Below are positions 1 to 64,000 of a stretch of 64,000 nt of DNA, in pieces. The position numbers and the translations under genes are program-made. The notes beneath the pieces are model-generated. The model worked only from the letters and a program-made list of their open reading frames with translations. It ran no database searches and was not told where the DNA came from. This stretch comes from Aquitalea aquatica (lineage in GTDB: Bacteria; Pseudomonadota; Gammaproteobacteria; Burkholderiales; Chromobacteriaceae), in NCBI RefSeq assembly GCF_013911085.1, contig NZ_JACERN010000042.1:1-64000 (forward strand), given 5' to 3'. Position 1 is the first letter of the stretch. Each line of letters begins with the position of its first letter.

Positions 1-57
1 GGAAGCGCTGTGAGGCGTTAAGCTAACCGATACTAATTGCTCGTGAGGCTTGATCCT
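1..57 (+). rRNA. 23S ribosomal RNA, 3' end only
   Basis: The first bases match the conserved 3' terminus of bacterial 23S rRNA (gcgttaagctaaccgatact, then cgtgaggcttgatcct). Only the last ~57 nt are in the window; the gene runs off the left edge. The mature 3' end is estimated from the E. coli pattern. It belongs to the same operon as the 5S gene downstream. Confidence 0.93.
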
Positions 58-198
58 ATCATTTGAGTGGCTTGGGAAACCGAGCTGACTGGATAGTGAA
101 TGTGCGACGCGATCAAAGATCCAAGAGATACCTAATTAATTCAGTGTTTCAGACGGAGTCTGGGATACAAAGCTTCTTCGAGTTTGTTGACAGTTTAT

Positions 199-314
199 GT
201 CTGGTGGCCATAGCGAGGTGGTCCCACGCCTTCCCATCCCGAACAGGACCGTGAAACGCCTTAGCGCCGATGATAGTGTGGCATTCGCCATGTGAAAGTA
301 GGACACCGCCAGAC
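199..314 (+). rRNA. rrf: 5S ribosomal RNA
   Basis: A complete 5S rRNA about 116 nt long. The 5' strand tgtctggtggccatagcgag pairs with the 3' strand ending ccgccagac, and the internal conserved blocks ggtggtcccacgcc, gtgaaacgcc and gatagtgtgg are present. It lies about 140 bp after the 23S end and is followed by a strong terminator, so this is the distal end of an rrn operon. Ends may be off by a few bases. Confidence 0.95.
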
Positions 315-325
315 TCCCCATTAGA

Positions 326-354
326 AGCCCAGCTCAATCGAGCTGGGCTTTTTG
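326..354 (+). terminator. Rho-independent terminator of the rRNA operon
   Basis: A perfect 10-bp stem, agcccagctc / gagctgggct, with loop aatc is followed directly by a T run. It sits 11 bp after the 5S gene and ends the rRNA operon. Confidence 0.93.
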
Positions 355-440
355 CATGGCGGTGCTGCATTGCGGCCGTTCGCGCCGCTGCTGATGCCCG
401 CACAGCCGCCACCTGGGCGGCTTTGTTGCGTCTGGGATGA

Positions 441-1559
441 TCACAGATTGTTGTGGAGCAGATTTTCCAGCGTCAGTCCTGTTGTCGAGTGCACTGGGTA
501 GTCACTGAATTGCAATTCCAGTCCATTTTCGCTGCTGTTGAAACGTGCCGGGTAGCCGAGCGGCAGGGTGGTCTTGTCGTGGATGTGGCCGAAGGGAATG
601 CCCGTGAGGATTGGCACCTTCAGTTGCTGGCGTAGCTGTGCAATGACGCTGTCTAGCGTATAGCCAGCATCATAGGCATCAACGATGCGCCCCATGGCAA
701 AGTCTCCCAGGAAGATGGCCCGCTGCCACTGCAGAATGCCTGCCAGGTATAGTTGCTGAAGCATGCGCTCCAGCCGGTAGGGTTGTTCGCCTACATCTTC
801 CAGAAACAGCAAGCCGCCGCGGATATCCGGTAGGTAAGGGCTACCCACCAGGCTGCTGAGAACACTGAGATTGCCACCCCAGAAAATGCCCTCACCGTGG
901 TCGTTTACGCTTTGCATGGTCTGACTGCGTACTACCCAGTCCGGGGTGGTGGTGGCCTGGATAAACTGCTGCATGGTGTAGGGGCTGATATTGCGTCCAC
1001 CAAAGTCGCTATACAGCATGGGGCCGGCAAAGCTACCAACGCCGCCCTTGGCCAGCAAGGCAAGCTGGATGGCGGTGAAATCGCTATAACCCATGATCTG
1101 GGTGCCTGCCTCCTTGAGCATAGGGCACAGGCGGGCATAGTCGATGTCCGGCAACAGGCGGCAGGCACCGTAGCCGCCACGGCCAGCCAACAGCATGCGT
1201 GGCATGTCCTGACGTTGACTGAGCTGATTAAGGTCTTGCAGGCGTTGTTGGTCAGTGCCGGCAAAGCGCTGGTATTGGCGGTCGATTGCCTCACGATTGG
1301 TTACATCGAAGCCGGCCTGTTGCAGGCGGTCGATGCCATGTTGGCGCTGCGCGGCGCTGGGGAGGCTACCGGAACAGGCTAGCAGAGTGATTTCCTGGTT
1401 TTGCAATGGCATGGTCGGATAGGCGGCAGTAGGTGAAGTGGGGCGGCGCAGGGGGCTGCTACAGGCTTGCAGCATACCGATGGCGGCAAGGCTCAAGCCG
1501 GTTCGCAGCAAGCTTCTGCGTGACAGCATTTCAATGGGGTGCTGGCTGGTCAGTGACAA
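441..1559 (-). CDS. LD-carboxypeptidase (S66 family, LdcA-like), Tat/lipoprotein form
   Basis: 372 aa. S66-family serine peptidases cleave the terminal D-Ala from murein tetrapeptides in peptidoglycan recycling. The expected Ser-Glu-His triad is visible: S159 in GYSDFTAI, E254 in FLEDVGE and H325 in PFGHIHD, with a GRGGYGACRLL loop before the serine. Unlike cytoplasmic LdcA, it starts with a twin-arginine-like signal (RRSLLRTGLSLAAIGM, R14-R15) ending in a lipobox LQAC (C33). It is therefore probably exported folded and anchored as a lipoprotein. It is transcribed toward the rRNA operon and lies 24 bp downstream of the HDOD gene, so the two may share a transcript. A MccF-like self-immunity peptidase is an alternative role. 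Confidence 0.85.
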   Translation of the reverse strand: MSLTSQHPIEMLSRRSLLRTGLSLAAIGMLQACSSPLRRPTSPTAAYPTMPLQNQEITLLACSGSLPSAAQRQHGIDRLQQAGFDVTNREAIDRQYQRFAGTDQQRLQDLNQLSQRQDMPRMLLAGRGGYGACRLLPDIDYARLCPMLKEAGTQIMGYSDFTAIQLALLAKGGVGSFAGPMLYSDFGGRNISPYTMQQFIQATTTPDWVVRSQTMQSVNDHGEGIFWGGNLSVLSSLVGSPYLPDIRGGLLFLEDVGEQPYRLERMLQQLYLAGILQWQRAIFLGDFAMGRIVDAYDAGYTLDSVIAQLRQQLKVPILTGIPFGHIHDKTTLPLGYPARFNSSENGLELQFSDYPVHSTTGLTLENLLHNNL

Positions 1560-1582
1560 ACGATTCCTGATGGTGTGGCTGC

Positions 1583-3748
1583 TCAGTTCTGTTTCTGGCG
1601 AATGGCCAGCAAGGCCTGGTTGCGCAGGGTTTTGAGCAGATTGAGTTCGTCGGGACGTAATGGCAGGCTGTGTGCCTGTTTTTTGTCACCATACAAGAAG
1701 CCTATTTTCCTCTTTTCCAGCACTAACGGAAAGATGATGAAAGTTTGCGCCAGATTCAGTTGTCGATACCAGTCGGGTATATGACTGGCGATGGTGGCAT
1801 CGCTGGCATCTTCGATGAAAATGTCGACATTACGTTCCATTGCAATGCAAAAAGCATTGTCTTGTTGATCGAGATCGACCCGGAACTGTTTGAGTAGCTC
1901 GGGGATGTCCGGGCCAAAGCCGAAGCGTGCCTGCAACTGGTTTTGGCGCGGGTCTTTGGTGCAGAGCACGACATGATCAAATCCCACCGCCCGGAACATG
2001 ATTTCCAGAATCATCCGCAGCAGATCGTTTAGCTGATAACTCCCCAGCAGGGTCAGGGTGATGTCCTGGATGCCGGCGGACAGTAGGGATGCCGTAGCCG
2101 GCGGGGCAAGCAGGTAGCTGGTGGTCAGGGCATCGTCTGGGATGACTTGTGCTGTGGGCTGTTGCGCTTGCCTATCCAGGCGGGCTGTTTTCAGCTGATG
2201 AGCCTGCCCATGGCGTGGCTGTTCGCCACTCCATTCACGCAGGTAGTCGTCAAAAGCAGCTTGAGTCTGTTCGATGACAGTATTGAGCTGCTTCATGTCC
2301 AGCGCACTGGCCCGTTCGTAGCGAGTAAGTAACTGTCGGGCTGCAGCCTGCGAGGGTGGGTTGGCCGTGCTTAGCAGGCTGGTCAGCTCCTGTGCCAGAT
2401 TGCCCAGCATGCGCAAGCGGGCGGTGCTGCTTTGTGGCTGGCGCACCGGGCCGGCAGGATAGGGCTCCAGGCTGCTGATCATGCTTTCCGGAAAGCTCCA
2501 CAGGCTGACGGTGCCTGCGCCGAGCGCGGCATAGGAAAGACCTAGCGTATGCAGTACCGCTTGGTCAGCCGTACTGCCACTGCTGATTTTTTTATGGATC
2601 AGCCGGTATTCATCGCGGAAGTAGTACACACAGAGCAGTTCGCCCAGCTGCTGGAACATGCCGCAGATCAGCGCCTCTTCTGCTTCGCGCAGGCCACTGT
2701 GGCGGGCCAGGTTGCGCGCCAGCAGGCCACAGAACAATGCCTTGATGGCGACGTCGCGTACCTCCTGGGCGTGGCTGCGGTTATGCATGTGTTCAAACAG
2801 CAGCAAGGTCAGGGCGAGGTTGCGGATGGTGTCGAAACCGAGGATGACGATGGCGCGCGATACCGTGCTGACGGTGCCACCAAACTGGCTGAAGTTGGCC
2901 GAGTTCACCACCTTGAGCAGCTTGTTGGTGAGTGAGAAGTCTTTCAGGATGATTTCTGCCAATACTTGCAGCCGTTCGCTATCGGCATTGCCAATGTGAT
3001 TGATGGCAGAAACGGCTTGGGACAAGGCCGGGAAGTCCGGGCTGTGCCGCATGCGTTGCAAGAGTTGCTCCAGTGCGGTGCGATGATTGCCCTGCGGGCG
3101 GATAAAGCTTTGCTGGCGGACCAGCCAGTCCTGTAACTGTGCCAGGATGGCGCGAGTGGGGAGCGGGCTGGCCGTGTGGGCGGTTAGTAATTGCTGGCAG
3201 AGCTGCAATAGCTCGTTATCCAGTTGGGGGCGCAGGCTGGCCAGTGGCAGGCTGCTATAACGGCGGCCACTGTAAAGCCAGTACAGCAGGCGGCCGGCTT
3301 GTATCAGGTTCTGCTGCTGTTGCACGGTGTCATGCGAGATGGCGGCATGTTGACCGAGCAACTGAATCTGCTGCTGGGCGTCGATCAGGATATGCTCGGA
3401 ATCCACTACAGGCAGGGCTAACTGGTTCAGCTGCAGTTGCAGCAGGGCTTCCATGATGTCACAGGCGATGCCGGTGACTTCCTTGTCGTTCAGCATGCCG
3501 GGGGGGATTTCACTCAACAGTTTCTGTCCGTCACGCAGGTAGCAGGCATAGTCCTGGCCGGCGAGTGTGGTGTGATCCACAGGCTGGGCAAGCAGGCTGT
3601 GAGGCAGCTTGCCGGCAGAGGGCTGTGCGGCGGCGGGTAGTAGCAGGTAGTCGTGTTCGCCGGCCCTGGCCAGTAATAGTGACGAGCCATCGGCACAACT
3701 CAGGCTGTGCTCCAGCTGGTAGTCCGCTGTATTGTCGACGCGGTTCAT
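1583..3748 (-). CDS. HDOD domain / GAF domain signalling protein
   Basis: 721 aa from the chosen ATG, which has a GGGAG ribosome site about 9 bp upstream; a start 8 codons earlier is possible but lacks one. Residues ~1-210 resemble a degenerate kinase-like or sensory domain without clear catalytic motifs. The middle holds an HDOD domain (FPALSQAVSAINHI...LTNKLLKVVNSANFSQ...ISRAIVILGF-type pattern), a catalytically dead HD relative used as a signalling scaffold. The last ~150 residues form a GAF-like domain (LNDLLRMILEIMFRAVGFDHVVLC...GFLYGDK). Such proteins are cytoplasmic and usually linked to motility, stress or second-messenger signalling. The specific input and partner cannot be read from sequence. 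Confidence 0.8.
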   Translation of the reverse strand: MNRVDNTADYQLEHSLSCADGSSLLLARAGEHDYLLLPAAAQPSAGKLPHSLLAQPVDHTTLAGQDYACYLRDGQKLLSEIPPGMLNDKEVTGIACDIMEALLQLQLNQLALPVVDSEHILIDAQQQIQLLGQHAAISHDTVQQQQNLIQAGRLLYWLYSGRRYSSLPLASLRPQLDNELLQLCQQLLTAHTASPLPTRAILAQLQDWLVRQQSFIRPQGNHRTALEQLLQRMRHSPDFPALSQAVSAINHIGNADSERLQVLAEIILKDFSLTNKLLKVVNSANFSQFGGTVSTVSRAIVILGFDTIRNLALTLLLFEHMHNRSHAQEVRDVAIKALFCGLLARNLARHSGLREAEEALICGMFQQLGELLCVYYFRDEYRLIHKKISSGSTADQAVLHTLGLSYAALGAGTVSLWSFPESMISSLEPYPAGPVRQPQSSTARLRMLGNLAQELTSLLSTANPPSQAAARQLLTRYERASALDMKQLNTVIEQTQAAFDDYLREWSGEQPRHGQAHQLKTARLDRQAQQPTAQVIPDDALTTSYLLAPPATASLLSAGIQDITLTLLGSYQLNDLLRMILEIMFRAVGFDHVVLCTKDPRQNQLQARFGFGPDIPELLKQFRVDLDQQDNAFCIAMERNVDIFIEDASDATIASHIPDWYRQLNLAQTFIIFPLVLEKRKIGFLYGDKKQAHSLPLRPDELNLLKTLRNQALLAIRQKQN

Positions 3749-3844
3749 GGTCTTGATCTCCCTGCTTGTCACTATATGGCGAAACAGCCATCACGGCATG
3801 ACTTAATCAGTATTGCGTTATTGCTCTTTGGACTGAATTTTCAC

Positions 3845-3871
3845 TTGGATAGTGCATATTGATATATCCAA
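3845..3871. promoter_or_regulatory. Inverted repeat in the HDOD/cysD intergenic region
   Basis: TTGGATA and TATCCAA are perfect 7-bp arms separated by 13 bp, lying between the divergent HDOD and cysD genes about 100 bp before the cysD start. It could be an operator for sulfur control or for the HDOD gene. No regulator can be assigned. Confidence 0.35.
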
Positions 3872-3973
3872 CTGATTTTGGAAAATGGCAGGCCTTCCGG
3901 TAAATTGAGCGACAAGCAAACCATCGTGCTGTGCTCACCAGAAGTGCAGGCAGCCCAGGAACAGGCGGGAACC

Positions 3974-4897
3974 ATGAACATCAGTCAACAGAAACTGACT
4001 CACCTCAAGCAGTTGGAAGCCGAGTCGATTCACATCATCCGCGAAGTGGCGGCGGAGTTTGAAAACCCGGTCATGCTGTACAGCATTGGCAAAGATTCGG
4101 CGGTGATGCTGCATCTGGCGCGCAAGGCGTTTGCCCCTGGCAAGCCGCCGTTTCCGCTGATGCATGTGGATACCACCTGGAAGTTCCAGGACATGTATGC
4201 GCTGCGCGACAAGCAGGCTGCCGAAGGCTGGGAGCTGATCGTGCATGTGAACGAAGAGGGCGTGAAGGCCAACGTCAATCCGTTTACCGTGGGCAGTGCC
4301 AAGCACACTGACGTGATGAAGACCGAGGGCCTTAAGCAGGCGCTGAACAAATATGGTTTCGATGCCGCCTTTGGTGGCGCGCGTCGTGATGAAGAAAAAT
4401 CGCGTGCCAAGGAGCGTGTGTACTCCTTCCGCGACAAGAACCACCGCTGGGACCCGAAAAACCAGCGTCCGGAACTCTGGAATATCTACAACAGCAAGAT
4501 CGACAAGGGCGAGAGCATTCGCGTGTTCCCGCTGTCGAACTGGACCGAGCTGGATATCTGGCAGTACATCTATCTGGAAAACATCGACATCGTGCCGCTC
4601 TACTTTGCCGCCGAGCGTGAAGTGGTGAATCTGAACGGCACGCTGGTGATGATAGATGACGACCGCATCCTGCAATACCTGACGCCGGAACAAAAAGCCA
4701 GCATCAGCAAGAAGCAAGTGCGCTTCCGCACGCTGGGCTGTTACCCGCTGACCGGCGCGGTGGAATCCACTGCCGCCACGCTGCCGGAGGTGATCCAGGA
4801 AATGCTGCTCACCACCACTAGTGAGCGCCAGGGCCGTCTGATCGACCATGACCAGGCAGGGTCGATGGAGAAGAAGAAGATGGAAGGCTATTTCTAA
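3974..4897 (+). CDS. cysD: Sulfate adenylyltransferase subunit 2 (CysD)
   Basis: 307 aa, close to the ~302 aa of E. coli CysD. It is the ATP-sulfurylase subunit that makes adenosine 5'-phosphosulfate from sulfate and ATP in assimilatory sulfate reduction, as a heterodimer with CysN in the cytoplasm. The N-type ATP pyrophosphatase PP-loop is visible as [18 protein letters not shown], followed by [16 protein letters not shown] and the C-terminal [11 protein letters not shown] and [10 protein letters not shown]. The ATG at 3974 was chosen over an in-frame start 32 codons upstream because the family begins with [20 protein letters not shown] and a purine-rich ribosome site (aggcggga) precedes it. 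cysN follows after 78 bp, a normal cysDN operon. Confidence 0.97.
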
Positions 4898-4975
4898 GCC
4901 CGGCTCCATCCTGTCACCATTCTGAAGAATTGATGTCCGGCGCCCTGGCGACGGAATACAGTGGAAAGAACGATC

Positions 4976-6406
4976 ATGTCTCACCAGTCCGAGCTGATTG
5001 CCAGCGATATCCTGGAATACCTGAAGCAGCATGAAAACAAGGACATGCTGCGCTTTATCACCTGTGGCAATGTCGATGATGGCAAGTCCACGCTGATTGG
5101 CCGCCTGTTGCATGACTCCAAGCTGATTTTTGAAGACCAGCTGGCGGCCATCGAGCGCGATTCGAAAAAGTACAACACCACCGACCAGGAAATCGATCTG
5201 GCGCTGCTGGTGGATGGCTTGCAGGCCGAGCGCGAGCAGGGCATTACCATCGATGTGGCCTACCGCTATTTCAGCACCGAAAAGCGCAAGTTCATCATTG
5301 CCGACTGCCCGGGCCACGAGCAGTACACCCGCAATATGGCAACCGGGGCCTCCACCTGCAATCTGGCCATCATCCTGATCGATGCCCGCCGTGGTGTGCA
5401 GACCCAGACCCGCCGCCACAGCTTCATCGTCAGCCTGCTGGGCATCAAGCACGTGATCGTGGCCATCAACAAGATGGACCTGGTCGAACACAGCGAAGAA
5501 ACCTACCAGCGCATTCGTGACGAATACCTGGCCTTCTCCGAGCACCTGACCATTCCGGATATCCGTTTCGTGCCGATCTCTGCCTTGCGTGGTGACAACG
5601 TGGTCACCCGCAGCGAAAACATGGGCTGGTATCAGGGCGCTACCCTGATGGAGCTGCTGGAGAGCGTGCAGGTCAGCCACGACGTCGCGCTGGAAGCCTT
5701 CCGCTTGCCGGTGCAGTATGTGAATCGTCCGAACCTGGATTTCCGCGGCTTCTGCGGTACCGTGGTGGCTGGCGAAGTGAAACCCGGGGATGAAATTGTG
5801 GCCCTGCCTTCCGGCAAGCGCAGCAAGGTGAAAGAGGTGGTGACCTTCGAAGGCAACCAGCCTTCTGCCTTTGTCGGCCAGGCCATTACCCTGACCCTGG
5901 AAGATGAAATCGACATCTCGCGTGGCGACATGATCGTACGCGCTGGCGAGCAGCAACCCAGCGTATCCCAGGCTTTTGATGCCCACCTGGTATGGATGGC
6001 CGAGGCGCCGCTGGAGTTGGGCAAGGAATATGGTTTCAAGCTGGCTGGCAAGGTGGTCACCGGCCGGGTAAGCAGCATCCAGCATCGGGTGGATGTCAAT
6101 TCCCTGCAGCAGTTCAATGCCGCTGAGCTGGCGCTGAATGAAATTGCCCTGTGCCGGGTGGAGTTGAATGCGCCGGCCGTGTTCGATGCCTATGCCCTGA
6201 GTCGTGGCACGGGCAGCTTCGTGATTATCGATCGCCTGTCCAATGCAACGGCGGCTGCCGGCATGATCACGGCCGCTGCTGAATCCAGTGCGGCTCCGGT
6301 AAGCGATGAACTGGCCCGCCTGCGCGCCTTCGAGCTGGAATTCAATCAGCTGGTACGCAAGCACTTCCCGCACTGGGAAACCAAGGATATTTCAAAGCTG
6401 TTTTAA
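4976..6406 (+). CDS. cysN: Sulfate adenylyltransferase subunit 1, GTPase (CysN)
   Basis: 476 aa. It is the regulatory GTPase subunit of ATP sulfurylase, coupling GTP hydrolysis to APS synthesis by CysD. The translation-factor G motifs are clear: G1 [10 protein letters not shown]3 [13 protein letters not shown]4 NKMDL and G5 SALRGDN, followed by EF-Tu-like beta-barrel domains. There is no C-terminal APS-kinase (CysC) domain, so this is the plain CysN form. The ATG at 4976 follows a ggaaag ribosome site; an upstream GTG at 4961 is less likely. It is the second gene of cysDN, and a candidate terminator follows. Confidence 0.97.
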
Positions 6407-6419
6407 GATGTCCAAAGTA

Positions 6420-6448
6420 GCCTGCATTTCCTTTTTTTGTAGGCTTTT
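6420..6448 (+). terminator. Candidate terminator after cysDN
   Basis: GCCTGCA pairs with TGTAGGC across a T-rich 11-nt loop and is followed by TTTT. It lies 14 bp after the cysN stop. The stem is short with one G-T pair, so confidence is moderate. Confidence 0.5.
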
Positions 6449-6726
6449 GGGTTGTTGAGAGTCCAAAGTGAGATAGTAAGAGTCAGCTACATCCACATCA
6501 AAATGTTCCCCTGAATGTACCCCCGTGATATTTTGTGGGGGAACGTCGGGGGGATTCTTTATGGCAGTGGAGAAAAGCATTGGGATGGCATTGCTCAAGG
6601 ATATTCAGTGCCGTTCTGCACGGGTCGAGGCAGGCAAATCCGAGTCAAATTTTCGAGATGGTGGTGGCTTGTGGTTAGTTGTTAGCGTTGATCGTAAGCG
6701 TTGGAGGTATCGACGTCCCCCCACTT

Positions 6727-7590
6727 TCAGTAGCAGAGGGCTTTAGAGTCCGGGCTTAATTTACCTGATTTCTCAGCAAGTGATTCGGCATAGGCCGCCG
6801 GCGTCAAACCACCCAGTGCTTTCTTCGGCCTTTCATTGTTGTATTCCCTTCGCCAGGCTTCGATAACAACCTGGGCGTGGCGCAGGCTGGTGAACCAGTG
6901 TTCGTTCAGGCACTCATCCCGGAAACGTCCGTTAAAGGATTCGATATAAGCGTTCTGATTGGGCTTGCCCGGCTCAATCAGAAAGAGTTGAACCCCACGG
7001 ACGTGCGCCCAGCTCAACATCGCACGGCTGCAGAACTCCTTGCCGTTATCGGTCCGGATGGCTTTGGGCAAGCCACGTGTCTTCGCCAGTTGGTCGAGGA
7101 CGCGCGTCAGATGCAGGCCTCCCATCGCCCGCTCTGGAACAATGGCGACTGCTTCATGCGTGGCATCATCGACCACTGTCAGATTCTTGATGACACGCCC
7201 CTCTGCCGTCCGGTCGAACACAAAGTCCATCGACCAGACCTGATTGGCCGCCAAAGGGCGAGCTAGTGGGTGACGGTCTGCCACGGGAATTTTCTTGCGC
7301 TTGCGCCGGCGAATTTGCAGACCTGCCTCGGCATAGAGTCGATCTACCCGCTTGTGATTGACCAGCATGCCGCTCTGTCGCAGCTTCAAATAGATCATGC
7401 CGGCCCCATAGCGTCGGTGCCGTTGCGCGAGCGCGATGATCTGCGCTTTCAAGGCGGCATTTCGGTCAGTGGCGGGCTGGTAGCGGTATGAGCTGGGGCT
7501 CATGTCGGCCAGACATAGCGATCGACGCTCGCTAAGCCCTTTGCCCACAAGATGGCGCACCAGCTCCCGCCGTGACGGTGCGCTTACCAC
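6727..7590 (-). CDS. IS3-family transposase OrfB (DDE integrase domain)
   Basis: About 287 codons, normally made as an OrfAB fusion. The retroviral-type catalytic triad is visible: D in [10 protein letters not shown] in [10 protein letters not shown] and E in [10 protein letters not shown], with an N-terminal HTH_21 region ([15 protein letters not shown]). It overlaps the end of orfA by 7 bp in the -1 frame. An A6G slippery heptamer (A AAA AAG, minus strand, 7596-7590) sits just before the orfA stop, fitting programmed -1 frameshifting. No frameshift or stop breaks the frame. Confidence 0.92.
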
Positions 7591-7847
7591 TTTTTTCGCA
7601 GGGCCTCTTTGGCAATCTCGTTCTCGAGCATGGTCTCGGCCAGGAGCTTCTTCAGCCGTGCGTTCTCAGTTTCCAGCTCCTTGAGACGCTTGGCCTCGGA
7701 GACATTCATGCCGCCGAATTTGTTGCGCCAGAGGTAATAGCTGGCTTCCGAGAAGGCGTATTTGCGGCACAACTGTGCAACAGGCATGCCGGCTTCTGCC
7801 TCGCGCAGGAAGCCGATGATCTGTTCTTCGGTGAAACGTTTCTTCAT
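7584..7847 (-). CDS. IS3-family transposase OrfA (helix-turn-helix)
   Basis: 87 aa from an ATG preceded by GGAGA at 7-bp spacing. It begins [20 protein letters not shown], a classic HTH_Tnp_1 domain, and ends in a leucine-rich coiled coil ([19 protein letters not shown]). It provides terminal-repeat recognition and forms the N-terminal part of the OrfAB transposase after frameshifting at its 3' end. Confidence 0.92.
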
Positions 7848-7978
7848 GTCCAATCTCCATGTGGGGTTGATTGGACCCTAAAGTCAGGTGCTACTCAATA
7901 CTGGGGGGACGTCGGGCATCAGGCTGCTATTGCCTGGGGGCTGTCCCTGAGATACCGCTGATTTTGATCGTCCTGCAC

Positions 7979-8030
7979 ATGAACAACAAGAGCACTGATC
8001 CATCAAAGGGTCAGTGCTCTTGTTGTTCAT
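7979..8030. repeat. Long perfect inverted repeat (20-bp arms)
   Basis: The arms at 7979-7998 and 8011-8030 are perfect 20-bp complements, beginning ATGAACAACAAG on the left and ending CTTGTTGTTCAT on the right. The 12-bp centre can add three more pairs, leaving a 6-nt loop. No T run follows on either side, so it is not a standard terminator. It sits exactly where the integrase remnant loses similarity and about 120 bp past the 3' end of the outer membrane factor gene, so it may be a recombination or repeat-element scar. Confidence 0.8.
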
Positions 8031-8153
8031 GACATTGAAAGTTGGCCACGTCCGCGTTTCGGCCAAAGCGGTCCTTCGCATACAAGATATGAGACGGCTG
8101 CTCTAATGTTGAAAGCAGCCATAAAAATATCCAGTAAACAAGATGCGGCTCAA

Positions 8154-9614
8154 TCATTTTATTGCCAGCATATCCGACCCACTGGGCTGCCAACCGCCAC
8201 CTAGTGCCTTGAAGGCTGCAACCGCCGCACGTGCTGCTTCCGTTTTGGCTTGTGCTTGCGCATCGGAGGCGCGCAGCAGGTTTTCATCAGCCTGTAGTAC
8301 CTCGATCAGACTGACGACTCCTTGTTGATATGCCGCAAACAAAGCGGACCTGGCACGGCCCAGCGAATCAACCCCCCGAGCCAGGACAACAGACTGCTCC
8401 TCGCGTTTAAGCAAAGAAGAGAAGGCGTTTTCGACATCCTCTGTTGCATGCAGCACGGCAAGTCGATAGGCGGCCAGCATCTCGGCCTCTTGCCCCTTGG
8501 CTTGTTCAATCTGCGCGTTGATGCGGCCAAAATCGAAGAGACGCCAACGCAGCCCCAGTACGCCTGCGGCCTGGCTGGCACCACTGGTGAACAGATTGCC
8601 GGAGGAAACTGCCGTGGCACTACCCAGCAGCCCACTTAATGACAGCTTGGGGTAGTACTCGGCAATTGCCACGCCAATGCGGGCATGGGATGCAGTCAGG
8701 CGACGCTCGGCCACAATCAAGTCTGGCCGGCGCCGCAGCAAGTCGGCGGGTGACCCGGTGGCGGTAATGTGAGGAACGGTCGGGATGGCACTCACGGTGG
8801 CCAGTTTGGCGCGATGGGTGCCGGGGGGCGAGCCCAGCATCACATCCAGGGCATTCATGGCGGCGTCCAGCCCTGTTTCCAGCACAGGCACTGCGGACTG
8901 AACTTCTGCCAGCGCCCCTGCCGCTTGGTCTACCTGTAGTTCAGCCGCCAATCCTTTGCCATACAGCAGCTGGATGGTATCAAGCAGTGCTTGTTGTTTC
9001 TCAACCTGCTGACGTGCAATGTCCAGGCGGGTTTGCAAGCCGCGGATGCTGATATAGATGTCGGCAGTCTGGGCAGCCACCGTCAGACGTGTAGCAGTTG
9101 CACCTGCCTGAGAGGCTTGGTAATCGGCGAGTGCCGCTTCCCGGTCACGACTTAAACCACCAAACAAATCCAGCTCCCAGCTGGCACCGAGGTCTGCTTG
9201 GTAAGTATTGCCATAGCGCTTGAATCCCGGTTGCGAATTCAACAGCTGGCCCAGGGGTGTTTCAACCGACTGGTAGGCTCTGGCGGCTTTGCCGCTGATC
9301 GTGCCTGAGGGCAGTAACGCAGCGGTGGCCGCTCCCAGCCCGGCCCGGGCTTGCAGGACGCGTGCGGATGCTTGTGCGAGATTCAGATTCTGTTCCAGTG
9401 CCAGCATGACGTATCGATTCAGTTGCGGATCGCCAAACCCCGTCCACCATGTAGCCAGGTCGGCCGCGGTGGCGGCATGGCGTTGTTCCACGGCGGCAGC
9501 ACCCAGATAGCTCACCGAGGTCGGTATATTGGGCCGCGTGTAATCAGGACCAACGGCACAGCCGGTCAACAAACTGGCGGCAACAAGCAAGGCGAGGGGG
9601 TGTTTGGCTGGCAC
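8154..9614 (-). CDS. Outer membrane efflux lipoprotein (NodT/OprM family)
   Basis: 486 aa from a GTG with GGAG 6 bp upstream; the frame stays open further upstream but without a ribosome site and across the operator. The signal peptide ends in a lipobox (LLTGC), followed by AVGPDYTRPNIPT, typical of the OprM/NodT channel family. Two repeated OEP domains follow, including DLFGGLSRDREAALADY and LRRRPDLIVAERRL. The trimer would form the outer membrane and periplasmic channel of a tripartite pump. It is divergent from tetR and separate from the adaptor and RND genes downstream, but shares the same operator type, so it is very probably their outer membrane partner. Confidence 0.93.
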   Translation of the reverse strand: MPAKHPLALLVAASLLTGCAVGPDYTRPNIPTSVSYLGAAAVEQRHAATAADLATWWTGFGDPQLNRYVMLALEQNLNLAQASARVLQARAGLGAATAALLPSGTISGKAARAYQSVETPLGQLLNSQPGFKRYGNTYQADLGASWELDLFGGLSRDREAALADYQASQAGATATRLTVAAQTADIYISIRGLQTRLDIARQQVEKQQALLDTIQLLYGKGLAAELQVDQAAGALAEVQSAVPVLETGLDAAMNALDVMLGSPPGTHRAKLATVSAIPTVPHITATGSPADLLRRRPDLIVAERRLTASHARIGVAIAEYYPKLSLSGLLGSATAVSSGNLFTSGASQAAGVLGLRWRLFDFGRINAQIEQAKGQEAEMLAAYRLAVLHATEDVENAFSSLLKREEQSVVLARGVDSLGRARSALFAAYQQGVVSLIEVLQADENLLRASDAQAQAKTEAARAAVAAFKALGGGWQPSGSDMLAIK

Positions 9615-9640
9615 GGAAGGCTCCGAATAAAAATAACTAT

Positions 9641-9666
9641 AGTGACCATAATACATATTGGTCACT
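9641..9666. promoter_or_regulatory. TetR operator, site 1 (tetR / outer membrane factor)
   Basis: A 26-bp palindrome begins AGTGACCA and ends TGGTCACT. It lies 27 bp before the GTG of the outer membrane factor and 39 bp before tetR. The same layout (AGTGACYA ... TTGGTCAC at identical spacing) recurs at 10337-10362. Together they are the probable binding sites of the adjacent TetR repressor. Confidence 0.75.
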
Positions 9667-9704
9667 GATTGTCAATTTTTGAGCACGTCTGTAAGCTACT
9701 AGCC

Positions 9705-10322
9705 ATGAAAAATGCACACACATCCCCGAACGCAGCTCGTGGCCCGGCGGATCACGAAGTCCGCGATCAAATCGTGACTGCCGCCACCGAGCATTTCAGC
9801 CTCTATGGTTACGAAAAAACCACGGTGTCTGACCTTGCCAAAGCCATTGGCTTTTCCAAGGCCTATATCTACAAGTTCTTCGAATCCAAGCAAGCCATTG
9901 GCGAGATGATTTGCAGTCAGTGCCTGCGCGAGATCGAAAACGATGTCAAAGCTGCTATTGACGCGGCGGAAGGCCCGCCGGAAAAGCTGCGGCGCATGTT
10001 TAAAACCATTGTGGAATCAAGCCTCAGGCTGTTTTTTCAGGATAGAAAGCTGTACGAGATTGCAGCGTCTGCAGCGGGTGAGCGCTGGCCGGCGACCGTT
10101 GCTTACGAGGAGCGCATTCGCAATTTGCTGCAAGACATCGTGCAACAGGGGCGGCTCAGCGGCGACTTTGAACGCAAGACCCCGCTGGATGAAACGACCA
10201 AGGCAATTTTCCTGGTGATACGGCCTTTTCTGCACCCCTTGATATTGCAATACAACTTTGATTACACCGAGGTGGCCCCGGCCCAGCTTTCCAGCCTGGT
10301 GCTACGCAGCCTGTCGCCATGA
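9705..10322 (+). CDS. TetR/AcrR family transcriptional regulator
   Basis: 205 aa from the ATG at 9705; a start 12 codons upstream would overlap the promoter. The N-terminal helix-turn-helix is clear: IVTAATEHFSLYGYEKTTVSDLAKAIGFSKAYIYKFFESKQAIGE (residues ~20-65). The C-terminal ligand domain resembles the TetR_C_7 type. It is divergent from the outer membrane factor and directly upstream of the adaptor-pump operon, with a matching palindrome on each side. This fits a local repressor of the pump released by an efflux substrate. The ligand is unknown. Confidence 0.93.
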   Translation: MKNAHTSPNAARGPADHEVRDQIVTAATEHFSLYGYEKTTVSDLAKAIGFSKAYIYKFFESKQAIGEMICSQCLREIENDVKAAIDAAEGPPEKLRRMFKTIVESSLRLFFQDRKLYEIAASAAGERWPATVAYEERIRNLLQDIVQQGRLSGDFERKTPLDETTKAIFLVIRPFLHPLILQYNFDYTEVAPAQLSSLVLRSLSP

Positions 10323-10336
10323 AGCTACGCCTGACT

Positions 10337-10362
10337 AGTGACTATTGACTAAATTGGTCACA
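10337..10362. promoter_or_regulatory. TetR operator, site 2 (adaptor/RND operon)
   Basis: A 26-bp imperfect palindrome begins AGTGACTA and ends TTGGTCACA, with the same arm sequence and spacing as site 1. It sits 15 bp after the tetR stop and 44 bp before the adaptor start, where a promoter for the adaptor-pump operon is expected. Confidence 0.7.
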
Positions 10363-10406
10363 AGAATAATACTGAAAGTCCCGATCACTTCGTCAAAGGG
10401 ACTTTC

Positions 10407-11522
10407 ATGCTTCGGCGTCGCCTTACCATCTCTACCGTCATCTGTGCCTTGCCGTTTGCCCTGGTCGCTTGCGGCGAAAAAGCACAGACCGACCCCCGCA
10501 CCAGCACCCCGCTGGTACGTACTGCCCTGGTGCAGGCCGGCACGCCTGAATCCCGCGTATTCACTGGCACCGTAGCCGCCCGCGTTCAAAGCGATCTTGG
10601 CTTTCGCGTTGCCGGCAAGGTGCTGGAGCGCCTGGTCGACGCAGGCCAAACCGTCAAGCGCGGCCAGGTGCTGATGCGTATCGACCCGGTCGATCTGCGG
10701 CTTGCCGCCAATGCCCAGCAGGAAGCGGTCAGCGCCGCACGGGCACGGGCGCTGCAGGCGGCACAGGATGAAGCGCGTTACCGTGAACTGCGCGGTACCG
10801 GTGCCATCTCCGCTTCTGCTTACGACCAGAGCAAGGCGGCAGCGGATGCAGCCAAAGCCCAGTTGAGCGCTGCAGAAGCCCAGGCTGATGTGGCCCGTAA
10901 TGCCAGTCGTTATGCCGAGTTGCTGGCGGATGGTGATGGCGTGGTGATGGAAACGCTGGCCGAACCCGGCCAGGTGGTGAATGCCGGGCAGACTGTCGTG
11001 CGCCTTGCCCATGCCGGTCGGCGTGAAGCGGTCATCCAGTTGCCGGAGACCTTGCGTCCGGTGGTAGGCTCTGTCGGGCAAGCCGCGCTATATGGATCTG
11101 AAACCCATCCTGTCCCCGCCAAACTACGCCAGCTCTCAGAGACTGCCGATCGCCTGACCCGTACCTTCGAAGCACGCTACGTGCTGGATGGCGACTTGGC
11201 CAATGCGCCTTTGGGTGCCACGGTGACAATCCAGATTCCGGATGGTCGTGCAGTAAAAACAGGGGGAGTGCAGGTACCTATCGGTGCTTTGTTCGATGCG
11301 GGTAAAGGGCCTGGCGTCTGGGTAGTGACTGGCAAGCCGGCCAAGGTTTCCTGGCAGCCTGTCGTGGTCCAGCGTATTGAAGATGACAATGCACGCGTAA
11401 GCGGCAAGCTCGTACCGGGCGACAAGATCGTCGCACTCGGAGCCCACCTGCTGCGGGAAGGCGAACAGGTTCGGCTTGTCAAACCGGTCTTCAATAGCGC
11501 TACGGAAGGGGACCGTCCATGA
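10407..11522 (+). CDS. RND efflux periplasmic adaptor subunit (membrane fusion protein)
   Basis: 371 aa. A signal peptide with lipobox (LVACG, Cys near residue 22) anchors it in the inner membrane. A lipoyl half-motif (LGFRVAGKVLERLVDAGQTVKRGQVLMRIDP), a coiled-coil hairpin rich in Ala/Gln (residues ~100-160), the second lipoyl half (DGVVMETLAEPGQVVNAGQTVVRLA) and beta-barrel domains follow, as in AcrA/MexA-type adaptors. It links the inner membrane pump to the outer membrane factor. It overlaps the pump gene by 4 bp (ATGA), so the two are translationally coupled. Confidence 0.95.
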   Translation: MLRRRLTISTVICALPFALVACGEKAQTDPRTSTPLVRTALVQAGTPESRVFTGTVAARVQSDLGFRVAGKVLERLVDAGQTVKRGQVLMRIDPVDLRLAANAQQEAVSAARARALQAAQDEARYRELRGTGAISASAYDQSKAAADAAKAQLSAAEAQADVARNASRYAELLADGDGVVMETLAEPGQVVNAGQTVVRLAHAGRREAVIQLPETLRPVVGSVGQAALYGSETHPVPAKLRQLSETADRLTRTFEARYVLDGDLANAPLGATVTIQIPDGRAVKTGGVQVPIGALFDAGKGPGVWVVTGKPAKVSWQPVVVQRIEDDNARVSGKLVPGDKIVALGAHLLREGEQVRLVKPVFNSATEGDRP

Positions 11523-14500
11523 GCGAGAGCCGCTTCAATTTATCTGCTCTCGCCGTACGGGAGCGCGCCATCACCTTATTCCTGATCCTGCTGATTTCCG
11601 CCGCAGGCGTCCTGGCCTTCTTCAAACTCGGCCGGGCGGAAGATCCGCCATTTACCATCAAGCAGATGACGATTGTGACCGCCTGGCCGGGCGCAACGGC
11701 GCAGGAGATGCAGGATCAGGTGGCAGAGCCCCTGGAAAAACGTATGCAAGAGCTACGGTGGTATGACCGCACCGAAACCTTCACGCGACCCGGTTTGGCT
11801 TTCACCATGGTTTCCCTGCTCGATAGCGCGCCACCAGCGGAAGTTCAGGAAGAGTTCTATCAGGCCCGCAAAAAGATTAGTGACGAAGCCAAAAAGCTGC
11901 CCGCAGGCGTCATTGGCCCCATGGTCAACGATGAATATGCAGACGTGACGTTTGCCCTGTTTGCCCTCAAAGCCAAGGGCGAGCCGCAAAGACTGCTGGT
12001 GCGTGATGCGGAGGCGCTGCGGCAGCAACTGCTGCATGTCCCCGGGGTCAAGAAGGTCAATATCATCGGCGAGCAGCCGGAACGTATTTTCGTATCTTTC
12101 TCGCATGATCGTCTGGCAACGCTGGGCGTTACGCCGCAGGACATATTTGCGGCCTTGAACAGCCAGAACGTGCTGACGCCAGCCGGGTCGATCGAAACCA
12201 AAGGCCCCGAGGTGTTTGTTCGTATCGATGGGGCGTTCGACAAGCTGGAGAAGATTCGGCAGACCCCGATTGTTGTACAGGGGCGCACGCTGAAGCTGTC
12301 CGATGTGGCCACCGTGGCACGTGGCTATGAAGACCCCGCTACCTTCCTGGTCCGCAATGGCGGTGAACCGGCCTTATTGCTCGGCGTGGTGATGCGCGAC
12401 GAATGGAATGGACTTGATCTGGGCAAAGCACTTGAGGCCGAAGTCACCAAGATCAATGCCGAACTCCCCAAGGGAATGAGCTTGTCGAAAGTGACAGACC
12501 AGGCGGTCAATATCCACTCCGCAGTGGACGAGTTCATGGTGAAGTTCTTCGTCGCCTTGCTGGTGGTGATGGTGGTGTGCTTTGTCAGTATGGGCTGGCG
12601 CGTCGGTATTGTGGTGGCTGCGGCGGTTCCGCTGACGCTGGCTGCCGTGTTTGTCGTCATGGCTGCTTCTGGCAAGAACTTTGACCGCATTACCCTTGGC
12701 TCCCTGATCCTGGCACTGGGCTTGCTGGTGGATGACGCCATCATTGCGATTGAAATGATGGTGGTTAAGATGGAGGAAGGGTACGACCGTATTGCCGCGT
12801 CGGCTTATGCCTGGAGTCATACGGCCGCCCCCATGCTTTCGGGGACCTTGGTCACCGCGATCGGCTTCATGCCAAACGGATTCGCACGATCCACGGCAGG
12901 TGAATATACCAGTAACATGTTCTGGATCGTCGGGATTGCGCTGATTGCGTCGTGGGTGGTGGCCGTGGTCTTCACGCCCTATCTCGGGGTCAAGTTGTTA
13001 CCAGACTTCAAGCAGGTGGAAGGAGGGCATGGAGCGCTCTACGACACACCGCGCTACAACCGCTTCCGGCAGTTGCTGGGGCGCGTCATTGCCAGCAAAT
13101 GGTGGGTGGCTGGCGCAGTTGTCGGGATGTTTACGCTGGCCATCGTCGGCATGGGTATCGTGAAGAAACAGTTCTTTCCGACTTCCGACCGGCCAGAAGT
13201 GCTGGTTGAAGTGCAGATGCCTTATGGCACTTCGATCCAGCAAACCAGTGCTGCAACAGCGAAGGTAGAAGCGTGGCTGGCCAAGCAGAAAGAAGCAAAA
13301 GTGGTGACGTCCTACATTGGGCAAGGTGCACCCCGCTTTTTCCTGGCCATGGCACCGGAATTGCCTGATCCGTCCTTTGCCAAAATCGTGGTGCTGACAG
13401 GTAATGACCAGGAGCGGGAAACCCTCAAGTTCCGACTGCGCGAGGCGGCAGCCGCGGACTTGGCTCCCGAGGCAAGAGTCCGTGTCACCCAGATCGTGTT
13501 TGGTCCTCCCTCGCCCTTCCCGGTCGCCTATCGTGTGATGGGGCCAGACCCCGACAAATTGCGCGAGATTGCCAAGCAAGTCGCAGGGGTAATGCATGCC
13601 AGCCCGATGATGCGTACCGTCAACACGGATTGGGGCGCGCGCGTACCTACCCTGCATTTTGTGCTTGATCAGGATCGCTTGCAGGCTCTCGGTCTGAGTT
13701 CAAGCGCGGTGGCATCGCAATTGCAGTTCCTGCTCTCCGGAGTGCCGCTGACCGAGGTGCGGGAAGATATCCGTGCCGTGCAGGTGATTGGCCGTGCCGC
13801 CGGTGATATCCGCCTTGATCCCGCGAAGATTGCTGGTTTCACGCTGGTCGGCGCGGCCGGGCAGCGCATTCCCTTGTCCCAGGTCGGTAAGGTCGAGGTG
13901 CGTATGGAGGATCCCATCCTGCGGCGCCGCGACCGTACGCCAACCATCACGGTGCGTGGTGACATTGCCGAAGGTTTGCAGCCGCCAGACGTATCAACAG
14001 CAATGACCAAGCAGCTGCAACCCATCATGGCAATGCTGCCCAGTGCCTATCGCATCGTAGAAGCTGGCTCCATTGAGGAATCCGGCAAGGCCAGCACTGC
14101 CATGCTGCCGCTGTTTCCAATCATGATTGCCCTCACGCTGCTCATCATCATTCTGCAGGTTCGCTCCATCTCCGGGATGGTGATGGTTTTCCTCACCAGT
14201 CCGCTGGGGCTGATCGGTGTGGTACCGACGCTGCTGTTGTTCCAGCAACCCTTCGGCATCAATGCGCTGGTGGGCCTGATTGCCCTGTCCGGCATCCTGA
14301 TGCGCAACACGCTGATTCTGATCGGCCAGATTCGTGAAAACGAAAAAGCCGGGCTGGACCCGTTCCGCGCAGTCGTCGAAGCAACGGTGCAGCGGGCACG
14401 GCCAGTGATTCTGACTGCGCTGGCGGCCATTTTTGCTTTCATCCCGCTCACCCATTCGGTGTTCTGGGGAACGCTGGCTTACACCCTGATTGGCGGCACC

Positions 14501-14599
14501 TTGGCCGGGACCATCCTGACCCTGGTATTCCTGCCGGCCATGTATTCGATCTGGTTCAAGATCAAACCCCTTCAATCAAAAAGCCGATTCGCCGCTTGA
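11519..14599 (+). CDS. RND efflux transporter permease
   Basis: 1026 aa, the usual size of AcrB/MexB-like pumps. It has the twelve-helix layout with two large periplasmic loops. The proton-relay aspartate pair is in TM4 (LILALGLLVDDAIIAIEMM), and late helices carry the conserved NALVGLIALSGILMRNTLIL region. It exports hydrophobic or amphiphilic compounds by proton antiport. The N terminus (FNLSALAVRERAITLFLILLISAAGVLAFFKLG) and overall length fit a diverged clade rather than AcrB itself, so its substrate cannot be read from sequence. The thiolase gene follows after 28 bp and may be cotranscribed. Confidence 0.95.
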   Translation: MSESRFNLSALAVRERAITLFLILLISAAGVLAFFKLGRAEDPPFTIKQMTIVTAWPGATAQEMQDQVAEPLEKRMQELRWYDRTETFTRPGLAFTMVSLLDSAPPAEVQEEFYQARKKISDEAKKLPAGVIGPMVNDEYADVTFALFALKAKGEPQRLLVRDAEALRQQLLHVPGVKKVNIIGEQPERIFVSFSHDRLATLGVTPQDIFAALNSQNVLTPAGSIETKGPEVFVRIDGAFDKLEKIRQTPIVVQGRTLKLSDVATVARGYEDPATFLVRNGGEPALLLGVVMRDEWNGLDLGKALEAEVTKINAELPKGMSLSKVTDQAVNIHSAVDEFMVKFFVALLVVMVVCFVSMGWRVGIVVAAAVPLTLAAVFVVMAASGKNFDRITLGSLILALGLLVDDAIIAIEMMVVKMEEGYDRIAASAYAWSHTAAPMLSGTLVTAIGFMPNGFARSTAGEYTSNMFWIVGIALIASWVVAVVFTPYLGVKLLPDFKQVEGGHGALYDTPRYNRFRQLLGRVIASKWWVAGAVVGMFTLAIVGMGIVKKQFFPTSDRPEVLVEVQMPYGTSIQQTSAATAKVEAWLAKQKEAKVVTSYIGQGAPRFFLAMAPELPDPSFAKIVVLTGNDQERETLKFRLREAAAADLAPEARVRVTQIVFGPPSPFPVAYRVMGPDPDKLREIAKQVAGVMHASPMMRTVNTDWGARVPTLHFVLDQDRLQALGLSSSAVASQLQFLLSGVPLTEVREDIRAVQVIGRAAGDIRLDPAKIAGFTLVGAAGQRIPLSQVGKVEVRMEDPILRRRDRTPTITVRGDIAEGLQPPDVSTAMTKQLQPIMAMLPSAYRIVEAGSIEESGKASTAMLPLFPIMIALTLLIIILQVRSISGMVMVFLTSPLGLIGVVPTLLLFQQPFGINALVGLIALSGILMRNTLILIGQIRENEKAGLDPFRAVVEATVQRARPVILTALAAIFAFIPLTHSVFWGTLAYTLIGGTLAGTILTLVFLPAMYSIWFKIKPLQSKSRFAA

Positions 14600-14627
14600 T
14601 GCCACTTGATGCGCAAGGAGATGTGAA

Positions 14628-15815
14628 ATGAAGCAAAGAGAAATTGTCATCTGCAAGCCGGTACGTACCGCCATCGGCAACTATGGCGGCAGCTTGAAAG
14701 ACACACCCGCAACGGTACTTGGCGCTGCGGCAGTTCAGGCAACATTGCAGCGCTCTGGCCTCTCGTCTCTAGACCTTGATGCTGTGGTGATGGGCAATGT
14801 GATTCAAGCCGGTGCCAGGATGAATCCCGCCCGTCAGGCTGCTATTCATGCAGGCTTACCGGTCGATATTCCTGCTTTCACCGTGAATCGAGTTTGTGGT
14901 TCTGGTGCTCAGGCGATTGTCTCTGCCGCGCTCGAAATACTGGCGGGTTACGGAAACTGCGCGATTGCCGGCGGAATGGAGAATATGGATCAAGCACCGT
15001 ACTTGATTCCGGGTGGGCGCTGGGGCTATCGCATGGGCAACGGCCAGGTCATTGACAGCATGTTGAATGACGGACTGAACGATGCATTCAGTGGTCAACA
15101 TTCCGGTTGGCATACCGAAGATCTGGTGAGCCGTTTCCATATCAGTCGCGAGCAGCAGGATCAGTGGGCCTTGCGCTCTCAGCTGCGCTTTGCGGCGGCG
15201 CAAGCTGCCGGAAAATTCGAAGATGAAATCATTCCGGTCGAATTGCAGAGTCGAAAAGGAACCGTCGTTTTTGCCAGGGACGAAAGCAATCGGCCGGAAA
15301 CGACAATCGAGGCTCTGCGCCGCCTTAAACCGGCATTCCGCCCCAATGGCACGATCACTGCCGGGAATGCACCAGGGCTCAACAGTGCAGCCTCTGCCAT
15401 GGTGATTGCACAACGCAGCTTTGCAGAGACGCATGGTCTGCAGCCATCGGTACGCTTGGCATCCTATGCGGTCGCTGCGGTTGAACCCGGCATGTTTGGC
15501 ATGGGGCCGATACCTGCGGTAAAGCTTGCCATGGAACGCGCTGGCTGGAAGACCTCCGATGTGGATCGTGTGGAGATCAATGAAGCCTTTGCCGCCGTTT
15601 CGTTACTGTGCCTTCAGCAACTTGGCTTTGCCGAGGACATTGTCAATGTCGAAGGTGGATCTATTGCGCATGGCCACGCTATCGGTGCCACCGGCGCAAT
15701 TCTCACGACACGGCTGATTCACTCCATGCATCGAGACAAGGTGCGGCGCGGCATCGTGACCTTGTGCATCGGCGGCGGTCAAGGCATCGCCCTGGCGCTT
15801 GAGACACTGGACTGA
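14628..15815 (+). CDS. Thiolase family acetyl-CoA acyltransferase
   Basis: 395 aa, the standard thiolase length. It catalyses reversible claisen condensation or thiolytic cleavage of acyl-CoA. The nucleophilic cysteine is C90 in NRVCGSGAQ. The second-half motifs are EINEAFA, GGSIAHGHAIGATGA (catalytic His) and CIGGGQG (second Cys). The His loop reads HGHAIG rather than the common LGHPIG, and the AGNAPGLNSAASA segment also deviates, so it may have an unusual substrate. A clear AAGGAG ribosome site precedes the ATG, 28 bp after the RND pump stop. A short-chain dehydrogenase follows. Confidence 0.93.
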   Translation: MKQREIVICKPVRTAIGNYGGSLKDTPATVLGAAAVQATLQRSGLSSLDLDAVVMGNVIQAGARMNPARQAAIHAGLPVDIPAFTVNRVCGSGAQAIVSAALEILAGYGNCAIAGGMENMDQAPYLIPGGRWGYRMGNGQVIDSMLNDGLNDAFSGQHSGWHTEDLVSRFHISREQQDQWALRSQLRFAAAQAAGKFEDEIIPVELQSRKGTVVFARDESNRPETTIEALRRLKPAFRPNGTITAGNAPGLNSAASAMVIAQRSFAETHGLQPSVRLASYAVAAVEPGMFGMGPIPAVKLAMERAGWKTSDVDRVEINEAFAAVSLLCLQQLGFAEDIVNVEGGSIAHGHAIGATGAILTTRLIHSMHRDKVRRGIVTLCIGGGQGIALALETLD

Positions 15816-15902
15816 GCGCAACTTCATTTGTCCTGGTCAGGGGCAGGGCATGGATCTGGCCCACAGATTGGCCAAGCATTCACCATCCACGGAAAAACCA
15901 TC

Positions 15903-16709
15903 ATGTCGAATTCTCAGGTTGTCATCATTACTGGTGTGTCATCGGGCATAGGCCGCGCTACTGCGGAGCAGTTTACCCAGCGGGGTTGCCGTGTATTCGG
16001 CACGGTCCGGAACATTGCAACAGCACGGGCCATCCCCGGTGTAACGCTCATCGAAATGGATATCCGCGAGGACACCTCCGTTCTGCAAGGGATTCAAACC
16101 GTTATCGATCTGGCCAAGCGCATCGACGTGCTGGTCAACAGTGCCGGCGTGACCCTGCTGGGCGCACTGGAAGAAGCCTCGATTGCCGAAGCGCAAACGC
16201 TGTTTGATACCAATCTCTTTGGTCTTATGCGGGTTTCCAAGGCGGTGCTGCCCCACATGCGCAAGCAACGCTCCGGACGTATCGTCAACGTCAGTTCGGT
16301 GTTGGGCTTTCTGCCCGCACCCTATATGGCGCTCTATTCGTCGTCCAAGCATGCTGTTGAAGGCCTGTCCGAGACCCTGGATCACGAGCTGCGCCAATTC
16401 GGCATCCGCGTGGCCTTGGTCGAGCCTTCCTTCACCAAAACCAATCTGGACCTCAACGCGCCGCAGACGGCTTCCAGAATCTCCGACTATGACGCAGAAC
16501 GCGGCGTCGTTGCCCAAGCCATTCAAAACAATGTCCAGAAAGCGCCCAATCCCGACAGTGTCGCCTCCACCATTGTTCATGCCGCTTTAGGCGCGTGGAA
16601 AATGCGCCATACGCCCAAGGGTGAAGCATCGCTGTTGGCCAAGTTGCGGCGTTTCATGCCTGCTGGCCCGGTCGAGAAGGGGCTGCGCAAAACCTTTGGT
16701 CTGTCGTGA
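15903..16709 (+). CDS. Short-chain dehydrogenase/reductase (SDR)
   Basis: 268 aa from the ATG at 15903; the frame extends 25 codons further upstream but the Rossmann fold starts here. The cofactor motif is TGVSSGIG, followed by NSAG, the catalytic serine in VNVSSVLGF and the YSSSK tetrad motif. It is a classical SDR, probably NAD(P)H-dependent. It follows the thiolase and ends at a strong terminator, so it likely closes that transcript. The pairing with a thiolase hints at beta-ketoacyl or other carbonyl substrates. No specific substrate is claimed. Confidence 0.9.
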
Positions 16710-16794
16710 AATCCAATCCCACATTTTGATTCCGGATGCGTTGGCTGCTTGCTAACGCTTGACCCAGCGCTGATCCGATATCGACCAGACAAGA

Positions 16795-16826
16795 AAAAGC
16801 CAACCGCTGACGGTTGGCTTTTTTCT
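16795..16826 (+). terminator. Rho-independent terminator after the thiolase-SDR genes
   Basis: AAGCCAACCG pairs with CGGTTGGCTT around loop CTGA and is followed by a run of T; A-rich sequence on the 5' side would allow two-way function. It lies about 86 bp after the SDR stop. Confidence 0.92.
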
Positions 16827-16980
16827 TTGGCAGATCAGGGATCTGCCGGAATCCGGTGTGGAGCGGGGGATGGGGGGGAACACAAGGACCAGCTTTTAGA
16901 TCAATGGACGTTTTTTGACATCAAATACCAAAGCACACAATGGGCTTCTCCGCGCAGCAAGATGAGCAACTCTTTGTTTG

Positions 16981-17028
16981 TATCAATTTGATAGTGACTT
17001 AAGAGAGGAGTGCTGCTAAAGTCACTAC
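16981..17028. promoter_or_regulatory. HxlR-like operator region before the small peptide gene
   Basis: It contains the palindrome TATCA-att-TGATA and the 12-mer GATAGTGACTTA (16990-17001). An inverted partner TAAAGTCACTA ends at 17028. The identical 12-mer also lies directly upstream of hxlR (17796-17807). The region is about 100 bp before the 53-codon ORF at 17126. The preceding stretch 16830-16980 shows no gene I can support. Confidence 0.5.
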
Positions 17029-17125
17029 TGAAATAGTACTTATGCTAATCCTCTCAACAACCTCGCTTCAGCCAGAGTGACATAGAGGATAAGTTGCCCT
17101 CCATCCTGCATACAGGAGTAAACAA

Positions 17126-17287
17126 ATGTTCATCATTGCAGCCCCACTGGCTTATCTTGTGTTCGCATTTATGTCTGTTGGTATTGGCCATGATCTTGCC
17201 GTGCCTGCAGATCAATCCAGCCAGCAAGCCAATGCCTCTATCAAAAACAGCAGCTTGCTTGCCATCCCTGCAGATGGAAGCCAATGA
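17126..17287 (+). CDS. Small membrane or secreted peptide, 53 aa, unknown
   Basis: A short ORF not recognised as any family. It begins MFIIAAPLAYLVFAFMSVGI, a strong hydrophobic segment that could be a signal peptide or single membrane helix, followed by a polar Ser/Gln/Ala-rich tail. The ribosome site AGGAG lies 7 bp before the ATG. The upstream region carries the same 12-mer found at the hxlR promoter. It faces hxlR tail to tail, 57 bp away. A small stress-induced or cell-envelope peptide under HxlR control is possible, but coding status is unproven. Confidence 0.45.
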   Translation: MFIIAAPLAYLVFAFMSVGIGHDLAVPADQSSQQANASIKNSSLLAIPADGSQ

Positions 17288-17343
17288 GCCGGACTGAAAG
17301 CTGAATCATCCCTGTGCTGGCAGCCTGTACATTGACAGTGCTG

Positions 17344-17787
17344 TCAGCGCTCATCCGGAACAACGACTCGCATTGGACGCGTTCCGATCTTCGCTCCGGT
17401 CACTTCATCTACCGCAATTGCTTGAATTTCAGTCCCCGTTTCTGCATCAAAGAACTGCGTCAACTTGCCACCACCCCGGTATTTGCGTCCCCACGCCCCG
17501 ATCATGAACAGCACCGGTAAAAAGTCCCGGCCTGCATCGGTCAATAGGTATTCCTCACGCGGCGGGTGCTCCGAGTAGCGCCGTTTTTCCAGCAGTCCTT
17601 CCTCCGTCAGTGTCGCCAAACGTCGGGTCAGCATGGTGGGTGCAATACCCATGCTCTTACGGAATTGGTCGAAACGGGTCAGTCCGGCATGGGCATCACG
17701 CAGGATCAAAATGCTCCAGGCATCACCGGCAACGCTCAGGCTGCGGGAGATAGGGCAAGGGTTCTCACAACTATTTTCTGTGTCCAT
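17344..17787 (-). CDS. HxlR family winged-helix transcriptional regulator
   Basis: 147 aa. It opens with CENPCPISRSLSVAGDAWSILILRDAHAGLTRFDQFRKSMGIAPTMLTRRLATLTEEGLL, the typical HxlR winged helix, including the two N-terminal cysteines often used for redox or electrophile sensing. The wing reads YSEHPPREEYLLTDAGRDFLPVL. It is divergent from the hydrolase-AKR enzyme set with palindromes between. I infer it controls that operon in response to reactive carbonyl or quinone compounds, as YodB/HypR-type members do. Confidence 0.93.
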   Translation of the reverse strand: MDTENSCENPCPISRSLSVAGDAWSILILRDAHAGLTRFDQFRKSMGIAPTMLTRRLATLTEEGLLEKRRYSEHPPREEYLLTDAGRDFLPVLFMIGAWGRKYRGGGKLTQFFDAETGTEIQAIAVDEVTGAKIGTRPMRVVVPDER

Positions 17788-17795
17788 ACTATTTC

Positions 17796-17845
17796 GATAG
17801 TGACTTATCGGGAAATTGGTAGTATTGTTCGTATCACTTTGATAC
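17796..17845. promoter_or_regulatory. HxlR operator region, divergent hxlR / hydrolase operon
   Basis: It holds the 12-mer GATAGTGACTTA at 17796-17807, next to a small palindrome ACTAT-ttcg-ATAGT, and the perfect palindrome GTATCA-ctt-TGATAC at 17831-17845. The sites lie 9 bp upstream of hxlR and 46 bp upstream of the hydrolase ATG, suitable for autoregulation and operon control. Confidence 0.65.
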
Positions 17846-17890
17846 TAACACTTCATGGACTGGCAATCCACCCGTCAGGAGAACTCTTTG

Positions 17891-18808
17891 ATGAGCACGA
17901 ACAATACAGGCACTTCATCGGCCGCCAAGACAGTGGCTGCACAACATGCCGTGCTTGTTGTGCAGCCGGTACGCAAAGCAAAATGGCAGGACGTAGCAAC
18001 CCGTACCATTAACGCTGGCGGGGTGTTTTTTGCCTATCGCGATCTGGGCCCCGATTCCGGTGTGCCGGTTATTTTTCTGCATCACCTGATGGCAGTACTG
18101 GACGATTGGGACCCGCGTGTTATCGATGGCATCGCCACCAAACGTCGCGTCATCGCATTTGACAACCGCGGGGTGGGTGCCTCTACAGGGCGTGTACCCG
18201 AGACGGTGGAAGAAATGGGGCGTGATGCCATTGCCTTTATCCGTGCCATGGGGTTCACACAGGTGGATTTACTCGGCTTCTCCCTGGGCGGTGGCGTTGC
18301 CCAAATGGTGGCATTGCAAGCACCGGATCTGGTGCGGCGGATCGTGCTGGCCGGTACCGGACCGCGTGGTGGTGGCGGTATTGAAAAAGTGACCAAGGTG
18401 GCCGTCCTGGCCTACATCAAGGCGGCGTTGACCTGGAGCGATGCCAGACATTTTCTGTTTTTCCCTCGCACACCGGAAGGAAAGCGCGCTGCGCGGGATT
18501 ACTTCACCGCCCTGAAAATGCGGACGACTAACCGCGACAAGGGCATTTCCCTGCAAGCCAGACTTGCCCAATTGAAAGCCATCAAGACTGCTGGGCTGAG
18601 TACACCAGACGATCTCTCCGTGATCACGCAGCCGGTTTTTGTCGCCAACGGTGATCGTGACCTGATGGTGGACAGCAACCATTCCGCAGACATGGCGCGC
18701 CGCTTGCCCAATGCACAACTGACGATTTATCCCGACTCAGGACACGGCGGCGTGTTCCAGCACTACCGGACATTTGTGCCCGCCGTGTTGGATTTCCTCG
18801 CGGATTGA
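17891..18808 (+). CDS. Alpha/beta hydrolase
   Basis: 305 aa from the ATG at 17891 with an AGGAG ribosome site. The alpha/beta-hydrolase triad is visible: nucleophile Ser in GFSLGGG, Asp in VANGDRDLMV and His in SGHGGVFQ, plus the oxyanion region HHLMAVLDDWDP. It is probably a cytoplasmic esterase, lactonase or haloperoxidase-like hydrolase. It is the first gene of the HxlR-controlled enzyme group; an oxidoreductase follows after about 73 bp. Substrate unknown. Confidence 0.9.
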   Translation: MSTNNTGTSSAAKTVAAQHAVLVVQPVRKAKWQDVATRTINAGGVFFAYRDLGPDSGVPVIFLHHLMAVLDDWDPRVIDGIATKRRVIAFDNRGVGASTGRVPETVEEMGRDAIAFIRAMGFTQVDLLGFSLGGGVAQMVALQAPDLVRRIVLAGTGPRGGGGIEKVTKVAVLAYIKAALTWSDARHFLFFPRTPEGKRAARDYFTALKMRTTNRDKGISLQARLAQLKAIKTAGLSTPDDLSVITQPVFVANGDRDLMVDSNHSADMARRLPNAQLTIYPDSGHGGVFQHYRTFVPAVLDFLAD

Positions 18809-18881
18809 GCTGAGCCGGTTGAGCTGAACCGGTTGAGCAGGCAAGACAAAATTCAAGAACCAAGGATGGAAGTTGAAAACC

Positions 18882-19880
18882 ATGAAAGCACTCACCTTCA
18901 AGCGTTATGGCAAGTCGCCAGAGATCGGCATTGCCGAAGTTCCCCGGCCAGCACTCAAACCCGATGAACTGCTGGTGCAGGTTCACGCCGCCGGGCTTAA
19001 CCCGATCGACAATATGATTCCGACCGGGATGTTCAAGCCGGTGCTGCATTTCCAGCTACCCGGCGTAATGGGGAGTGATCTGGCCGGTGTTGTCACCGAA
19101 GTGGGTAGCAATGTGACGCGCTTCAAACCGGGCGATGCCGTGTTTGCCAGCATTTTCGACTTGGGTACCGGGGCGATTGCTGAATATGCCGTTGTGCCGG
19201 AGCGTGCAGTTGCACTGAAACCTGAAAATCTGGACTTTGTGCAAGCCGCTTCCATTCCGATGGTGGCCCTCACCTCGTGGCAAGCGCTGAAAGAGCGGGC
19301 CAATCTGCAGGCGGGCCAGAAGGTCTTCATTCCGGCCGGGTCCGGCGGGATAGGCACGTTTGCCATCCAGCTGGCCAAGTACCTGGGCGCAAAGGTTGGC
19401 ACCACAACCAGTACTGGCAATGTTGATCTGGTACGCAGCCTGGGGGCCGATGAGGTTGTCGACTACAAAAAGCAGGAATTTGAAACCGTGCTGCGTGACT
19501 ACGATGCGGTGCTGGGCACAACACGCGGTGACACCATTGAAAAGTCACTTGCCATTCTCAAACCGGGTAGCCGGATCGTCTCGCTCATTGGCCCGCTGGA
19601 CGCGGCATTTGCCCGCAGAAAACGCTTGAATTTTGTGCTGCGCTTCGTGTTCGGCTTGATGAGCCGCAAGATCATGCGCCTGGCGCGGCAGCGGGACGTC
19701 TCTTATTCCTTTCTTTTCGTCCGTCCGGATGGCAGTCAACTCGCCGCCATCAGCAAGCTACTGGAAACAGAGCACATCAAGCCGGTAATCGACAAGGTAT
19801 TCCCATTCAAGGATGCAAAGTACGCACTTGAGTACCTGGCCCAGGGGCGATCCAAGGGCAAGGTCGTGGTCAAGATGTAA
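18882..19880 (+). CDS. NADP-dependent quinone oxidoreductase-like MDR protein
   Basis: 332 aa from the ATG after a GGAAG site; a TTG three codons upstream is less likely. It belongs to the zinc-free medium-chain dehydrogenase/reductase family. The cofactor loop is AGSGGIGTFAIQLAKYLGA, with HAAGLNPIDN and VPMVALTSWQAL-type family blocks and no structural zinc cysteines. It likely reduces quinones or alpha,beta-unsaturated carbonyls using NADPH, consistent with the Old Yellow Enzyme and aldo-keto reductase encoded downstream. Confidence 0.9.
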   Translation: MKALTFKRYGKSPEIGIAEVPRPALKPDELLVQVHAAGLNPIDNMIPTGMFKPVLHFQLPGVMGSDLAGVVTEVGSNVTRFKPGDAVFASIFDLGTGAIAEYAVVPERAVALKPENLDFVQAASIPMVALTSWQALKERANLQAGQKVFIPAGSGGIGTFAIQLAKYLGAKVGTTTSTGNVDLVRSLGADEVVDYKKQEFETVLRDYDAVLGTTRGDTIEKSLAILKPGSRIVSLIGPLDAAFARRKRLNFVLRFVFGLMSRKIMRLARQRDVSYSFLFVRPDGSQLAAISKLLETEHIKPVIDKVFPFKDAKYALEYLAQGRSKGKVVVKM

Positions 19881-19931
19881 GGCGCGCGGTACTTCCCCTT
19901 TCCACCAAATCAACTGATCCAGAGCAAACCC

Positions 19932-20720
19932 ATGACTACACTGCCGACCGTTTTCATTACCGGTGCCTCCAGCGGCATTGGTGCCACCTATGCCGAACGC
20001 TTTGCACGTCGCGGCCACAATCTCATTATTGTTGCGCGTGACAAATCGCGCCTGGAGGCCTTGGCCACGCGCCTGCGTGCCGAGCACCAGGTATCTGTCG
20101 AGGTACTGCAAGCCGACCTGACCAACACGGCAGAACTGTCCGCACTGGAGGCAAGGCTGCGTGATGACGCAGATATTGGCATCTTGATCAATAACGCAGG
20201 CATGCCGCAAGCCGGTGGATTCCTGCAGCAATCCGGCGAAGCGATTGAACGCCAGATCACGCTCAACACCACCGCCTTGACACGGCTTGCTGCCGCAATT
20301 GCACCGCGCCTCGCCCAGTCCGGCACTGGTGCCATCGTCAATATTGGCTCGGTGGTGGGGTTCGCCCCGGAATTCGGCATGTCGATTTATGGCGCGACCA
20401 AAGCCTTTGTGCTGTTTTTGTCGCAGGGCTTGAGCCTGGAGCTGTCACCCAAGGGCGTTTACGTACAAGCGGTACTGCCAGCCGCCACCCGCACCGAAAT
20501 CTGGCAGCACGCCGGCATTGACGTCAACACCTTCCCGGAGGTGATGGAAGTGGGTGAACTGGTTGATGCCGCGCTGGTTGGCTTTGACCGTCGCGAGCTG
20601 GTGACGATTCCCCCCTTGCATGTTGCCGAGCGCTGGGATGCGCTGGATGGGGCGCGTCAAGGGCTGATGTCAGACATTCGGCAAGCCCATGCCGCTGAAC
20701 GCTATCAGCAACAACACTGA
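19932..20720 (+). CDS. Short-chain dehydrogenase/reductase (SDR)
   Basis: 262 aa. Its motifs are TGASSGIG at residues ~10-17 (cofactor), NNAG, the catalytic Ser in NIGSVVGF and YGATK. The family resembles YqjQ/DltE-type SDRs acting on carbonyls. It lies 51 bp after the quinone oxidoreductase and 50 bp before the Old Yellow Enzyme, and is part of the same run of same-strand genes. Substrate not assigned. Confidence 0.92.
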   Translation: MTTLPTVFITGASSGIGATYAERFARRGHNLIIVARDKSRLEALATRLRAEHQVSVEVLQADLTNTAELSALEARLRDDADIGILINNAGMPQAGGFLQQSGEAIERQITLNTTALTRLAAAIAPRLAQSGTGAIVNIGSVVGFAPEFGMSIYGATKAFVLFLSQGLSLELSPKGVYVQAVLPAATRTEIWQHAGIDVNTFPEVMEVGELVDAALVGFDRRELVTIPPLHVAERWDALDGARQGLMSDIRQAHAAERYQQQH

Positions 20721-20770
20721 GCCATCCACCGTATTCATCGGAATGTGAATCCAACACCAAGGTCGCTTCA

Positions 20771-21838
20771 ATGCCCAATCTCTTATTTAGCCCTACCCAG
20801 CTTGGCAGCCTGCCGCTGAAAAATCGCATCGTGATGGCGCAGCTGACCCGAAGCCGCGCCATCGCAAATCTGCCCAATGACTTGATGGCGGAATACTACA
20901 GCCAACGGGCGGGCGCAGGACTGATCATTACCGAGGGGACATCCCCATCGCCAAATGGCCTGGGTTATCCGCGCATCCCCGGCTTGTTCAATACAGAGCA
21001 AGTACAGGGCTGGCAACAGGTGACTGAGCGCGTGCATCAGGCCGGGAGCAGGATTTTTGTGCAATTGATGCATACAGGCCGCGTCAGCCATCCTGCCAAC
21101 ATGCCGGATGGTGCACGTGTCCTGGCACCGTCACCGATTGCTGTGCCTGGTGAAACGTGGACGGATACGGCTGGTATGCAGCCGCATCCGGTGCCACATG
21201 AAATGAATGAAGCGGACATCGCCCAAAGCATCGCCGAATATGCCGAGTCGGCCAAACTGGCCTTGCAGGCTGGCTTCGATGGGGTCGAGCTGCATGCCGC
21301 CAATGGCTATCTGATCGACCAGTTTCTTAATACCGCCTCCAATCAGCGCAATGATCGCTGGGGTGGTTCGGTTGAAAACCGTATCCGCTTTGCGGTTGAA
21401 GTGGCCAGAGTCACCGTCGCTGTGGCTGGTTCCAAACGTGTGGGCATGCGCATCTCGCCGTATGGTGTTTTCAATGCCCAAGTACCAGATGCAGAAATGG
21501 ACGCGCTGTATCTGCGCTTGATTGATGAGTTGAATACCCTTGGCCTGCTGTATATCCATGTCGTTGATCACAGCGCAATGGGCGCTCCAGAAGTCAGCCC
21601 CGAATTGAAAGCCAAAATCCGTAGCGCATTCAACGGGCAGTACATTCTTTCTGGTGGCTACGATGCCGCACGTGCCGCGACCGATCTCAATGCAAACCGT
21701 GGCGACCTTGTCGCATTTGGTCGTCCGTTCATCTCGAACCCTGACCTCGTAAGCAAGCTGCAGACCGGGCAGCAACTGGCAGAGCCGGATTTCGCTACCT
21801 TCTACACGCCTGGTGAAAAGGGCTACACCGACTATTGA
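20771..21838 (+). CDS. Alkene reductase, Old Yellow Enzyme family (NemA-like)
   Basis: 355 aa, typical for NemA/OYE proteins, FMN-dependent TIM barrels that reduce the C=C bond of enones, maleimides and nitro-compounds. Family motifs are LFSPTQLGSLPLKNRIVMAQLTRSRA at the N terminus, the substrate-binding His/Asn pair in HAANGYLIDQFLN, RWGGSVENRIRF and the FMN phosphate region FGRPFISNPDL. In E. coli nemA is induced by electrophiles, which fits the HxlR context here. Confidence 0.95.
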   Translation: MPNLLFSPTQLGSLPLKNRIVMAQLTRSRAIANLPNDLMAEYYSQRAGAGLIITEGTSPSPNGLGYPRIPGLFNTEQVQGWQQVTERVHQAGSRIFVQLMHTGRVSHPANMPDGARVLAPSPIAVPGETWTDTAGMQPHPVPHEMNEADIAQSIAEYAESAKLALQAGFDGVELHAANGYLIDQFLNTASNQRNDRWGGSVENRIRFAVEVARVTVAVAGSKRVGMRISPYGVFNAQVPDAEMDALYLRLIDELNTLGLLYIHVVDHSAMGAPEVSPELKAKIRSAFNGQYILSGGYDAARAATDLNANRGDLVAFGRPFISNPDLVSKLQTGQQLAEPDFATFYTPGEKGYTDY

Positions 21839-21927
21839 TCGAAGTCTCAGCCCGCTTGTGCTTGAGGTCACACCCTTATGGCCTGCGCAACCCGGGCAGA
21901 TGCTCAAGCAAAGTCAAGGAGAGAAAC

Positions 21928-22311
21928 ATGCCTCTCGTGCGTATCGACATCAAAAAGAACCCTGATCCGACCTTTGCCCAAAAACTGGGCAAGGTGGTTT
22001 ACGCGTCGATGAAAAAGGCGATCAATGTTCCAGACAAGGACAACTTTCAGGTCCTGACAGAGCACGACGACAATCATTTTGTCTACGACTCCGCCTATCT
22101 CGGAATACAGCGGACTGATGGCGTGGTGTTTATCCAGATCACGCTGAATGAAGGACGCTCGACAGAGCAGAAGAAGCTGCTCTACCAGACGATAGCAGAA
22201 GGGCTCAATGAAGAAGCCGGTGTCCGGATGGAGGATGTCTTCATCAGTCTGGTCGAGGTCAAAAAAGAAAACTGGTCATTCGGCAGTGGCCTTGCCCAGT
22301 ACGCAAACTGA
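21928..22311 (+). CDS. Tautomerase family protein
   Basis: 127 aa from the ATG after AAGGAGAG. The second residue is Pro (MPLVRIDIKK), which becomes the catalytic N-terminal proline of 4-oxalocrotonate tautomerase/MIF-type enzymes once Met is removed. The longer length and FIQITLNEGRSTEQKKLLYQTIAEGL block fit the YusQ/PptA-like branch. The frame extends upstream into the OYE stop but without a start. It isomerises keto/enol or detoxifies unsaturated acids. It is part of the electrophile-handling group. Confidence 0.9.
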   Translation: MPLVRIDIKKNPDPTFAQKLGKVVYASMKKAINVPDKDNFQVLTEHDDNHFVYDSAYLGIQRTDGVVFIQITLNEGRSTEQKKLLYQTIAEGLNEEAGVRMEDVFISLVEVKKENWSFGSGLAQYAN

Positions 22312-22369
22312 TGCGCTCGGCACCATCAGCTGATTCAGCACACGAATACTTCCATTAACGGAGCAAAGC

Positions 22370-23377
22370 ATGAAATACACCACTTTTGGCAAAACTGGCT
22401 TGCAGGTATCGCAAGTGGCTTTGGGTACCGGCAACTTTGGCACTGGCTGGGGCTATGGAGCCGACCCGGACGTTGCCGCAGACATATTCAACGCCTATGC
22501 CGAGGCGGGTGGTAATTTTATTGATGCCGCAGACGTTTATCAGTTCGGACAAGCTGAAGCGCTGCTCGGAGACCTGCTGAAAGGACGACGTGAAGATTTT
22601 GTCCTGGCAACGAAGTTTACCAACGGCGCGGTACCTAATGCCAACCGGCTTGTAACCGGTAATAGCCGCAAGGCAATGATTGCCTCGGTGGAAGCCAGCC
22701 TTAAACGGCTCAAGACGGATCGAATCGATATCTACTGGGCACACCATCCTGACGGCATCACGCCCATTGAAGAAATCGTGCGTGGATTTGAAGATCTGGC
22801 ACGTGCCGGCAAGATTCTGTACGCAGGGTTGTCGAATTTTCCAGCCTGGCGGCTTTCCCGGGCAGTCACCTACGCAGAATTGACGCATGCAGTTCCCATT
22901 GCTGCTGCCCAGTTTGAACACAGCCTGGTACACCGTGAGCCAGAAGCTGATCTGTTCCCTGCATCACTTGCGTTGAGCCTGGGTATCGTCACCTGGTCAC
23001 CACTGGGGGGCGGTATGCTCACCGGCAAGTATCGACAGGGGGAAAAGGGACGGGCTGAAGGTTTTGGCGGGCGTGTGTTCCAGGCAGAGAATTCAACCCA
23101 GCGCACGCAGATTCTTGACACGGTACTGGCAATTGCCGCTGAGCTAGGCGTGAGTGCCAGTCAGGTTGCCATTGCCTGGGCAGGGACACACGGTTCCGTA
23201 CCCATTATCGGGCCGCGTTCGCAAACCCAGCTCAAGGACAACCTTGAGGCGCTGGATATGACGCTTTCGGCAGAACAGATTCAACGTCTTGATACCGTTA
23301 GTAGTCTGGGTGCATCCATGGCTAGCAGAAAACCGATTGCCTGGCATGATGATCACCAAACTAACCCGGTAGCGTAG
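22370..23377 (+). CDS. Aldo/keto reductase
   Basis: 335 aa. The AKR catalytic tetrad is readable: Asp in FIDAADVYQ, Tyr in the same segment, Lys in VLATKFTNG and His in YWAHHPDG. NADPH-binding C-terminal residues lie in PIIGPRSQTQLKDNLEAL. It reduces aldehydes or ketones. It is the last gene of the HxlR-associated group, 58 bp after the tautomerase and about 70 bp before a terminator. Confidence 0.95.
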   Translation: MKYTTFGKTGLQVSQVALGTGNFGTGWGYGADPDVAADIFNAYAEAGGNFIDAADVYQFGQAEALLGDLLKGRREDFVLATKFTNGAVPNANRLVTGNSRKAMIASVEASLKRLKTDRIDIYWAHHPDGITPIEEIVRGFEDLARAGKILYAGLSNFPAWRLSRAVTYAELTHAVPIAAAQFEHSLVHREPEADLFPASLALSLGIVTWSPLGGGMLTGKYRQGEKGRAEGFGGRVFQAENSTQRTQILDTVLAIAAELGVSASQVAIAWAGTHGSVPIIGPRSQTQLKDNLEALDMTLSAEQIQRLDTVSSLGASMASRKPIAWHDDHQTNPVA

Positions 23378-23445
23378 GCAGTACGATCTCCCTGCTTTGA
23401 GCGCCATGCTTAAGCGGCATGTACCCTCCTTCACTTACGACATTG

Positions 23446-23479
23446 ATGGCTGCTTTCAAACAGGAAGCAGCCATTTTTG
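23446..23479 (+). terminator. Rho-independent terminator after the aldo/keto reductase
   Basis: ATGGCTGCTT pairs perfectly with AAGCAGCCAT over a 9-nt loop and is followed by five T. It closes the hydrolase-to-AKR transcript. Confidence 0.92.
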
Positions 23480-23830
23480 CTATGGACAATCAAAGTCGGT
23501 TTTGGCCGAACTGCCGCCTACCTGGCAGACTTACCGGCTGTTGGTCGGCCAGAGTGGCCTTTCGACAAATGAGTGGGGAACTGCTGATTTACACAGAACT
23601 CCGGACACACTCTTCTTGTGCCATGACAGCTGACGTGATTGATAAAACAAGTTTAAAGTCCTTCTTGTGCTATATCGCTGGTTTTGAACCGAGCTATAGC
23701 TTGTGTCTCTCTTTGGTCTGTCCCGTTCTCCGGGGTCAAGATTTATATGCAGGGCTTGGACTACTCACGGGATGTTTCCTTGCCCGACTAATACATCAGT
23801 GGTGTTTGTATTTTGTGCACTGTGATTGCG
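23480..23830. other. Gene-free stretch between convergent operons
   Basis: A ~350-bp region between the AKR terminator and the 3' end of the PepSY gene. A long frame on the plus strand has no ribosome site, no family resemblance and biased composition, so I do not call a gene. An imperfect hairpin around 23668-23703 (GCTATA...TGGTT ttg AACC...TATAGC) has no T run. Composition is more AT-rich than the neighbours, which may mark old mobile DNA. I see no other structure. Confidence 0.5.
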
Positions 23831-25330
23831 TCATTTTCGCTTTGATAGACGCCGCCAGCCCATTACCACCGCGCTGAGTGCAAGTGCCACACAGGTTGTG
23901 CTGCCCAGCAGCATCCAGATATCCCACAATGGCCGGTACTTCAGCATGGGCAGGTCCCAGTTGTGCAGGCCGCTGAACAGCCAGCGCAAGCTGCGCTGAC
24001 CTTGTTTGAGCTGCAGCACGGTTTCTCCGGTTTGCGGATTCACATACAGCCAGTTGGCCGCCGTGTCAGCCAGTTTGATGCGCCATACCGGCAGCGGGAG
24101 CTCGGCACGGCTGATGCGCGGGCTGCTGTAGTAATAGTCGTCATCCTGTTGCAGCAGTTCGGCGGCGCGGATGGGGGCATGGTGCTGGCTGCTTACCGCA
24201 GCCAGCACGGCGTCTTTGCTAAAGCCTGCTTCTGGTTGCGGCTGGCCTGATCCGGTAGTGGCCAGAAGCCAGACATGGCCTTGTCGGTCGCGCGCTTGTA
24301 ATTGTTGCTGTCTGCCCAGCTGAAACCAGTTCAATTCCACCGCCGGTTCCGACGGCTTCTGCTGCAATTGCCCGGCAATCTGCGCCATGGGCAGCCCGGT
24401 GGCTTGGGCAGGCAAGGCTGGCTGGCTGTGCTGATGGGTTTTGCCATGGCCGCCTTGCTGGCCAAACAGCTGCCAGGGGTTGCCGGACAGAAAGCCGCTC
24501 AGGCACCAGGTAAAAGCCAGCAGGCCAGCAGACAAGCCCAGCCACAGATGCCAGCGCTGCCACAAGGCGCGGTAAGGGTTGCTGCTGCCATTGGGGTAGG
24601 GACGTTTGCCAAGCCAGGCCGGACGCCAGCGCCCCACACCCAGCCATAACCCGCTACACACCGACAGCAAGGCCGCCAGCGCTCCCCAGGTAAGGATGGG
24701 CTTTCTGGCTTCCGCGAGGCCAATGGCATCCAGCGGGCGCAGAAAATGCAGGTAACTGCCGCTCCAGAACAGGATGCGCTGCATGCGGGTGGTGGATTTG
24801 ACCACTTCGCCGCTCTTTTGCGAGATGGTGACTTCGTGCTGCTCGGCATCATCCAGCGCCACGCGATAAAACGGCCGGTAGGGGTCGTAGTTCATCATGG
24901 CGGTGCTGGCATCGCGCTCGAATGCGGCTTGCAAGCGGGCCTGCTGGCTGGCGGGCCGCCAGTCGCGGGCAATCTGCACGGCCTGTGCCGGGGTGAGCGG
25001 GCGCAGCTGTCCATCCTGTGCGGAGATGCGCTGGCGCTGGCCGCTATTGTCCGTCACCAGCCAGACGGCCTCGCCAGCCTGCATGCTCAGCCGGGCTGTG
25101 ACCGGTTGGCGCGTGGTGGCCAGCCCGCTGCGCTGCCAGGCGTCGCTCAGGCTGAGCCAGTGTCCGGCTTCGGCTGCCGGCAGCGGCTGAGCGTGTGCCA
25201 GCCGGACATCCGGGCTGATGCCTGAAGGCCCGGCATAGATCATCATCAAGCCGGAAAACGACCATAGCAGCAGCAACAGGCACAGGACGATGCCCAGCCA
25301 GCGATGGGCGAGAAACAGCAGGCGCTTCAT
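23831..25330 (-). CDS. PepSY domain membrane protein (PiuB-like)
   Basis: 499 aa from the ATG with GGAAG 8 bp upstream. TM1 is at residues ~9-31 (LGIVLCLLLLLWSFSGLMMIY), preceded by the family motif HRWLG. Two PepSY-type periplasmic stretches (e.g. VALDDAEQHEVTISQKSGEVV, WLYVNPQTGETVLQLKQG) alternate with further membrane helices, and the end carries LRWLFSGLHNWDLPML. Such proteins often accompany TonB-dependent receptors and are thought to help reduce or release metal from an imported chelate. It lies 70 bp downstream of the receptor gene and is probably cotranscribed with it. Confidence 0.88.
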   Translation of the reverse strand: MKRLLFLAHRWLGIVLCLLLLLWSFSGLMMIYAGPSGISPDVRLAHAQPLPAAEAGHWLSLSDAWQRSGLATTRQPVTARLSMQAGEAVWLVTDNSGQRQRISAQDGQLRPLTPAQAVQIARDWRPASQQARLQAAFERDASTAMMNYDPYRPFYRVALDDAEQHEVTISQKSGEVVKSTTRMQRILFWSGSYLHFLRPLDAIGLAEARKPILTWGALAALLSVCSGLWLGVGRWRPAWLGKRPYPNGSSNPYRALWQRWHLWLGLSAGLLAFTWCLSGFLSGNPWQLFGQQGGHGKTHQHSQPALPAQATGLPMAQIAGQLQQKPSEPAVELNWFQLGRQQQLQARDRQGHVWLLATTGSGQPQPEAGFSKDAVLAAVSSQHHAPIRAAELLQQDDDYYYSSPRISRAELPLPVWRIKLADTAANWLYVNPQTGETVLQLKQGQRSLRWLFSGLHNWDLPMLKYRPLWDIWMLLGSTTCVALALSAVVMGWRRLSKRK

Positions 25331-25399
25331 GCAGGTTCTTCCATGAAAACAGCGTGCGCTGCGAACAGCACACGCCGGATGGCTCAAGACAGGCCGAAG

Positions 25400-27676
25400 T
25401 CAGTAGTCGAATTTCAGCTGCGCATAGGTGGTGCGCTGCGGCATGGGGTGGTAGGCAAAGCTCTTGTAGTTGTTGAGATTGTCCACGCCCAGCGCCACGG
25501 TGAACTGGCGATCCAGCTTGTAGCTGATGCGCGTATCCATGATGAGATAGGCACTGTTGGCTCCGTATACGCCGCTGTTGATCACCGTGTTGCCCACATC
25601 CGAACTCTGGAAGCTGCTGTAGCGCCCGGCCAGCGAATAGGACAGCTTGTCGTTCTGGCGGTAGCTCAGTACGGCGGTGGCACGCCACAGCGGAATGCCG
25701 GGGAAGGGGTTGTTTACCGAGGCCGGGTTATTGCTGTTGGCGCGGATTTGCGATTTGGCATAGGTAATGTTGCCGCTGAAATCCAGCTCGCGCAGGCCGA
25801 TGTCGCTTTGCTCGTAGGCCACTTCCAGCCCATTGGTCACCACCCGGTCGATGTTCTGGATATTGGTGACATTGGGGGTGACGGTGGTGTTGGTTTGCGA
25901 CAGCAGGGCATCGCTCAACTGCTCGCGGAAGGCGGTCAGGCGCAGGGTGCCGCCTTGCAGCTGGCGCGTGGCGGTGATTTCGCCGGTATCGGCCCGCTCG
26001 GCTTTCAGGTTGGGGTTGTTGTTGACGATGGTATTGCTGCTGGGCACCGAGCCCTGGAACAGCTCGGCCACGGTCGGGGTGCGGTAGCCACGGCCATAGG
26101 CGGTACGCAGCGACCATTTGTCGTTCAGGTCGAACACCACCGCGGCCTTGGGCGAGAAGAACTGCTGGCTGCGCGCCGGGTCGTTGTAGGTGTTCTGGCC
26201 GCTGGTGGTGGCACCACCAAAGGCCGACCACCACTCGTAACGGCCTCCGGCAATCAGCTGCACGCCGGGCAGCATGCGCCAGGTGTCCTGGGCAAACAGG
26301 GCATGGATCTGGGTATTGCCGACAAAGGCGGCGGTCTGGCTGCCTTGTGTACCGGACTGCCAGTCGCTGGTGGCATAGCTGTGGCTGTTCAGCGCGTAGT
26401 GGTCGTAGTGGTAGCCAAAGCGCAGCTGGTGTGCGCTGGCTAGGCTGCCGCCGGGACGCCAGTCCCCTTTCAGGTCCACCGTTTGCCAACCGGTGCCGGC
26501 CAGGTCGGTAATGGTGCCGGCGCCGGTCAGCCCGGCAGTCGCACTGCGCTGACGGTCCTTGCTGAAATCATAAATGCTGATATTGCCCTGCCAGTCCCAG
26601 CTGCCGTCAGTGCTGGTCTTGAAGGACAAGGCGTTGAGCAGGTGTTCCTGCTGCTTTTTGCTGGGCTGGAAGGCATTGGCCAGATTGTATTTCTGACCGT
26701 CGATGTTGACGATGCCGGTGTAAACCGGATTACCGGCGGCATCGCGCAGATAGCTGTTGACCGACACCGTGGAATTGTTTTGCCAGTAGCCCAGGGTGTA
26801 GTTCAGCTTCAGGGTGGGGGTGATGTCGTAGGACAACTTGAGGTTGGCATTGTCCTGTATCGAATGCTCGGCACCGGTGGCTCCGGCAATCAGCCGTTTG
26901 GCGCCGGTGGTGTCGACATCGCTGACCGCACCGCTCACCGTGGTGGCCGCGCTTGCACCGGTGTACTTGTTGGGGTTGGCGGCAAAGGTGGCCGGATGGC
27001 CCAGGCTGTCCAGATGCCCGGCTTCAATCATCCACGCAAGCCGGTCCTCGCGGCTGCCCAGCATGACGGCATTTTTGCTGCCGGTGAAATGCTGGCTGGT
27101 TTTGTACTGGCTGAAACTTTCGTCAAACAGCGTGCTGCTGGCATGGGCTTCGAATTTCTCCGGCATGCGGGTGGTCAGCACGATGACGCTGCCAATGGAA
27201 TTGCCCGGATATTCGGCCGCAAACGGGCCGTAGATGGCATTGACCTGGCTGATTTCTTCCGGGCTGACCAGGTTCCAGCGCGGTGGGTAGGCGTAGCTGT
27301 TGCCCAGCAGGTTGGACAGCAGGATATCGTCGGCATACAGCAGGGCGCGGGCGCTGCTGGTCTGGCCGGAGGTGCGGGTAGCGATGATGCTGTTCTGGTC
27401 ACCAATATAGCGGCGGCGCACCTGCACATCCGGCAGGTATTTCACCGTGTCTTCGGTGCTGGTGACATTGGTGGTCTGGGCAATCTTGTCAGCAGTCATG
27501 CTGCTGGTGGTGGCCGGCAGATTATCCGGCACGCTGCTTTTGTCGGCTTGCGATTGCACGGTCACTTCAGCTAGTTGCTTGTCGGTATCGCTAGCCTGGG
27601 CCAGGCTGATTTGCCCCAATGCCAAGGTAACAGCCAGAACCAGTTGATGTCGGGGAAACGCTGCGAAGTGTCTCAT
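25400..27676 (-). CDS. TonB-dependent outer membrane receptor
   Basis: 758 aa. A signal peptide (LVLAVTLALGQISLAQA), a TonB box-like LAEVTVQSQ, a plug domain (residues ~50-170) and a 22-strand barrel ending in an aromatic residue (LKFDY) are visible. There is no STN signalling domain. The plug lacks a plain family signature I can tie to a substrate; SPEEISQVNAIYGPFAAEYPGNSIGSVI is standard plug sequence. It faces tonB-exbBD across a promoter region with two copies of the 17-bp box shared with the copper and cyd genes. Substrate is therefore a metal chelate, iron or copper, by inference only. Confidence 0.92.
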   Translation of the reverse strand: MRHFAAFPRHQLVLAVTLALGQISLAQASDTDKQLAEVTVQSQADKSSVPDNLPATTSSMTADKIAQTTNVTSTEDTVKYLPDVQVRRRYIGDQNSIIATRTSGQTSSARALLYADDILLSNLLGNSYAYPPRWNLVSPEEISQVNAIYGPFAAEYPGNSIGSVIVLTTRMPEKFEAHASSTLFDESFSQYKTSQHFTGSKNAVMLGSREDRLAWMIEAGHLDSLGHPATFAANPNKYTGASAATTVSGAVSDVDTTGAKRLIAGATGAEHSIQDNANLKLSYDITPTLKLNYTLGYWQNNSTVSVNSYLRDAAGNPVYTGIVNIDGQKYNLANAFQPSKKQQEHLLNALSFKTSTDGSWDWQGNISIYDFSKDRQRSATAGLTGAGTITDLAGTGWQTVDLKGDWRPGGSLASAHQLRFGYHYDHYALNSHSYATSDWQSGTQGSQTAAFVGNTQIHALFAQDTWRMLPGVQLIAGGRYEWWSAFGGATTSGQNTYNDPARSQQFFSPKAAVVFDLNDKWSLRTAYGRGYRTPTVAELFQGSVPSSNTIVNNNPNLKAERADTGEITATRQLQGGTLRLTAFREQLSDALLSQTNTTVTPNVTNIQNIDRVVTNGLEVAYEQSDIGLRELDFSGNITYAKSQIRANSNNPASVNNPFPGIPLWRATAVLSYRQNDKLSYSLAGRYSSFQSSDVGNTVINSGVYGANSAYLIMDTRISYKLDRQFTVALGVDNLNNYKSFAYHPMPQRTTYAQLKFDY

Positions 27677-27758
27677 CAGGAAAGCTCGCTCTTGTTTTGA
27701 TGACGTTAGATTTTGTTAAGCGGCGTGGATGATGCCCTGCACGGTGGCGGTTCGGGAA

Positions 27759-27775
27759 TGTGGCATTTTGTCGCA
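27759..27775. promoter_or_regulatory. 17-bp RegA/RoxR-type box 1
   Basis: TGTGGCATTTTGTCGCA, a 7-3-7 palindrome. It lies 83 bp upstream of the TonB receptor start on the minus strand; a weak -10 (CATCAT) sits about 33 bp further toward that gene. It is one of nine copies of the same box in this window, all intergenic. Confidence 0.7.
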
Positions 27776-27793
27776 GGCGGGAACTTTGCCGGC

Positions 27794-27810
27794 TGCGGCA
27801 ATTGGTCGCA
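27794..27810. promoter_or_regulatory. 17-bp RegA/RoxR-type box 2
   Basis: TGCGGCAATTGGTCGCA, 35 bp from box 1 centre to centre. It lies 82 bp upstream of the tonB start on the plus strand, so the pair may serve both divergent operons. Confidence 0.7.
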
Positions 27811-27891
27811 CGGAGGCGCGGAGAAATCCTGTTAAGGTTGCTCCCGCATTGGTAGGCGCATCGGCCTGCCTGGCAGCAAGGGGGAGAGCAA

Positions 27892-28605
27892 GTGCAGGCG
27901 ATGTTGCAGATGACACGGCCGGGTAGCAGACAGAATCCGCAGCACACCAGGGCCATTTGTGTGCTGGCGGTGTTGCTGCTGCATGCTGCTTTTGCCAACT
28001 GGTTGCTGGGCTTGCAGCAAACCCGGCCAGCGCAGGCGCTGCCGTCCCGGATTGCGGTGCAGATGCGCACCGCACAAGTCGCCATGCCGCAAAGCGTGGC
28101 CAAACCATTGCCCACTAAAGCGCAGCAGCCTGTCCATTCCTCCCGGCATGCAGCACAGGCCAAACCAAGGGCAGCGCAGCCAGTTTCCGCCGCGCTCATG
28201 GCCTCCGCCCATCCTGCTGCCCCTGCTGTGCTGTCCGGTACGGCGGCGGCTACCAGCACCGGTTCGGTCACTCCAACCGCTACAGCACCACAGGCAACGG
28301 CAGAGGCGCATTCGCCAGCCACGACCGAGGCCGGGTTCACCGCGGACTACCTGCACAACCCTGCACCGGTCTACCCACCGTCCTCTCGGCGTAACGGTGA
28401 AGAGGGCAGGGTGTTGCTGAGGGTGCGCGTTTCGGCCGCTGGGCAGGCAGAGGCGGTGGATGTCCAGCATGGCAGCGGTTTTTCCCGGCTGGACGAAGCG
28501 GCCAGAGAGGCCGTGGCCAACTGGCGTTTTACCCCCGCCCGGCGTGGAGGGCAGGCACTTGCCTCTACCGTCATCGTTCCCATTACTTTTCGCCTGGGCC
28601 ATTAA
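27892..28605 (+). CDS. tonB: Energy transducer TonB
   Basis: 237 aa from a GTG start, chosen because GGGGGAG lies 5 bp upstream; an ATG three codons later is possible. An N-terminal membrane anchor (ICVLAVLLLHAAFANWLLG) is followed by a long Pro/Ala-rich periplasmic linker and the TonB C-terminal domain (PVYPPSSRRNGEEGRVLLRVRVSAAG...RLDEAAREAVANWRFTPAR). It transmits the proton-motive force from ExbBD to outer membrane receptors. It is the first gene of tonB-exbB-exbD. Confidence 0.95.
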   Translation: MQAMLQMTRPGSRQNPQHTRAICVLAVLLLHAAFANWLLGLQQTRPAQALPSRIAVQMRTAQVAMPQSVAKPLPTKAQQPVHSSRHAAQAKPRAAQPVSAALMASAHPAAPAVLSGTAAATSTGSVTPTATAPQATAEAHSPATTEAGFTADYLHNPAPVYPPSSRRNGEEGRVLLRVRVSAAGQAEAVDVQHGSGFSRLDEAAREAVANWRFTPARRGGQALASTVIVPITFRLGH

Positions 28606-28637
28606 GCGCCGGGGCTGGTTTATTGCAAGGAAGCATC

Positions 28638-29378
28638 ATGGATACACAACTGGGTCTGGCCCATTTCTGGCAGCAGGGGGATGCGGTATCCCACACGCTG
28701 GCCATCTTGCTGGTGTTGATGTCGATTGCCAGCTGGAGCCTGCTGCTGATCAAACTGCTGGAGCAATGGCGCTTGCGCCAGGCTCTGCGTCATGCGTTGC
28801 CAGCCTTCTGGCAGGCGGGCAGCAAACAGGCCGCCCAGCAGGTGCTTGTGACACGTGACGGTAGCCAGCTACTGAGCGGAATTGCGCTCCAGGCCGAACA
28901 CGCCGCACAGGCTTATGCGGGTAAATCCGGCCTGGGCCTGGGGGGCGGGCTGGACGCGGGGGAGTATCTGGGACGAACCCTGCAACAGACCTTGCTGCAA
29001 GCGCAGGCCCGGCTGGAACAGGGCCTCACCATGCTGGCCTCCATTGGTGCCACCGCGCCTTTCGTTGGCCTGTTTGGTACGGTATGGGGGATTTATCACG
29101 CCCTGATCAGCCTGTCTGGCCATGGCCAGATGAACATCGACCAGGTGGCCGGGCCGGTGGGCGAGGCGCTGATCATGACCGCCATCGGCCTGTTTGTCGC
29201 CATCCCGGCGGTGCTGGCCTATAACGCCTGCACCCGCAACAACCGGCTGATGCTGGCCGCGCTGGAAGGCTTTGCCCATGGCCTGCATGCCTATCTGGTG
29301 GCTGGGGTGCGTCAGTACCCGTCATCGCCCATGCCAGACGGTGCACTACAGCCGCATTCCGCTGGCAAGGGGGTGTAA
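28638..29378 (+). CDS. exbB: ExbB, MotA/TolQ/ExbB proton channel protein
   Basis: 246 aa from the ATG after AAGGAAG. It has three membrane helices, with the conserved GLTMLASIGATAPFVGLFGTVWGIYHAL segment and PVGEALIMTAIGLFVAIPAVLAYNAC. It forms the stator channel that, with ExbD, energises TonB. Spacing is 32 bp from tonB and 3 bp to exbD. The loop after the first helix is somewhat longer than in E. coli ExbB. Confidence 0.95.
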   Translation: MDTQLGLAHFWQQGDAVSHTLAILLVLMSIASWSLLLIKLLEQWRLRQALRHALPAFWQAGSKQAAQQVLVTRDGSQLLSGIALQAEHAAQAYAGKSGLGLGGGLDAGEYLGRTLQQTLLQAQARLEQGLTMLASIGATAPFVGLFGTVWGIYHALISLSGHGQMNIDQVAGPVGEALIMTAIGLFVAIPAVLAYNACTRNNRLMLAALEGFAHGLHAYLVAGVRQYPSSPMPDGALQPHSAGKGV

Positions 29379-29381
29379 ACC

Positions 29382-29798
29382 ATGGCATTTCACGGCTTTT
29401 CATCTTCAGGCCAGCACGGTCAGCCCATGGCCGAAATCAACACCACCCCGCTGGTGGACGTGATGCTGGTGTTGCTGGTGGTGTTCATGATTACCGCGCC
29501 CTTGTTTCATCAGGCGGTGGGTATTGACCTGCCCAAAACAGTGGCCACGCAAGACAAGCCGCAGGAGAAGGTGCTGCACCTGACGCTGGCGCGAGACGGC
29601 AGCGTGGCGCTGGACGGGCAGGCCATCAGCCAGACAGCCCTTGGCGTGCAACTGAAAGCAGCCAGTGCCGGGAATCCGGAACTACAATTGCAGGCTGATC
29701 AGGCCACGCCGTATCAGGCCGTCGCCGCCGTGATGGCGCTGGTCCAGCAGGCCGGGGTGAATCGTATTGCCTTTGTCACCCAGCCTCTTGAACACTAA
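29382..29798 (+). CDS. exbD: ExbD, biopolymer transport protein
   Basis: 138 aa. A short cytoplasmic N terminus precedes one membrane helix bearing the proton-carrying aspartate (AEINTTPLVDVMLVLLVVFMI). A periplasmic ExbD/TolR domain follows. It completes the tonB-exbBD energising complex. The following ~220 bp to the COG0523 gene hold no gene I can support, only a weak hairpin near 29971-30005. Confidence 0.95.
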   Translation: MAFHGFSSSGQHGQPMAEINTTPLVDVMLVLLVVFMITAPLFHQAVGIDLPKTVATQDKPQEKVLHLTLARDGSVALDGQAISQTALGVQLKAASAGNPELQLQADQATPYQAVAAVMALVQQAGVNRIAFVTQPLEH

Positions 29799-30016
29799 AT
29801 ATTCGGCGCAGTACGTGTCCAAATTTTGCGTAAACCGGTAGTTATGCCAAGCCTGTCCCATAGATCGCTTTGGCCGATCTGCTGCCTTCACACGTAGAGC
29901 AGCGGCAGGCTGTCTGCCTTAGCGGTCTTCCGTACACTAGGCGGAAGATGGTTCCTTTCATCGTGTAAAAAGCCTGAAGGTGTAGAGAACACAGCAGGCA
30001 TTTTTCCCCATGTCTC

Positions 30017-31228
30017 TTAGATCGCGTTATCTTCCGGATTTAACACCCAGCAGGGGAAGGGATCAGCCAGGCCGGACCAGCCTTGCTCGCCGCTAGCCAG
30101 TTCTGCATCGGTCATCAGGCAGGCATCAAACCCGGCAATCAGTGCGGCTTGGTCCATCTTCATGCCGATCAGCACCAGTTCCTGCTGGCGGTCGCCCCAG
30201 GGCGCTTCCCAGCGCGCCTCAATCATTTCCACGCTTTCCGGATCTTCCGGCCAATCTTCTCTGGCGACCGCAGCCCACCACAAACCGGCACAGGCATGGC
30301 GTGAGATGGTACCCGCTTGAGACCAACTGCCAGCGAAATCCGGCCGGTTGGCCAACCAGAAGTAGCCTTTCGAACGTATCGCCCCCGGCCATTGGCAGGC
30401 AAACCAGTCCCACAGGCGCTGCGGGTGAAAGGGCCGACGGGCACGGTAGACGAAACTGCTGATGCCGTATTCCTCGCTCTCCGGTACATGCTCGCCGCGC
30501 AATTCGGTCAGCCATCCGGCGGCTTCCGCTGCCTTGTCGAAGTCGAAGCGGCCAGTATTGAGCACGCGCGTGAGGGGTACTGTGCCAAACGCACTGTGCA
30601 CGATGTCGGCGTGCGGATTGAGCGAGCGCAGAATGCTGTCGAGGCGGTCCAGCTCTTGCGGGCTGACCAGGTCGGTTTTGTTCAGCACGATCACGTCACA
30701 AAATTCCACTTGCTCAACCAGCAAATCCACCACGGCGCGATCGTCTTCTTCGCCCAGGCTTTCGCCACGGTCTGTCAGTTGGTCGCGGCAACTGTAATCG
30801 CGCAAAAAATTGTGGGCATCGACCACCGTCACCATGGTGTCCAGCCGGGCTATGTCCGACAGGCTTGCCCCGTCGTCATCGCGGAAGGTGAAGGTTTCTG
30901 CCACGGGCAACGGTTCGGCAATGCCTGTCGATTCGATCAAGAGGTAGTCAAAACGGCCAGTGCGTGCCAGTCGGTCAATTTCAATCAGCAGGTCTTCGCG
31001 CAAGGTGCAGCAAATGCAGCCATTGCTCATCTCGACCAGTTTTTCTTCGGCACGTGACAAGGCGGCACCACCCTCGCGCACCAGGCGGGCGTCGATATTG
31101 ACTTCCGACATGTCGTTGACGATGACGGCAACCCGCTTGCCTTCACGGTTGTTGAGGATGTGATTGAGCAGGGTGGTTTTGCCGGCGCCAAGAAAGCCGG
31201 ACAGCACGGTGACAGGGAGTTTTTGCAT
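30017..31228 (-). CDS. COG0523 family GTPase, zinc-linked metallochaperone (ZigA/YjiA type)
   Basis: 403 aa from the ATG after AAGGA. A G3E GTPase: Walker [10 protein letters not shown] (residues 11-19), the metal-binding motif GCICCTLR (C71, C73, C74), NKTD and the CobW C-terminal domain ([15 protein letters not shown]). Family members in Zur regulons deliver zinc to essential enzymes under zinc limitation. It lies next to a DUF1826 gene and znuABC with Zur boxes, which strongly supports the zinc-starvation role over cobalamin or nitrile hydratase roles. Transcribed with DUF1826, 34 bp downstream of it. Confidence 0.93.
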
Positions 31229-31262
31229 GGTTGTTCCTTGGGCGTTCAAATTAGGTGGCGGG

Positions 31263-31934
31263 CTACCAAATGGCGTCCAGCGCCAGTAGCACACGGCATG
31301 GCTCAAGCGGGTCCGGGGCGGGGGAGCGATGAATCGCGCCACGGCCATCATTGCCCTGCCATTGCGTTCCCTTGAGCAGGAGCAGGGCAAAGGGCGCTGC
31401 CTGCCGGATGGCCGCCGGGTTGCGGATCAGCCCGGAGGTTTCGTCCGGCCTGCCCTGGGCCAGGCGGCCGAGCCTGCTGCGGTCGGCGGCTTCCTCGCTT
31501 AGCCATTCGGTACCCTGGCCGTAGTAGGTGCACAGCATGCGCACACCTGTCCGGTCGACATGAAAGCGCGGGCACATGGCGCGGTCGAGCACTTCAAGAC
31601 GCATGCCAACCTGCGGACAGCCAATCAACTCGGCATACATATCAAGCAGATAGGCCATGTCCTGCAGTAGGGCATCACGTCCGGGCAGGGCGGCCAGGCC
31701 CGGAATATCCAGCGCCTGGCCCGGTGTGGCCACCAGTCGGAATCCCAGCCCGAGCACACCCTGCTCGCGTGCGGCGGCAAAGTAGCGGGTGATGGGTTCT
31801 ATCGGGCTGCGCGGATACAGGCAAAGCTGCACCTCTTCATCGAAAATGTGCAGCAGGTCGGTCAGTCGGGCCGCTTCGCGTAGTGAGCTTGTGGGTGGTG
31901 TCGCGCTAGGCGCTGGGTTGAGGGCGACAGTCAT
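31263..31934 (-). CDS. DUF1826 domain protein of the zinc-starvation cluster
   Basis: 223 aa. The DUF1826 family is a frequent neighbour of COG0523 GTPases under Zur control. The [25 protein letters not shown] segment with Cys/His could bind metal or form a dioxygenase-like HxD site (HVD). The function is not known. It is the first gene of the operon running away from znuABC, and the shared upstream region holds two Zur-type boxes. Confidence 0.85.
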
Positions 31935-32029
31935 CGTCGGGTGTCCTGGTCATCGCGCTGTCCGCCGCCGCCAGCGGCTTTCATGTTCTGTCAGGCGGGG
32001 GGAGCGGGCGTAAAAATAGTTTGCATAAT

Positions 32030-32071
32030 GTTATATCATTACATAAAATCGAAGAAGCGTTATAACATAAC
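32030..32071. promoter_or_regulatory. Two Zur boxes in the DUF1826/znuA divergent promoter
   Basis: GTTATAACATAAC at 32059-32071 is a perfect match to the proteobacterial Zur palindrome GTTAT-N3-ATAAC. GTTATATCATTAC at 32030-32042 matches with one difference. They lie 21 bp before the znuA ATG and 96 bp before DUF1826. This fits repression of both operons by Zur in zinc-replete cells. The zur gene is not in this window. Confidence 0.85.
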
Positions 32072-32091
32072 ATTTGAAAGTGAGAATACAC

Positions 32092-32967
32092 ATGAATCGC
32101 ATCACCCGCCTTGCTTCACTCCTGGCCCTGGCCTGCACATCGTTGTTGGCACAGGCATCCGGCCAGCCGATCAACGTCGTGGCTGGCGAGAATTTCTATG
32201 GTGATATTGCCCAGCAAATTGGCGGCAAGCATGTGCATGTCACCAGCATCCTGAGCAATCCGGATCAGGACCCACACCTGTTCGAAGCCAGTGCATCGAC
32301 AGCCAAGGCCCTGAGTGCCGCCAGGCTGGTGGTGTACAACGGCATCGATTACGACCCGTGGATGGCCAAGCTGCTGTCCGCTGCCAAAGCTGCCGGCCGC
32401 AAGGAAATCGTTGCCGGTCAATTGATGCAGAAAAAAACCGGCGATAACCCGCACCTGTGGTACGACCCGGCCACCATGCCGCTGGTGGCGAAAGCGATTG
32501 CGGTGGAGCTGGAGGCTGCGGATCCGTCCAACAAGGCCGAATACCAACAGAACCTGAAGCGCTTCCTGGATTCGCTGCAGGCAATCAACAGCAAGGTAAA
32601 GTCGATTCATGACAAATACGCAGGCACGCCGGTAACCGCTACCGAGCCTGTCTTCGGCTATATGGCCAGCGCGCTTGGCTTCAAGATGCGTAATGAAAAA
32701 TTCCAGCTGGCCGTCATGAACAACACCGAGCCCAGTGCCAGTGATGTTGCCGCCTTCGAAAACGACCTGAAAACCCACAAGGTAAAAGTGCTGTTCTATA
32801 ACAGCCAGGCTTCGGACCAATCGGCCAAGCGTGTACAGAAGATTGCCAAGGAAGCCAAGGTTCCGGTGGTGGGCGTTACCGAAACCGCGCCGACTGGCAA
32901 GCACTATCAGGACTGGATGCTCGGTCAGCTGAATGCGCTGAATCAGGCTTTGTCCTCCGGTAAGTGA
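32092..32967 (+). CDS. znuA: Zinc ABC transporter substrate-binding protein (ZnuA-like)
   Basis: 291 aa from the ATG at 32092. A signal peptide (ASLLALACTSLLAQASG) precedes a cluster A-I metal-binding fold. Probable ligands are His in DPHLFE, His in NPHLWYDP and acidic residues in the C-terminal lobe. The His-rich flexible loop typical of E. coli ZnuA is absent, so manganese specificity would be possible on protein sequence alone. The Zur boxes upstream decide for zinc. Its stop overlaps the ATPase start. Confidence 0.9.
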   Translation: MNRITRLASLLALACTSLLAQASGQPINVVAGENFYGDIAQQIGGKHVHVTSILSNPDQDPHLFEASASTAKALSAARLVVYNGIDYDPWMAKLLSAAKAAGRKEIVAGQLMQKKTGDNPHLWYDPATMPLVAKAIAVELEAADPSNKAEYQQNLKRFLDSLQAINSKVKSIHDKYAGTPVTATEPVFGYMASALGFKMRNEKFQLAVMNNTEPSASDVAAFENDLKTHKVKVLFYNSQASDQSAKRVQKIAKEAKVPVVGVTETAPTGKHYQDWMLGQLNALNQALSSGK

Positions 32968-33761
32968 TGAGCGCACTTTCCTTACAACAGGTGACCGTCT
33001 CTTTCGCGGGAAGGACGGTCCTGTCGGACGTGACTCTGGAGATTGGCCAGGGGCTGTTTATTGGCATGCTCGGCCCCAACGGGGCGGGCAAGACCACGCT
33101 GATGCGCACGGTACTCGGCCTGATACGGCCTGTTGGAGGCAGCATCCGCGTGCTGGGCGAGCCTGCCTCGCGCGGTAATGCTGCGGTAGGGTATATCCCG
33201 CAGCTGCGCAGTCTGGCTGGCAATATGCGGCTGCGTGGCTGGGATTTTGTCGCCAGTGCCTGCAATGGCCATCGCTGGGGGCTGCCTATCCTGAGCCGCG
33301 CCGCGCGGCAAGAAGTGCACTGGGCGCTCGACATGGTGGGGGCCTCCGAGCTGGCACGGCGCCCTCTCATGGAAACGTCGGGGGGCGAGCGGCAGCGGCT
33401 GCTGCTGGCGCAAGCCTTGCTGGGCCGGCCACGTCTGCTGTTGCTGGATGAGCCCCTGATCAGTCTGGACCCGCACCATCAGCATGGGGTGGTGACGCTG
33501 GTGAAACAGGTACAGCAAGAGCTGGGCATTACCGTGATCTTCAGCGCGCATGAGCTCAATCCGCTGCTTGCTGCCATCGATCAGGTCTTGTATCTGGGGC
33601 GGGGTCAGGCGGCGCTGGGCAAGGTGGACGAGGTCATTACCAAGCCGGTGTTATCGCGGCTGTATGGTTCCAATATTGATGTGATACGCATGAAAAACCG
33701 CATTTTCGTGATGGCCGGTGATGTTGAAGTGGAAAAAGAGGAGCACTGCCACCATGCTTGA
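32967..33761 (+). CDS. znuC: Zinc ABC transporter ATP-binding protein (ZnuC-like)
   Basis: 264 aa. Walker A GPNGAGKTT, signature SGGERQR, Walker B LLLDEP and the switch His in IFSAHELNPLL. The start at 32967 overlaps the znuA stop (TGATG). Compared with usual ATPases the C terminus has an extra tail ending VEKEEHCHHA, rich in Cys/His, which could sense or bind zinc. It overlaps the permease start by 8 bp. Confidence 0.93.
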   Translation: MSALSLQQVTVSFAGRTVLSDVTLEIGQGLFIGMLGPNGAGKTTLMRTVLGLIRPVGGSIRVLGEPASRGNAAVGYIPQLRSLAGNMRLRGWDFVASACNGHRWGLPILSRAARQEVHWALDMVGASELARRPLMETSGGERQRLLLAQALLGRPRLLLLDEPLISLDPHHQHGVVTLVKQVQQELGITVIFSAHELNPLLAAIDQVLYLGRGQAALGKVDEVITKPVLSRLYGSNIDVIRMKNRIFVMAGDVEVEKEEHCHHA

Positions 33762-34569
33762 ATTCGATTTCATGCAGAACGCCTTCATTGCTGGCGGCCT
33801 GGTGTCCGTGCTGGCCGGGGTAGTGGGGTTTTTTCTGGTCATGCGCGGGCAGACCTTTGCCGGCCATGCCTTGTCACACGTTGGTTTCGCCGGTGCAACT
33901 GGCGCAGCGCTGCTTGGCCTGTCGCCCATGTGGGGGCTGATCTGGGTTACCTTGCTCGGTGGTGTCTCCATGGGGGCACTGGGTGAGCGCTTGCAGGGCA
34001 GTGATATTGTGATTGGCACCATCCTGTCACTCGCCCTGGGCCTGGGGATGCTGTTTCTTCATTTCTTTACTGCCTATGCCACACAAGCCACAGCCTTGCT
34101 GTTTGGCAACGTCCTCGGGGTGAATACCGACACGCTATGGACATTGGCATGGCTTGGCATGGCTTGCCTGCTGTTGCTGGCCATCATGGCCCGCCCGCTG
34201 GTCTTTGCCAGTCTGCAACCCGAGCTGGCCGAGGCCAAGGGCGTTTCTCTGCGGCAGGTGTCCATGCTGTTTCTGGCCATTGTTGCCTTGACCACGGCGG
34301 AATGTATCCAGATTGTTGGCGTCTTGCTGGTATTCACGCTGATGGTAGGGCCTGCGGCAACCGCGCAAAAGCTGACTTCACACCTGGGTACCGGGGTGCT
34401 GCTGGCAGCGCTGCTGGCACTGGCCGAAGCATGGTTGGGCATTACCCTGGCTTTCTATACGGATTGGCCTACCAGCTTCTGGATAACTGCGCTCAGTAGC
34501 AGTGCTTATCTGGCGGTGACCGTACTTCACATGCTGCGCAACCGCCGCCCCCTGGCATCTGCCGCCTGA
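33754..34569 (+). CDS. znuB: Zinc ABC transporter permease (ZnuB-like)
   Basis: 271 aa from the ATG inside the ATPase end. It is an ABC-3 family membrane protein with about eight helices; HALSHVGFAGATGAALLG and the coupling region SLRQVSMLFLAIVALTTAECIQIVGVLLVFTLMVGPAATA are typical. With ZnuA and ZnuC it imports zinc across the inner membrane. The ~237 bp after it, to the convergent copD end, contain no recognisable gene. Confidence 0.93.
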   Translation: MLEFDFMQNAFIAGGLVSVLAGVVGFFLVMRGQTFAGHALSHVGFAGATGAALLGLSPMWGLIWVTLLGGVSMGALGERLQGSDIVIGTILSLALGLGMLFLHFFTAYATQATALLFGNVLGVNTDTLWTLAWLGMACLLLLAIMARPLVFASLQPELAEAKGVSLRQVSMLFLAIVALTTAECIQIVGVLLVFTLMVGPAATAQKLTSHLGTGVLLAALLALAEAWLGITLAFYTDWPTSFWITALSSSAYLAVTVLHMLRNRRPLASAA

Positions 34570-34806
34570 GTCCAGCGGGTTTTGTCATGGGGCTGGCTCT
34601 TGAGCCGCGGACCGCCGTGTCAAGCTGTCCTGGTTACGACTTGCTTGAGCGGCGGCGGCTACTCCCTGGTTTTTCCTTCCCTGTTTTTGATGACAGCCAA
34701 TATGCAGTTTCCTTGCTACTGAAGGTGTGCCGGAGAAAGCTGCTGCACCAAGTCTGGCGTATCGGGACATAGGCAAGCTGATGGCATGCTTGCCGGATAC
34801 AGAATT

Positions 34807-35688
34807 TCAGTGCGGATCTAGCGTGCCAAGACAGGCTAGCAATGCCAAAGCAAGCAGGCACAGGGCAATTTGCATGTTAACGGCGCGGATCAACCAGGGA
34901 ATGGCGCTGCGCTTGTCGCGCATGCGCGGAACAAGATAGTAGCGGTTGAACACGGCCAGCAGCACCATGCCGAGTATCGCCAGCAGTTTTAAGCCCAGCA
35001 GGATGGTATACGCGGAAAAACCATCGGGTAGCAAACTGCCGTTGATCAGATAGAAATTGCCCATGCCGGTGAGGATGACGACTGCAACAAGCGCATGACC
35101 CGCCGTGGAAAAGCGGATCAGCGCCTGCATGGCAGGCTGCCGCCATGGCCCGGTTTGCCGCATCAGTTGCAATACCAGCGGCAGCGCACCCAGCCATGCT
35201 GCCGCAGCGAGTAAATGCAGCAGGTCGTTGAGTTGATGGACTACGCCGAGCCAGCCCTCATTCATTGCCGCGTGACCACTGAGCGTCAGACTGGCCAATA
35301 ATGCGGTGGCAAGGAGTGCCGTCACTGGTGCAGCGCCGGCCCTTTGCCCGGCATGGCCGGACAGCACCAGCAGCAAGGCTGCTGCCAACTGCCAGCACCA
35401 GGCCCGACCGATACTGGATTCACCGGCCAGCATGGCCAGGCTGCTGATCTGCCAGCTGTCTGCCCAGCTATCGGCAAGGATGGCGTTGTGCAAGGGTAGT
35501 GCACACAAGGTGGCGAGCAGGATGAGCCAGCGAAGCCGCGCCAGCCTCGGCTGCCAGGCATGCCCGAGCCGGCTGCCCAGCCCGCCTGGCACCAGACTGA
35601 GCAGAAACCAGGCCGTGCCGAACAAGCACATGGCTGCACCGTCTGTCAGCCAGCGGCACAGCCATAACAAGTAATCAGCCGAGTTCAC
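34807..35688 (-). CDS. copD: CopD family copper import/resistance membrane protein
   Basis: 293 aa with about eight membrane helices; the C-terminal half matches the CopD domain (IRFSTAGHALVAVVILTGMGNFYLINGSLL...GLKLLAILGMVLLAVFNRYYLVPRM). CopD works with periplasmic CopC to bring copper across the inner membrane. Its start overlaps the copC stop by 4 bp, so the two are coupled. It is within the metal island, between the zinc genes and the Csp1-like gene. Confidence 0.9.
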   Translation of the reverse strand: MNSADYLLWLCRWLTDGAAMCLFGTAWFLLSLVPGGLGSRLGHAWQPRLARLRWLILLATLCALPLHNAILADSWADSWQISSLAMLAGESSIGRAWCWQLAAALLLVLSGHAGQRAGAAPVTALLATALLASLTLSGHAAMNEGWLGVVHQLNDLLHLLAAAAWLGALPLVLQLMRQTGPWRQPAMQALIRFSTAGHALVAVVILTGMGNFYLINGSLLPDGFSAYTILLGLKLLAILGMVLLAVFNRYYLVPRMRDKRSAIPWLIRAVNMQIALCLLALALLACLGTLDPH

Positions 35689-36050
35689 TTGCCTACGCTG
35701 AAGCTATACGTGCCGTTGGTCTTGTGGCCATCCACGGACAAGGCATGCCATTCCACCTGGTAGCTTCCTGCGGGCAATGGCTGGGCCGGTTTCACCACCA
35801 GTGTCTTGCCGCCATTGGTCAGCGTGGCTTCACCCAGCGCGATGTCCTGCTTGCTGGCGTTAATCAGCTTGATGCCGCTGAATTTCACATCCAGTGCTTC
35901 GGAAAATGTCAGGCTCAGGCTGGCAGGGCTGCTGGCTATGCTGTTGGCGGCCGGCTCGGCTGCTTTCAGATGGGCATGGGCCCAGGCGGCCGTGCTGGTG
36001 AACAGGCTGGCGGTGATGATCAGCAGGGCAAAACGGATAAAACGCAGCAT
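35685..36050 (-). CDS. copC: CopC periplasmic copper-binding protein
   Basis: 121 aa with AGGAG before the ATG. The signal peptide ends at AWA so the mature protein begins HAHLKAAEPA, placing His at position 1 as in Cu(II)-binding CopC. A second ligand His is in SVDGHKTNGTYSFSV at the C terminus, and the beta-sandwich core is intact. The methionine-rich Cu(I) loop of P. syringae CopC is missing, so this is the Cu(II)-only type. It is the first gene of copCD. Confidence 0.94.
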   Translation of the reverse strand: MLRFIRFALLIITASLFTSTAAWAHAHLKAAEPAANSIASSPASLSLTFSEALDVKFSGIKLINASKQDIALGEATLTNGGKTLVVKPAQPLPAGSYQVEWHALSVDGHKTNGTYSFSVGK

Positions 36051-36266
36051 GGGAACTCCTGTTGGTGTGAAAAAGATAGATTATAAAAAAACGATCCGGG
36101 CCTGCCGAGGCGACACGCCAAGCTAGCAGCGCAGTGCCTGCCATCCGGTGTTCAGGGCTGGCTGGCGGTCAGCTCCCCGGCGCATTGCCGTTTAATTTTG
36201 CGCGCAGATTGCATGATCTGGCGTAGCATTTAAATCTTATGTCCTGAAATATTGATTGGAGAAATG

Positions 36267-36701
36267 ATGGACCGTCGTGAAGCCATTGGAGCTGTTGGTG
36301 CCTTTACTCTGGCAGCATTGAGTACGGTGGGCCGGGCGGAGAGCATGCCTGCGGCGAGCGCACCTGTCAGCAAGACCGCTGCGCTGGCAGAGGCGGCAAG
36401 CCACTGTGTGCTGAATGGCCAGCACTGTCTGGCCCATTGCCTGTTCTTGCTGGGTAATGGTGATGATTCGATGGCTGATTGTTCCAAGGCCATCAACCAG
36501 ATGCTGGCGTGCTGTACGGCCTTGCAAAGCCTGGCAGCACAGGATTCGGCCTTGTTGCCGGCCATGGCCAAGGTGGCGCTGGAAGCCTGTACCGTATGCG
36601 AAAAAGCCTGCAAGCAGCACAGCAGCATGCACGCTCCGTGCCGCGCCTGCATGGAGTCCTGTGCGGAGTGCATCAGGCAGTGCCGTGCATTTGCTGCCTG
36701 A
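36267..36701 (+). CDS. Csp1-like Tat-exported four-helix copper storage protein
   Basis: 144 aa from the second of two adjacent ATG codons, which gives a 7-bp spacing to GGAG. A twin-arginine signal (MDRREAIGAVGAFTLAALSTVGRA) is followed by an all-helical domain with 14 cysteines in repeated CxxxC-like spacing (SHC...QHCLAHC...ADC...ACC...EACTVCEKAC...APCRACMESCAECIRQC). This is the DUF326/Csp pattern, where a cysteine-lined four-helix bundle stores many Cu(I) ions; Csp1 of methanotrophs has 13 Cys and is also Tat-exported. Placed between copCD and the copper/chelate importer. Confidence 0.9.
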   Translation: MDRREAIGAVGAFTLAALSTVGRAESMPAASAPVSKTAALAEAASHCVLNGQHCLAHCLFLLGNGDDSMADCSKAINQMLACCTALQSLAAQDSALLPAMAKVALEACTVCEKACKQHSSMHAPCRACMESCAECIRQCRAFAA

Positions 36702-36719
36702 GCCTGCAGGCCACGGCCC

Positions 36720-37496
36720 TCAGGCAGGCTGAGCATGGCGACCATGGTAAAACAGCGCAAAGCCGTCATCGGCGGTGATGCTGGAAATGGGCGTGTGATA
36801 TAGCTGGCTGAGCAAGGCCGGGGTCATTACTTCTGCCGTTGCCCCAGCCGCCAGCACGCGCCCCTGTTGCAGCAGCCAGCAATGCTGGCTGTAACGCCGG
36901 GCGGCATTCAGGTCGTGCAGCACCATGATGGTGAGCATATTGCGCTGGCGGGTTTGCTGCTCAATCAGTGCCAGTACTTGCTGCTGGTGTTGCAGGTCCA
37001 GCGCGCTGATGGGTTCGTCCAGCAGCAGGATGGACGGTTCACGCATCAATGCCTGTGCCAGAAACACCATCTGGCGCTGCCCGCCGCTCAGTTGGCATAG
37101 CGGCTGTTGCGCCACAGCGGACAAGCCCAGCTGCGCCAGTTGCTGCCGGGCTTGCTGCTGCAAGCTTTCCGGCACGCGCCAGCCCAGGGTTTGCAGCTTG
37201 CCCAGTAGTACCACTTCCACTGCACTCAGCCGGCTGTTGCTGCCACAGTCCTGCGGCAGCCAGGCCACCTTGGCGGGCAGGGTGCCGTGGTGGTGCTGCC
37301 AGTCGGGCTGACTGGCATGCCGGATGCTGCCGGCATAGGCCAGTTGCCCGGCCAGGGTGCGCAGCAGGGTGGATTTGCCGCAGCCATTGGGCCCCAGCAG
37401 GCAGGTGATGCTGCCTTGCGGGCCGCTGGCAAGGTCCAGCCCGTGCAGCACGGTTTGCCCGGCCAGGCGTACCGATAGCTGTGTGAGTTGCAGCAT
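36720..37496 (-). CDS. ABC transporter ATP-binding protein (FecE/BtuD type)
   Basis: 258 aa. Walker A GPNGCGKST, signature LSGGQRQM, Walker B ILLLDEP, switch His in VLHDLNAARRYS. It is the third gene of a three-gene importer operon running minus strand from the oprC promoter (binding protein, permease, ATPase). The family imports siderophores, heme or B12; here the neighbours suggest copper or a copper chelate. The permease stop is 1 bp before its start. Confidence 0.93.
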   Translation of the reverse strand: MLQLTQLSVRLAGQTVLHGLDLASGPQGSITCLLGPNGCGKSTLLRTLAGQLAYAGSIRHASQPDWQHHHGTLPAKVAWLPQDCGSNSRLSAVEVVLLGKLQTLGWRVPESLQQQARQQLAQLGLSAVAQQPLCQLSGGQRQMVFLAQALMREPSILLLDEPISALDLQHQQQVLALIEQQTRQRNMLTIMVLHDLNAARRYSQHCWLLQQGRVLAAGATAEVMTPALLSQLYHTPISSITADDGFALFYHGRHAQPA

Positions 37497-37497
37497 C

Positions 37498-38532
37498 TTA
37501 TTGCCCGCCTTTTCTACGCAAGATCAGCAGCAGGAAGAAGGGCAGGCCGATCAGCGCCGTGACAATGCCGATGGGAATCAAGCCGCCGGGTGACAACCAT
37601 TTGCCCAGTACCGAGGCCAGTGACAGTAACAAGGCACCCGACAGCGCCGCACCGGGAATCAACAGCCGGTGGTCCTCACCCAGCAGCATGCGCGCCATAT
37701 GCGGGGCAATCAGCCCGACAAAACCGATGGTGCCGACAAAGGCCACCGCCACGCCGGTGAGCAAGGACACCAGGGCCAGCGCGCGCCAGCGCAGGCGGCT
37801 TACCGTAATGCCCAGGCTGGCGGCGCGTTCATCTGACAGACTCAGCGCGGTAAAGCGCCAGGCGTCGCGCGCCAGTACGCCACAGGCCAGCAGCAGGGTA
37901 AGCCACATCAGTCCCACCGCATGCCAGCCGCTTTTGTACAGGCTGCCAAACAGCCAGAATACGATCTGCGCCAGGGCGTCCGGTGCGGCCAGGTATTGCA
38001 GCAAGGACAGCAGCGCCTGAAACAGGAATAGCAGCGCAATACCGGCCAGTACATAGGATTCGGCATTGCCACCACGGTGACGGCCAATCAGCAATACCGC
38101 ACTGCCGGCGACAAAGGCAAAGCCCAGCGCGCAAAGCGGCAGGCCCCAGGCTTCGGCCAGCCCCAGGCTGCTGCCCGCCACTATGAATAGGGCCGCGCCA
38201 AAACCGGCCCCCGCCGAAATGCCTAGTGTGTAGCTGCTGGCCAGCGGATTGTGCAGCACGGTCTGCATGACCAGCCCGGATACCCCCAGCGCCGCGCCCA
38301 CCGCCAGCGCCATCAGCGCCACCGGCAGGCGGATTTGCCACACGATGACGCCATCGCCCCCTTCCCCTTGCAGCAGGCTGTGCAGTACCTGAGTCATGCT
38401 CAGCTGTGCCGGGCCGCTGGCAATGTCCAGCAGCAAACTGCCAGCCAGCAACAGGGCTGCCAGCAGCAGCAAGCCGCTGCGGCCAAGCCAGGACTGCCAG
38501 CGGCCAGTCAGCGCGAGAGTCAGTGTGCTCAT
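37498..38532 (-). CDS. FecCD family ABC transporter permease
   Basis: 344 aa with about ten membrane helices. FecCD motifs include GAALGVSGLVMQTVLHNPLASSYTLGISAGAGFGAAL and IGFVGLIAPHMARMLLGEDHRLLIPGAALSGALLL. It forms the inner membrane channel as a homodimer with two ATPases. Its start overlaps the binding protein stop by 4 bp. Confidence 0.94.
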   Translation of the reverse strand: MSTLTLALTGRWQSWLGRSGLLLLAALLLAGSLLLDIASGPAQLSMTQVLHSLLQGEGGDGVIVWQIRLPVALMALAVGAALGVSGLVMQTVLHNPLASSYTLGISAGAGFGAALFIVAGSSLGLAEAWGLPLCALGFAFVAGSAVLLIGRHRGGNAESYVLAGIALLFLFQALLSLLQYLAAPDALAQIVFWLFGSLYKSGWHAVGLMWLTLLLACGVLARDAWRFTALSLSDERAASLGITVSRLRWRALALVSLLTGVAVAFVGTIGFVGLIAPHMARMLLGEDHRLLIPGAALSGALLLSLASVLGKWLSPGGLIPIGIVTALIGLPFFLLLILRRKGGQ

Positions 38533-39638
38533 GGTTTGAGAGACAGCAACCAGCTGCCGCTATAGGCAACCGGCAGATAGCGCTGGTGGTACTGGCGCAA
38601 TTCGGCCAGCGGGTCGACATCGGCAAACTGCGCCGGGTACAGCTGCTTGGTGATAAAGGCCATGGCGGTGTAGTCGTTCAGGCTGCGGCACAAGCCGTGT
38701 TCGATAGCATAAACATGCTGTTGGCGCACGGCGGGCAGGCTGCTCCAGCCGGGGCGGCCCAGATAGGCCTGCAGGCTGGTGCGGGCGTCCGCAGCGTTAT
38801 GGTTGTATCCGAGTTTGACTGCCTTGGGGCGGTTTACCCAGGACGAGCCGGCAATGAAGATGTAGTCCGGCTGGGCGGCCAGCACGGCTTCCGGGTTCAG
38901 CGGCCCCCAGTTGGCGGCAATGCGGCCATTGGCCAGATTATCCGCGCCCAGGGTGTCCAGCAGCTTGCCCCACATGGTGTCGCGGTAGGTATTGCCCACC
39001 GTGTCTGCGCCGTCGCGGCCCAGCTCCACATATACCTTTGGCTTGCTGCTGGCTTTGGCCAGTGCCACGCGACGCAGGATGTCACGGTATTTGCGCTGGT
39101 ATTGCTGCGCCAGTTCCTCTGCACGGATATTGCTGCCCATCACCGCCCCAATGGCGCGGGTGCTGGCCAGATGCCGCTCCAGCGTCTGGGCGTTGTAGTC
39201 GATCACCACGATGGGAATGCCCGCCTGGGTGATTTGCTGTACCGCCGTGCCCAGCACCTTGAAGCTGCCCTCGGGCAGGATCAGCACATCCGGCTTCAGC
39301 GCAATCACCTTTTCCGCGCTGAAGGTGTTGTCCTCGCTATAACCCACGTCCGGCATGGTTTTGAGTGCCGGAATCACCTGCTGATAAAGCGCCCAGTTGG
39401 CCGGACGCCAGCCAGCCCAGGGGTTTTTGCTGATGCCTACCACGCGTTTCCAGCCCTCGGTACCGGCGATGGCGGTGAAATCCTCGAAATTGAAACCCAG
39501 CACTACCCGTTTGGCCGGAACATCCACCACCACCTTGCGGTTAAGGGCATCACTGATGGTGAGCGGTTTGGCAAAGGCGGGCAGGGCCAGCAGGGAGGAC
39601 AGGCACAGGGCAAGGATGGCGGTGCGGCGGCTGGTCAT
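38529..39638 (-). CDS. Periplasmic binding protein of the FecCD-type importer
   Basis: 369 aa from the ATG at 39638, directly followed by a signal peptide (RRTAILALCLSSLLALPAFA). It is a BtuF/FhuD-like class III binding protein. The earlier in-frame ATG at 39671 coincides with a TAAAAT -10 on this strand, which argues for the downstream start. It is divergent from the OprC-like receptor, with two 17-bp boxes between, so receptor and importer probably form one pathway. No classical ligand motif identifies the cargo; free copper, a copper chelate or another metallophore are possible. Confidence 0.9.
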   Translation of the reverse strand: MTSRRTAILALCLSSLLALPAFAKPLTISDALNRKVVVDVPAKRVVLGFNFEDFTAIAGTEGWKRVVGISKNPWAGWRPANWALYQQVIPALKTMPDVGYSEDNTFSAEKVIALKPDVLILPEGSFKVLGTAVQQITQAGIPIVVIDYNAQTLERHLASTRAIGAVMGSNIRAEELAQQYQRKYRDILRRVALAKASSKPKVYVELGRDGADTVGNTYRDTMWGKLLDTLGADNLANGRIAANWGPLNPEAVLAAQPDYIFIAGSSWVNRPKAVKLGYNHNAADARTSLQAYLGRPGWSSLPAVRQQHVYAIEHGLCRSLNDYTAMAFITKQLYPAQFADVDPLAELRQYHQRYLPVAYSGSWLLSLKP

Positions 39639-39669
39639 TATTCTTTGGATATCGGGTGACAAGGCCGTC

Positions 39670-39714
39670 ATTTTAAGGAAAGGGCGGGATGGGTGGCTGC
39701 GGCAAATTGTCGCA
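39670..39714 (-). promoter_or_regulatory. Promoter of the importer operon with 17-bp box 3
   Basis: The box TGCGGCAAATTGTCGCA lies at 39698-39714. On the minus strand a good -10 (TAAAAT, 39675-39670) predicts a start near 39663, putting the box centre at about -43. No -35 hexamer is needed if the bound regulator replaces it, the class II activator layout. Confidence 0.65.
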
Positions 39715-39720
39715 GCATGG

Positions 39721-39737
39721 TGCGGCAATATGTCACA
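39721..39737. promoter_or_regulatory. 17-bp RegA/RoxR-type box 4 (oprC side)
   Basis: TGCGGCAATATGTCACA, 23 bp from box 3 centre to centre. A weak -10 (TAAGCT, 39760-39765) downstream would put it near -43 of an oprC start. The leader before oprC (39772-39895) also has a CCGAAC-tgt-GTTCGG hairpin. Confidence 0.65.
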
Positions 39738-39895
39738 GCGCTTTGCCTTGGCAAGCTTGTAAGCTCGCAAGATTGACAGGCCAGGCCGCCGAACTGTGTT
39801 CGGCAAGCATGCTTGGGCCTGATCGGCATAACAGGGCTGGCAATCACCAGTTTGACCGGCCCGGCTGATTATCCGTTGCTCACTTGGGAAGCCTC

Positions 39896-42094
39896 ATGCA
39901 TTACCAGACCAAACCGGCCGTTGTGGCCGTCACCCTTGCGCTGTCCGCCCTTGGCCAGCTGGCTTATGCCGCCGACAGCACTGAAGTACAGCAAATGCCG
40001 GAGGTAGTTGTCCACGGCAGCCGGCCGGACAACCAGGCCAATGGCAGCAGCCTCAGCCAGACACAACTGGCTGGGCAAGCAGCGCGCAGCAGCGACAGCG
40101 CCCAACTGCTGCAAGACATCCCCGGCCTGACTCTGCACGCAGCCGGTGGTTTTTCCAGCCTGCCGGTGCTGCGTGGCCTGGCCGACGACCGCCTGCTGGT
40201 CAAGACCGATGGCGCCAGCCTGATTGCCTCCTGTCCCAATCACATGAACTCGCCGCTGTCCTATATGGATGCCAGCAAGGTGGACAGCGTGCAGGTGTAT
40301 AACGCTGCCGCTCCGGTCAGCGCCGGGGGCGACAATATCGGTGGAGTGATCGTGGCCAAGTCGGCTGCGCTGCAGTTTGCCGAGCCAGGCCAGATATTGC
40401 AGGGCGGCGAAGTAGGGGCCTTCTACCGCAGCAATGGCGATGCGCGTGGTGCCAATGCCAGTGCTACCCTGGCCAACGACCATGTCAGCATCAACTACAC
40501 CGGTTCCACTGCCCGTAGTAATAACTACGACGCCGCGGCCAACTTCAAGAGCGCCGGTGCCGCAGCTTCCGGTCGTGCCTGGATGGATGGCGACACTGTG
40601 GGCTCCACCGCTTACAAGACCGAAAACCATGAACTGGGCGTGGCCTGGCGTGACTACTACCAGCTGCTGGAAGCCAAGGTGGGTGTGCAGCGCACCCCAT
40701 ACGAAGGCTTTGCCAACCAGCGCATGGACATGACCGACAACAGCAGCGACCAGCTGAACCTGCACTACAACGGCCAGTTTGCCTGGGGCGAGCTGGATGC
40801 GCGGCTGTACAGCCAGTATGTGCGTCATCACATGGATTTCGGTAATGACAAACAGCTGGATTACATGGGCGACATCGGCATGCCGATGGACACCGCCAGC
40901 CATACCCAGGGTGGCAGCCTCACGCTGGATCTGCCGCTGAATGCCAGCAACAAGCTGAAGCTGGGTACCGAATTCCAGCGCTACCAGTTGAATGACTGGT
41001 GGCCGCCAGTCGCAGGGGACACCATGATGATGGGGCCGGAAACCTTCTGGAACATCAAGAACGGCAAGCGTGACAAACTGGATGTGTTTGCCGAATGGCA
41101 GGCGGACTGGACCCCGCAATGGCGCAGCATCATCGGTACCCGTCTGAGCCAGGTGAAAACCAATGCCGACAATGTGTCCGGCTATAGCAGCATGTATGAC
41201 AGCGACGCTGCTGCCTTCAATGCCCAGAGCCATGCCCGTACCGACAACAATATCGACTTCTCGGCCTTGACCCGCTACATCCCCTCGGCAACCGAGCAGT
41301 ACGAACTGGCTTTTGCCCGCAAGACCCGTTCGCCCAATCTGTACGAGCGCTATACCTGGGCCACCGACAGCATGACCTCCATCATGAATAACTTTGCCGG
41401 TGATGGTAACGGTTATGTCGGTAACCCTAACCTGAAGCCGGAAGTGGCCAATACCTTAAGCAGCAGCCTTGACTGGCATGCGGCGGATGGCGAAGCGTGG
41501 CTGTTCAGGGTCAGTCCGTATTACAGCTACGTGCAAAACTATATCGACGCCAAGCGTTATGATGCCAGCAGTACCGCTACTACCGGCTATGTGGTGCTGC
41601 AATACATCAACCAGAACGCCCAGCTATACGGCGTGGATGTCAGCGGCAAGCTGCAGCTGGCCAAAAACACGGCCTATGGCAGCTTTGATGCCACCGCGCA
41701 GCTGAGTTACACCCGTGGCGAAAGCCTGACGACCGGCGACAATCTGTACAACATCATGCCGCTCAACGCCAAGCTGGCGCTGGTGAATAAGCTGGGGCAA
41801 TGGACCAGCACTGCCGAATGGCAGGCCGTACGCGCCAAGACTGAGGTTTCTGCCGTGCGTAATGAGGCCAAAACCCCTGGCTATAGCTTGTTCAACTTGC
41901 GCACCCGCTATGAAACCAAGCAATTCAGCGTGGATGTGGGCATCGACAATGTGTTCAACCGCTTCTACACGCTGCCGCTGGGCGGGGCCTATACCGGCCA
42001 GGGTGCCACCATGGGCATCAACAGCATTGCCTGGGGTGTTGGCGTGCCGGGAGCTGCCCGTTCGCTGTATACCGCCTTCAACTACAAGTTCTGA
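39896..42094 (+). CDS. oprC: OprC/NosA-like TonB-dependent copper receptor
   Basis: 732 aa from the ATG after GGAAG. A signal peptide (VTLALSALGQLAYAA), TonB box-like MPEVVVHG, a plug and a full barrel are present. The copper-site residues described for P. aeruginosa OprC, a CxxxM strap and an HxM, are both there: C113-PNH-M117 in the plug and H311-H-M313 in an early barrel segment (YVRHHMDFG). Methionine-rich stretches (GDTMMMGPETF) add to this. That makes ionic copper uptake the best-supported role. It is divergent from the FecCD-type importer and followed by a terminator. Confidence 0.88.
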   Translation: MHYQTKPAVVAVTLALSALGQLAYAADSTEVQQMPEVVVHGSRPDNQANGSSLSQTQLAGQAARSSDSAQLLQDIPGLTLHAAGGFSSLPVLRGLADDRLLVKTDGASLIASCPNHMNSPLSYMDASKVDSVQVYNAAAPVSAGGDNIGGVIVAKSAALQFAEPGQILQGGEVGAFYRSNGDARGANASATLANDHVSINYTGSTARSNNYDAAANFKSAGAAASGRAWMDGDTVGSTAYKTENHELGVAWRDYYQLLEAKVGVQRTPYEGFANQRMDMTDNSSDQLNLHYNGQFAWGELDARLYSQYVRHHMDFGNDKQLDYMGDIGMPMDTASHTQGGSLTLDLPLNASNKLKLGTEFQRYQLNDWWPPVAGDTMMMGPETFWNIKNGKRDKLDVFAEWQADWTPQWRSIIGTRLSQVKTNADNVSGYSSMYDSDAAAFNAQSHARTDNNIDFSALTRYIPSATEQYELAFARKTRSPNLYERYTWATDSMTSIMNNFAGDGNGYVGNPNLKPEVANTLSSSLDWHAADGEAWLFRVSPYYSYVQNYIDAKRYDASSTATTGYVVLQYINQNAQLYGVDVSGKLQLAKNTAYGSFDATAQLSYTRGESLTTGDNLYNIMPLNAKLALVNKLGQWTSTAEWQAVRAKTEVSAVRNEAKTPGYSLFNLRTRYETKQFSVDVGIDNVFNRFYTLPLGGAYTGQGATMGINSIAWGVGVPGAARSLYTAFNYKF

Positions 42095-42115
42095 GCCGAC
42101 TGCGTTTAGTCATTC

Positions 42116-42142
42116 AGCCCACCTGCATGGTGGGCTTTTTTA
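42116..42142 (+). terminator. Rho-independent terminator of oprC
   Basis: AGCCCACC pairs with GGTGGGCT over a 5-nt loop and is followed by six T. It lies 22 bp after the oprC stop. Confidence 0.93.
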
Positions 42143-42160
42143 TTGGCAGGCAGTTTGGGC

Positions 42161-42206
42161 TGCGACAATATGCCACATTTTTAATTCCGGCCAATTGATT
42201 TATATT
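42161..42206 (+). promoter_or_regulatory. 17-bp box 5 and promoter of candidate small RNA 1
   Basis: TGCGACAATATGCCACA at 42161-42177, followed by a good -10 (TATATT, 42201-42206). The predicted start near 42213 puts the box centre at -44, as at the importer and ECF promoters. No start codon with a ribosome site follows before the terminator. Confidence 0.6.
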
Positions 42207-42212
42207 GTATTA

Positions 42213-42307
42213 CGCAATACAAGCACTCCAAGGCTTGCTAGCTCATCTGCATGACTGTCCTGACCAGATAGATAAAATGCCCGCCCTGACCAGGTGGGCA
42301 TTTTTAT
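42213..42307 (+). ncRNA. Candidate small RNA 1 (about 95 nt)
   Basis: It is a short unit with its own predicted promoter and a terminator: ATGCCCGCC pairs with GGTGGGCAT (42277-42301, one G-T pair) and is followed by T5. There is no plausible ORF inside. It lies after the oprC terminator, so it is not just read-through. It may be a regulatory RNA induced with the copper/cyd genes, or a vestigial leader. Evidence is structural only. Confidence 0.45.
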
Positions 42308-42337
42308 TTCATATTTATTTCATGCGGCTTGTTTTGA

Positions 42338-42381
42338 TGCGGCATTCTGTCACATTTCATTTTATTGGTGATGGATATACC
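42338..42381 (+). promoter_or_regulatory. 17-bp box 6 and promoter of candidate small RNA 2
   Basis: TGCGGCATTCTGTCACA at 42338-42354, with a -10-like TATACC at 42376-42381 giving a start near 42388 and the box at about -42. It is the second box-promoter-terminator unit in tandem between oprC and cydP. Confidence 0.55.
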
Positions 42382-42387
42382 ATTTCA

Positions 42388-42449
42388 GCACCTCAAGCAA
42401 ACTTCAAACACTTTGTTGAGTGCCGCCTCCCCCTGAGGCGGCTTTTTTA
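42388..42449 (+). ncRNA. Candidate small RNA 2 (about 62 nt)
   Basis: The transcript would end in a strong terminator, GCCGCCT / AGGCGGC (42422-42442) with a 7-nt C-rich loop and six T. Upstream of the terminator is an unpaired A/C-rich stretch of the kind used for base-pairing by small RNAs. No ORF is present. The sequence differs from candidate 1. Confidence 0.45.
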
Positions 42450-42472
42450 TTTGCGCGGTATGTTTTTCTGAT

Positions 42473-42489
42473 TGTGGCATTATGTCGCA
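42473..42489. promoter_or_regulatory. 17-bp RegA/RoxR-type box 7 (cyd promoter, distal)
   Basis: TGTGGCATTATGTCGCA, 55 bp upstream of box 8 (about five helical turns) and 117 bp before cydP. It lies just past the terminator of candidate small RNA 2. Confidence 0.7.
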
Positions 42490-42527
42490 CTTGAAAAACC
42501 ACTTGAAAATAAAGGGCATTGGCGACT

Positions 42528-42544
42528 TGCGACATTTGGTCGCA
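42528..42544. promoter_or_regulatory. 17-bp RegA/RoxR-type box 8 (cyd promoter, proximal)
   Basis: TGCGACATTTGGTCGCA, 62 bp before cydP. A poorer relative, TATGGCATGGTGTCGCT, lies at 42563-42579. Paired boxes before cyd fit control of a terminal oxidase by a RegA/RoxR-type regulator, as known for RoxR and the bd-type cyanide-insensitive oxidase in Pseudomonas. Confidence 0.7.
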
Positions 42545-42605
42545 TTCTGGCAATTCCAGTTATATGGCATGGTGTCGCTGTTTTTTATTGCAGGTGCATG
42601 AGGCC

Positions 42606-42767
42606 ATGAAAGACAAAAAAAATTATCGCCGGGATATTGTCCTGGTATTGCTGGTGAAGTTGATTCTGTTGGCCCTGTTGTGGTCGGCATTTTTCCGTGA
42701 ACGGCCGGCCGTTGTGCCGACCAAGGCAGCCACGCACTGGTTGCAACACGAGGAGGTAGCACCATGA
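42606..42767 (+). CDS. cydP: Cytochrome bd oxidase putative small subunit CydP
   Basis: 53 aa. A basic N terminus (KDKKNYRRD) is followed by one membrane helix (IVLVLLVKLILLALLWSAFF) and a short periplasmic or cytoplasmic tail, the layout of the CydP family encoded directly before cydA in many proteobacteria. The stop overlaps the cydA start (ATGA). It likely helps assemble or stabilise the oxidase. It has a GAGG ribosome site. Confidence 0.8.
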   Translation: MKDKKNYRRDIVLVLLVKLILLALLWSAFFRERPAVVPTKAATHWLQHEEVAP

Positions 42768-44350
42768 ATGAAGCACTGGTAGATATATCGCGGTTGCAGT
42801 TTGCTGTAACTGCCTTGTATCACTTTCTGTTTGTTCCGTTAACACTGGGGATGGTGTGGATTCTGGTTATCATGGAATCCGCCTATGTCATTACCAAACA
42901 GGAAATCTACCGCGACATGACCCGCTTCTGGGGCAAGTTGTTCGGTATCAATTTCGCGCTTGGGGTGACCACCGGTATTACCATGGAATTCCAGTTTGGT
43001 ACCAACTGGGCGTATTACTCGCATTATGTCGGAGATATTTTCGGCACCCCGCTGGCCATTGAAGGCTTGATGGCGTTCTTTCTGGAATCCACCTTTATCG
43101 GCCTCTTCTTCTTTGGCTGGGACCGACTGTCACGCGGCAAACATTTGCTGGTGACCATCCTGATGGCCATCGGCTCCAATCTGTCCGCCTTGTGGATTCT
43201 GATTGCCAACGGCTGGATGCAGGACCCGGTAGGCGCGCATTTCAATTACCAGACCATGCGCATGGAAATGAGCTCGATGTGGGACATCGTGTTCAACCCG
43301 GTGGCACAGGCCAAGTTCGTCCACACCGTCAGCGCCGGTTATGTGACGGCCGCCTGCTTTGTGCTGGGTATTTCCAGCTGGTACATCCTGAAAGGCCGTG
43401 ACCTGCCGTTTGCCCGCCGCAGCTTCCGTATTGCCGCGGCCTTCGGTTTTGCCTCGGCCTTGTCGGTGATTGTGCTGGGCGATGAGTCCGGCTACACCGT
43501 GGCCGAATCACAGCAAACCAAGATTGCTGCGATGGAAGGCATCTGGGATACCGAGCCGGCACCGGCTGCGCTGACCTTGTTTGCCATTCCGGACCAGGCT
43601 AATCGCACCAATCACTACGAAATCCGCCTTCCTTATGTGATGGGCCTGATTGGCACCCGCTCTACCACCAAGGAAATCCCAGGTATCAAGCAGATTGTGG
43701 CGCGTAACAAGCAGCGCATTCTGAATGGTCAGCAAGCGGTGATTGCGCTGGAAGCCCTGCGCAAGGCACCGCAGGATGCTGCTTTGCGTGCAGCCTTCGA
43801 AAAGAATCAGGGCGACCTGGGTTTTGGCCTGCTGCTGAAAAAGTATGTGGCTGACGTACGCACCGCCACCCCGGCCATCATCGACCAGGCGGCCTGGAGC
43901 ACCATTCCCAATGTGGCGCCGATGTTCTGGAGCTTCCGCCTGATGGCTGGTCTGGGCTTCAGCTTCCTGCTGCTGTTTGGCTGCGCCTTCTGGTTCTCCC
44001 TGCGTAACCGCTTTGCCGGCAAGACCTGGCTGCTCAAATGGGCGCTGTTGTGGATTCCCATGCCGTGGATTGCTGCCGAGCTGGGCTGGGTGGTGGCCGA
44101 ATATGGCCGCCAGCCGTGGACGGTGTACGGCCTGCTGCCGACCCATCTGTCCACCTCCTCGCTGACCGCGGGCAGTGTGGTGGCCTCGCTCAGCGGCTTT
44201 GTGCTGTTCTACACCGGCCTGCTGATTGCCGAAATGTTCCTGATGGTGAAGTCCGCCCGTCTGGGCCCGGCCAGCCTGGGTACCGGCCGCTACCACCAAG
44301 AAACAGCAACCCCGCACGGCAAGCCGCAACTGGCTGGCAAGGAGGCTTGA
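42764..44350 (+). CDS. cydA: Cytochrome bd ubiquinol oxidase subunit I (CydA)
   Basis: 528 aa. It oxidises quinol and reduces oxygen to water using hemes b558, b595 and d, with no copper. The N-terminal heme ligand His is H20 in FAVTALYHFLF. GITMEFQFGTNW, the long E. coli-type Q-loop (ESQQTKIAAMEGIWDTEPAPAALTLF through GLLLKKYV) and the late MAGLGFSFLL region are all present. The long Q-loop marks a true CydAB rather than the shorter-looped cyanide-insensitive CioAB. Second gene of cydPABX. Confidence 0.97.
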   Translation: MNEALVDISRLQFAVTALYHFLFVPLTLGMVWILVIMESAYVITKQEIYRDMTRFWGKLFGINFALGVTTGITMEFQFGTNWAYYSHYVGDIFGTPLAIEGLMAFFLESTFIGLFFFGWDRLSRGKHLLVTILMAIGSNLSALWILIANGWMQDPVGAHFNYQTMRMEMSSMWDIVFNPVAQAKFVHTVSAGYVTAACFVLGISSWYILKGRDLPFARRSFRIAAAFGFASALSVIVLGDESGYTVAESQQTKIAAMEGIWDTEPAPAALTLFAIPDQANRTNHYEIRLPYVMGLIGTRSTTKEIPGIKQIVARNKQRILNGQQAVIALEALRKAPQDAALRAAFEKNQGDLGFGLLLKKYVADVRTATPAIIDQAAWSTIPNVAPMFWSFRLMAGLGFSFLLLFGCAFWFSLRNRFAGKTWLLKWALLWIPMPWIAAELGWVVAEYGRQPWTVYGLLPTHLSTSSLTAGSVVASLSGFVLFYTGLLIAEMFLMVKSARLGPASLGTGRYHQETATPHGKPQLAGKEA

Positions 44351-44353
44351 GTC

Positions 44354-45490
44354 ATGTTTGATTACCCGACAATCAAATTTATCTGGTGGTTGCTGGTGGG
44401 CGTGTTGCTGATCGGCTTTGCCATCATGGATGGCCACGACATGGGCGTGGGCGCATTGCTGCCTTTTGTTGGTCGCAGCGATACCGAACGCCGTGTGGTG
44501 ATCAATACCATCGCCCCGCACTGGGATGGCAATCAGGTGTGGTTCATCACCGCCGGTGGCGCCATCTTCGCCGCCTGGCCCTTTGTCTATGCCACGGCCT
44601 TTTCCGGTTTTTACTGGGCGATGCTGGCGGTGTTGTGGTCCTTGTTCTTCCGCCCGGTCGGTTTTGATTACCGCAGCAAGATCGAAGACCCGCGCTGGCG
44701 TGCCTTCTGGGACTGGGGCCTGTTTGTCGGTGGTTTCGTGCCGCCGGTGATCTTTGGCGTGGCATTCGGCAATCTGCTGCAAGGCGTGCCTTTCCATTTT
44801 GACGACACCCTGCGCGTGTTCTACGAAGGCAGCTTCTGGGCCTTGCTCAACCCGTTTGCCCTGCTGTGCGGTCTGGTATCGGCCAGCATGATCCTGCTGC
44901 AAGGTGCCACCTACCTGATGCTGCGCACCGAGGAGAAGATGGCACAACGTGCGCGCCGCGCCGCCATGCTGTTTGGCGTGCTGACTATCGTGCTGTTTGT
45001 GCTGGGCGGCCTGTGGGTGGGCCATCTGGATGGTTACGTGATTACCGCTGGTGGTGAAGCCGCCGCGCAGTCCAACCCGCTGGCCAAAACCGTGGTGCGT
45101 GCCGCTGGAGCCTGGCTGGCCAACTACCAGCGTTATCCGCTGACCATGGCCCTGCCGTTGCTGGGCATTGTCAGCGCCGCTGCTGCAGTGTCGCTGGCGC
45201 TGGTGCGCAAAGCAGGCCTGGCCTTTATCGCCTCCAGCCTGGTGCAGGCCGGGGTGATTGGCACGGCGGGTGTCAGCCTGTTTCCCTTCCTGCTGCCGTC
45301 CAGCTCGGACCCGCGTTCCAGCCTGACAGCCTGGGACGCCACGTCCAGCCAGATGACGCTGAACACCATGTTCTGGGCTGCGCTGATCTTCACGCCCATC
45401 GTGCTGAGCTACACCGCCTGGTGCTACCGCGTGATGCGCGGCAAGGTAACCGAGCAGCACATCCGAACCAACAGCAAGAGTGTTTACTGA
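44354..45490 (+). CDS. cydB: Cytochrome bd ubiquinol oxidase subunit II (CydB)
   Basis: 378 aa with about eight helices. Family blocks are FAIMDGHDMGVGALLPF near the N terminus, APHWDGNQVWFITAGGAIFAAWP and FRPVGFDYRSKIEDPRWRAFWDW. Starts 3 bp after cydA and partners it in the membrane oxidase. Confidence 0.97.
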   Translation: MFDYPTIKFIWWLLVGVLLIGFAIMDGHDMGVGALLPFVGRSDTERRVVINTIAPHWDGNQVWFITAGGAIFAAWPFVYATAFSGFYWAMLAVLWSLFFRPVGFDYRSKIEDPRWRAFWDWGLFVGGFVPPVIFGVAFGNLLQGVPFHFDDTLRVFYEGSFWALLNPFALLCGLVSASMILLQGATYLMLRTEEKMAQRARRAAMLFGVLTIVLFVLGGLWVGHLDGYVITAGGEAAAQSNPLAKTVVRAAGAWLANYQRYPLTMALPLLGIVSAAAAVSLALVRKAGLAFIASSLVQAGVIGTAGVSLFPFLLPSSSDPRSSLTAWDATSSQMTLNTMFWAALIFTPIVLSYTAWCYRVMRGKVTEQHIRTNSKSVY

Positions 45491-45507
45491 AGCGAAAGGA
45501 CAAAATC

Positions 45508-45603
45508 ATGTGGTATTTCGCCTGGATGTTGGGGCTGCCGCTGGCCGTGGCCATGGGGGTCATCAATGCGGTGATTGAGGAAAGCCTGCATCACGATGAT
45601 TGA
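45508..45603 (+). CDS. cydX: Cytochrome bd oxidase small subunit CydX
   Basis: 31 aa. The sequence MWYFAWMLGLPLAVAMGVIN matches the CydX pattern MWYFAWxLG, one membrane helix with an acidic tail (EESLHHDD). CydX is needed for stable, active bd oxidase. It has an AAAGGA ribosome site, starts 17 bp after cydB and ends just before a strong terminator. Confidence 0.93.
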   Translation: MWYFAWMLGLPLAVAMGVINAVIEESLHHDD

Positions 45604-45625
45604 TACAGAGTAAGTGGTGTACAGG

Positions 45626-45653
45626 GCGACGCAGCGAGTGCTGCGTCGCTTTT
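45626..45653 (+). terminator. Rho-independent terminator of cydPABX
   Basis: GCGACGCAGC pairs perfectly with GCTGCGTCGC around a 4-nt loop (agtg region) and is followed by four T. It separates cydX from the response regulator gene. Confidence 0.9.
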
Positions 45654-45710
45654 GTGCGGTTGGCGTTGCTGCCTGTGACGCGTGTTGCAGGCATGAATGA
45701 AGGAGTGGCC

Positions 45711-46235
45711 ATGAACGTGTTGCTGGTGGATGATGATGTCGATTTTTGCCAGGTACTGGCGCGCACCCTCAGGCGGCGTCAGCTGGATGTGCTGCTGGCA
45801 CACAATGGCCGCGAGGCGCTGAGTCATGCTGCGGATAGTTGCCAGCGTATCATTCTGGATTTGAACCTGGGCGGGGAGAACGGGCTGAACCTGCTGCCCG
45901 CCTTGCGCACCCATTTCAGTGACAGCCGTATTCTGGTGCTGACCGGTTATGCTAGCATTGCCACGGCGGTGGAGTCGATCAAGCTGGGAGCCACCCAGTA
46001 TCTGCCCAAGCCAGCCTCGGTGGATGACATTCTGCAGGCCTTTGCGCAGGCCGAACCAGACCCGGACTTGCCCATCTCGCCGCGGCCGGTGTCCGTGCGG
46101 CGGCTGGGTTGGGAATACATTCAGCGCATCCTGCTGGAGAATAATGGCAATGTTTCTGCCACCGCCCGGGCGCTGGGCATGCACCGCCGCACCTTGCAGC
46201 GCATGCTGGCCAAGCATCCGCCTTCGGCTGTGTAG
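45711..46235 (+). CDS. RegA/PrrA/RoxR-type redox response regulator
   Basis: 174 aa from the ATG with AGGAG 6 bp upstream. The receiver domain has the acidic pocket D7-D9, phosphoacceptor D50 (IILDLNLGGENGLNLLP), a switch Thr in VLTGYAS and Lys in YLPKPAS. The C terminus is the short Fis-like HTH of the RegA family (LGWEYIQRILLENNGNVSATARALGMHRRTLQRMLAK), the most diagnostic part. Such regulators control oxidases and respond to redox state through a membrane RegB/RoxS kinase. No sensor kinase gene is in this window, so the partner is elsewhere or this is an orphan. It sits between cyd and the ECF sigma gene, both with matching boxes. Confidence 0.9.
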   Translation: MNVLLVDDDVDFCQVLARTLRRRQLDVLLAHNGREALSHAADSCQRIILDLNLGGENGLNLLPALRTHFSDSRILVLTGYASIATAVESIKLGATQYLPKPASVDDILQAFAQAEPDPDLPISPRPVSVRRLGWEYIQRILLENNGNVSATARALGMHRRTLQRMLAKHPPSAV

Positions 46236-46309
46236 ACCTTGTCTGGCCGAGCCAGTCCGCTGATGAACCGCGAGCCAGAGGAAGGTGCTTAGTCGCCAAA
46301 CTGCCGGAC

Positions 46310-46355
46310 TGTGACAATTTGCCACATGGTGCTGTCAGTGGGCGCTGTCTATGAT
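46310..46355 (+). promoter_or_regulatory. 17-bp box 9 and promoter of the ECF sigma gene
   Basis: TGTGACAATTTGCCACA at 46310-46326 with a -10 TATGAT at 46350-46355. The predicted start at about 46362 puts the box centre at -44. This shows the sigma-receptor-MbnP cluster belongs to the same putative regulon and argues for the downstream start codon of the sigma gene. Confidence 0.65.
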
Positions 46356-46383
46356 GTCGGGATTTGCCAGCCTGGCTATCGCC

Positions 46384-46890
46384 ATGCCTATTTCTGCCGA
46401 CATCGCCTCCTTGTATCTGAACCATATTGTGGAACTGCGCCGCTACCTGACTGGCAAGGTAGGCAGCCCAGCCTTGGCCGACGATCTGGCGCATGAAACC
46501 TTTGTGCGCGTCCTGGCGACAGATAAAGCGCTGGATGATGTGCGTCAGCCGCGTGCCTTGCTGTTCTGCATTGCCCGTCACCTGCTGATAGATCACTACC
46601 GAGGCAAGGCCGCCCATGCCGGGTGGATGGTGCCGCTGGAGTCATGTCAACAACAGGTGTCCGCCACCCCGTCTCCCGAGCGTATTGTGCTGGCGCGTCA
46701 GCAGCTGGCCCAGCTGCGCCACGCGATAGACAGCCTGCCGCCACGCTGTCGTCAGGCATTTGTCCGTTTCCGTTTTGATGGCATTCCGCAAAAAACACTG
46801 GCGGCCGAGTTGGGTATCACCCTCAATGCCGTGGAAAAGCTGTTGATTCGCGCCATGCTGGCATTGCGCCAGCAGCTGGAGTGGGTATGA
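46384..46890 (+). CDS. ECF sigma factor, FecI/MbnI type
   Basis: 168 aa from the ATG at 46384; earlier in-frame ATG codons lie in the predicted -10 element. Sigma-70 region 2 (YLTGKVGSPALADDLAHETFVRVL, then PRALLFCIARHLLIDHYRGKAAH) and region 4 (IDSLPPRCRQAFVRFRFDGIPQKTLAAELGITLNAVEKLLIRAM) are complete. FecI-like sigmas are activated by a FecR partner when the cognate receptor binds its ligand. It overlaps the fecR-like gene by 4 bp. Confidence 0.93.
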   Translation: MPISADIASLYLNHIVELRRYLTGKVGSPALADDLAHETFVRVLATDKALDDVRQPRALLFCIARHLLIDHYRGKAAHAGWMVPLESCQQQVSATPSPERIVLARQQLAQLRHAIDSLPPRCRQAFVRFRFDGIPQKTLAAELGITLNAVEKLLIRAMLALRQQLEWV

Positions 46891-47786
46891 GCCATGAGGC
46901 CGATGCCGCAGTCCGCCAACTGCGGGAAGAAGCAGCCCGCTGGTTGTTGCGCCAGCAAGAGGGACTGAGTCCACAGCAGCAGGCGGAATTCCAGCGCTGG
47001 CATGATGCCGCTGCAGAACACCGCCAGGAATACGCCGCCCAATGTCGCTTGTGGGGTGCCATGGACCAGCTGGCCAAAGCACCCGCGCGCCGACGCGGCC
47101 GGGCTGGCAGCCTGGGCTGCCTGTTGCTGGTGGTGCTGGGTGGCTGGACCTTGTTGCACTTGCCGGTGCAGTCGGCGCTGTTCACTGCCTACGGACAAGG
47201 CAGCAGCCAATACCTGGCAGATGGCAGCAAGCTGACGCTGGGTGGGCATAGCCGGGTACGGGTGGATTATCGCTGGGGCGAGCGGCAGTTGCTGGTGGAG
47301 CAGGGTATGGCCAGCATCCGGGTGGCACCCAATCCGCGCCCGCTGAAAGTACTGGCCGGTGCCGGCGAGTTACGCGATATCGGCACCGAGTTTGCCGTGC
47401 TGCGCAACGGGGATCAGGTAGCGGTGCATGTACAGCAAGGGCTGGTGGAGCTGCGTCTTGCCGGCCAGGTGCTGCAACTGGCTGCCGGACAGCAGGCCCG
47501 TTATCAGGGCCAGCATCTGACAGGGCCCTTATCTGCGGGCAGCTTTGACTGGCAGAGTGACACCTGGACTTTCAACCACCTGCCGCTGGGGGACTTGCTG
47601 CAGGCAGTCAATGGCCAGTCGGCGCAGTCATGGCGGCTGGAGGACCCGTCACAGGCCAGCCTCTTGCTCAGCGGCAGCGTACAGCGCGACGACCGTGACA
47701 CCTTGCTGAGCATGCTCACCAGCATGCTGCCCTTGCAGGCGCAGCCACAGCCGGATGGCACTGTTTTGCTGCGTAGAAAAAAATAA
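46887..47786 (+). CDS. FecR/MbnR family anti-sigma factor
   Basis: 299 aa. The N-terminal cytoplasmic DUF4880-type region (EEAARWLLRQQEGLSPQQQAEFQRWHDAAAEHRQEYAA) binds the sigma factor. One membrane helix (LGCLLLVVLGGWTLLHLPV) is followed by a periplasmic FecR domain (YLADGSKLTLGGHSRVRVDY) and C-terminal secretin/TonB-like repeat that contacts the receptor STN domain. It couples receptor occupancy to sigma activity. It is followed by the receptor after 82 bp. Confidence 0.93.
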   Translation: MSHEADAAVRQLREEAARWLLRQQEGLSPQQQAEFQRWHDAAAEHRQEYAAQCRLWGAMDQLAKAPARRRGRAGSLGCLLLVVLGGWTLLHLPVQSALFTAYGQGSSQYLADGSKLTLGGHSRVRVDYRWGERQLLVEQGMASIRVAPNPRPLKVLAGAGELRDIGTEFAVLRNGDQVAVHVQQGLVELRLAGQVLQLAAGQQARYQGQHLTGPLSAGSFDWQSDTWTFNHLPLGDLLQAVNGQSAQSWRLEDPSQASLLLSGSVQRDDRDTLLSMLTSMLPLQAQPQPDGTVLLRRKK

Positions 47787-47868
47787 GTGCTGAGCCATGT
47801 CAGGTTGTGGACCCTTGTTTCGTCTTCCTTCTTGTCCGTGATGAACACTCAAAAGCAAAGAAACGAAG

Positions 47869-50238
47869 ATGAAACAACGCCACCAATCACTGGGCTTGGC
47901 CCTGCTGGTTTCTACCCTGTTTTCCAGTGCCGCTCTGGCACAAGATGTGACAGTCAACATTCCGCCGCAAAGCCTGGCCTCTGCCCTGACCGGGCTGGCC
48001 GGGCAAACCGGCCTGCAACTGCTGTTTGCCAGCAATGAACTGGATGGTCAGCGCAGCGCCGGGCTCAATGGCACCATGTCGGCCGAGCAGGCGCTTGCCC
48101 GTCTGCTGCAAGGTAGTGGCTTGCAAGCCCGGAAAACCGCGAGTGGCAGCTATATCATTGTCAAAGCAGCCAATCCCGCCAATGCACAGCTGATGCCGGA
48201 AGTGGTAGTGACCGCCATGGCACTGGACAGCTACAAGGCGGACAAGGTAGCCATTTTTGGCAAAAAGCCGGTCAGCCTGCGCGAGATTGCCAACTCGGTA
48301 TCGGTGGTGGGCAAGCAGCAAATGGAAGACCAGCACATGACCACGGTGGCCGATGCCATGCAGCAGGCCACCGGTGTCACTGTCATTGCCAACGACACCC
48401 TGAGTAATCAGTACCTGATACGCGGCTATAACTCGGTCGGGGTGATGTATGACGGGGTGACGTCGTATAACGGCCTGTCGCCCTCGCACCAGTTTGACCT
48501 GCCCTTGTATGAAAGCATCGAGGTGCTGCGTGGCCCCGCCGGACTGCTGCGCGGGGTGGGCGAGCCGGGGGGGATTGTCAATCTGGTAAAGAAAAAGCCG
48601 CAAAAAGACTTTGCCGCCAGTTGGGAAGCCAGTACCGGCTCCTGGAGCAATAACCGTCTGGTGGGCGATGTCACCGGTGCCATGAATGAAAGCGGCACTG
48701 TCCAAGGCCGGCTGATTGCCAGCAGCGAAGACCGCGACTATTTTTACGACCACACCCACAGCAACAAGTGGCTGCTGTCCGGCATGTTGCGTTTTGAACT
48801 GAGCCCGCAAACCACCTTTGACATCAGCTATACCGGGCAGAACCAGACGGTGAAAGACCCGTGGTCCGGCTTGGCCACTTACACCTCCACCGACAGTAAT
48901 GGTCATTACCAGTTGCTGAAGGTATCGCCCTCTACCTTCAATGCCCCGGATTGGGGACGTACCAGTTACAACACGCAGGAGCTGTCCGCCGCGCTGGAAC
49001 ACAAGTTCGGCAATGAATGGGCCGCCAAGCTGAACGTGAACCACCGGGTGCAGGAGCTGTACTACAAATATGCCTATACCTCATCCGGCCTGAACCCGCT
49101 GACCAATACCATCGACTACAGCACCATGCGCGGTGACTACACCTATACCCGCGACGGCATGGATATAAGCCTGTCCGGGCCGCTGGAAATATGGGGCCGC
49201 AAGCATGACATGCTGCTGGGCTTCAATGTCGATGAATACAATAGCAAGGGCCGTTCCGGTCGCGGGCCGACTTATTCCGGGGTGGACTACGCCAGCGGTA
49301 GCAGCTTGGCCGAACCGGTGATCAACTACACCTCCGGCAGCGAAAGCAATACCCGGCAAAGTGGCTTTTATACCCAGGGTCGCCTGCACCTGACTGATGC
49401 CACCACCCTGCTGCTGGGGGCGCGCACCACCACCTTCCTAGCCAAGTCGCACAATATTGCCCCGTCCACCGTGACCGACTGGAAAGACGGTGCCAAGGCC
49501 AGCAATCGCGTCACGCCTTATGGCGGCCTGCTGTACGACTTCAGCCAGCAAGTGACCCTGTACGCCAGCTATGCCAATATCTTTGTGCCGCAACCCCAGC
49601 AAAAGGCCGATGGCTCCACGCTGGACCCGCGGGTCGGTCGTCAGTATGAAGTAGGGGCCAAGGGGGAGTTTCTGGATTCCAGGCTGGGTGCGACCCTGGC
49701 CTTCTTCAATATCCGTGACAAGAACCGGGCCTATGCCGACCCGGCCTATCCCAGTTCCAACTACTACCTGAATGCCGGTGAAATCGAATCGCAGGGGGTA
49801 GAGCTGGAAGTACAGGGCAAGGTGAACAGCCGCTTTGACGTGACGGCCGGCTACACCTATATGACCACCACCTATCTGTCCGACCCCAGCAACCAGGGCA
49901 AGACCTACTCGATCCAGACCCCGCGTAACCAGTTCAAGCTGTGGAGCAACTACACCTTTGCCGATACCGGCTGGCTCAAGGGCTACTCGCTGGGTGGCGG
50001 CCTGATTGCCCAAAGCCGTGCGCAAAGCTCGCGCGGCTGGTCGGACGAGGTGGTGAACAGCGGCTATGTGGTGGCCAATGCCCGTATCGGCTACCAGTTC
50101 AACAAGAACTACAGCCTGGCGCTGAATATCAACAATCTGTTTGATACCCGCTACTACGCCTCGGTTGGTACACCGAATATCTACAACTTCTATGGCGAAC
50201 CGCGCAATGTCATGCTGACCCTGCGCGGCAAGTACTAA
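47869..50238 (+). CDS. TonB-dependent transducer receptor with STN domain (FpvA/MbnT type)
   Basis: 789 aa. Signal peptide to ~A24; STN signalling domain at ~26-98 (IPPQSLASALTGLAGQTGLQLLFA); TonB box-like MPEVVVTAMAL at ~109-118; plug (~130-240, with PVSLREIANSVSVVG and RGPAGLLRGVGEPGGIVNLV); and a barrel ending LRGKY. The STN domain plus neighbouring sigma and anti-sigma make it a ligand-sensing transducer. Sequence alone would suggest a ferric siderophore receptor; the MbnP gene 48 bp downstream and the shared box with oprC point instead to a copper chelate such as methanobactin. Both remain open. Confidence 0.92.
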   Translation: MKQRHQSLGLALLVSTLFSSAALAQDVTVNIPPQSLASALTGLAGQTGLQLLFASNELDGQRSAGLNGTMSAEQALARLLQGSGLQARKTASGSYIIVKAANPANAQLMPEVVVTAMALDSYKADKVAIFGKKPVSLREIANSVSVVGKQQMEDQHMTTVADAMQQATGVTVIANDTLSNQYLIRGYNSVGVMYDGVTSYNGLSPSHQFDLPLYESIEVLRGPAGLLRGVGEPGGIVNLVKKKPQKDFAASWEASTGSWSNNRLVGDVTGAMNESGTVQGRLIASSEDRDYFYDHTHSNKWLLSGMLRFELSPQTTFDISYTGQNQTVKDPWSGLATYTSTDSNGHYQLLKVSPSTFNAPDWGRTSYNTQELSAALEHKFGNEWAAKLNVNHRVQELYYKYAYTSSGLNPLTNTIDYSTMRGDYTYTRDGMDISLSGPLEIWGRKHDMLLGFNVDEYNSKGRSGRGPTYSGVDYASGSSLAEPVINYTSGSESNTRQSGFYTQGRLHLTDATTLLLGARTTTFLAKSHNIAPSTVTDWKDGAKASNRVTPYGGLLYDFSQQVTLYASYANIFVPQPQQKADGSTLDPRVGRQYEVGAKGEFLDSRLGATLAFFNIRDKNRAYADPAYPSSNYYLNAGEIESQGVELEVQGKVNSRFDVTAGYTYMTTTYLSDPSNQGKTYSIQTPRNQFKLWSNYTFADTGWLKGYSLGGGLIAQSRAQSSRGWSDEVVNSGYVVANARIGYQFNKNYSLALNINNLFDTRYYASVGTPNIYNFYGEPRNVMLTLRGKY

Positions 50239-50285
50239 GCCAGCCCGCAAGCCGGGGGCCTCGGCCCCTGGCTGGAGTCCTTGTC

Positions 50286-51236
50286 ATGTTGCAGCGTTTT
50301 TTCCATACCGGCCTGCTGACTGTCTGCTTGCTATCCGTCCCACGGCTGGCTGCCGGGCAGGAAGTCGCCCTGCATTTTGCCTTGCAGGCCGGCGAACAGG
50401 CCTTCTCTTGTGCCAGCCCTGCATTGCCACTGGGGCAGCCGCCCGTGTCCACCCGGCTGAAAGATGCCAAGTTCTATCTGTCGGACATCCGTCTGATTCG
50501 CGACGACGGCCAGCCGCAGGTTTTGCAGTTACGTGCGGATGCATGGCAGTCGCGCGATGTTGCCTTGCTGGATTTCGTCCCCGGTGGTGGCAGCTGTCAC
50601 GCAGGTACCATCGGTCCCGTGCATGACACCGTGCAAGGGGAGGTGCCCGCCGCGCACTACCGTGGCTTGCTATTCACCATCGGCGTGCCGGTGTTAGGTC
50701 TTAATCCACAAGGGCAGGCCGTGTCACTCAATCATGGCAATTTCGAACTGGCTGATGCGCCGCTGGATCGCGCCAGCATGGCCTGGAGCTGGCAGGTGGG
50801 GCGCAAATTCATCAAGCTGGAACTGCTGCCGGAAGGCGGGGTGGCACGCAGCAATGGCCGCGCCGCGGTGTGGACGCTGCATCTGGGCTCCACCGGCTGT
50901 AGCGGCAACCCGGCCGAGGCGGGTACCGTGCATTGCCTCAGCCCTAACCGGGTCAGCGTGATGCTGCCGGATTTCGACCCGGCACAAGACCATGTGGTGC
51001 TGGATGTGGCCCGCTTGCTGGCCGGCAGCAATCTGGCCGAGGACAAGGGCGGGGCCTGCAGGTACAGCACCTTACCCGTTTGGGAGGGCGACTCGCCAGC
51101 CCGCAATAACATGCTTGCCTCAGCGCGGGGGCTGGCCGGCCGGATGCCGCAGCCGCTGCAGCAGGAAATCAACAAACGAGCGAACCCGGGCAGACAGATG
51201 GCGGTTCTGCGGATAGGTTATGGAAAACTGCCGTGA
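50286..51236 (+). CDS. MbnP-like periplasmic protein (metallo-mystery pair, four-Cys motif)
   Basis: 316 aa. A signal peptide (LLTVCLLSVPRLAAG) precedes a domain matching the MbnP family (TIGR04052-type): VALHFALQAGEQAFSC, LKDAKFYLSDIRLI, VALLDFVPGGGSCHAGT, YRGLLFTIGVPVLG, WKF-type MAWSWQVGRKFIKLEL and HLGSTGCSGNP, ending FDPAQDHVVLDVARLL. MbnP of methanobactin loci binds copper after tryptophan modification by the diheme enzyme MbnH. No mbnH follows here. The last 39 codons run antisense through the end of the lysR gene, and the usual GCMS-like ending reads GGACRYST, so the 3' end may be altered. Confidence 0.85.
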   Translation: MLQRFFHTGLLTVCLLSVPRLAAGQEVALHFALQAGEQAFSCASPALPLGQPPVSTRLKDAKFYLSDIRLIRDDGQPQVLQLRADAWQSRDVALLDFVPGGGSCHAGTIGPVHDTVQGEVPAAHYRGLLFTIGVPVLGLNPQGQAVSLNHGNFELADAPLDRASMAWSWQVGRKFIKLELLPEGGVARSNGRAAVWTLHLGSTGCSGNPAEAGTVHCLSPNRVSVMLPDFDPAQDHVVLDVARLLAGSNLAEDKGGACRYSTLPVWEGDSPARNNMLASARGLAGRMPQPLQQEINKRANPGRQMAVLRIGYGKLP

Positions 51237-52052
51237 TCTTCCACCATAGGCGTGCATCACTTCCAGCAACTCTCCCCGGGCCAAGGCGGGCGCGGTGATG
51301 AAGTGATAGGTCTGGAATAATCCGCCATCGGCCTGCCCCCAGCTGATGCAGCCAAGCGCATCATCCAGCAGGCGGAATCGGCTGTGGAACTGATGGTCCA
51401 GTGGCTGGCCATCGGGCATTTGCAGAATCCAGGGCATGGGGCGGCCGGTGGTGGGCAGGATGAATTGCAGGCAATCATGCTGTGCCAGATCATCCAGCTG
51501 CTGTGGTACGCCGTGCCGGGCCAGATAGGCCGGCGTGGCAAATATGCCCACCGTGGCGTCTTCCAGCTTGTGTACGATCAGCCGCGAGTCTTGTGGTGTA
51601 CCCACGCGGATGGCCAGGTCGTAACCCTCTTCCACAATGTCAGCCACCCGGTTGGACAGACTCAGCTCCAGTTCGATCTGCGGGTAAGTCGCCGTGAATT
51701 CGTGTAGTAGCGGCAACAGGCGGAAATTGGCATACAAGGTGCCGACACTGATGCGCAGCAAGCCACTGGGCACTTTCTGGTGGCCGCTAATGGTGCGTTC
51801 GGCCTCGGCAATCTGCTCCAGAGCCTGTCTGCACTCCTGCCAGTACAGTTCGCCTTCGCTGGTCAGCCGTACATTGCGCGTGGTGCGCGAGAACAGGCGC
51901 ACACCCAACCGCTCTTCCAGCCTTTTGATGGCGCGACTGACCGACGCTGGTGTCAGCCCCAACACTTCTGCGGCGGCGGAAAAGCTGCTCAGCTCTGCGG
52001 CTTTGCAAAACAGGGCGATGGTGCTGATTTGGGTGGCATCGAATGCAGGCAT
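51120..52052 (-). CDS. LysR family transcriptional regulator
   Basis: 310 aa. N-terminal winged helix (ISTIALFCKAAELSSFSAAAEVLGLTPASVSRAIKRLEERLGVRLFSRTTRNVRLT) and a substrate-binding domain of the CrgA/DsdC-like PBP2 subgroup (YDLAIRVGTPQDSRLI, VRSFVDFLLQRL). It is divergent from the SRPBCC gene, which it most likely controls. Its 3' end overlaps the convergent MbnP-like gene by 117 bp. Confidence 0.94.
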   Translation of the reverse strand: MPAFDATQISTIALFCKAAELSSFSAAAEVLGLTPASVSRAIKRLEERLGVRLFSRTTRNVRLTSEGELYWQECRQALEQIAEAERTISGHQKVPSGLLRISVGTLYANFRLLPLLHEFTATYPQIELELSLSNRVADIVEEGYDLAIRVGTPQDSRLIVHKLEDATVGIFATPAYLARHGVPQQLDDLAQHDCLQFILPTTGRPMPWILQMPDGQPLDHQFHSRFRLLDDALGCISWGQADGGLFQTYHFITAPALARGELLEVMHAYGGRSRQFSITYPQNRHLSARVRSFVDFLLQRLRHPAGQPPR

Positions 52053-52166
52053 GGTTATTCTCTGGCGTAACAGATGATGTGATTTTACGGCTATTTATTC
52101 ATTGATGTGTGATGCGTACAGTAGCAGTCAAGCTTTCTTACCTACAACTGCCGCAAGGAAAACATC

Positions 52167-52670
52167 ATGAGTGACATTATCTGGCCCGCCGGCTATGTGC
52201 CCGGCTTTACCGACAATTACTGTTCCAATGAGGTGATTGTCACCGGGGTAACGATGGAAAAACTCTGGACCCTGCTGAATACCCCGCAGCTGTGGCCCAG
52301 CTATTACGCCAATTCGGCCAATGCCCGCTTCTACGATGGCAAGGGGCCGCAGCTGGCGTTTGGCGACCGTTTTTACTTTGAAACCTTCGGCTTTCCTGTC
52401 GAGGCCCAGGTGGTGGAGCATGTAGCGCCGCTGCCTGGTCAGCCTGCGCGCATCGCCTGGCATGGCTGGGCCGGCAGCACCGCGGAGGACCGCCTGGACG
52501 TGCATCACGCCTGGCTGATTGAAGAACTCTCTGCCGGCCGGATACGCATCCTCACCCAGGAAACCCAGAACGGCAAACCTGCCCAGTCACTGGCACAAGC
52601 CAAACCGAATCCCATGATCAACGGCCACCAGGACTGGCTGGATGGCATGGTGGCTGCTGCACGCCAGTGA
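52167..52670 (+). CDS. SRPBCC (START/polyketide cyclase-like) domain protein
   Basis: 167 aa. Beginning EVIVTGVTMEKLWTLLNTPQLWPSYY, with FGDRFYFETFGFPVEAQVVEHV and a C-terminal amphipathic helix (GHQDWLDGMVAAARQ), it fits the SRPBCC ligand-binding fold. Members bind hydrophobic ligands and include cyclases and stress proteins. Divergent from lysR with 114 bp between. No catalytic residues can be assigned. Confidence 0.85.
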   Translation: MSDIIWPAGYVPGFTDNYCSNEVIVTGVTMEKLWTLLNTPQLWPSYYANSANARFYDGKGPQLAFGDRFYFETFGFPVEAQVVEHVAPLPGQPARIAWHGWAGSTAEDRLDVHHAWLIEELSAGRIRILTQETQNGKPAQSLAQAKPNPMINGHQDWLDGMVAAARQ

Positions 52671-52717
52671 GCTAAGGGGGAGGGCAAGCACGGCCATGCC
52701 TGCCGGGGCACTGCGGC

Positions 52718-53698
52718 TCAGACGGGCTGGAACTGTTTGCGGTAGGCTGCCGGCGTGCAATGCAGCTCGCGCTGGAATAGTCGACGAAAGCTGGCGCTAT
52801 CGCTATAGCCCAGCTGCTGGACAATCTGCTCCAGTGGCAAGTTGCTGCCCTCCAGCCAGCGCCGGGCGGCATGCAGGCGTAGCTGCTGCAAATAGCGCAG
52901 CGGGGATACGCCCAATACCTGGTTGAAGCGGCGGATCACCGTGCGGCTGCTGCTGCGCGCATGCCCGGCCAGCGCTTCCAGACTGAAGGGCGCGGCCAGA
53001 TTATCCTGCAGCCAGTACTGGCAGCGCAGTACCAGCGCATCATCATGCCCGGCAAAGCTCTGCATGGTCATATACGGTGCCTGGCTGCTGTGCTGAGGCC
53101 CGGTCAGCAGCAGGCGCGAACAGGCCAGGGCGATTTCCTGCCCGCCGTGCTGCCTGACCAGATGCAAGGCCAGCTCTATATAAGAAGTACTTGCCCCGCC
53201 GCATAGCAGGCCCGGGCTTTCGCTCATGGTGGCATAGGGTTGTAGCTGCACACTTGGGTAGCGGTTGCGAAACCAGGTGGTCAGCCACCAGCTGATGGCG
53301 GCCGGCCGCTCATTCAGTACTCCGCTTTCCGCCAGCAAGGGGATGCCGGTACAGAATGAAAGCAGCTGCTTGCCTGCCGCATGCCAGGCAGGAAGCTGCT
53401 GATGCAGCGCTGTTTCACTGCTCAGCCTTGCCTGGAATTGCTTGAGTGAGGCATAGGCAAGCGGTGGCACGATGATGGTGTCTGCGCCGCTGGCCAGGCT
53501 GAAATCGCCATCCGCCTGCAGCAGGATGCCCGATGCGCTTTGCACCGGCTCGGCCTGCTGGCTGCACAGGGTCCAGCCAAATAGCGCTGCCTGTCCCTTG
53601 CGCTCGGCCAGTTGATTGGCAAATAACAGGATGTCGATGAAACCGGTGACGCTCCCGGCATAGCAGTGCTGGGGAAGCAGGATGCTGATCTGGTACAT
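52718..53698 (-). CDS. GlxA-type AraC family regulator (DJ-1/PfpI domain)
   Basis: 326 aa. The N-terminal DJ-1/PfpI-like domain (residues ~1-190) has the nucleophile-elbow sequence LLSFCTGIPLLAESGVL. The C-terminal AraC domain has two HTH motifs (FSLEALAGHARSSSRTVIRRFNQVLGVSPLRYLQQLRLHAARRWL and IVQQLGYSDSASFRRLFQRELHCTPAAYRKQF). Regulators of this type (GbdR, CdhR, ArgR) often sense amines or amino-acid derivatives. Its target is not evident; the convergent SRPBCC and divergent thioesterase genes are candidates. Confidence 0.93.
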   Translation of the reverse strand: MYQISILLPQHCYAGSVTGFIDILLFANQLAERKGQAALFGWTLCSQQAEPVQSASGILLQADGDFSLASGADTIIVPPLAYASLKQFQARLSSETALHQQLPAWHAAGKQLLSFCTGIPLLAESGVLNERPAAISWWLTTWFRNRYPSVQLQPYATMSESPGLLCGGASTSYIELALHLVRQHGGQEIALACSRLLLTGPQHSSQAPYMTMQSFAGHDDALVLRCQYWLQDNLAAPFSLEALAGHARSSSRTVIRRFNQVLGVSPLRYLQQLRLHAARRWLEGSNLPLEQIVQQLGYSDSASFRRLFQRELHCTPAAYRKQFQPV

Positions 53699-53809
53699 GA
53701 GGTGGCGCTATTGACCTGAATATTGTCGATATTGCCACTGTGCCGGCTGGTTTGCCATGGCTACACTGCATGACAAACGGGGTAGGCCCCGGCCATACAG
53801 AGAAACAGC

Positions 53810-54610
53810 ATGCATATCGATGAAATGATCCCCACCCTGCAAAGTGCAGACGCTACTGTTGCGCGGTTTGTTTGCGAAACAAGTGATGACTGGGCGCAGG
53901 GCCGCACCTTGTTTGGTGGCGCGCAAGCCATGCTGGCGGTGCGGGCCATGCGCCAATGGCTGCCGGCATTGCCGCCCTTGTGGTCGCTGCACAGCACCTT
54001 TGTGGCGCCGATTGCCGCAGGCCAGATACTGATTGAAGTGATGCTGCTGCGGCAGGGCAAAACCGTAGTCCAACTGAGCGCCCGCCTGCTGGATGGCGAG
54101 CAGACTGCTGCCATCTTCGTCGCCGCTTTTGGCCAGTCACGGAATTCCGCCATACAGTTGAACCCGGCTGCCTGCCCGCTCGGCGCCGCTGGCGAGACAG
54201 CCCAGGAACTTCCTTATATCGCCGGCCTCACCCCGGCTTTTACCCAGCATTATGCTTATCGCTGGCTGGCCGGAGCCTTGCCTTTCAGTGGTGGCAGCCA
54301 GCCGGTCAATCGCATTCAGCTACGCCAGCGTGATGCTGGTGTGCTGGATGAGGCACACATCGTGGCGCTGGCAGATGCCATTCCACCCGTGGCCTTGTCG
54401 CTGCTGCAGGGACTGACGCCGGCCAGCACACTGAGCTGGTCGCTGGAATTCGTGCGCCACCTGCCGCCCATCAGCGCCGAGGGCTGGTGGCATATGGATG
54501 CCACCTTGCTGGCTGCCCGCGATGGTTATTGCAATCAGGATGCCTATCTGTACGGGCCGGATGGCGAGTTGATGGCCTTGTCGCGCCAGGTGGTGACGGT
54601 ATTTGGCTGA
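53810..54610 (+). CDS. Acyl-CoA thioesterase, double hot-dog (TesB-like)
   Basis: 266 aa. Two hot-dog halves are visible: WAQGRTLFGGAQAMLAVRAM with the HSTFVAPIAAGQILIEVMLLRQGKTVVQLSARLL block, and the second half ending with the WHMDATLLAARDGYCNQDAYLYGPDGELMALSRQ motif typical of TesB/Thioesterase-3 proteins. It would hydrolyse acyl-CoA to free acid and CoA in the cytoplasm. It is monocistronic and divergent from the AraC regulator. Confidence 0.88.
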   Translation: MHIDEMIPTLQSADATVARFVCETSDDWAQGRTLFGGAQAMLAVRAMRQWLPALPPLWSLHSTFVAPIAAGQILIEVMLLRQGKTVVQLSARLLDGEQTAAIFVAAFGQSRNSAIQLNPAACPLGAAGETAQELPYIAGLTPAFTQHYAYRWLAGALPFSGGSQPVNRIQLRQRDAGVLDEAHIVALADAIPPVALSLLQGLTPASTLSWSLEFVRHLPPISAEGWWHMDATLLAARDGYCNQDAYLYGPDGELMALSRQVVTVFG

Positions 54611-54911
54611 GTCAGCGAGTTGATGGCTCAGGCATCTGGCCTGATCGCCAGTGTTGGATGAAACCCATGCAATGCCAGCGGGGCTGGCAAAAGCGCTATT
54701 GGTCGCTGGCCGCGCAGCCAGCGGCGGCAGCTTGCTCATTGACTCAGCAAGCCCGGCAGTCAGCAGGGCGATGAGGTGCTTGCACGGCCCTGATTGTCGG
54801 GCCTCAGGAGAGAATAGCTCATGGCCCGATTCATGCTTGCCACTTGGCCATCTGAAACAGAAGGTTTAGTGTGGCCGAGTGGATATGCCTTATCCACTGG
54901 CGATAGGAGGC
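54611..54911. other. Intergenic region with an inverted repeat before the LuxR-type gene
   Basis: About 300 bp without a supported gene. Short frames have no ribosome sites. The clear structure is AGTGGATA-tgcct-TATCCACT at 54878-54898, ending 4 bp before the AGGAGG ribosome site of the next gene. It could be an operator for autoregulation or a leader hairpin controlling translation. Confidence 0.5.
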
Positions 54912-54914
54912 ATG

Positions 54915-55736
54915 ATGCAACATTCGATTGCACTGGAGACCGCGGGTGCGCTGCTGGGCAGCATGGGCACGCCACAGTTCACCACGCGCTTGTGGCAGTG
55001 GCTGCATGGTGCGGTAGACCCCAGTTCCTATCACATGACGGCCCTGCGTTTTCGCCGTGGCGGCTACCAGCAGCCGGTGGAGCAGCTGGATGTGTTGTTC
55101 TTTGCCGGCGAGGCGGATCCGGAAGAAACCCGGCTGGCCTTGTCGCTATACCAGCGCGATATGGAATGGAAGCAGGACCAGCAGTTGCTGCAGTTCATCG
55201 AACAGGTGCAGGACCCGCAGCTGGTGTTGTCACGCAATGAGCACTATCCGCCCACGGCCTATGGCCGCATGATCGCGCAAAGCCCGCTGGGCGAGGAGTG
55301 CAGCCTGCTGGGCTGTGAAACCGACTATGTGTACCTGCTGTCGATTTTCCGCTGTCGCAATACCCCTTCCTTTACCCTGGCCGAGCTGGGCCGCTTGCGC
55401 CAGACCTGCCATTTTCTGATGCCGCTCCTGGCGCAGCATGCCCGGCTCAGTTCGCCCTGTATTGCACCAGCACAAGATGTGCTGCTGCACTATTTTGATC
55501 GCTGCCTGCAGCTGGCCGGCAAGCAGTTGTCAGCACGCGAACGGCTGATCTGTCATGCCATGCTGCAAGGCTGGTCGGTGCCGCAGATTGCCGAACATGT
55601 CTCGATCAGCCCGTGCAGCGTACGCACCTATATGGAGCGTGCGCTGACCAAGATTGGTGTGGCCAGCAAGTCCGAACTGTTTGCCTGGTGCGTGGCCGTG
55701 GAGCAGCGTCACCATCAGCCTGCCGCTTTGTCCTGA
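54915..55736 (+). CDS. LuxR family transcriptional regulator (orphan)
   Basis: 273 aa from the second of two adjacent ATG codons, which gives workable spacing to AGGAGG. The N-terminal ~195 residues are not a recognised autoinducer or receiver domain. The C-terminal GerE/LuxR HTH is clear: LSARERLICHAMLQGWSVPQIAEHVSISPCSVRTYMERALTKIGVASKSELFAW. It precedes the amidohydrolase, binding-protein and porin genes on the same strand and may regulate them. The ligand is unknown. Confidence 0.88.
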   Translation: MQHSIALETAGALLGSMGTPQFTTRLWQWLHGAVDPSSYHMTALRFRRGGYQQPVEQLDVLFFAGEADPEETRLALSLYQRDMEWKQDQQLLQFIEQVQDPQLVLSRNEHYPPTAYGRMIAQSPLGEECSLLGCETDYVYLLSIFRCRNTPSFTLAELGRLRQTCHFLMPLLAQHARLSSPCIAPAQDVLLHYFDRCLQLAGKQLSARERLICHAMLQGWSVPQIAEHVSISPCSVRTYMERALTKIGVASKSELFAWCVAVEQRHHQPAALS

Positions 55737-55861
55737 AATACGAGGACAGACAGCCTGTCGCCCTCCCTCCATGATCAGAACCGGTTGCACACGGTTCTGC
55801 CCCAGGGCGCAACAGCCTCCTGACGCATGACCCTGTGTTGGTCATGAATCAGGAGGCAGGC

Positions 55862-57481
55862 ATGCAGTATCCCGAAAAAATCTATTACAACGGCAGCATC
55901 CATACCGGCAACGACTTCAGCGCCATGCACAGTGCGCTGGCCATTGGCGGCGGCAAGATCATCGCCAGCGGTGATGACCAGACCATACGCGCCATGGCCG
56001 GCAGCCAGACCGAGCAGATCGACCTTGATGGCAAGCAGATCATCCCCGCTTTTGTCGATGGCCATGCCCATCCGCTGGAAGGCCAGCAGATGGTGGGCGA
56101 TACCGAGCTGGAGCGCGCCGACAGTGCCGAAGGCGTGCTGCAACTCATCCGCGAAGCCGCTTTGGCACAGGCGGACGAGCAATGGGTATTTCTCGGCGGC
56201 ATTGATTTAAACGTATTCGGCAGCTATCCCACCCGCCAGCAACTTGACGTCGCACTGGCCGACCGCCCGCTGCTGCTGCTGGGGCACGACGTGCACAGTG
56301 GCTGCCTGAATAGCACCGGACTGGCGGCGGCCGGCATCAGCGCCGATACCAGCGACCCCAGCGGCGGCATTCACGAGCGCGAGCCAGACAGCCGCCAGCC
56401 CAGTGGTGTGGTGCATGAGGCTGCGCTGTACCGCCTGTTCGGACTGATTCCGCAGCTGGGGCCGGCGCGCTATCCGCAATCGCTGGCCAAGGCCATTGCC
56501 ATGGCACACCGCCTGGGCATTACCGGCTGGTTTGATGCCCGTGTGGACGAAGGCCTGCTGCAGGCTTATGCCAACGCCCGCGATGCCGGCAGCCTCAAGC
56601 TGCATGTCAGTGCTGGCTTGCTGGCCACGCCGCGTCATGATCCGGCAGCACAGATTGCCCGTTTTCGTGAGTGGAAACAGCGCTACGAGGGCGACACCCT
56701 GCATGTGCACACGGTGAAAATCTTCATTGATGGCGTAACCGAATCGCGTACTGCCGCGCTACTGGAACCTTACCCCGGCACCGACGACAGCGGCCTGGCC
56801 TTGTGGCAGCAGCCGGCACTGAATGAAATCGTCGCCATGGCCGACGCGGCTGGTTTCGACCTGCATTTCCATACCCTGGCAGATCGCGCCGTGCGCATGG
56901 CCCTGGACGCGCTGGAATGGGCTGCCAGCTGCAATGGCCCGCGCGAGCGCCGCGCCCAGCTGGCGCATTTGCAGCTGGTACACCCGGACGACATGCCCCG
57001 CTTTGCGCCGCTGGGGGCCATTGCCAGCGTGCAGGCTTTGTGGACGGCGGCCGCGCCGGCCTTGCAAGCGTTGTACTGCGACATTCTGGGCAGCGAGCGG
57101 GCAGGGCGCAGCTATCCCTTCCGCAGCCTGCGCAATGCCGGTGCCATGCTGGCTGGCGGTTCGGATTGGCCGGTTTCCACCATGGATCCTCTGGAAATCA
57201 TGCAAACCGGTGTCACCCATCTGCCGGCGGATCATCCCGCAGCCATGCCATGGAATCCCGACGAGCGGCTGGACCTGCAAGTCATGCTGCAAGCCCACAC
57301 CCTCAATGCCAGCCATGCGTTGCGGCTGGATGAGTGCTGCGGCCTGCTGCCGGGCAATGAGGCCAATTTTGTCATTCTGGCCGGCAATATCTTCGCGCTG
57401 CCGCTCTCCGGGCTGAACCATTCGCTGGTGCAGGCCACGGTGTTCCGCGGTGAAACGGTGTATCTCGCCAGCCCAAACTGA
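55862..57481 (+). CDS. Amidohydrolase, YtcJ-like metal-dependent
   Basis: 539 aa from the ATG after CAGGAGG; the frame starts 9 codons earlier without a site. Metal-binding motifs are HAHP (VDGHAHPLEG), KIFIDGVTESRTA with carboxylated-Lys position, HFHTLADRA and the late Asp in GGSDWPVSTMDP, the YtcJ/PIPIS layout. It hydrolyses an amide or formamide-like bond; the substrate is unknown. Its neighbours, a polyamine-type binding protein and a porin, suggest uptake and catabolism of an amine-bearing compound. Confidence 0.92.
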   Translation: MQYPEKIYYNGSIHTGNDFSAMHSALAIGGGKIIASGDDQTIRAMAGSQTEQIDLDGKQIIPAFVDGHAHPLEGQQMVGDTELERADSAEGVLQLIREAALAQADEQWVFLGGIDLNVFGSYPTRQQLDVALADRPLLLLGHDVHSGCLNSTGLAAAGISADTSDPSGGIHEREPDSRQPSGVVHEAALYRLFGLIPQLGPARYPQSLAKAIAMAHRLGITGWFDARVDEGLLQAYANARDAGSLKLHVSAGLLATPRHDPAAQIARFREWKQRYEGDTLHVHTVKIFIDGVTESRTAALLEPYPGTDDSGLALWQQPALNEIVAMADAAGFDLHFHTLADRAVRMALDALEWAASCNGPRERRAQLAHLQLVHPDDMPRFAPLGAIASVQALWTAAAPALQALYCDILGSERAGRSYPFRSLRNAGAMLAGGSDWPVSTMDPLEIMQTGVTHLPADHPAAMPWNPDERLDLQVMLQAHTLNASHALRLDECCGLLPGNEANFVILAGNIFALPLSGLNHSLVQATVFRGETVYLASPN

Positions 57482-57558
57482 GCGATGGCCGCGACTGATT
57501 GATTGTGTTGTACCCACCATGCCGCCTGTAGAGCGGCGATAACGACAAAGGCTGAGAA

Positions 57559-58653
57559 ATGAGAAAACTGATCCATACCTGTTGTGCGCTGGCCCTGCTG
57601 GGCAGCGTTTCTGGCCATGCGGCTGCCGATGCCGGCCAGGTCAATGTCTACAACTGGGGCAATAGCCTGGCCAAAGACAGCAATGCCAACTTCCTCAAGC
57701 AAACCGGCATCAAGGTGCGCTACCAGGAGTTCGACAGCAATGACACGCTGATGAGCAAGCTGCTGGTGGGCAATTCCGGTTACGACGTGGTGGTGCCATC
57801 GGATGCCTACTTTGGCCGCCAGTTGCAGGCTGGACTGTTCCGCAAACTGGACAAGAGCAAGATTCCCAATCTGGCCAAGCTTGATCCGGTGCTGATGAAG
57901 ATTCTGGAAAGCAGCGATCCGGGTAATCAATATGGTGTTCCGCTGAACTGGGGGACGGATGGCATCGGTATCAACCTGCAAAAAGTGGAGACCGTGCTGG
58001 GCAAGGGCGTGCCGCTCAATACCTGGGACATGTTGTTTGACCCCAAGTACATGGCCAAGCTGTCCAAGTGTGGCGTGTCGGTGCTCGATTCGCCGGTGGA
58101 CGTATTCGGCATGGGCTTGTACTACCTGAAAAAGAACCCGCTCAGTACCAATCCGGCGGATTACCAGGAAGTATTCAAACTGCTGAAAACCATCCGTCCT
58201 TATATCGGCCAATTCAACTCCAGCAGCTACGCACCCGATCTGGCCAGTGGCGATATCTGCATGGCCTTCGGTTACTCCGGTGATGTGAATACCGCCCGCC
58301 TGGCCGCACAGGCCGCGCACAAGCCTTACACCATCCAGTACATCCTGCCCAAGGAGGGCAGCGTGATCTGGTTTGACGTGATGGCAGTTCCCAAGACTGC
58401 GTCGAATGTCGATGCCGCGATGAAATGGATCAACCATGTCATTTCGGCCAACGAAGCAGCGGCGCTGAGTAACGAAACCTTTTACCCCACTGCCGTACCG
58501 GCAGCCAAGCCACTGATCAAGCCGGAGGTGCTATCCGACCCGACGGTCTACCCGAGCGCGGCCGAGATGAAGAAGCTGTTCACCGTACGTGCCTTGCCCA
58601 CTGAAATCATGCGGCTGGAAACCCGGCTGTGGCAGGAACTGAAAACCCACTAA
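57559..58653 (+). CDS. ABC transporter substrate-binding protein, PotF/PotD-like
   Basis: 364 aa. A signal peptide (LIHTCCALALLGSVSGHAAA) precedes the polyamine-binding family start VNVYNWGNSLAKDSNANFLKQTGIKVRYQEFDSNDTLMSKLL, with SGYDVVVPSDAYFGRQLQAGLF and YGVPLNWGTDGIGIN. In PotF the ligand is putrescine; WGN in place of WADY and other pocket changes may alter specificity. No permease or ATPase gene is adjacent, so it is an orphan component. It lies 77 bp after the amidohydrolase and 33 bp before the porin. Confidence 0.9.
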   Translation: MRKLIHTCCALALLGSVSGHAAADAGQVNVYNWGNSLAKDSNANFLKQTGIKVRYQEFDSNDTLMSKLLVGNSGYDVVVPSDAYFGRQLQAGLFRKLDKSKIPNLAKLDPVLMKILESSDPGNQYGVPLNWGTDGIGINLQKVETVLGKGVPLNTWDMLFDPKYMAKLSKCGVSVLDSPVDVFGMGLYYLKKNPLSTNPADYQEVFKLLKTIRPYIGQFNSSSYAPDLASGDICMAFGYSGDVNTARLAAQAAHKPYTIQYILPKEGSVIWFDVMAVPKTASNVDAAMKWINHVISANEAAALSNETFYPTAVPAAKPLIKPEVLSDPTVYPSAAEMKKLFTVRALPTEIMRLETRLWQELKTH

Positions 58654-58686
58654 GCGCCATACATCAGTCACTCGGGGAAGCTCATC

Positions 58687-60228
58687 ATGCAACTGAAACA
58701 TATCGCCCTGGCCATCATGGCGCTGCCGGTCTGTGCCCAGGCCGCCAGCGAGGCCACCTCGCCCTTGCTGCAAAAACTGGAAGCCCTGGAACAGCAAATC
58801 AAAGCCTTGCAGCAAAGCAATGCGCAGATTCCCTTGCTGCAACAGCAAGTGCAAAACCTGCAGCAGCAACTGGGGGTGACGGCAGACGCGGCCCCGGCCC
58901 CGGTCAATGCCGGTACGCCGCCGGCCGATGCGGCCGACGAGCCGGAAACCCTCAAGCAAACAGTGAACAGTCTCAAGATCAAGGTGGATACGCTGAGCGA
59001 AGCGGCGCAGACCGGGCCGATAGCCGGGCTGAGCGTGACCGGCTTTGTGGATCCGATGTTTCTGTACAACCGCAACAGCAACTCCGCCAGCTTCCATTTT
59101 CTTAACAAGAACGGTGCCTACAACTATTACGACAGCAATCTGGGCGATGTCTATCTGGACATCAAGAAGACCTTTGGCGTAGGGCCAGAGGCGCCCAGTG
59201 TCGAGCTGGTGATCCAGCCGGACCGGGGCAGTGGTGCCAGTTTCAGCAGCGAAAGTGGCGGGCTGACCAACAGCATTTTCAATCAGGCGAATGTCAACCT
59301 GCCGCTAAGCAGCACCGACACCTTGCAGCTGGGTCTGTTGCCCAGCCTGGCCGGCTATGAGCCTAATCCCACCAATCAGACGCAAACCCTTACCCACAAC
59401 CTGCTGTTTGATTTCAGCGAGCCCGCTTCCTATCTGGGCATGAACTACAAGCTGTTTACCAACAACTACCAGACACTGTGGCAATTCATGCTGGCCAACG
59501 AGCAGCTCAAGTCGGCCGGGGCGGTGGTCAGCGGGCAGAATGGCCGCAGTAGCAGTAACAGCACGCCCACGCTGGCGGCGCGGGTAGATTACCAGTACTC
59601 CACTTCGCTGGATTTGGGCTTTTCCGCCAATATTGGCCGGCAAACCCTGTTCACCCCGTCCAGCTGCAGTGGTGGCTATGGTTATCAGTGCAATCTGTCC
59701 TCGCCGTTTGGCCGCTATGCCTATGCCGAGGCCGACCTGACCTATACCTGGGCGGACATCCAGTACAACGCCCAGGTCGACTACGGCCAGCAGGCCCACG
59801 CGGCCTGGAATGGCGGCATGGCACAGTGGTATGGCTTTTCCCTGCTGGGCAGCAAGAAATGGCATACCGACTGGCTGGGCAAGGTGGGCACGGTGCTGCG
59901 CTTTGATTACCTGAACAACAGCCGCAACGGAGGCGGTGGCAGCGGCATCCTGTACGGCTTGAGCGGGAACACTGCCAGTATCAATCCCACCAGCGGCTGG
60001 GGGGTGGACCAGCAATGCCTGAATGCCTCAAGCAATAATGGCATGGACTGCAAGGGGACCAACCGCAGCGACATTGCACTGGACCTGTTGTTCTACCCGA
60101 CCGACAAGATGACGGTGAAAGTGGAATATCGTCACGACTTTGCCAGCAATGCGGTGTTCCAGCGCAACGATGGCAGCCTGTCGCGCAATAACGATATTTT
60201 TGCCACGCAGTTCATTTACTCCTTCTGA
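58687..60228 (+). CDS. DUF3138-type outer membrane porin with coiled-coil N terminus
   Basis: 513 aa. After a signal peptide (IALAIMALPVCAQA) comes a Gln/Leu-rich coiled coil (LLQKLEALEQQIKALQQSNAQIPLLQQQVQNLQQQLG) and a Pro/Ala linker, then a beta-barrel with many Asn/Tyr strands ending in aromatic Phe (IFATQFIYSF). This fits DUF3138 porins of beta-proteobacteria. It probably admits the compound bound by the preceding binding protein. Confidence 0.85.
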   Translation: MQLKHIALAIMALPVCAQAASEATSPLLQKLEALEQQIKALQQSNAQIPLLQQQVQNLQQQLGVTADAAPAPVNAGTPPADAADEPETLKQTVNSLKIKVDTLSEAAQTGPIAGLSVTGFVDPMFLYNRNSNSASFHFLNKNGAYNYYDSNLGDVYLDIKKTFGVGPEAPSVELVIQPDRGSGASFSSESGGLTNSIFNQANVNLPLSSTDTLQLGLLPSLAGYEPNPTNQTQTLTHNLLFDFSEPASYLGMNYKLFTNNYQTLWQFMLANEQLKSAGAVVSGQNGRSSSNSTPTLAARVDYQYSTSLDLGFSANIGRQTLFTPSSCSGGYGYQCNLSSPFGRYAYAEADLTYTWADIQYNAQVDYGQQAHAAWNGGMAQWYGFSLLGSKKWHTDWLGKVGTVLRFDYLNNSRNGGGGSGILYGLSGNTASINPTSGWGVDQQCLNASSNNGMDCKGTNRSDIALDLLFYPTDKMTVKVEYRHDFASNAVFQRNDGSLSRNNDIFATQFIYSF

Positions 60229-60240
60229 TCGCCTGGCTCA

Positions 60241-60270
60241 CACCATCCCGCCTGTGTTGGCGGGATGGTG
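60241..60270. terminator. GC-rich inverted repeat between convergent porin and lysR genes
   Basis: CACCATCCCGCC pairs perfectly with GGCGGGATGGTG across a 6-nt loop, 13 bp after the porin stop. No T run follows, so it is an incomplete terminator on sequence grounds, but its position between convergent genes fits two-way transcription end or mRNA 3' protection. Confidence 0.55.
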
Positions 60271-60370
60271 GCCGTATCAGCGCCGCCGGCCCCTGGTCAA
60301 TCCAATCCAGCCATTTTCCTTTGCCAGAATCATTGGCCGCAGATACGGCGTCAGCCGGGCTGCCCGGCCG

Positions 60371-61678
60371 CTAGCTGACACAGTGTTGCGCCAGTTCTGC
60401 CGTCCGGCGGGGTGTGTAGCTCGCTGCTGGCGGACTGCATGGCAGCAGGTCGCTGGCGCATATCTTGCGCACCTCCTCCAGCAGTGCCTGCATGGCGGGA
60501 GGAGGGTGGCAGCCGGAGCGCTGGATAATTCCTATGCTTCGCTCGGCGTCGCCCAGGTCGACATTCAATTCGACAATGTCCCCTTTTTCCATTTCATAGC
60601 GTAGTTGATGGGGTGAGCAGGCCGTCAGCAGATCGCTGTGGGTCAGCAGATTGCGCACGACGGCCAGGTCACCGCTTTCCACCGAGGGCTGCGGGGCGCT
60701 GAGTCCTTGGCGGGTAAACGACCTGACCAGGGCCCGCCGTGCGGGAGAGTCCTGCCGGGGCAGGATCCAGCCGTTGTGCTGCAGGGTGGCCAGGCTGAGG
60801 TGGTCCGGCGTGCGGGTCAGCGGGTGATTGGCGCGGCAGAAAATGCGTACCTGATCGACAAACAAGGCTTCGCTGACCAGCTGCCGGTTTTCCTCTTGCG
60901 GCCGCAGTGCGCCAAAGATGAAGTCGATGTCGCCACAGCCCAGGTCGCGTGCCAGCTCTTCGTAAGAGCTTTCCCGTGTCTTGATCTGTATGCCGGGATA
61001 TTTTTGCAAAAGATGCACGATGGCAAGCGGCAGCAGACGCGTGCGGCCCAATGGCAAGGCCCCCACCGTGATACAGCCCTCGACGCTGCCTTGCAGCGCC
61101 ATCAGGTCGGCCTGCATGTGGCGCACTTCGGCAAACACCCGTTTAGCATGCAGCAGCAATGGCTCGGCCGCTTCGCTGACGACCAGTCCTTGTGCCGTGC
61201 GCTGGAATAGCGGCTGGCCCACCGATTCTTCCAGCCGTGCCAGCGACATGCTGATGCCGGATTTGCTCATGCCCAGATGGTGGCAACTGGCAGCAATCTG
61301 GCCATGGCTGGCCAGACTGACAAAAACGCGCAATTTGTTACCGGATAGCAGTAACTGGGTGAGGACGGCCGGATCTTTCCTGGTGCTCTGGCCGTTACAC
61401 AAGGTTGTTGCTGCCTGGCGGATTTCGGCCTGAATGCGCCGCGCCCGCAAATGGACGGCTTCGCCATAGGCATTGAGCAACATGCCACGCGGGCGGCGTT
61501 CGAACAGGCTGACGCCCAGCAATTGCTCCATCTGGGTCAGGGCACGGGTGATGGCCGAGGCGGCCTTGAAAATCTGCTCGGATGAACGGGTGACGCTGCC
61601 TGTATGTGCTACTGACAGAAATACGCACAGATAGCGCAACACGTCATCCCGGTCCGCGCGGGCGGCAGGGGTGGTCAT
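60371..61678 (-). CDS. LysR-type regulator with tandem DNA-binding domains
   Basis: 435 aa from the ATG after GGAGGAGAG, versus ~300 aa for ordinary LysR proteins. It has two winged helix domains: residues ~14-73 (YLCVFLSVAHTGSVTRSSEQIFKAASAITRALTQMEQLLGVSLFERRPRGMLL) and ~114-173 (LRVFVSLASHGQIAASCHHLGMSKSGISMSLARLEESVGQPLFQRTAQGLVV), followed by one substrate-binding domain. Such double-headed LysR proteins are uncommon and seem linked to aromatic acid degradation loci. It is divergent from a second LysR gene and close to a PrpF/GalD-type tautomerase gene. Confidence 0.9.
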   Translation of the reverse strand: MTTPAARADRDDVLRYLCVFLSVAHTGSVTRSSEQIFKAASAITRALTQMEQLLGVSLFERRPRGMLLNAYGEAVHLRARRIQAEIRQAATTLCNGQSTRKDPAVLTQLLLSGNKLRVFVSLASHGQIAASCHHLGMSKSGISMSLARLEESVGQPLFQRTAQGLVVSEAAEPLLLHAKRVFAEVRHMQADLMALQGSVEGCITVGALPLGRTRLLPLAIVHLLQKYPGIQIKTRESSYEELARDLGCGDIDFIFGALRPQEENRQLVSEALFVDQVRIFCRANHPLTRTPDHLSLATLQHNGWILPRQDSPARRALVRSFTRQGLSAPQPSVESGDLAVVRNLLTHSDLLTACSPHQLRYEMEKGDIVELNVDLGDAERSIGIIQRSGCHPPPAMQALLEEVRKICASDLLPCSPPAASYTPRRTAELAQHCVS

Positions 61679-61872
61679 GAGTCTCTCCTCCATCAATGCA
61701 AGGTCCGTGATCACTGGGCGTTTCGTTGGCGCACCCGAGCGAACCGGAGGTTTTTTTGCTTTGTGGGGCATTCTGCGGCTAAGGTGCGATTCATCAAAGA
61801 TGCTAAAACTGTGCTGGCGATCCGCTTTGTTGATCGCCAGAGCCGGTGGGAATGACTGGTGAGGAGGGAAGA

Positions 61873-62787
61873 ATGAAACTGGCAACACTGGCGGCGCTGA
61901 TCGCTGCCGTGGAAGAGGGCAGCATGCGTGCGGCAGCCCGGCGGCTTGCTTGCTCGCAACCGGCGCTGACCCGGATGATCCGTGAACTGGAGCTGGAACT
62001 GGCTGCGCCATTGCTGGTGCGCTCCTCACGCGGGGTGCAGCCCACGGCGCAAGGCCGGGTGTTGTATGAGCGGGCGGTGCGGGCGCGCCACGAGCTGGAT
62101 GCCGCAGCCGATGAAATCAGCCAGATCGGTGGTCATCTGGTGGGCAAGCTGCATATTGGCGCAGTGCCATTGGCCGTGATGCTGCTGATACCGGAGGCCA
62201 TGCGCACCTTTGTGCGTGAGTTTCCGCAGATTCAACTGCGCATCAGCGAAGAGCTGTATGTGGCGCAATTGCAAAAACTGCGTAGCGGCGAGGTCGACAT
62301 CACCGTGGGTGGCATTCCGGATGACCTGTCTGCCGGCGAGTTCTATGTTGAGCCCTTGCTGGCCACCACAATGATTCCGACCGCACGCAAGGGCAGCCGC
62401 TGGTTGCAAGCAAAGAGTTTGCAGGATTTACAGCAGGCACCCTGGGTGTATGCCGGTACCAACAGCCATTCCGGTTATGCACGGGCCCTGTTCGAACGCA
62501 ATGGCCTGGAGGCACCGCAGCAAGGCGCGCTGGTCAATTCCACCCTGGCCTTGCTGTCGCTGGTGTCCACTGGCGATTACGTGGCCTTGCTGCCGCAGCA
62601 GATCGCCCACCAGCCATGGCTGGCCAATTATGTCGCCCCCATTGCACTGGCCGAAGCCGGCCTGCCGCTGCAGGTGGGCGCCATCTTGCGTCAGGAGCTG
62701 GCACTGGCCCCGGTGGTACGCCATTTGCTGACCCATCTGCATCGCGCTGCCCATCACATCAATCGCGGCGACAGCCTGTTGTCCTGA
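61873..62787 (+). CDS. LysR family transcriptional regulator
   Basis: 304 aa from the ATG after GAGGAGGGA. One winged helix (LAALIAAVEEGSMRAAARRLACSQPALTRMIRELELELAAPLLVRSSRGVQPT) and a PBP2 domain of the galactonate/aromatic type (KLHIGAVPLAVMLLIPEAMRTFVREFPQIQLRISEELY). It lies 185 bp before the tautomerase gene on the same strand and is divergent from the tandem-HTH LysR. Either could control the downstream degradation genes. Confidence 0.93.
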   Translation: MKLATLAALIAAVEEGSMRAAARRLACSQPALTRMIRELELELAAPLLVRSSRGVQPTAQGRVLYERAVRARHELDAAADEISQIGGHLVGKLHIGAVPLAVMLLIPEAMRTFVREFPQIQLRISEELYVAQLQKLRSGEVDITVGGIPDDLSAGEFYVEPLLATTMIPTARKGSRWLQAKSLQDLQQAPWVYAGTNSHSGYARALFERNGLEAPQQGALVNSTLALLSLVSTGDYVALLPQQIAHQPWLANYVAPIALAEAGLPLQVGAILRQELALAPVVRHLLTHLHRAAHHINRGDSLLS

Positions 62788-62972
62788 GCATTCCCGCGTG
62801 CGCGGCGAGCAAGCTGCCGCCGCTTGCGCCGGCGGGCGGCCATCGGAAAAACTGGCTGGCCGCTGTCACAAAATGAGAATGCACAGTCACGAAGGGGCAA
62901 AGTCGGCCCGGCTCCCTCCGCATATATTGTTGGAACGAAAAGAAATTTGCCCAGGCAATGCGGAGGATGAGC

Positions 62973-64000
62973 ATGAATTCGACAGCACGATACGGTGGCC
63001 TGCAGGCGCTACCCTGCGTGTGGATGCGCGGCGGTACGTCCAAGGCGGCATTCTTTCACGCGGCAGACCTGCCAGCCGACCCGGCCAGCCGTGATCGCCT
63101 GCTACTGGCCGCCATGGACGGCAGTGACTTGCGCCAGATCGACGGCATTGGCGGTGCCCATCCGCTGACCACCAAGATCGCCATCATTTCTCCCTCCAGC
63201 CGTGACGATGCCGATATCGATTATCTGTTCGGCCAACTGGTGATCGGGGCCAATCGCATCGATTACGCGCCCACCTGCGGCAATATCCTGGCCGGGGTGG
63301 CGCCGTTTGCACTGGAAGAGGGGCTGCTGCCCTGTGCCGACGGTGAAACCCGCGTGCGCATTCACATGGTGAATACCCAGTCACTGTGTGAAGCCGTGCT
63401 GCCCACCCCGGGCGGCAAGGTGAGCTACCAGGGTACTACCCGCATCAGCGGCGTACCCGGCAGTGCCGCCGCCATCGAACTGCGTTTTGCCGATGTGGCC
63501 GGCTCCTCCTGCGGAGCGCTCTATCCCACCGGGCAGGCGCAGGATGTGGTCAACGGTGTTCCGGTTACTTGCACCGACAACGGCATGCCGGTGGTGCTGC
63601 TGCGGGCTGCCGATCTGGGCATCAGCGGCTATGAAAGCCCGGCCGAGCTGGACGCCCACGACAGTTTCAAGCAGCAGCTGGAAGCCATCCGCCTGGCCAT
63701 CGGCCCGCGCATGGGGCTGGGCGATGTCAGCCATCGCGTGGTGCCCAAGATGACGCTGATTGCCGCGCCGATTGCTGGCGGGGCCATTCATACCCGTACT
63801 TTCATTCCGAAAAAATGCCACGACGCCATTGGCGTGCTGGGCGCTGCCTCGGTGGCCACCGCCTGTGTCGACCCGGCCACGGTGGCCGCTGGCCTGGCCG
63901 TGCTGGCTGGCGGTGAGGCGGTTTCGGTGGAGCACCCCAGCGGTGAATTCACCATCCGCCTGACGCCGCAAGGCGATGCCGCACCTGCGGTGGCGCTGAT
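62973..64000 (+). CDS. galD: PrpF family isomerase, probable 4-oxalomesaconate tautomerase (partial)
   Basis: 342 codons to the window edge, no stop reached. The ATG follows GGAGG at 7 bp. PrpF-type motifs are CVWMRGGTSKAAFF, GIGGAHPLTTKIAIIS, APTCGNILAGVAPFALEEG and HTRTFIPKKCHDAIGVLGAAS. The family includes 2-methylaconitate isomerase (PrpF) and 4-oxalomesaconate tautomerase (GalD) of gallate/protocatechuate meta-cleavage. Absence of prpBCD nearby and the two LysR regulators favour GalD, but the downstream genes are out of view. The 3' end is missing only because the window stops. Confidence 0.8.
   Translation, partial: MNSTARYGGLQALPCVWMRGGTSKAAFFHAADLPADPASRDRLLLAAMDGSDLRQIDGIGGAHPLTTKIAIISPSSRDDADIDYLFGQLVIGANRIDYAPTCGNILAGVAPFALEEGLLPCADGETRVRIHMVNTQSLCEAVLPTPGGKVSYQGTTRISGVPGSAAAIELRFADVAGSSCGALYPTGQAQDVVNGVPVTCTDNGMPVVLLRAADLGISGYESPAELDAHDSFKQQLEAIRLAIGPRMGLGDVSHRVVPKMTLIAAPIAGGAIHTRTFIPKKCHDAIGVLGAASVATACVDPATVAAGLAVLAGGEAVSVEHPSGEFTIRLTPQGDAAPAVAL

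Follow-up and report, generated by a model that had tools for sequence, protein, structure and literature searches.

A putative RegA-type regulon joining copper supply and respiratory oxidases in Aquitalea aquatica and its relatives

Response regulators that combine a RegA-type receiver with a Fis-like helix-turn-helix are known from the RegB/RegA, PrrB/PrrA, ActS/ActR, RegS/RegR and RoxS/RoxR systems, and the locus described here resembles these in the quinone motif, H-box and redox Cys of its RegB, in a RegR/PrrA-type box and in its oxidase targets. It departs from them in several ways: a box stands before PCuAC and further copper genes across the family; another lies at or close to where regB starts; a candidate small-RNA family is linked to the system; the island holds a second, orphan RegA; and the proteins score under the curated cut-offs of the family models. 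RegA-type regulators act on metal genes elsewhere: in the accessible text of the two reports, RegR controls copCAB in Bradyrhizobium and RegA controls feo iron uptake in Methylomonas (PMC4064962, PMC13274454), but these cases concern one copper operon, or iron, whereas here the gene set that one box defines covers copper import, chaperone and oxidase functions. The Bordetella CrtA/CrpH copper-acquisition system shares with our locus a TonB-dependent receptor with a PepSY_TM protein, a link to cyo and a bd oxidase needed under copper limitation; its control is, as far as the accessible text goes, post-transcriptional via the upstream ORF CruR (PMC12914433, PMC13038864), whereas a transcriptional RegA-type box is predicted here. 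Our search of mainly open-access journal literature returned no RegA-type copper-acquisition regulon and no bacterial copper-sparing small RNA. RyhB-type metal-sparing small RNAs are under the metal regulator Fur; the candidate small RNAs of this locus resemble them in their predicted dependence on a metal/respiration regulator and differ in having a RegA-type box in place of Fur and in being without an Rfam match.

The window, a 64-kb stretch of A. aquatica DNA, contains an island of metal and cyd genes with the following features.

23831..25387, minus strand: PepSY_TM membrane protein (Pfam PF03929)
25400..27676, minus strand: TonB-dependent receptor adjoining PepSY_TM (Pfam PF00593)
27759..27775, no strand assigned: RegA-type box in the gap between tonB-exbBD and the TonB-dependent receptor/PepSY_TM pair that diverges from it
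27794..27810, plus strand: second box of the tonB/receptor pair, with TAAGGT at the right spacing for tonB
27892..29798, plus strand: tonB, exbB and exbD (Pfam)
34807..39638, minus strand: BtuCDF/FhuB-type ABC importer, then CopC (PF04234) and CopD (PF05425)
39698..39714, minus strand: importer-operon box, TAAAAT 31 bp from its centre
39721..39737, plus strand: oprC box, TAAGCT 31 bp from its centre
39884..42094, plus strand: OprC-like TonB-dependent copper receptor (best match TIGR01778, under cut-off; CxxxM and HxM motifs)
42161..42177, plus strand: box of small-RNA-like unit s1
42209..42311, plus strand: small-RNA-like unit s1, with hairpin loop ACUCCAAG, hairpin loop CUGACCA and terminator loop CUGACCA
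42338..42354, plus strand: box of small-RNA-like unit s2
42386..42452, plus strand: small-RNA-like unit s2, ending in a terminator
42473..42489, plus strand: first box upstream of cydPABX
42528..42544, plus strand: second box upstream of cydPABX
42606..45603, plus strand: cydP, cydA, cydB and cydX, copper-free bd oxidase (NF045611, TIGR00203 and TIGR02106 above cut-off; the best profile match of this CydA is under its cut-off)
45711..46235, plus strand: RegA2, orphan RegA-family response regulator with no adjoining RegB (NF033791, 154.5 bits against a cut-off of 250)
46310..46326, plus strand: box of the ECF-FecR-receptor unit, -10 TATGAT at 46350
46384..50238, plus strand: ECF sigma factor, FecR-type anti-sigma factor and TonB-dependent siderophore-type receptor

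All nine copies of TGYGRCA-N3-KGYCRCA reported by the first-pass annotation, with starts at 27759, 27794, 39698, 39721, 42161, 42338, 42473, 42528 and 46310, were recovered; these nine places give 16 strand-matches within the window, against 0.03 expected from dinucleotide shuffles. Every one lies upstream of a likely gene and none inside, in line with the description of the boxes as intergenic, and some are overlapped by mechanical ORFs with early start codons. The further statement that all stand before metal-uptake or oxidase genes holds except for 42161 and 42338, each of which precedes a small-RNA-like unit upstream of cydPABX. The pair 27759/27794 is also present in G003, G005, G006 and G007.

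Across the whole genome the pattern occurs at 16 places, against one for a reversed control pattern, and the matches concentrate before copper, respiratory and regBA genes. Outside the window, boxes are found at regB and upstream of cyoABCD, PCuAC, a DUF1775 (YcnI-type) gene (identity checked in the correct frame for the present genome only), a second OprC-like receptor gene (oprC2) and a third small-RNA-like unit (s3); one of the 16 sites (C12:990), within an MscS-type coding sequence, is probably a chance match. Both OprC-like receptors carry the CxxxM and HxM copper motif quoted for OprC/NosA copper receptors in PMC7558416, and TIGR01778 is the best family for both at 139.7 and 138.0 bits, under the cut-off of 472.45. 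Summed over 61 family genomes there are 263 exact boxes against 47 for the control pattern, with G009 showing no excess (3 against 4). By our own reading of the listings for G001-G004, 38 of the 42 exact boxes are at copper, respiratory, metal-receptor, regBA or small-RNA units.

The distance from the box centre to the first base of the -10 element peaks at 31-32 bp in three sets, namely 30 PCuAC promoters, 25 small-RNA units and, with a weaker peak, 16 oriented sites of the present genome. This spacing puts the box centre near -43, which supports the earlier placing, at -42 to -44, of those boxes that have a good -10. Among the 16 genome sites the -10 at the expected spacing is good for units s1 and s2, the ECF gene, the importer operon and YcnI, fair for oprC, oprC2, PCuAC and the 27794 box, and poor for both cyd boxes, for 27759 toward tonB and for cyo. 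Since the -10 of the ECF gene (46350-46355) overlaps the ATG at 46351, its start is probably 46384.

Conservation in orthologous promoters is strongest at PCuAC, where the box, at -56 to -84, is present in 30 of 30 genomes from 10 genera (17 exact, 12 with one mismatch, one with two); at most one mismatch is found in 29 of these promoters and in none of 359 control windows. Beyond the family, 8 of 27 PCuAC loci, from genomes chosen as box-rich, carry a box against 2 of 240 control windows. At or near the regB start a box with at most one mismatch occurs in 48 of 57 family genomes and is missing from the other nine. Of the 57, 34 were newly fetched, and 25 of these have such a box (control windows, 1 of 107); the remaining 23 were scored from the genome-wide lists of boxes. 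The cydA genes are less uniform: 12 of 18 CydA loci have no box within 450 bp (control windows, which take in neighbouring true boxes, give 3/117 exact), and only one of two cydA paralogues is linked to the box.

From the boxes, their spacing, their conservation and the protein motifs, all read from sequence, we infer binding and consider it likely that a RegB/RegA (PrrBA, RoxSR) two-component system uses the nine boxes as its operators and that, in this family, the core of its regulon is the provision of copper for respiration. Its predicted members are the OprC-type receptors, TonB-ExbBD, the importer with CopC/CopD, the periplasmic chaperone PCuAC, the DUF1775 (YcnI-type) protein and the copper-free bd oxidase. 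Heme-copper oxidases slowed by want of copper or oxygen would leave the quinone pool reduced, upon which RegB would phosphorylate RegA; RegA on the 17-bp box, some 43 bp ahead of the start, would then take the place of a -35 element. It would turn on cydPABX and three or more small-RNA units as well as the genes that take up and deliver copper. The sign of control is predicted to be reversed at two places. At cyoABCD the box is just downstream of a conserved promoter-like sequence read by eye, which our promoter scan did not report, and here it would block the copper-requiring bo3 oxidase, which RegBA may thus repress; in Burkholderia pseudomallei both cyo and cyd are activated by RegA according to the accessible text of PMC8191878. 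The box on or near the regB start codon probably provides negative feedback.

Copper limitation as the signal we infer from the target genes, and oxygen limitation could drive the system by itself. The copper genes might belong to an ordinary RegBA oxygen/redox regulon merely as oxidase-assembly genes, with copper status not a signal, and we give this account somewhat less than an even chance. RegA regulons elsewhere include oxidases and nosZ, in the portions of PMC5359404 and PMC8191878 available, and a box precedes nosZ in G001 and non-copper genes such as feoB in G043 and an MFS gene in G058. Of the targets tested, however, the copper chaperone PCuAC is the most constant, and boxes also occur at outer-membrane copper receptors, TonB, CopC/CopD, DUF1775 and MbnP. 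The most specific form of the copper reading, in which RegBA is a copper-starvation regulator that senses shortage through the reduced quinone pool and directs a copper-sparing response with RyhB-like, RegA-activated small RNAs and a switch from bo3 to bd oxidase, we put forward only tentatively.

What is new here is a candidate box-driven small-RNA-like unit near regBA, s3, with a related unit before cydPABX. A small-RNA model gave 29 matches, 25 of which carry a box, and the proportion outside the training set is 15 of 19. Searches with the Rfam 15 covariance models yielded no credible match for s1, s2 or s3. In the terminator of s3 one of seven pairs is changed on both sides and conservation is mainly of sequence, so that base-pair covariation is weak support for the unit. 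A seed-target search in four Aquitalea genomes, with ATG required after CTTGGAGT, gave 48 matches, whereas the reversed pattern gave 10. Of the 48, 30 were followed as loci, and the 29 whose start codons were examined included no convincing conserved target. It is possible, if somewhat doubtful, that s1 and s2 serve cydPABX as leaders or attenuators rather than being free small RNAs: both immediately precede cydP in the same orientation, and the terminator of each might be read through. Two more boxes intervene, however, between s2 and cydP, and the related s3 cannot be a leader in Aquitalea, because the next gene there runs on the opposite strand and regB comes after it. The reading of the units as free small RNAs suggests a copper-sparing layer, their transcription and action being predicted.

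With regard to the binding protein, RegA1 and RegA2 both consist of Pfam Response_reg and HTH_8, with a Fis-type helix-turn-helix and without a central ATPase domain, and RegA1 matches the solved PrrA domain 1umq (3e-13). The best match of both is NF033791, RegA1 scoring 169.8 bits, again under the curated 250, and that of RegB is NF033792, at 149.8 bits against a curated 350. The H-box and redox-active Cys are present in 45 of 45 aligned RegB rows (two organisms counted twice), and the quinone motif GGxxNP in all 43 rows that cover the region, two being incomplete. Cys156, which precedes the helix-turn-helix in R. capsulatus RegA, is missing from six of six aligned RegA rows, and copper-driven dimerisation through this residue, as in Rhodobacter RegA, was dropped as a candidate.

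The first-pass annotation had pointed to the 45711-46235 product, RegA2, as the candidate binder. RegA2 and the canonical RegA1 have identical recognition helices, so both may bind the boxes, and RegA2, encoded downstream of cydPABX, probably does. That this orphan is the dedicated regulator of the nine local boxes we nevertheless regard as unlikely: its gene lies within the island and the genomes that have it (G000, G003 and G005) contain 11-17 exact boxes each, but these are just 3 of 61, no kinase adjoins it, and genomes that lack it still have boxes at PCuAC, regB and the small-RNA unit. The RegA2-free Aquitalea genomes G001, G002, G004, G006 and G007 keep 7-9 exact boxes each with one canonical RegA, which makes canonical RegBA the likelier binder. 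The box itself agrees with the published sites quoted in PMC5506826 (RegR, GNGRCRTTNNGNCGC; PrrA, YSCGGC(5)GWCRMA): all nine copies fit GNGRC-N5-GNCRC, a generic form that is unspecific in itself (37 found against 23.5 expected), and three fit the RegR string as written. We consider it very improbable that the boxes belong to a regulator of the CRP/FNR type or to some other palindrome-binding protein. One box (TGTGACA...) does look like half a CRP site and a separate FNR-like TTGA...ATCAA is seen by eye upstream of cyo, but the half-sites and 5-bp spacer, on which we reject this reading, are those of RegR/PrrA sites and not of a CRP or FNR site, and regB itself carries a box in most genomes. 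The motif type thus joins the genome scan and the orthologous promoters in supporting the original proposal of one putative RegA/RoxR-type regulon.

How Gram-negative bacteria sense a shortage of copper, unlike an excess, is poorly known, and acquisition under copper starvation is described as less well known in the accessible text of a review (PMC6769254). If the present reading is true, shortage would be sensed without a copper sensor, through a redox regulator for which failing respiration serves as an indirect measure of copper supply. The box offers a testable target list across many species, and its distribution suggests one system matching respiration to copper supply, in part through small RNAs.

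The 17-bp palindrome TGYGRCA-N3-KGYCRCA (the box), which the first-pass annotation had taken from its nine window copies as the mark of one redox or copper-limitation regulon, is real and non-random there, and a genome-wide scan placed the pattern at 16 sites against one for the reversed control, most of them before copper, respiratory, regBA or small-RNA units. In addition to the nine in the window there are seven outside it.

Boxes outside the window
L021, 5' of a third small-RNA-like unit (s3)
L021, at the regB start
L022, 5' of cyoABCD, the copper-requiring bo3 oxidase
L023, 5' of a DUF1775/YcnI-type gene
L024, within an MscS-type coding sequence
L025, between genes for PCuAC (a periplasmic copper chaperone) and a MarC-family protein
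L026, 5' of a second OprC-like receptor gene

The second receptor is 75% identical to the OprC-like receptor of the window. From reading of the translations, a putative Znu-type zinc importer and CobW-type GTPase (window 32074-34569 and 30017-31390) are boxless.

The proposed regulon is supported by orthologous promoters. A protein search, independent of the box, covered the PCuAC loci of 30 genomes from 10 genera, and in every genome the box is kept (17 exact, 12 with one mismatch and 1 with two) at -56 to -84, while 0/359 control windows contained it with at most one mismatch. Outside the family, 32 box-rich genomes were selected; PCuAC was matched in 25 of them, and 8/27 PCuAC loci carried the box at this threshold compared with 2/240 control windows. 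Five genomes of one outside family (f16: G075, G122, G165, G203 and G239) hold 6-14 boxes each against control counts of 0-1; for f16 the PCuAC search of order-level genomes gave no match.

RegA is matched in 59/61 family genomes, 57 of them with sequence 5' of regA, the other two matches lying too near a contig end. The regB start region held an exact box in 18 of 34 genomes fetched for this test and one with a single mismatch in 7, against 1/107 control windows with no more than one mismatch; in the other 23, known from listings and fetched loci and including four that had been selected as box-rich, the counts were 22 and 1. Orthologous regB starts thus keep the box in 40/57 genomes exactly and in 48/57 with at most one mismatch. 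Since a box over the start codon could not serve there as an activator site, it is most simply read as a site of feedback repression; the box of Vogesella-type genomes lies ~130 bp 5' of the aligned start. In G016, G024 and G038 (L113, L126, L121) a distant OprC-like receptor gene (33-34% identity over its first part) diverges from regB, with the box between.

Manual reading of G001-G004 placed 38/42 exact boxes at copper, respiratory, metal-receptor, regBA or small-RNA units, including one 105 bp 5' of nosZ in G001 (TIGR04244 above cut-off); of the remainder, two lie in coding sequence (L045, L046), one amid efflux genes (L057) and one has no assignment (L043). The Vogesella-type G049 has a box 5' of a gene whose product belongs to the copper-binding MbnP family (TIGR04052 above cut-off). 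The box occurs at 6/18 CydA loci, those of the island type and those in G035, G041 and G056, and was absent from 12/18. Gene content and conservation support a probable copper focus, but feoB 443 bp downstream of a box in G043, an MFS gene behind one in G058 and a box within a LysR-type coding sequence in G056 count against a pure copper reading. In G004 (L049 3452-3630), a relative of the 47869 receptor is preceded by a box repeated without change three times at 54-bp intervals, and by a fourth, variant copy. Another box (L063 6756-7763; L039, 3609 region) lies 5' of a gene whose exported product has ACASCGC close to the N-terminus and no Pfam match; in G001 the reading frame looks broken past the first part.

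The RegA-family model found two full-length matches above 150 bits in the whole genome: RegA1, adjoining RegB on contig 34, and the orphan RegA2 (window 45711-46235). The half-sites of the box are GNGRC/GNCRC with a 5-bp spacer, and the published excerpts give RegR and PrrA sites the same half-site form and spacing (PMC5506826) and the same form to the Rhodobacter ccoN RegA ChIP peak, GCGACCGTTCGTCGC (PMC5359404). A regulator of RegA type is well supported as the putative binder. RegA2 is present in 3/61 family genomes; five Aquitalea genomes lacking it have 7-9 exact boxes each.

The spacing between the centre of the box and the -10 (its first base) peaks at 31 bp in PCuAC promoters (score 3.71, mean 1.33), at 32 bp in s3 promoters (2.71, mean 1.09) and, less sharply, at 31-32 bp over the 16 sites of this genome. 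At this spacing the box takes the place of the -35 element in these predicted promoters. In five aligned Aquitalea cyo promoters a -35/-10-like pair is conserved, for which an automatic promoter scan gave no call, and the box lies 14 bp past the -10, a position that would suit a repressor.

The oprC-cydP interval contains two units, s1 (42209-42311) and s2 (42386-42452), each equipped with a -10, a hairpin, a terminator and a box of its own; s3 is flanked by regB and the gene for a QseC-type kinase. When the s3 core was modelled without the box, the 61 genomes yielded 29 matches, with none in 32 of the genomes. In 25/29 the same strand carries, 53-81 nt 5' of the match, a box that deviates at no more than one position (ten of these being the training set, beyond which 15/19 are boxed), and the four weakest matches lack one; on the opposite strand the best has 3-6 mismatches. 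Boxed s3 units occur in 10/10 Aquitalea genomes and in 12/19, 2/2 and 1/1 of genera g2, g5 and g8. The hairpin loop ACUCCAAG and terminator loop YGACCA are common to s1 and s3, the model matches s1 weakly (E 0.00048), and in G035 an s3-type unit lies immediately 5' of cydP-cydA. Any function of these predicted RNAs is hypothetical, and a seed search for targets gave nothing convincing. In G003 (L062, L063; contigs 34, 35) an sRNA-sRNA-cyd unit occurs twice, each downstream of its own OprC-type receptor gene, and s3 of this genome (L021 7742-7763) and of G001 (L035) has a second hairpin whose loop region also contains UCCAAG.

The H-box, redox Cys and quinone motif of RegB are all conserved, so the reduced quinone pool is its likely cue, as excerpted accounts have already proposed (PMC9147068; PMC13274454); the Cys of the copper-dimer model is absent from the RegA alignment. 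We hypothesize that copper shortage would idle the heme-copper oxidases and so act on RegB, and that low oxygen would reach it by the same route. According to the excerpted report, Bordetella under copper limitation does not grow once cydAB is deleted (PMC12914433), which would fit the logic of a switch to the copper-free bd oxidase here.
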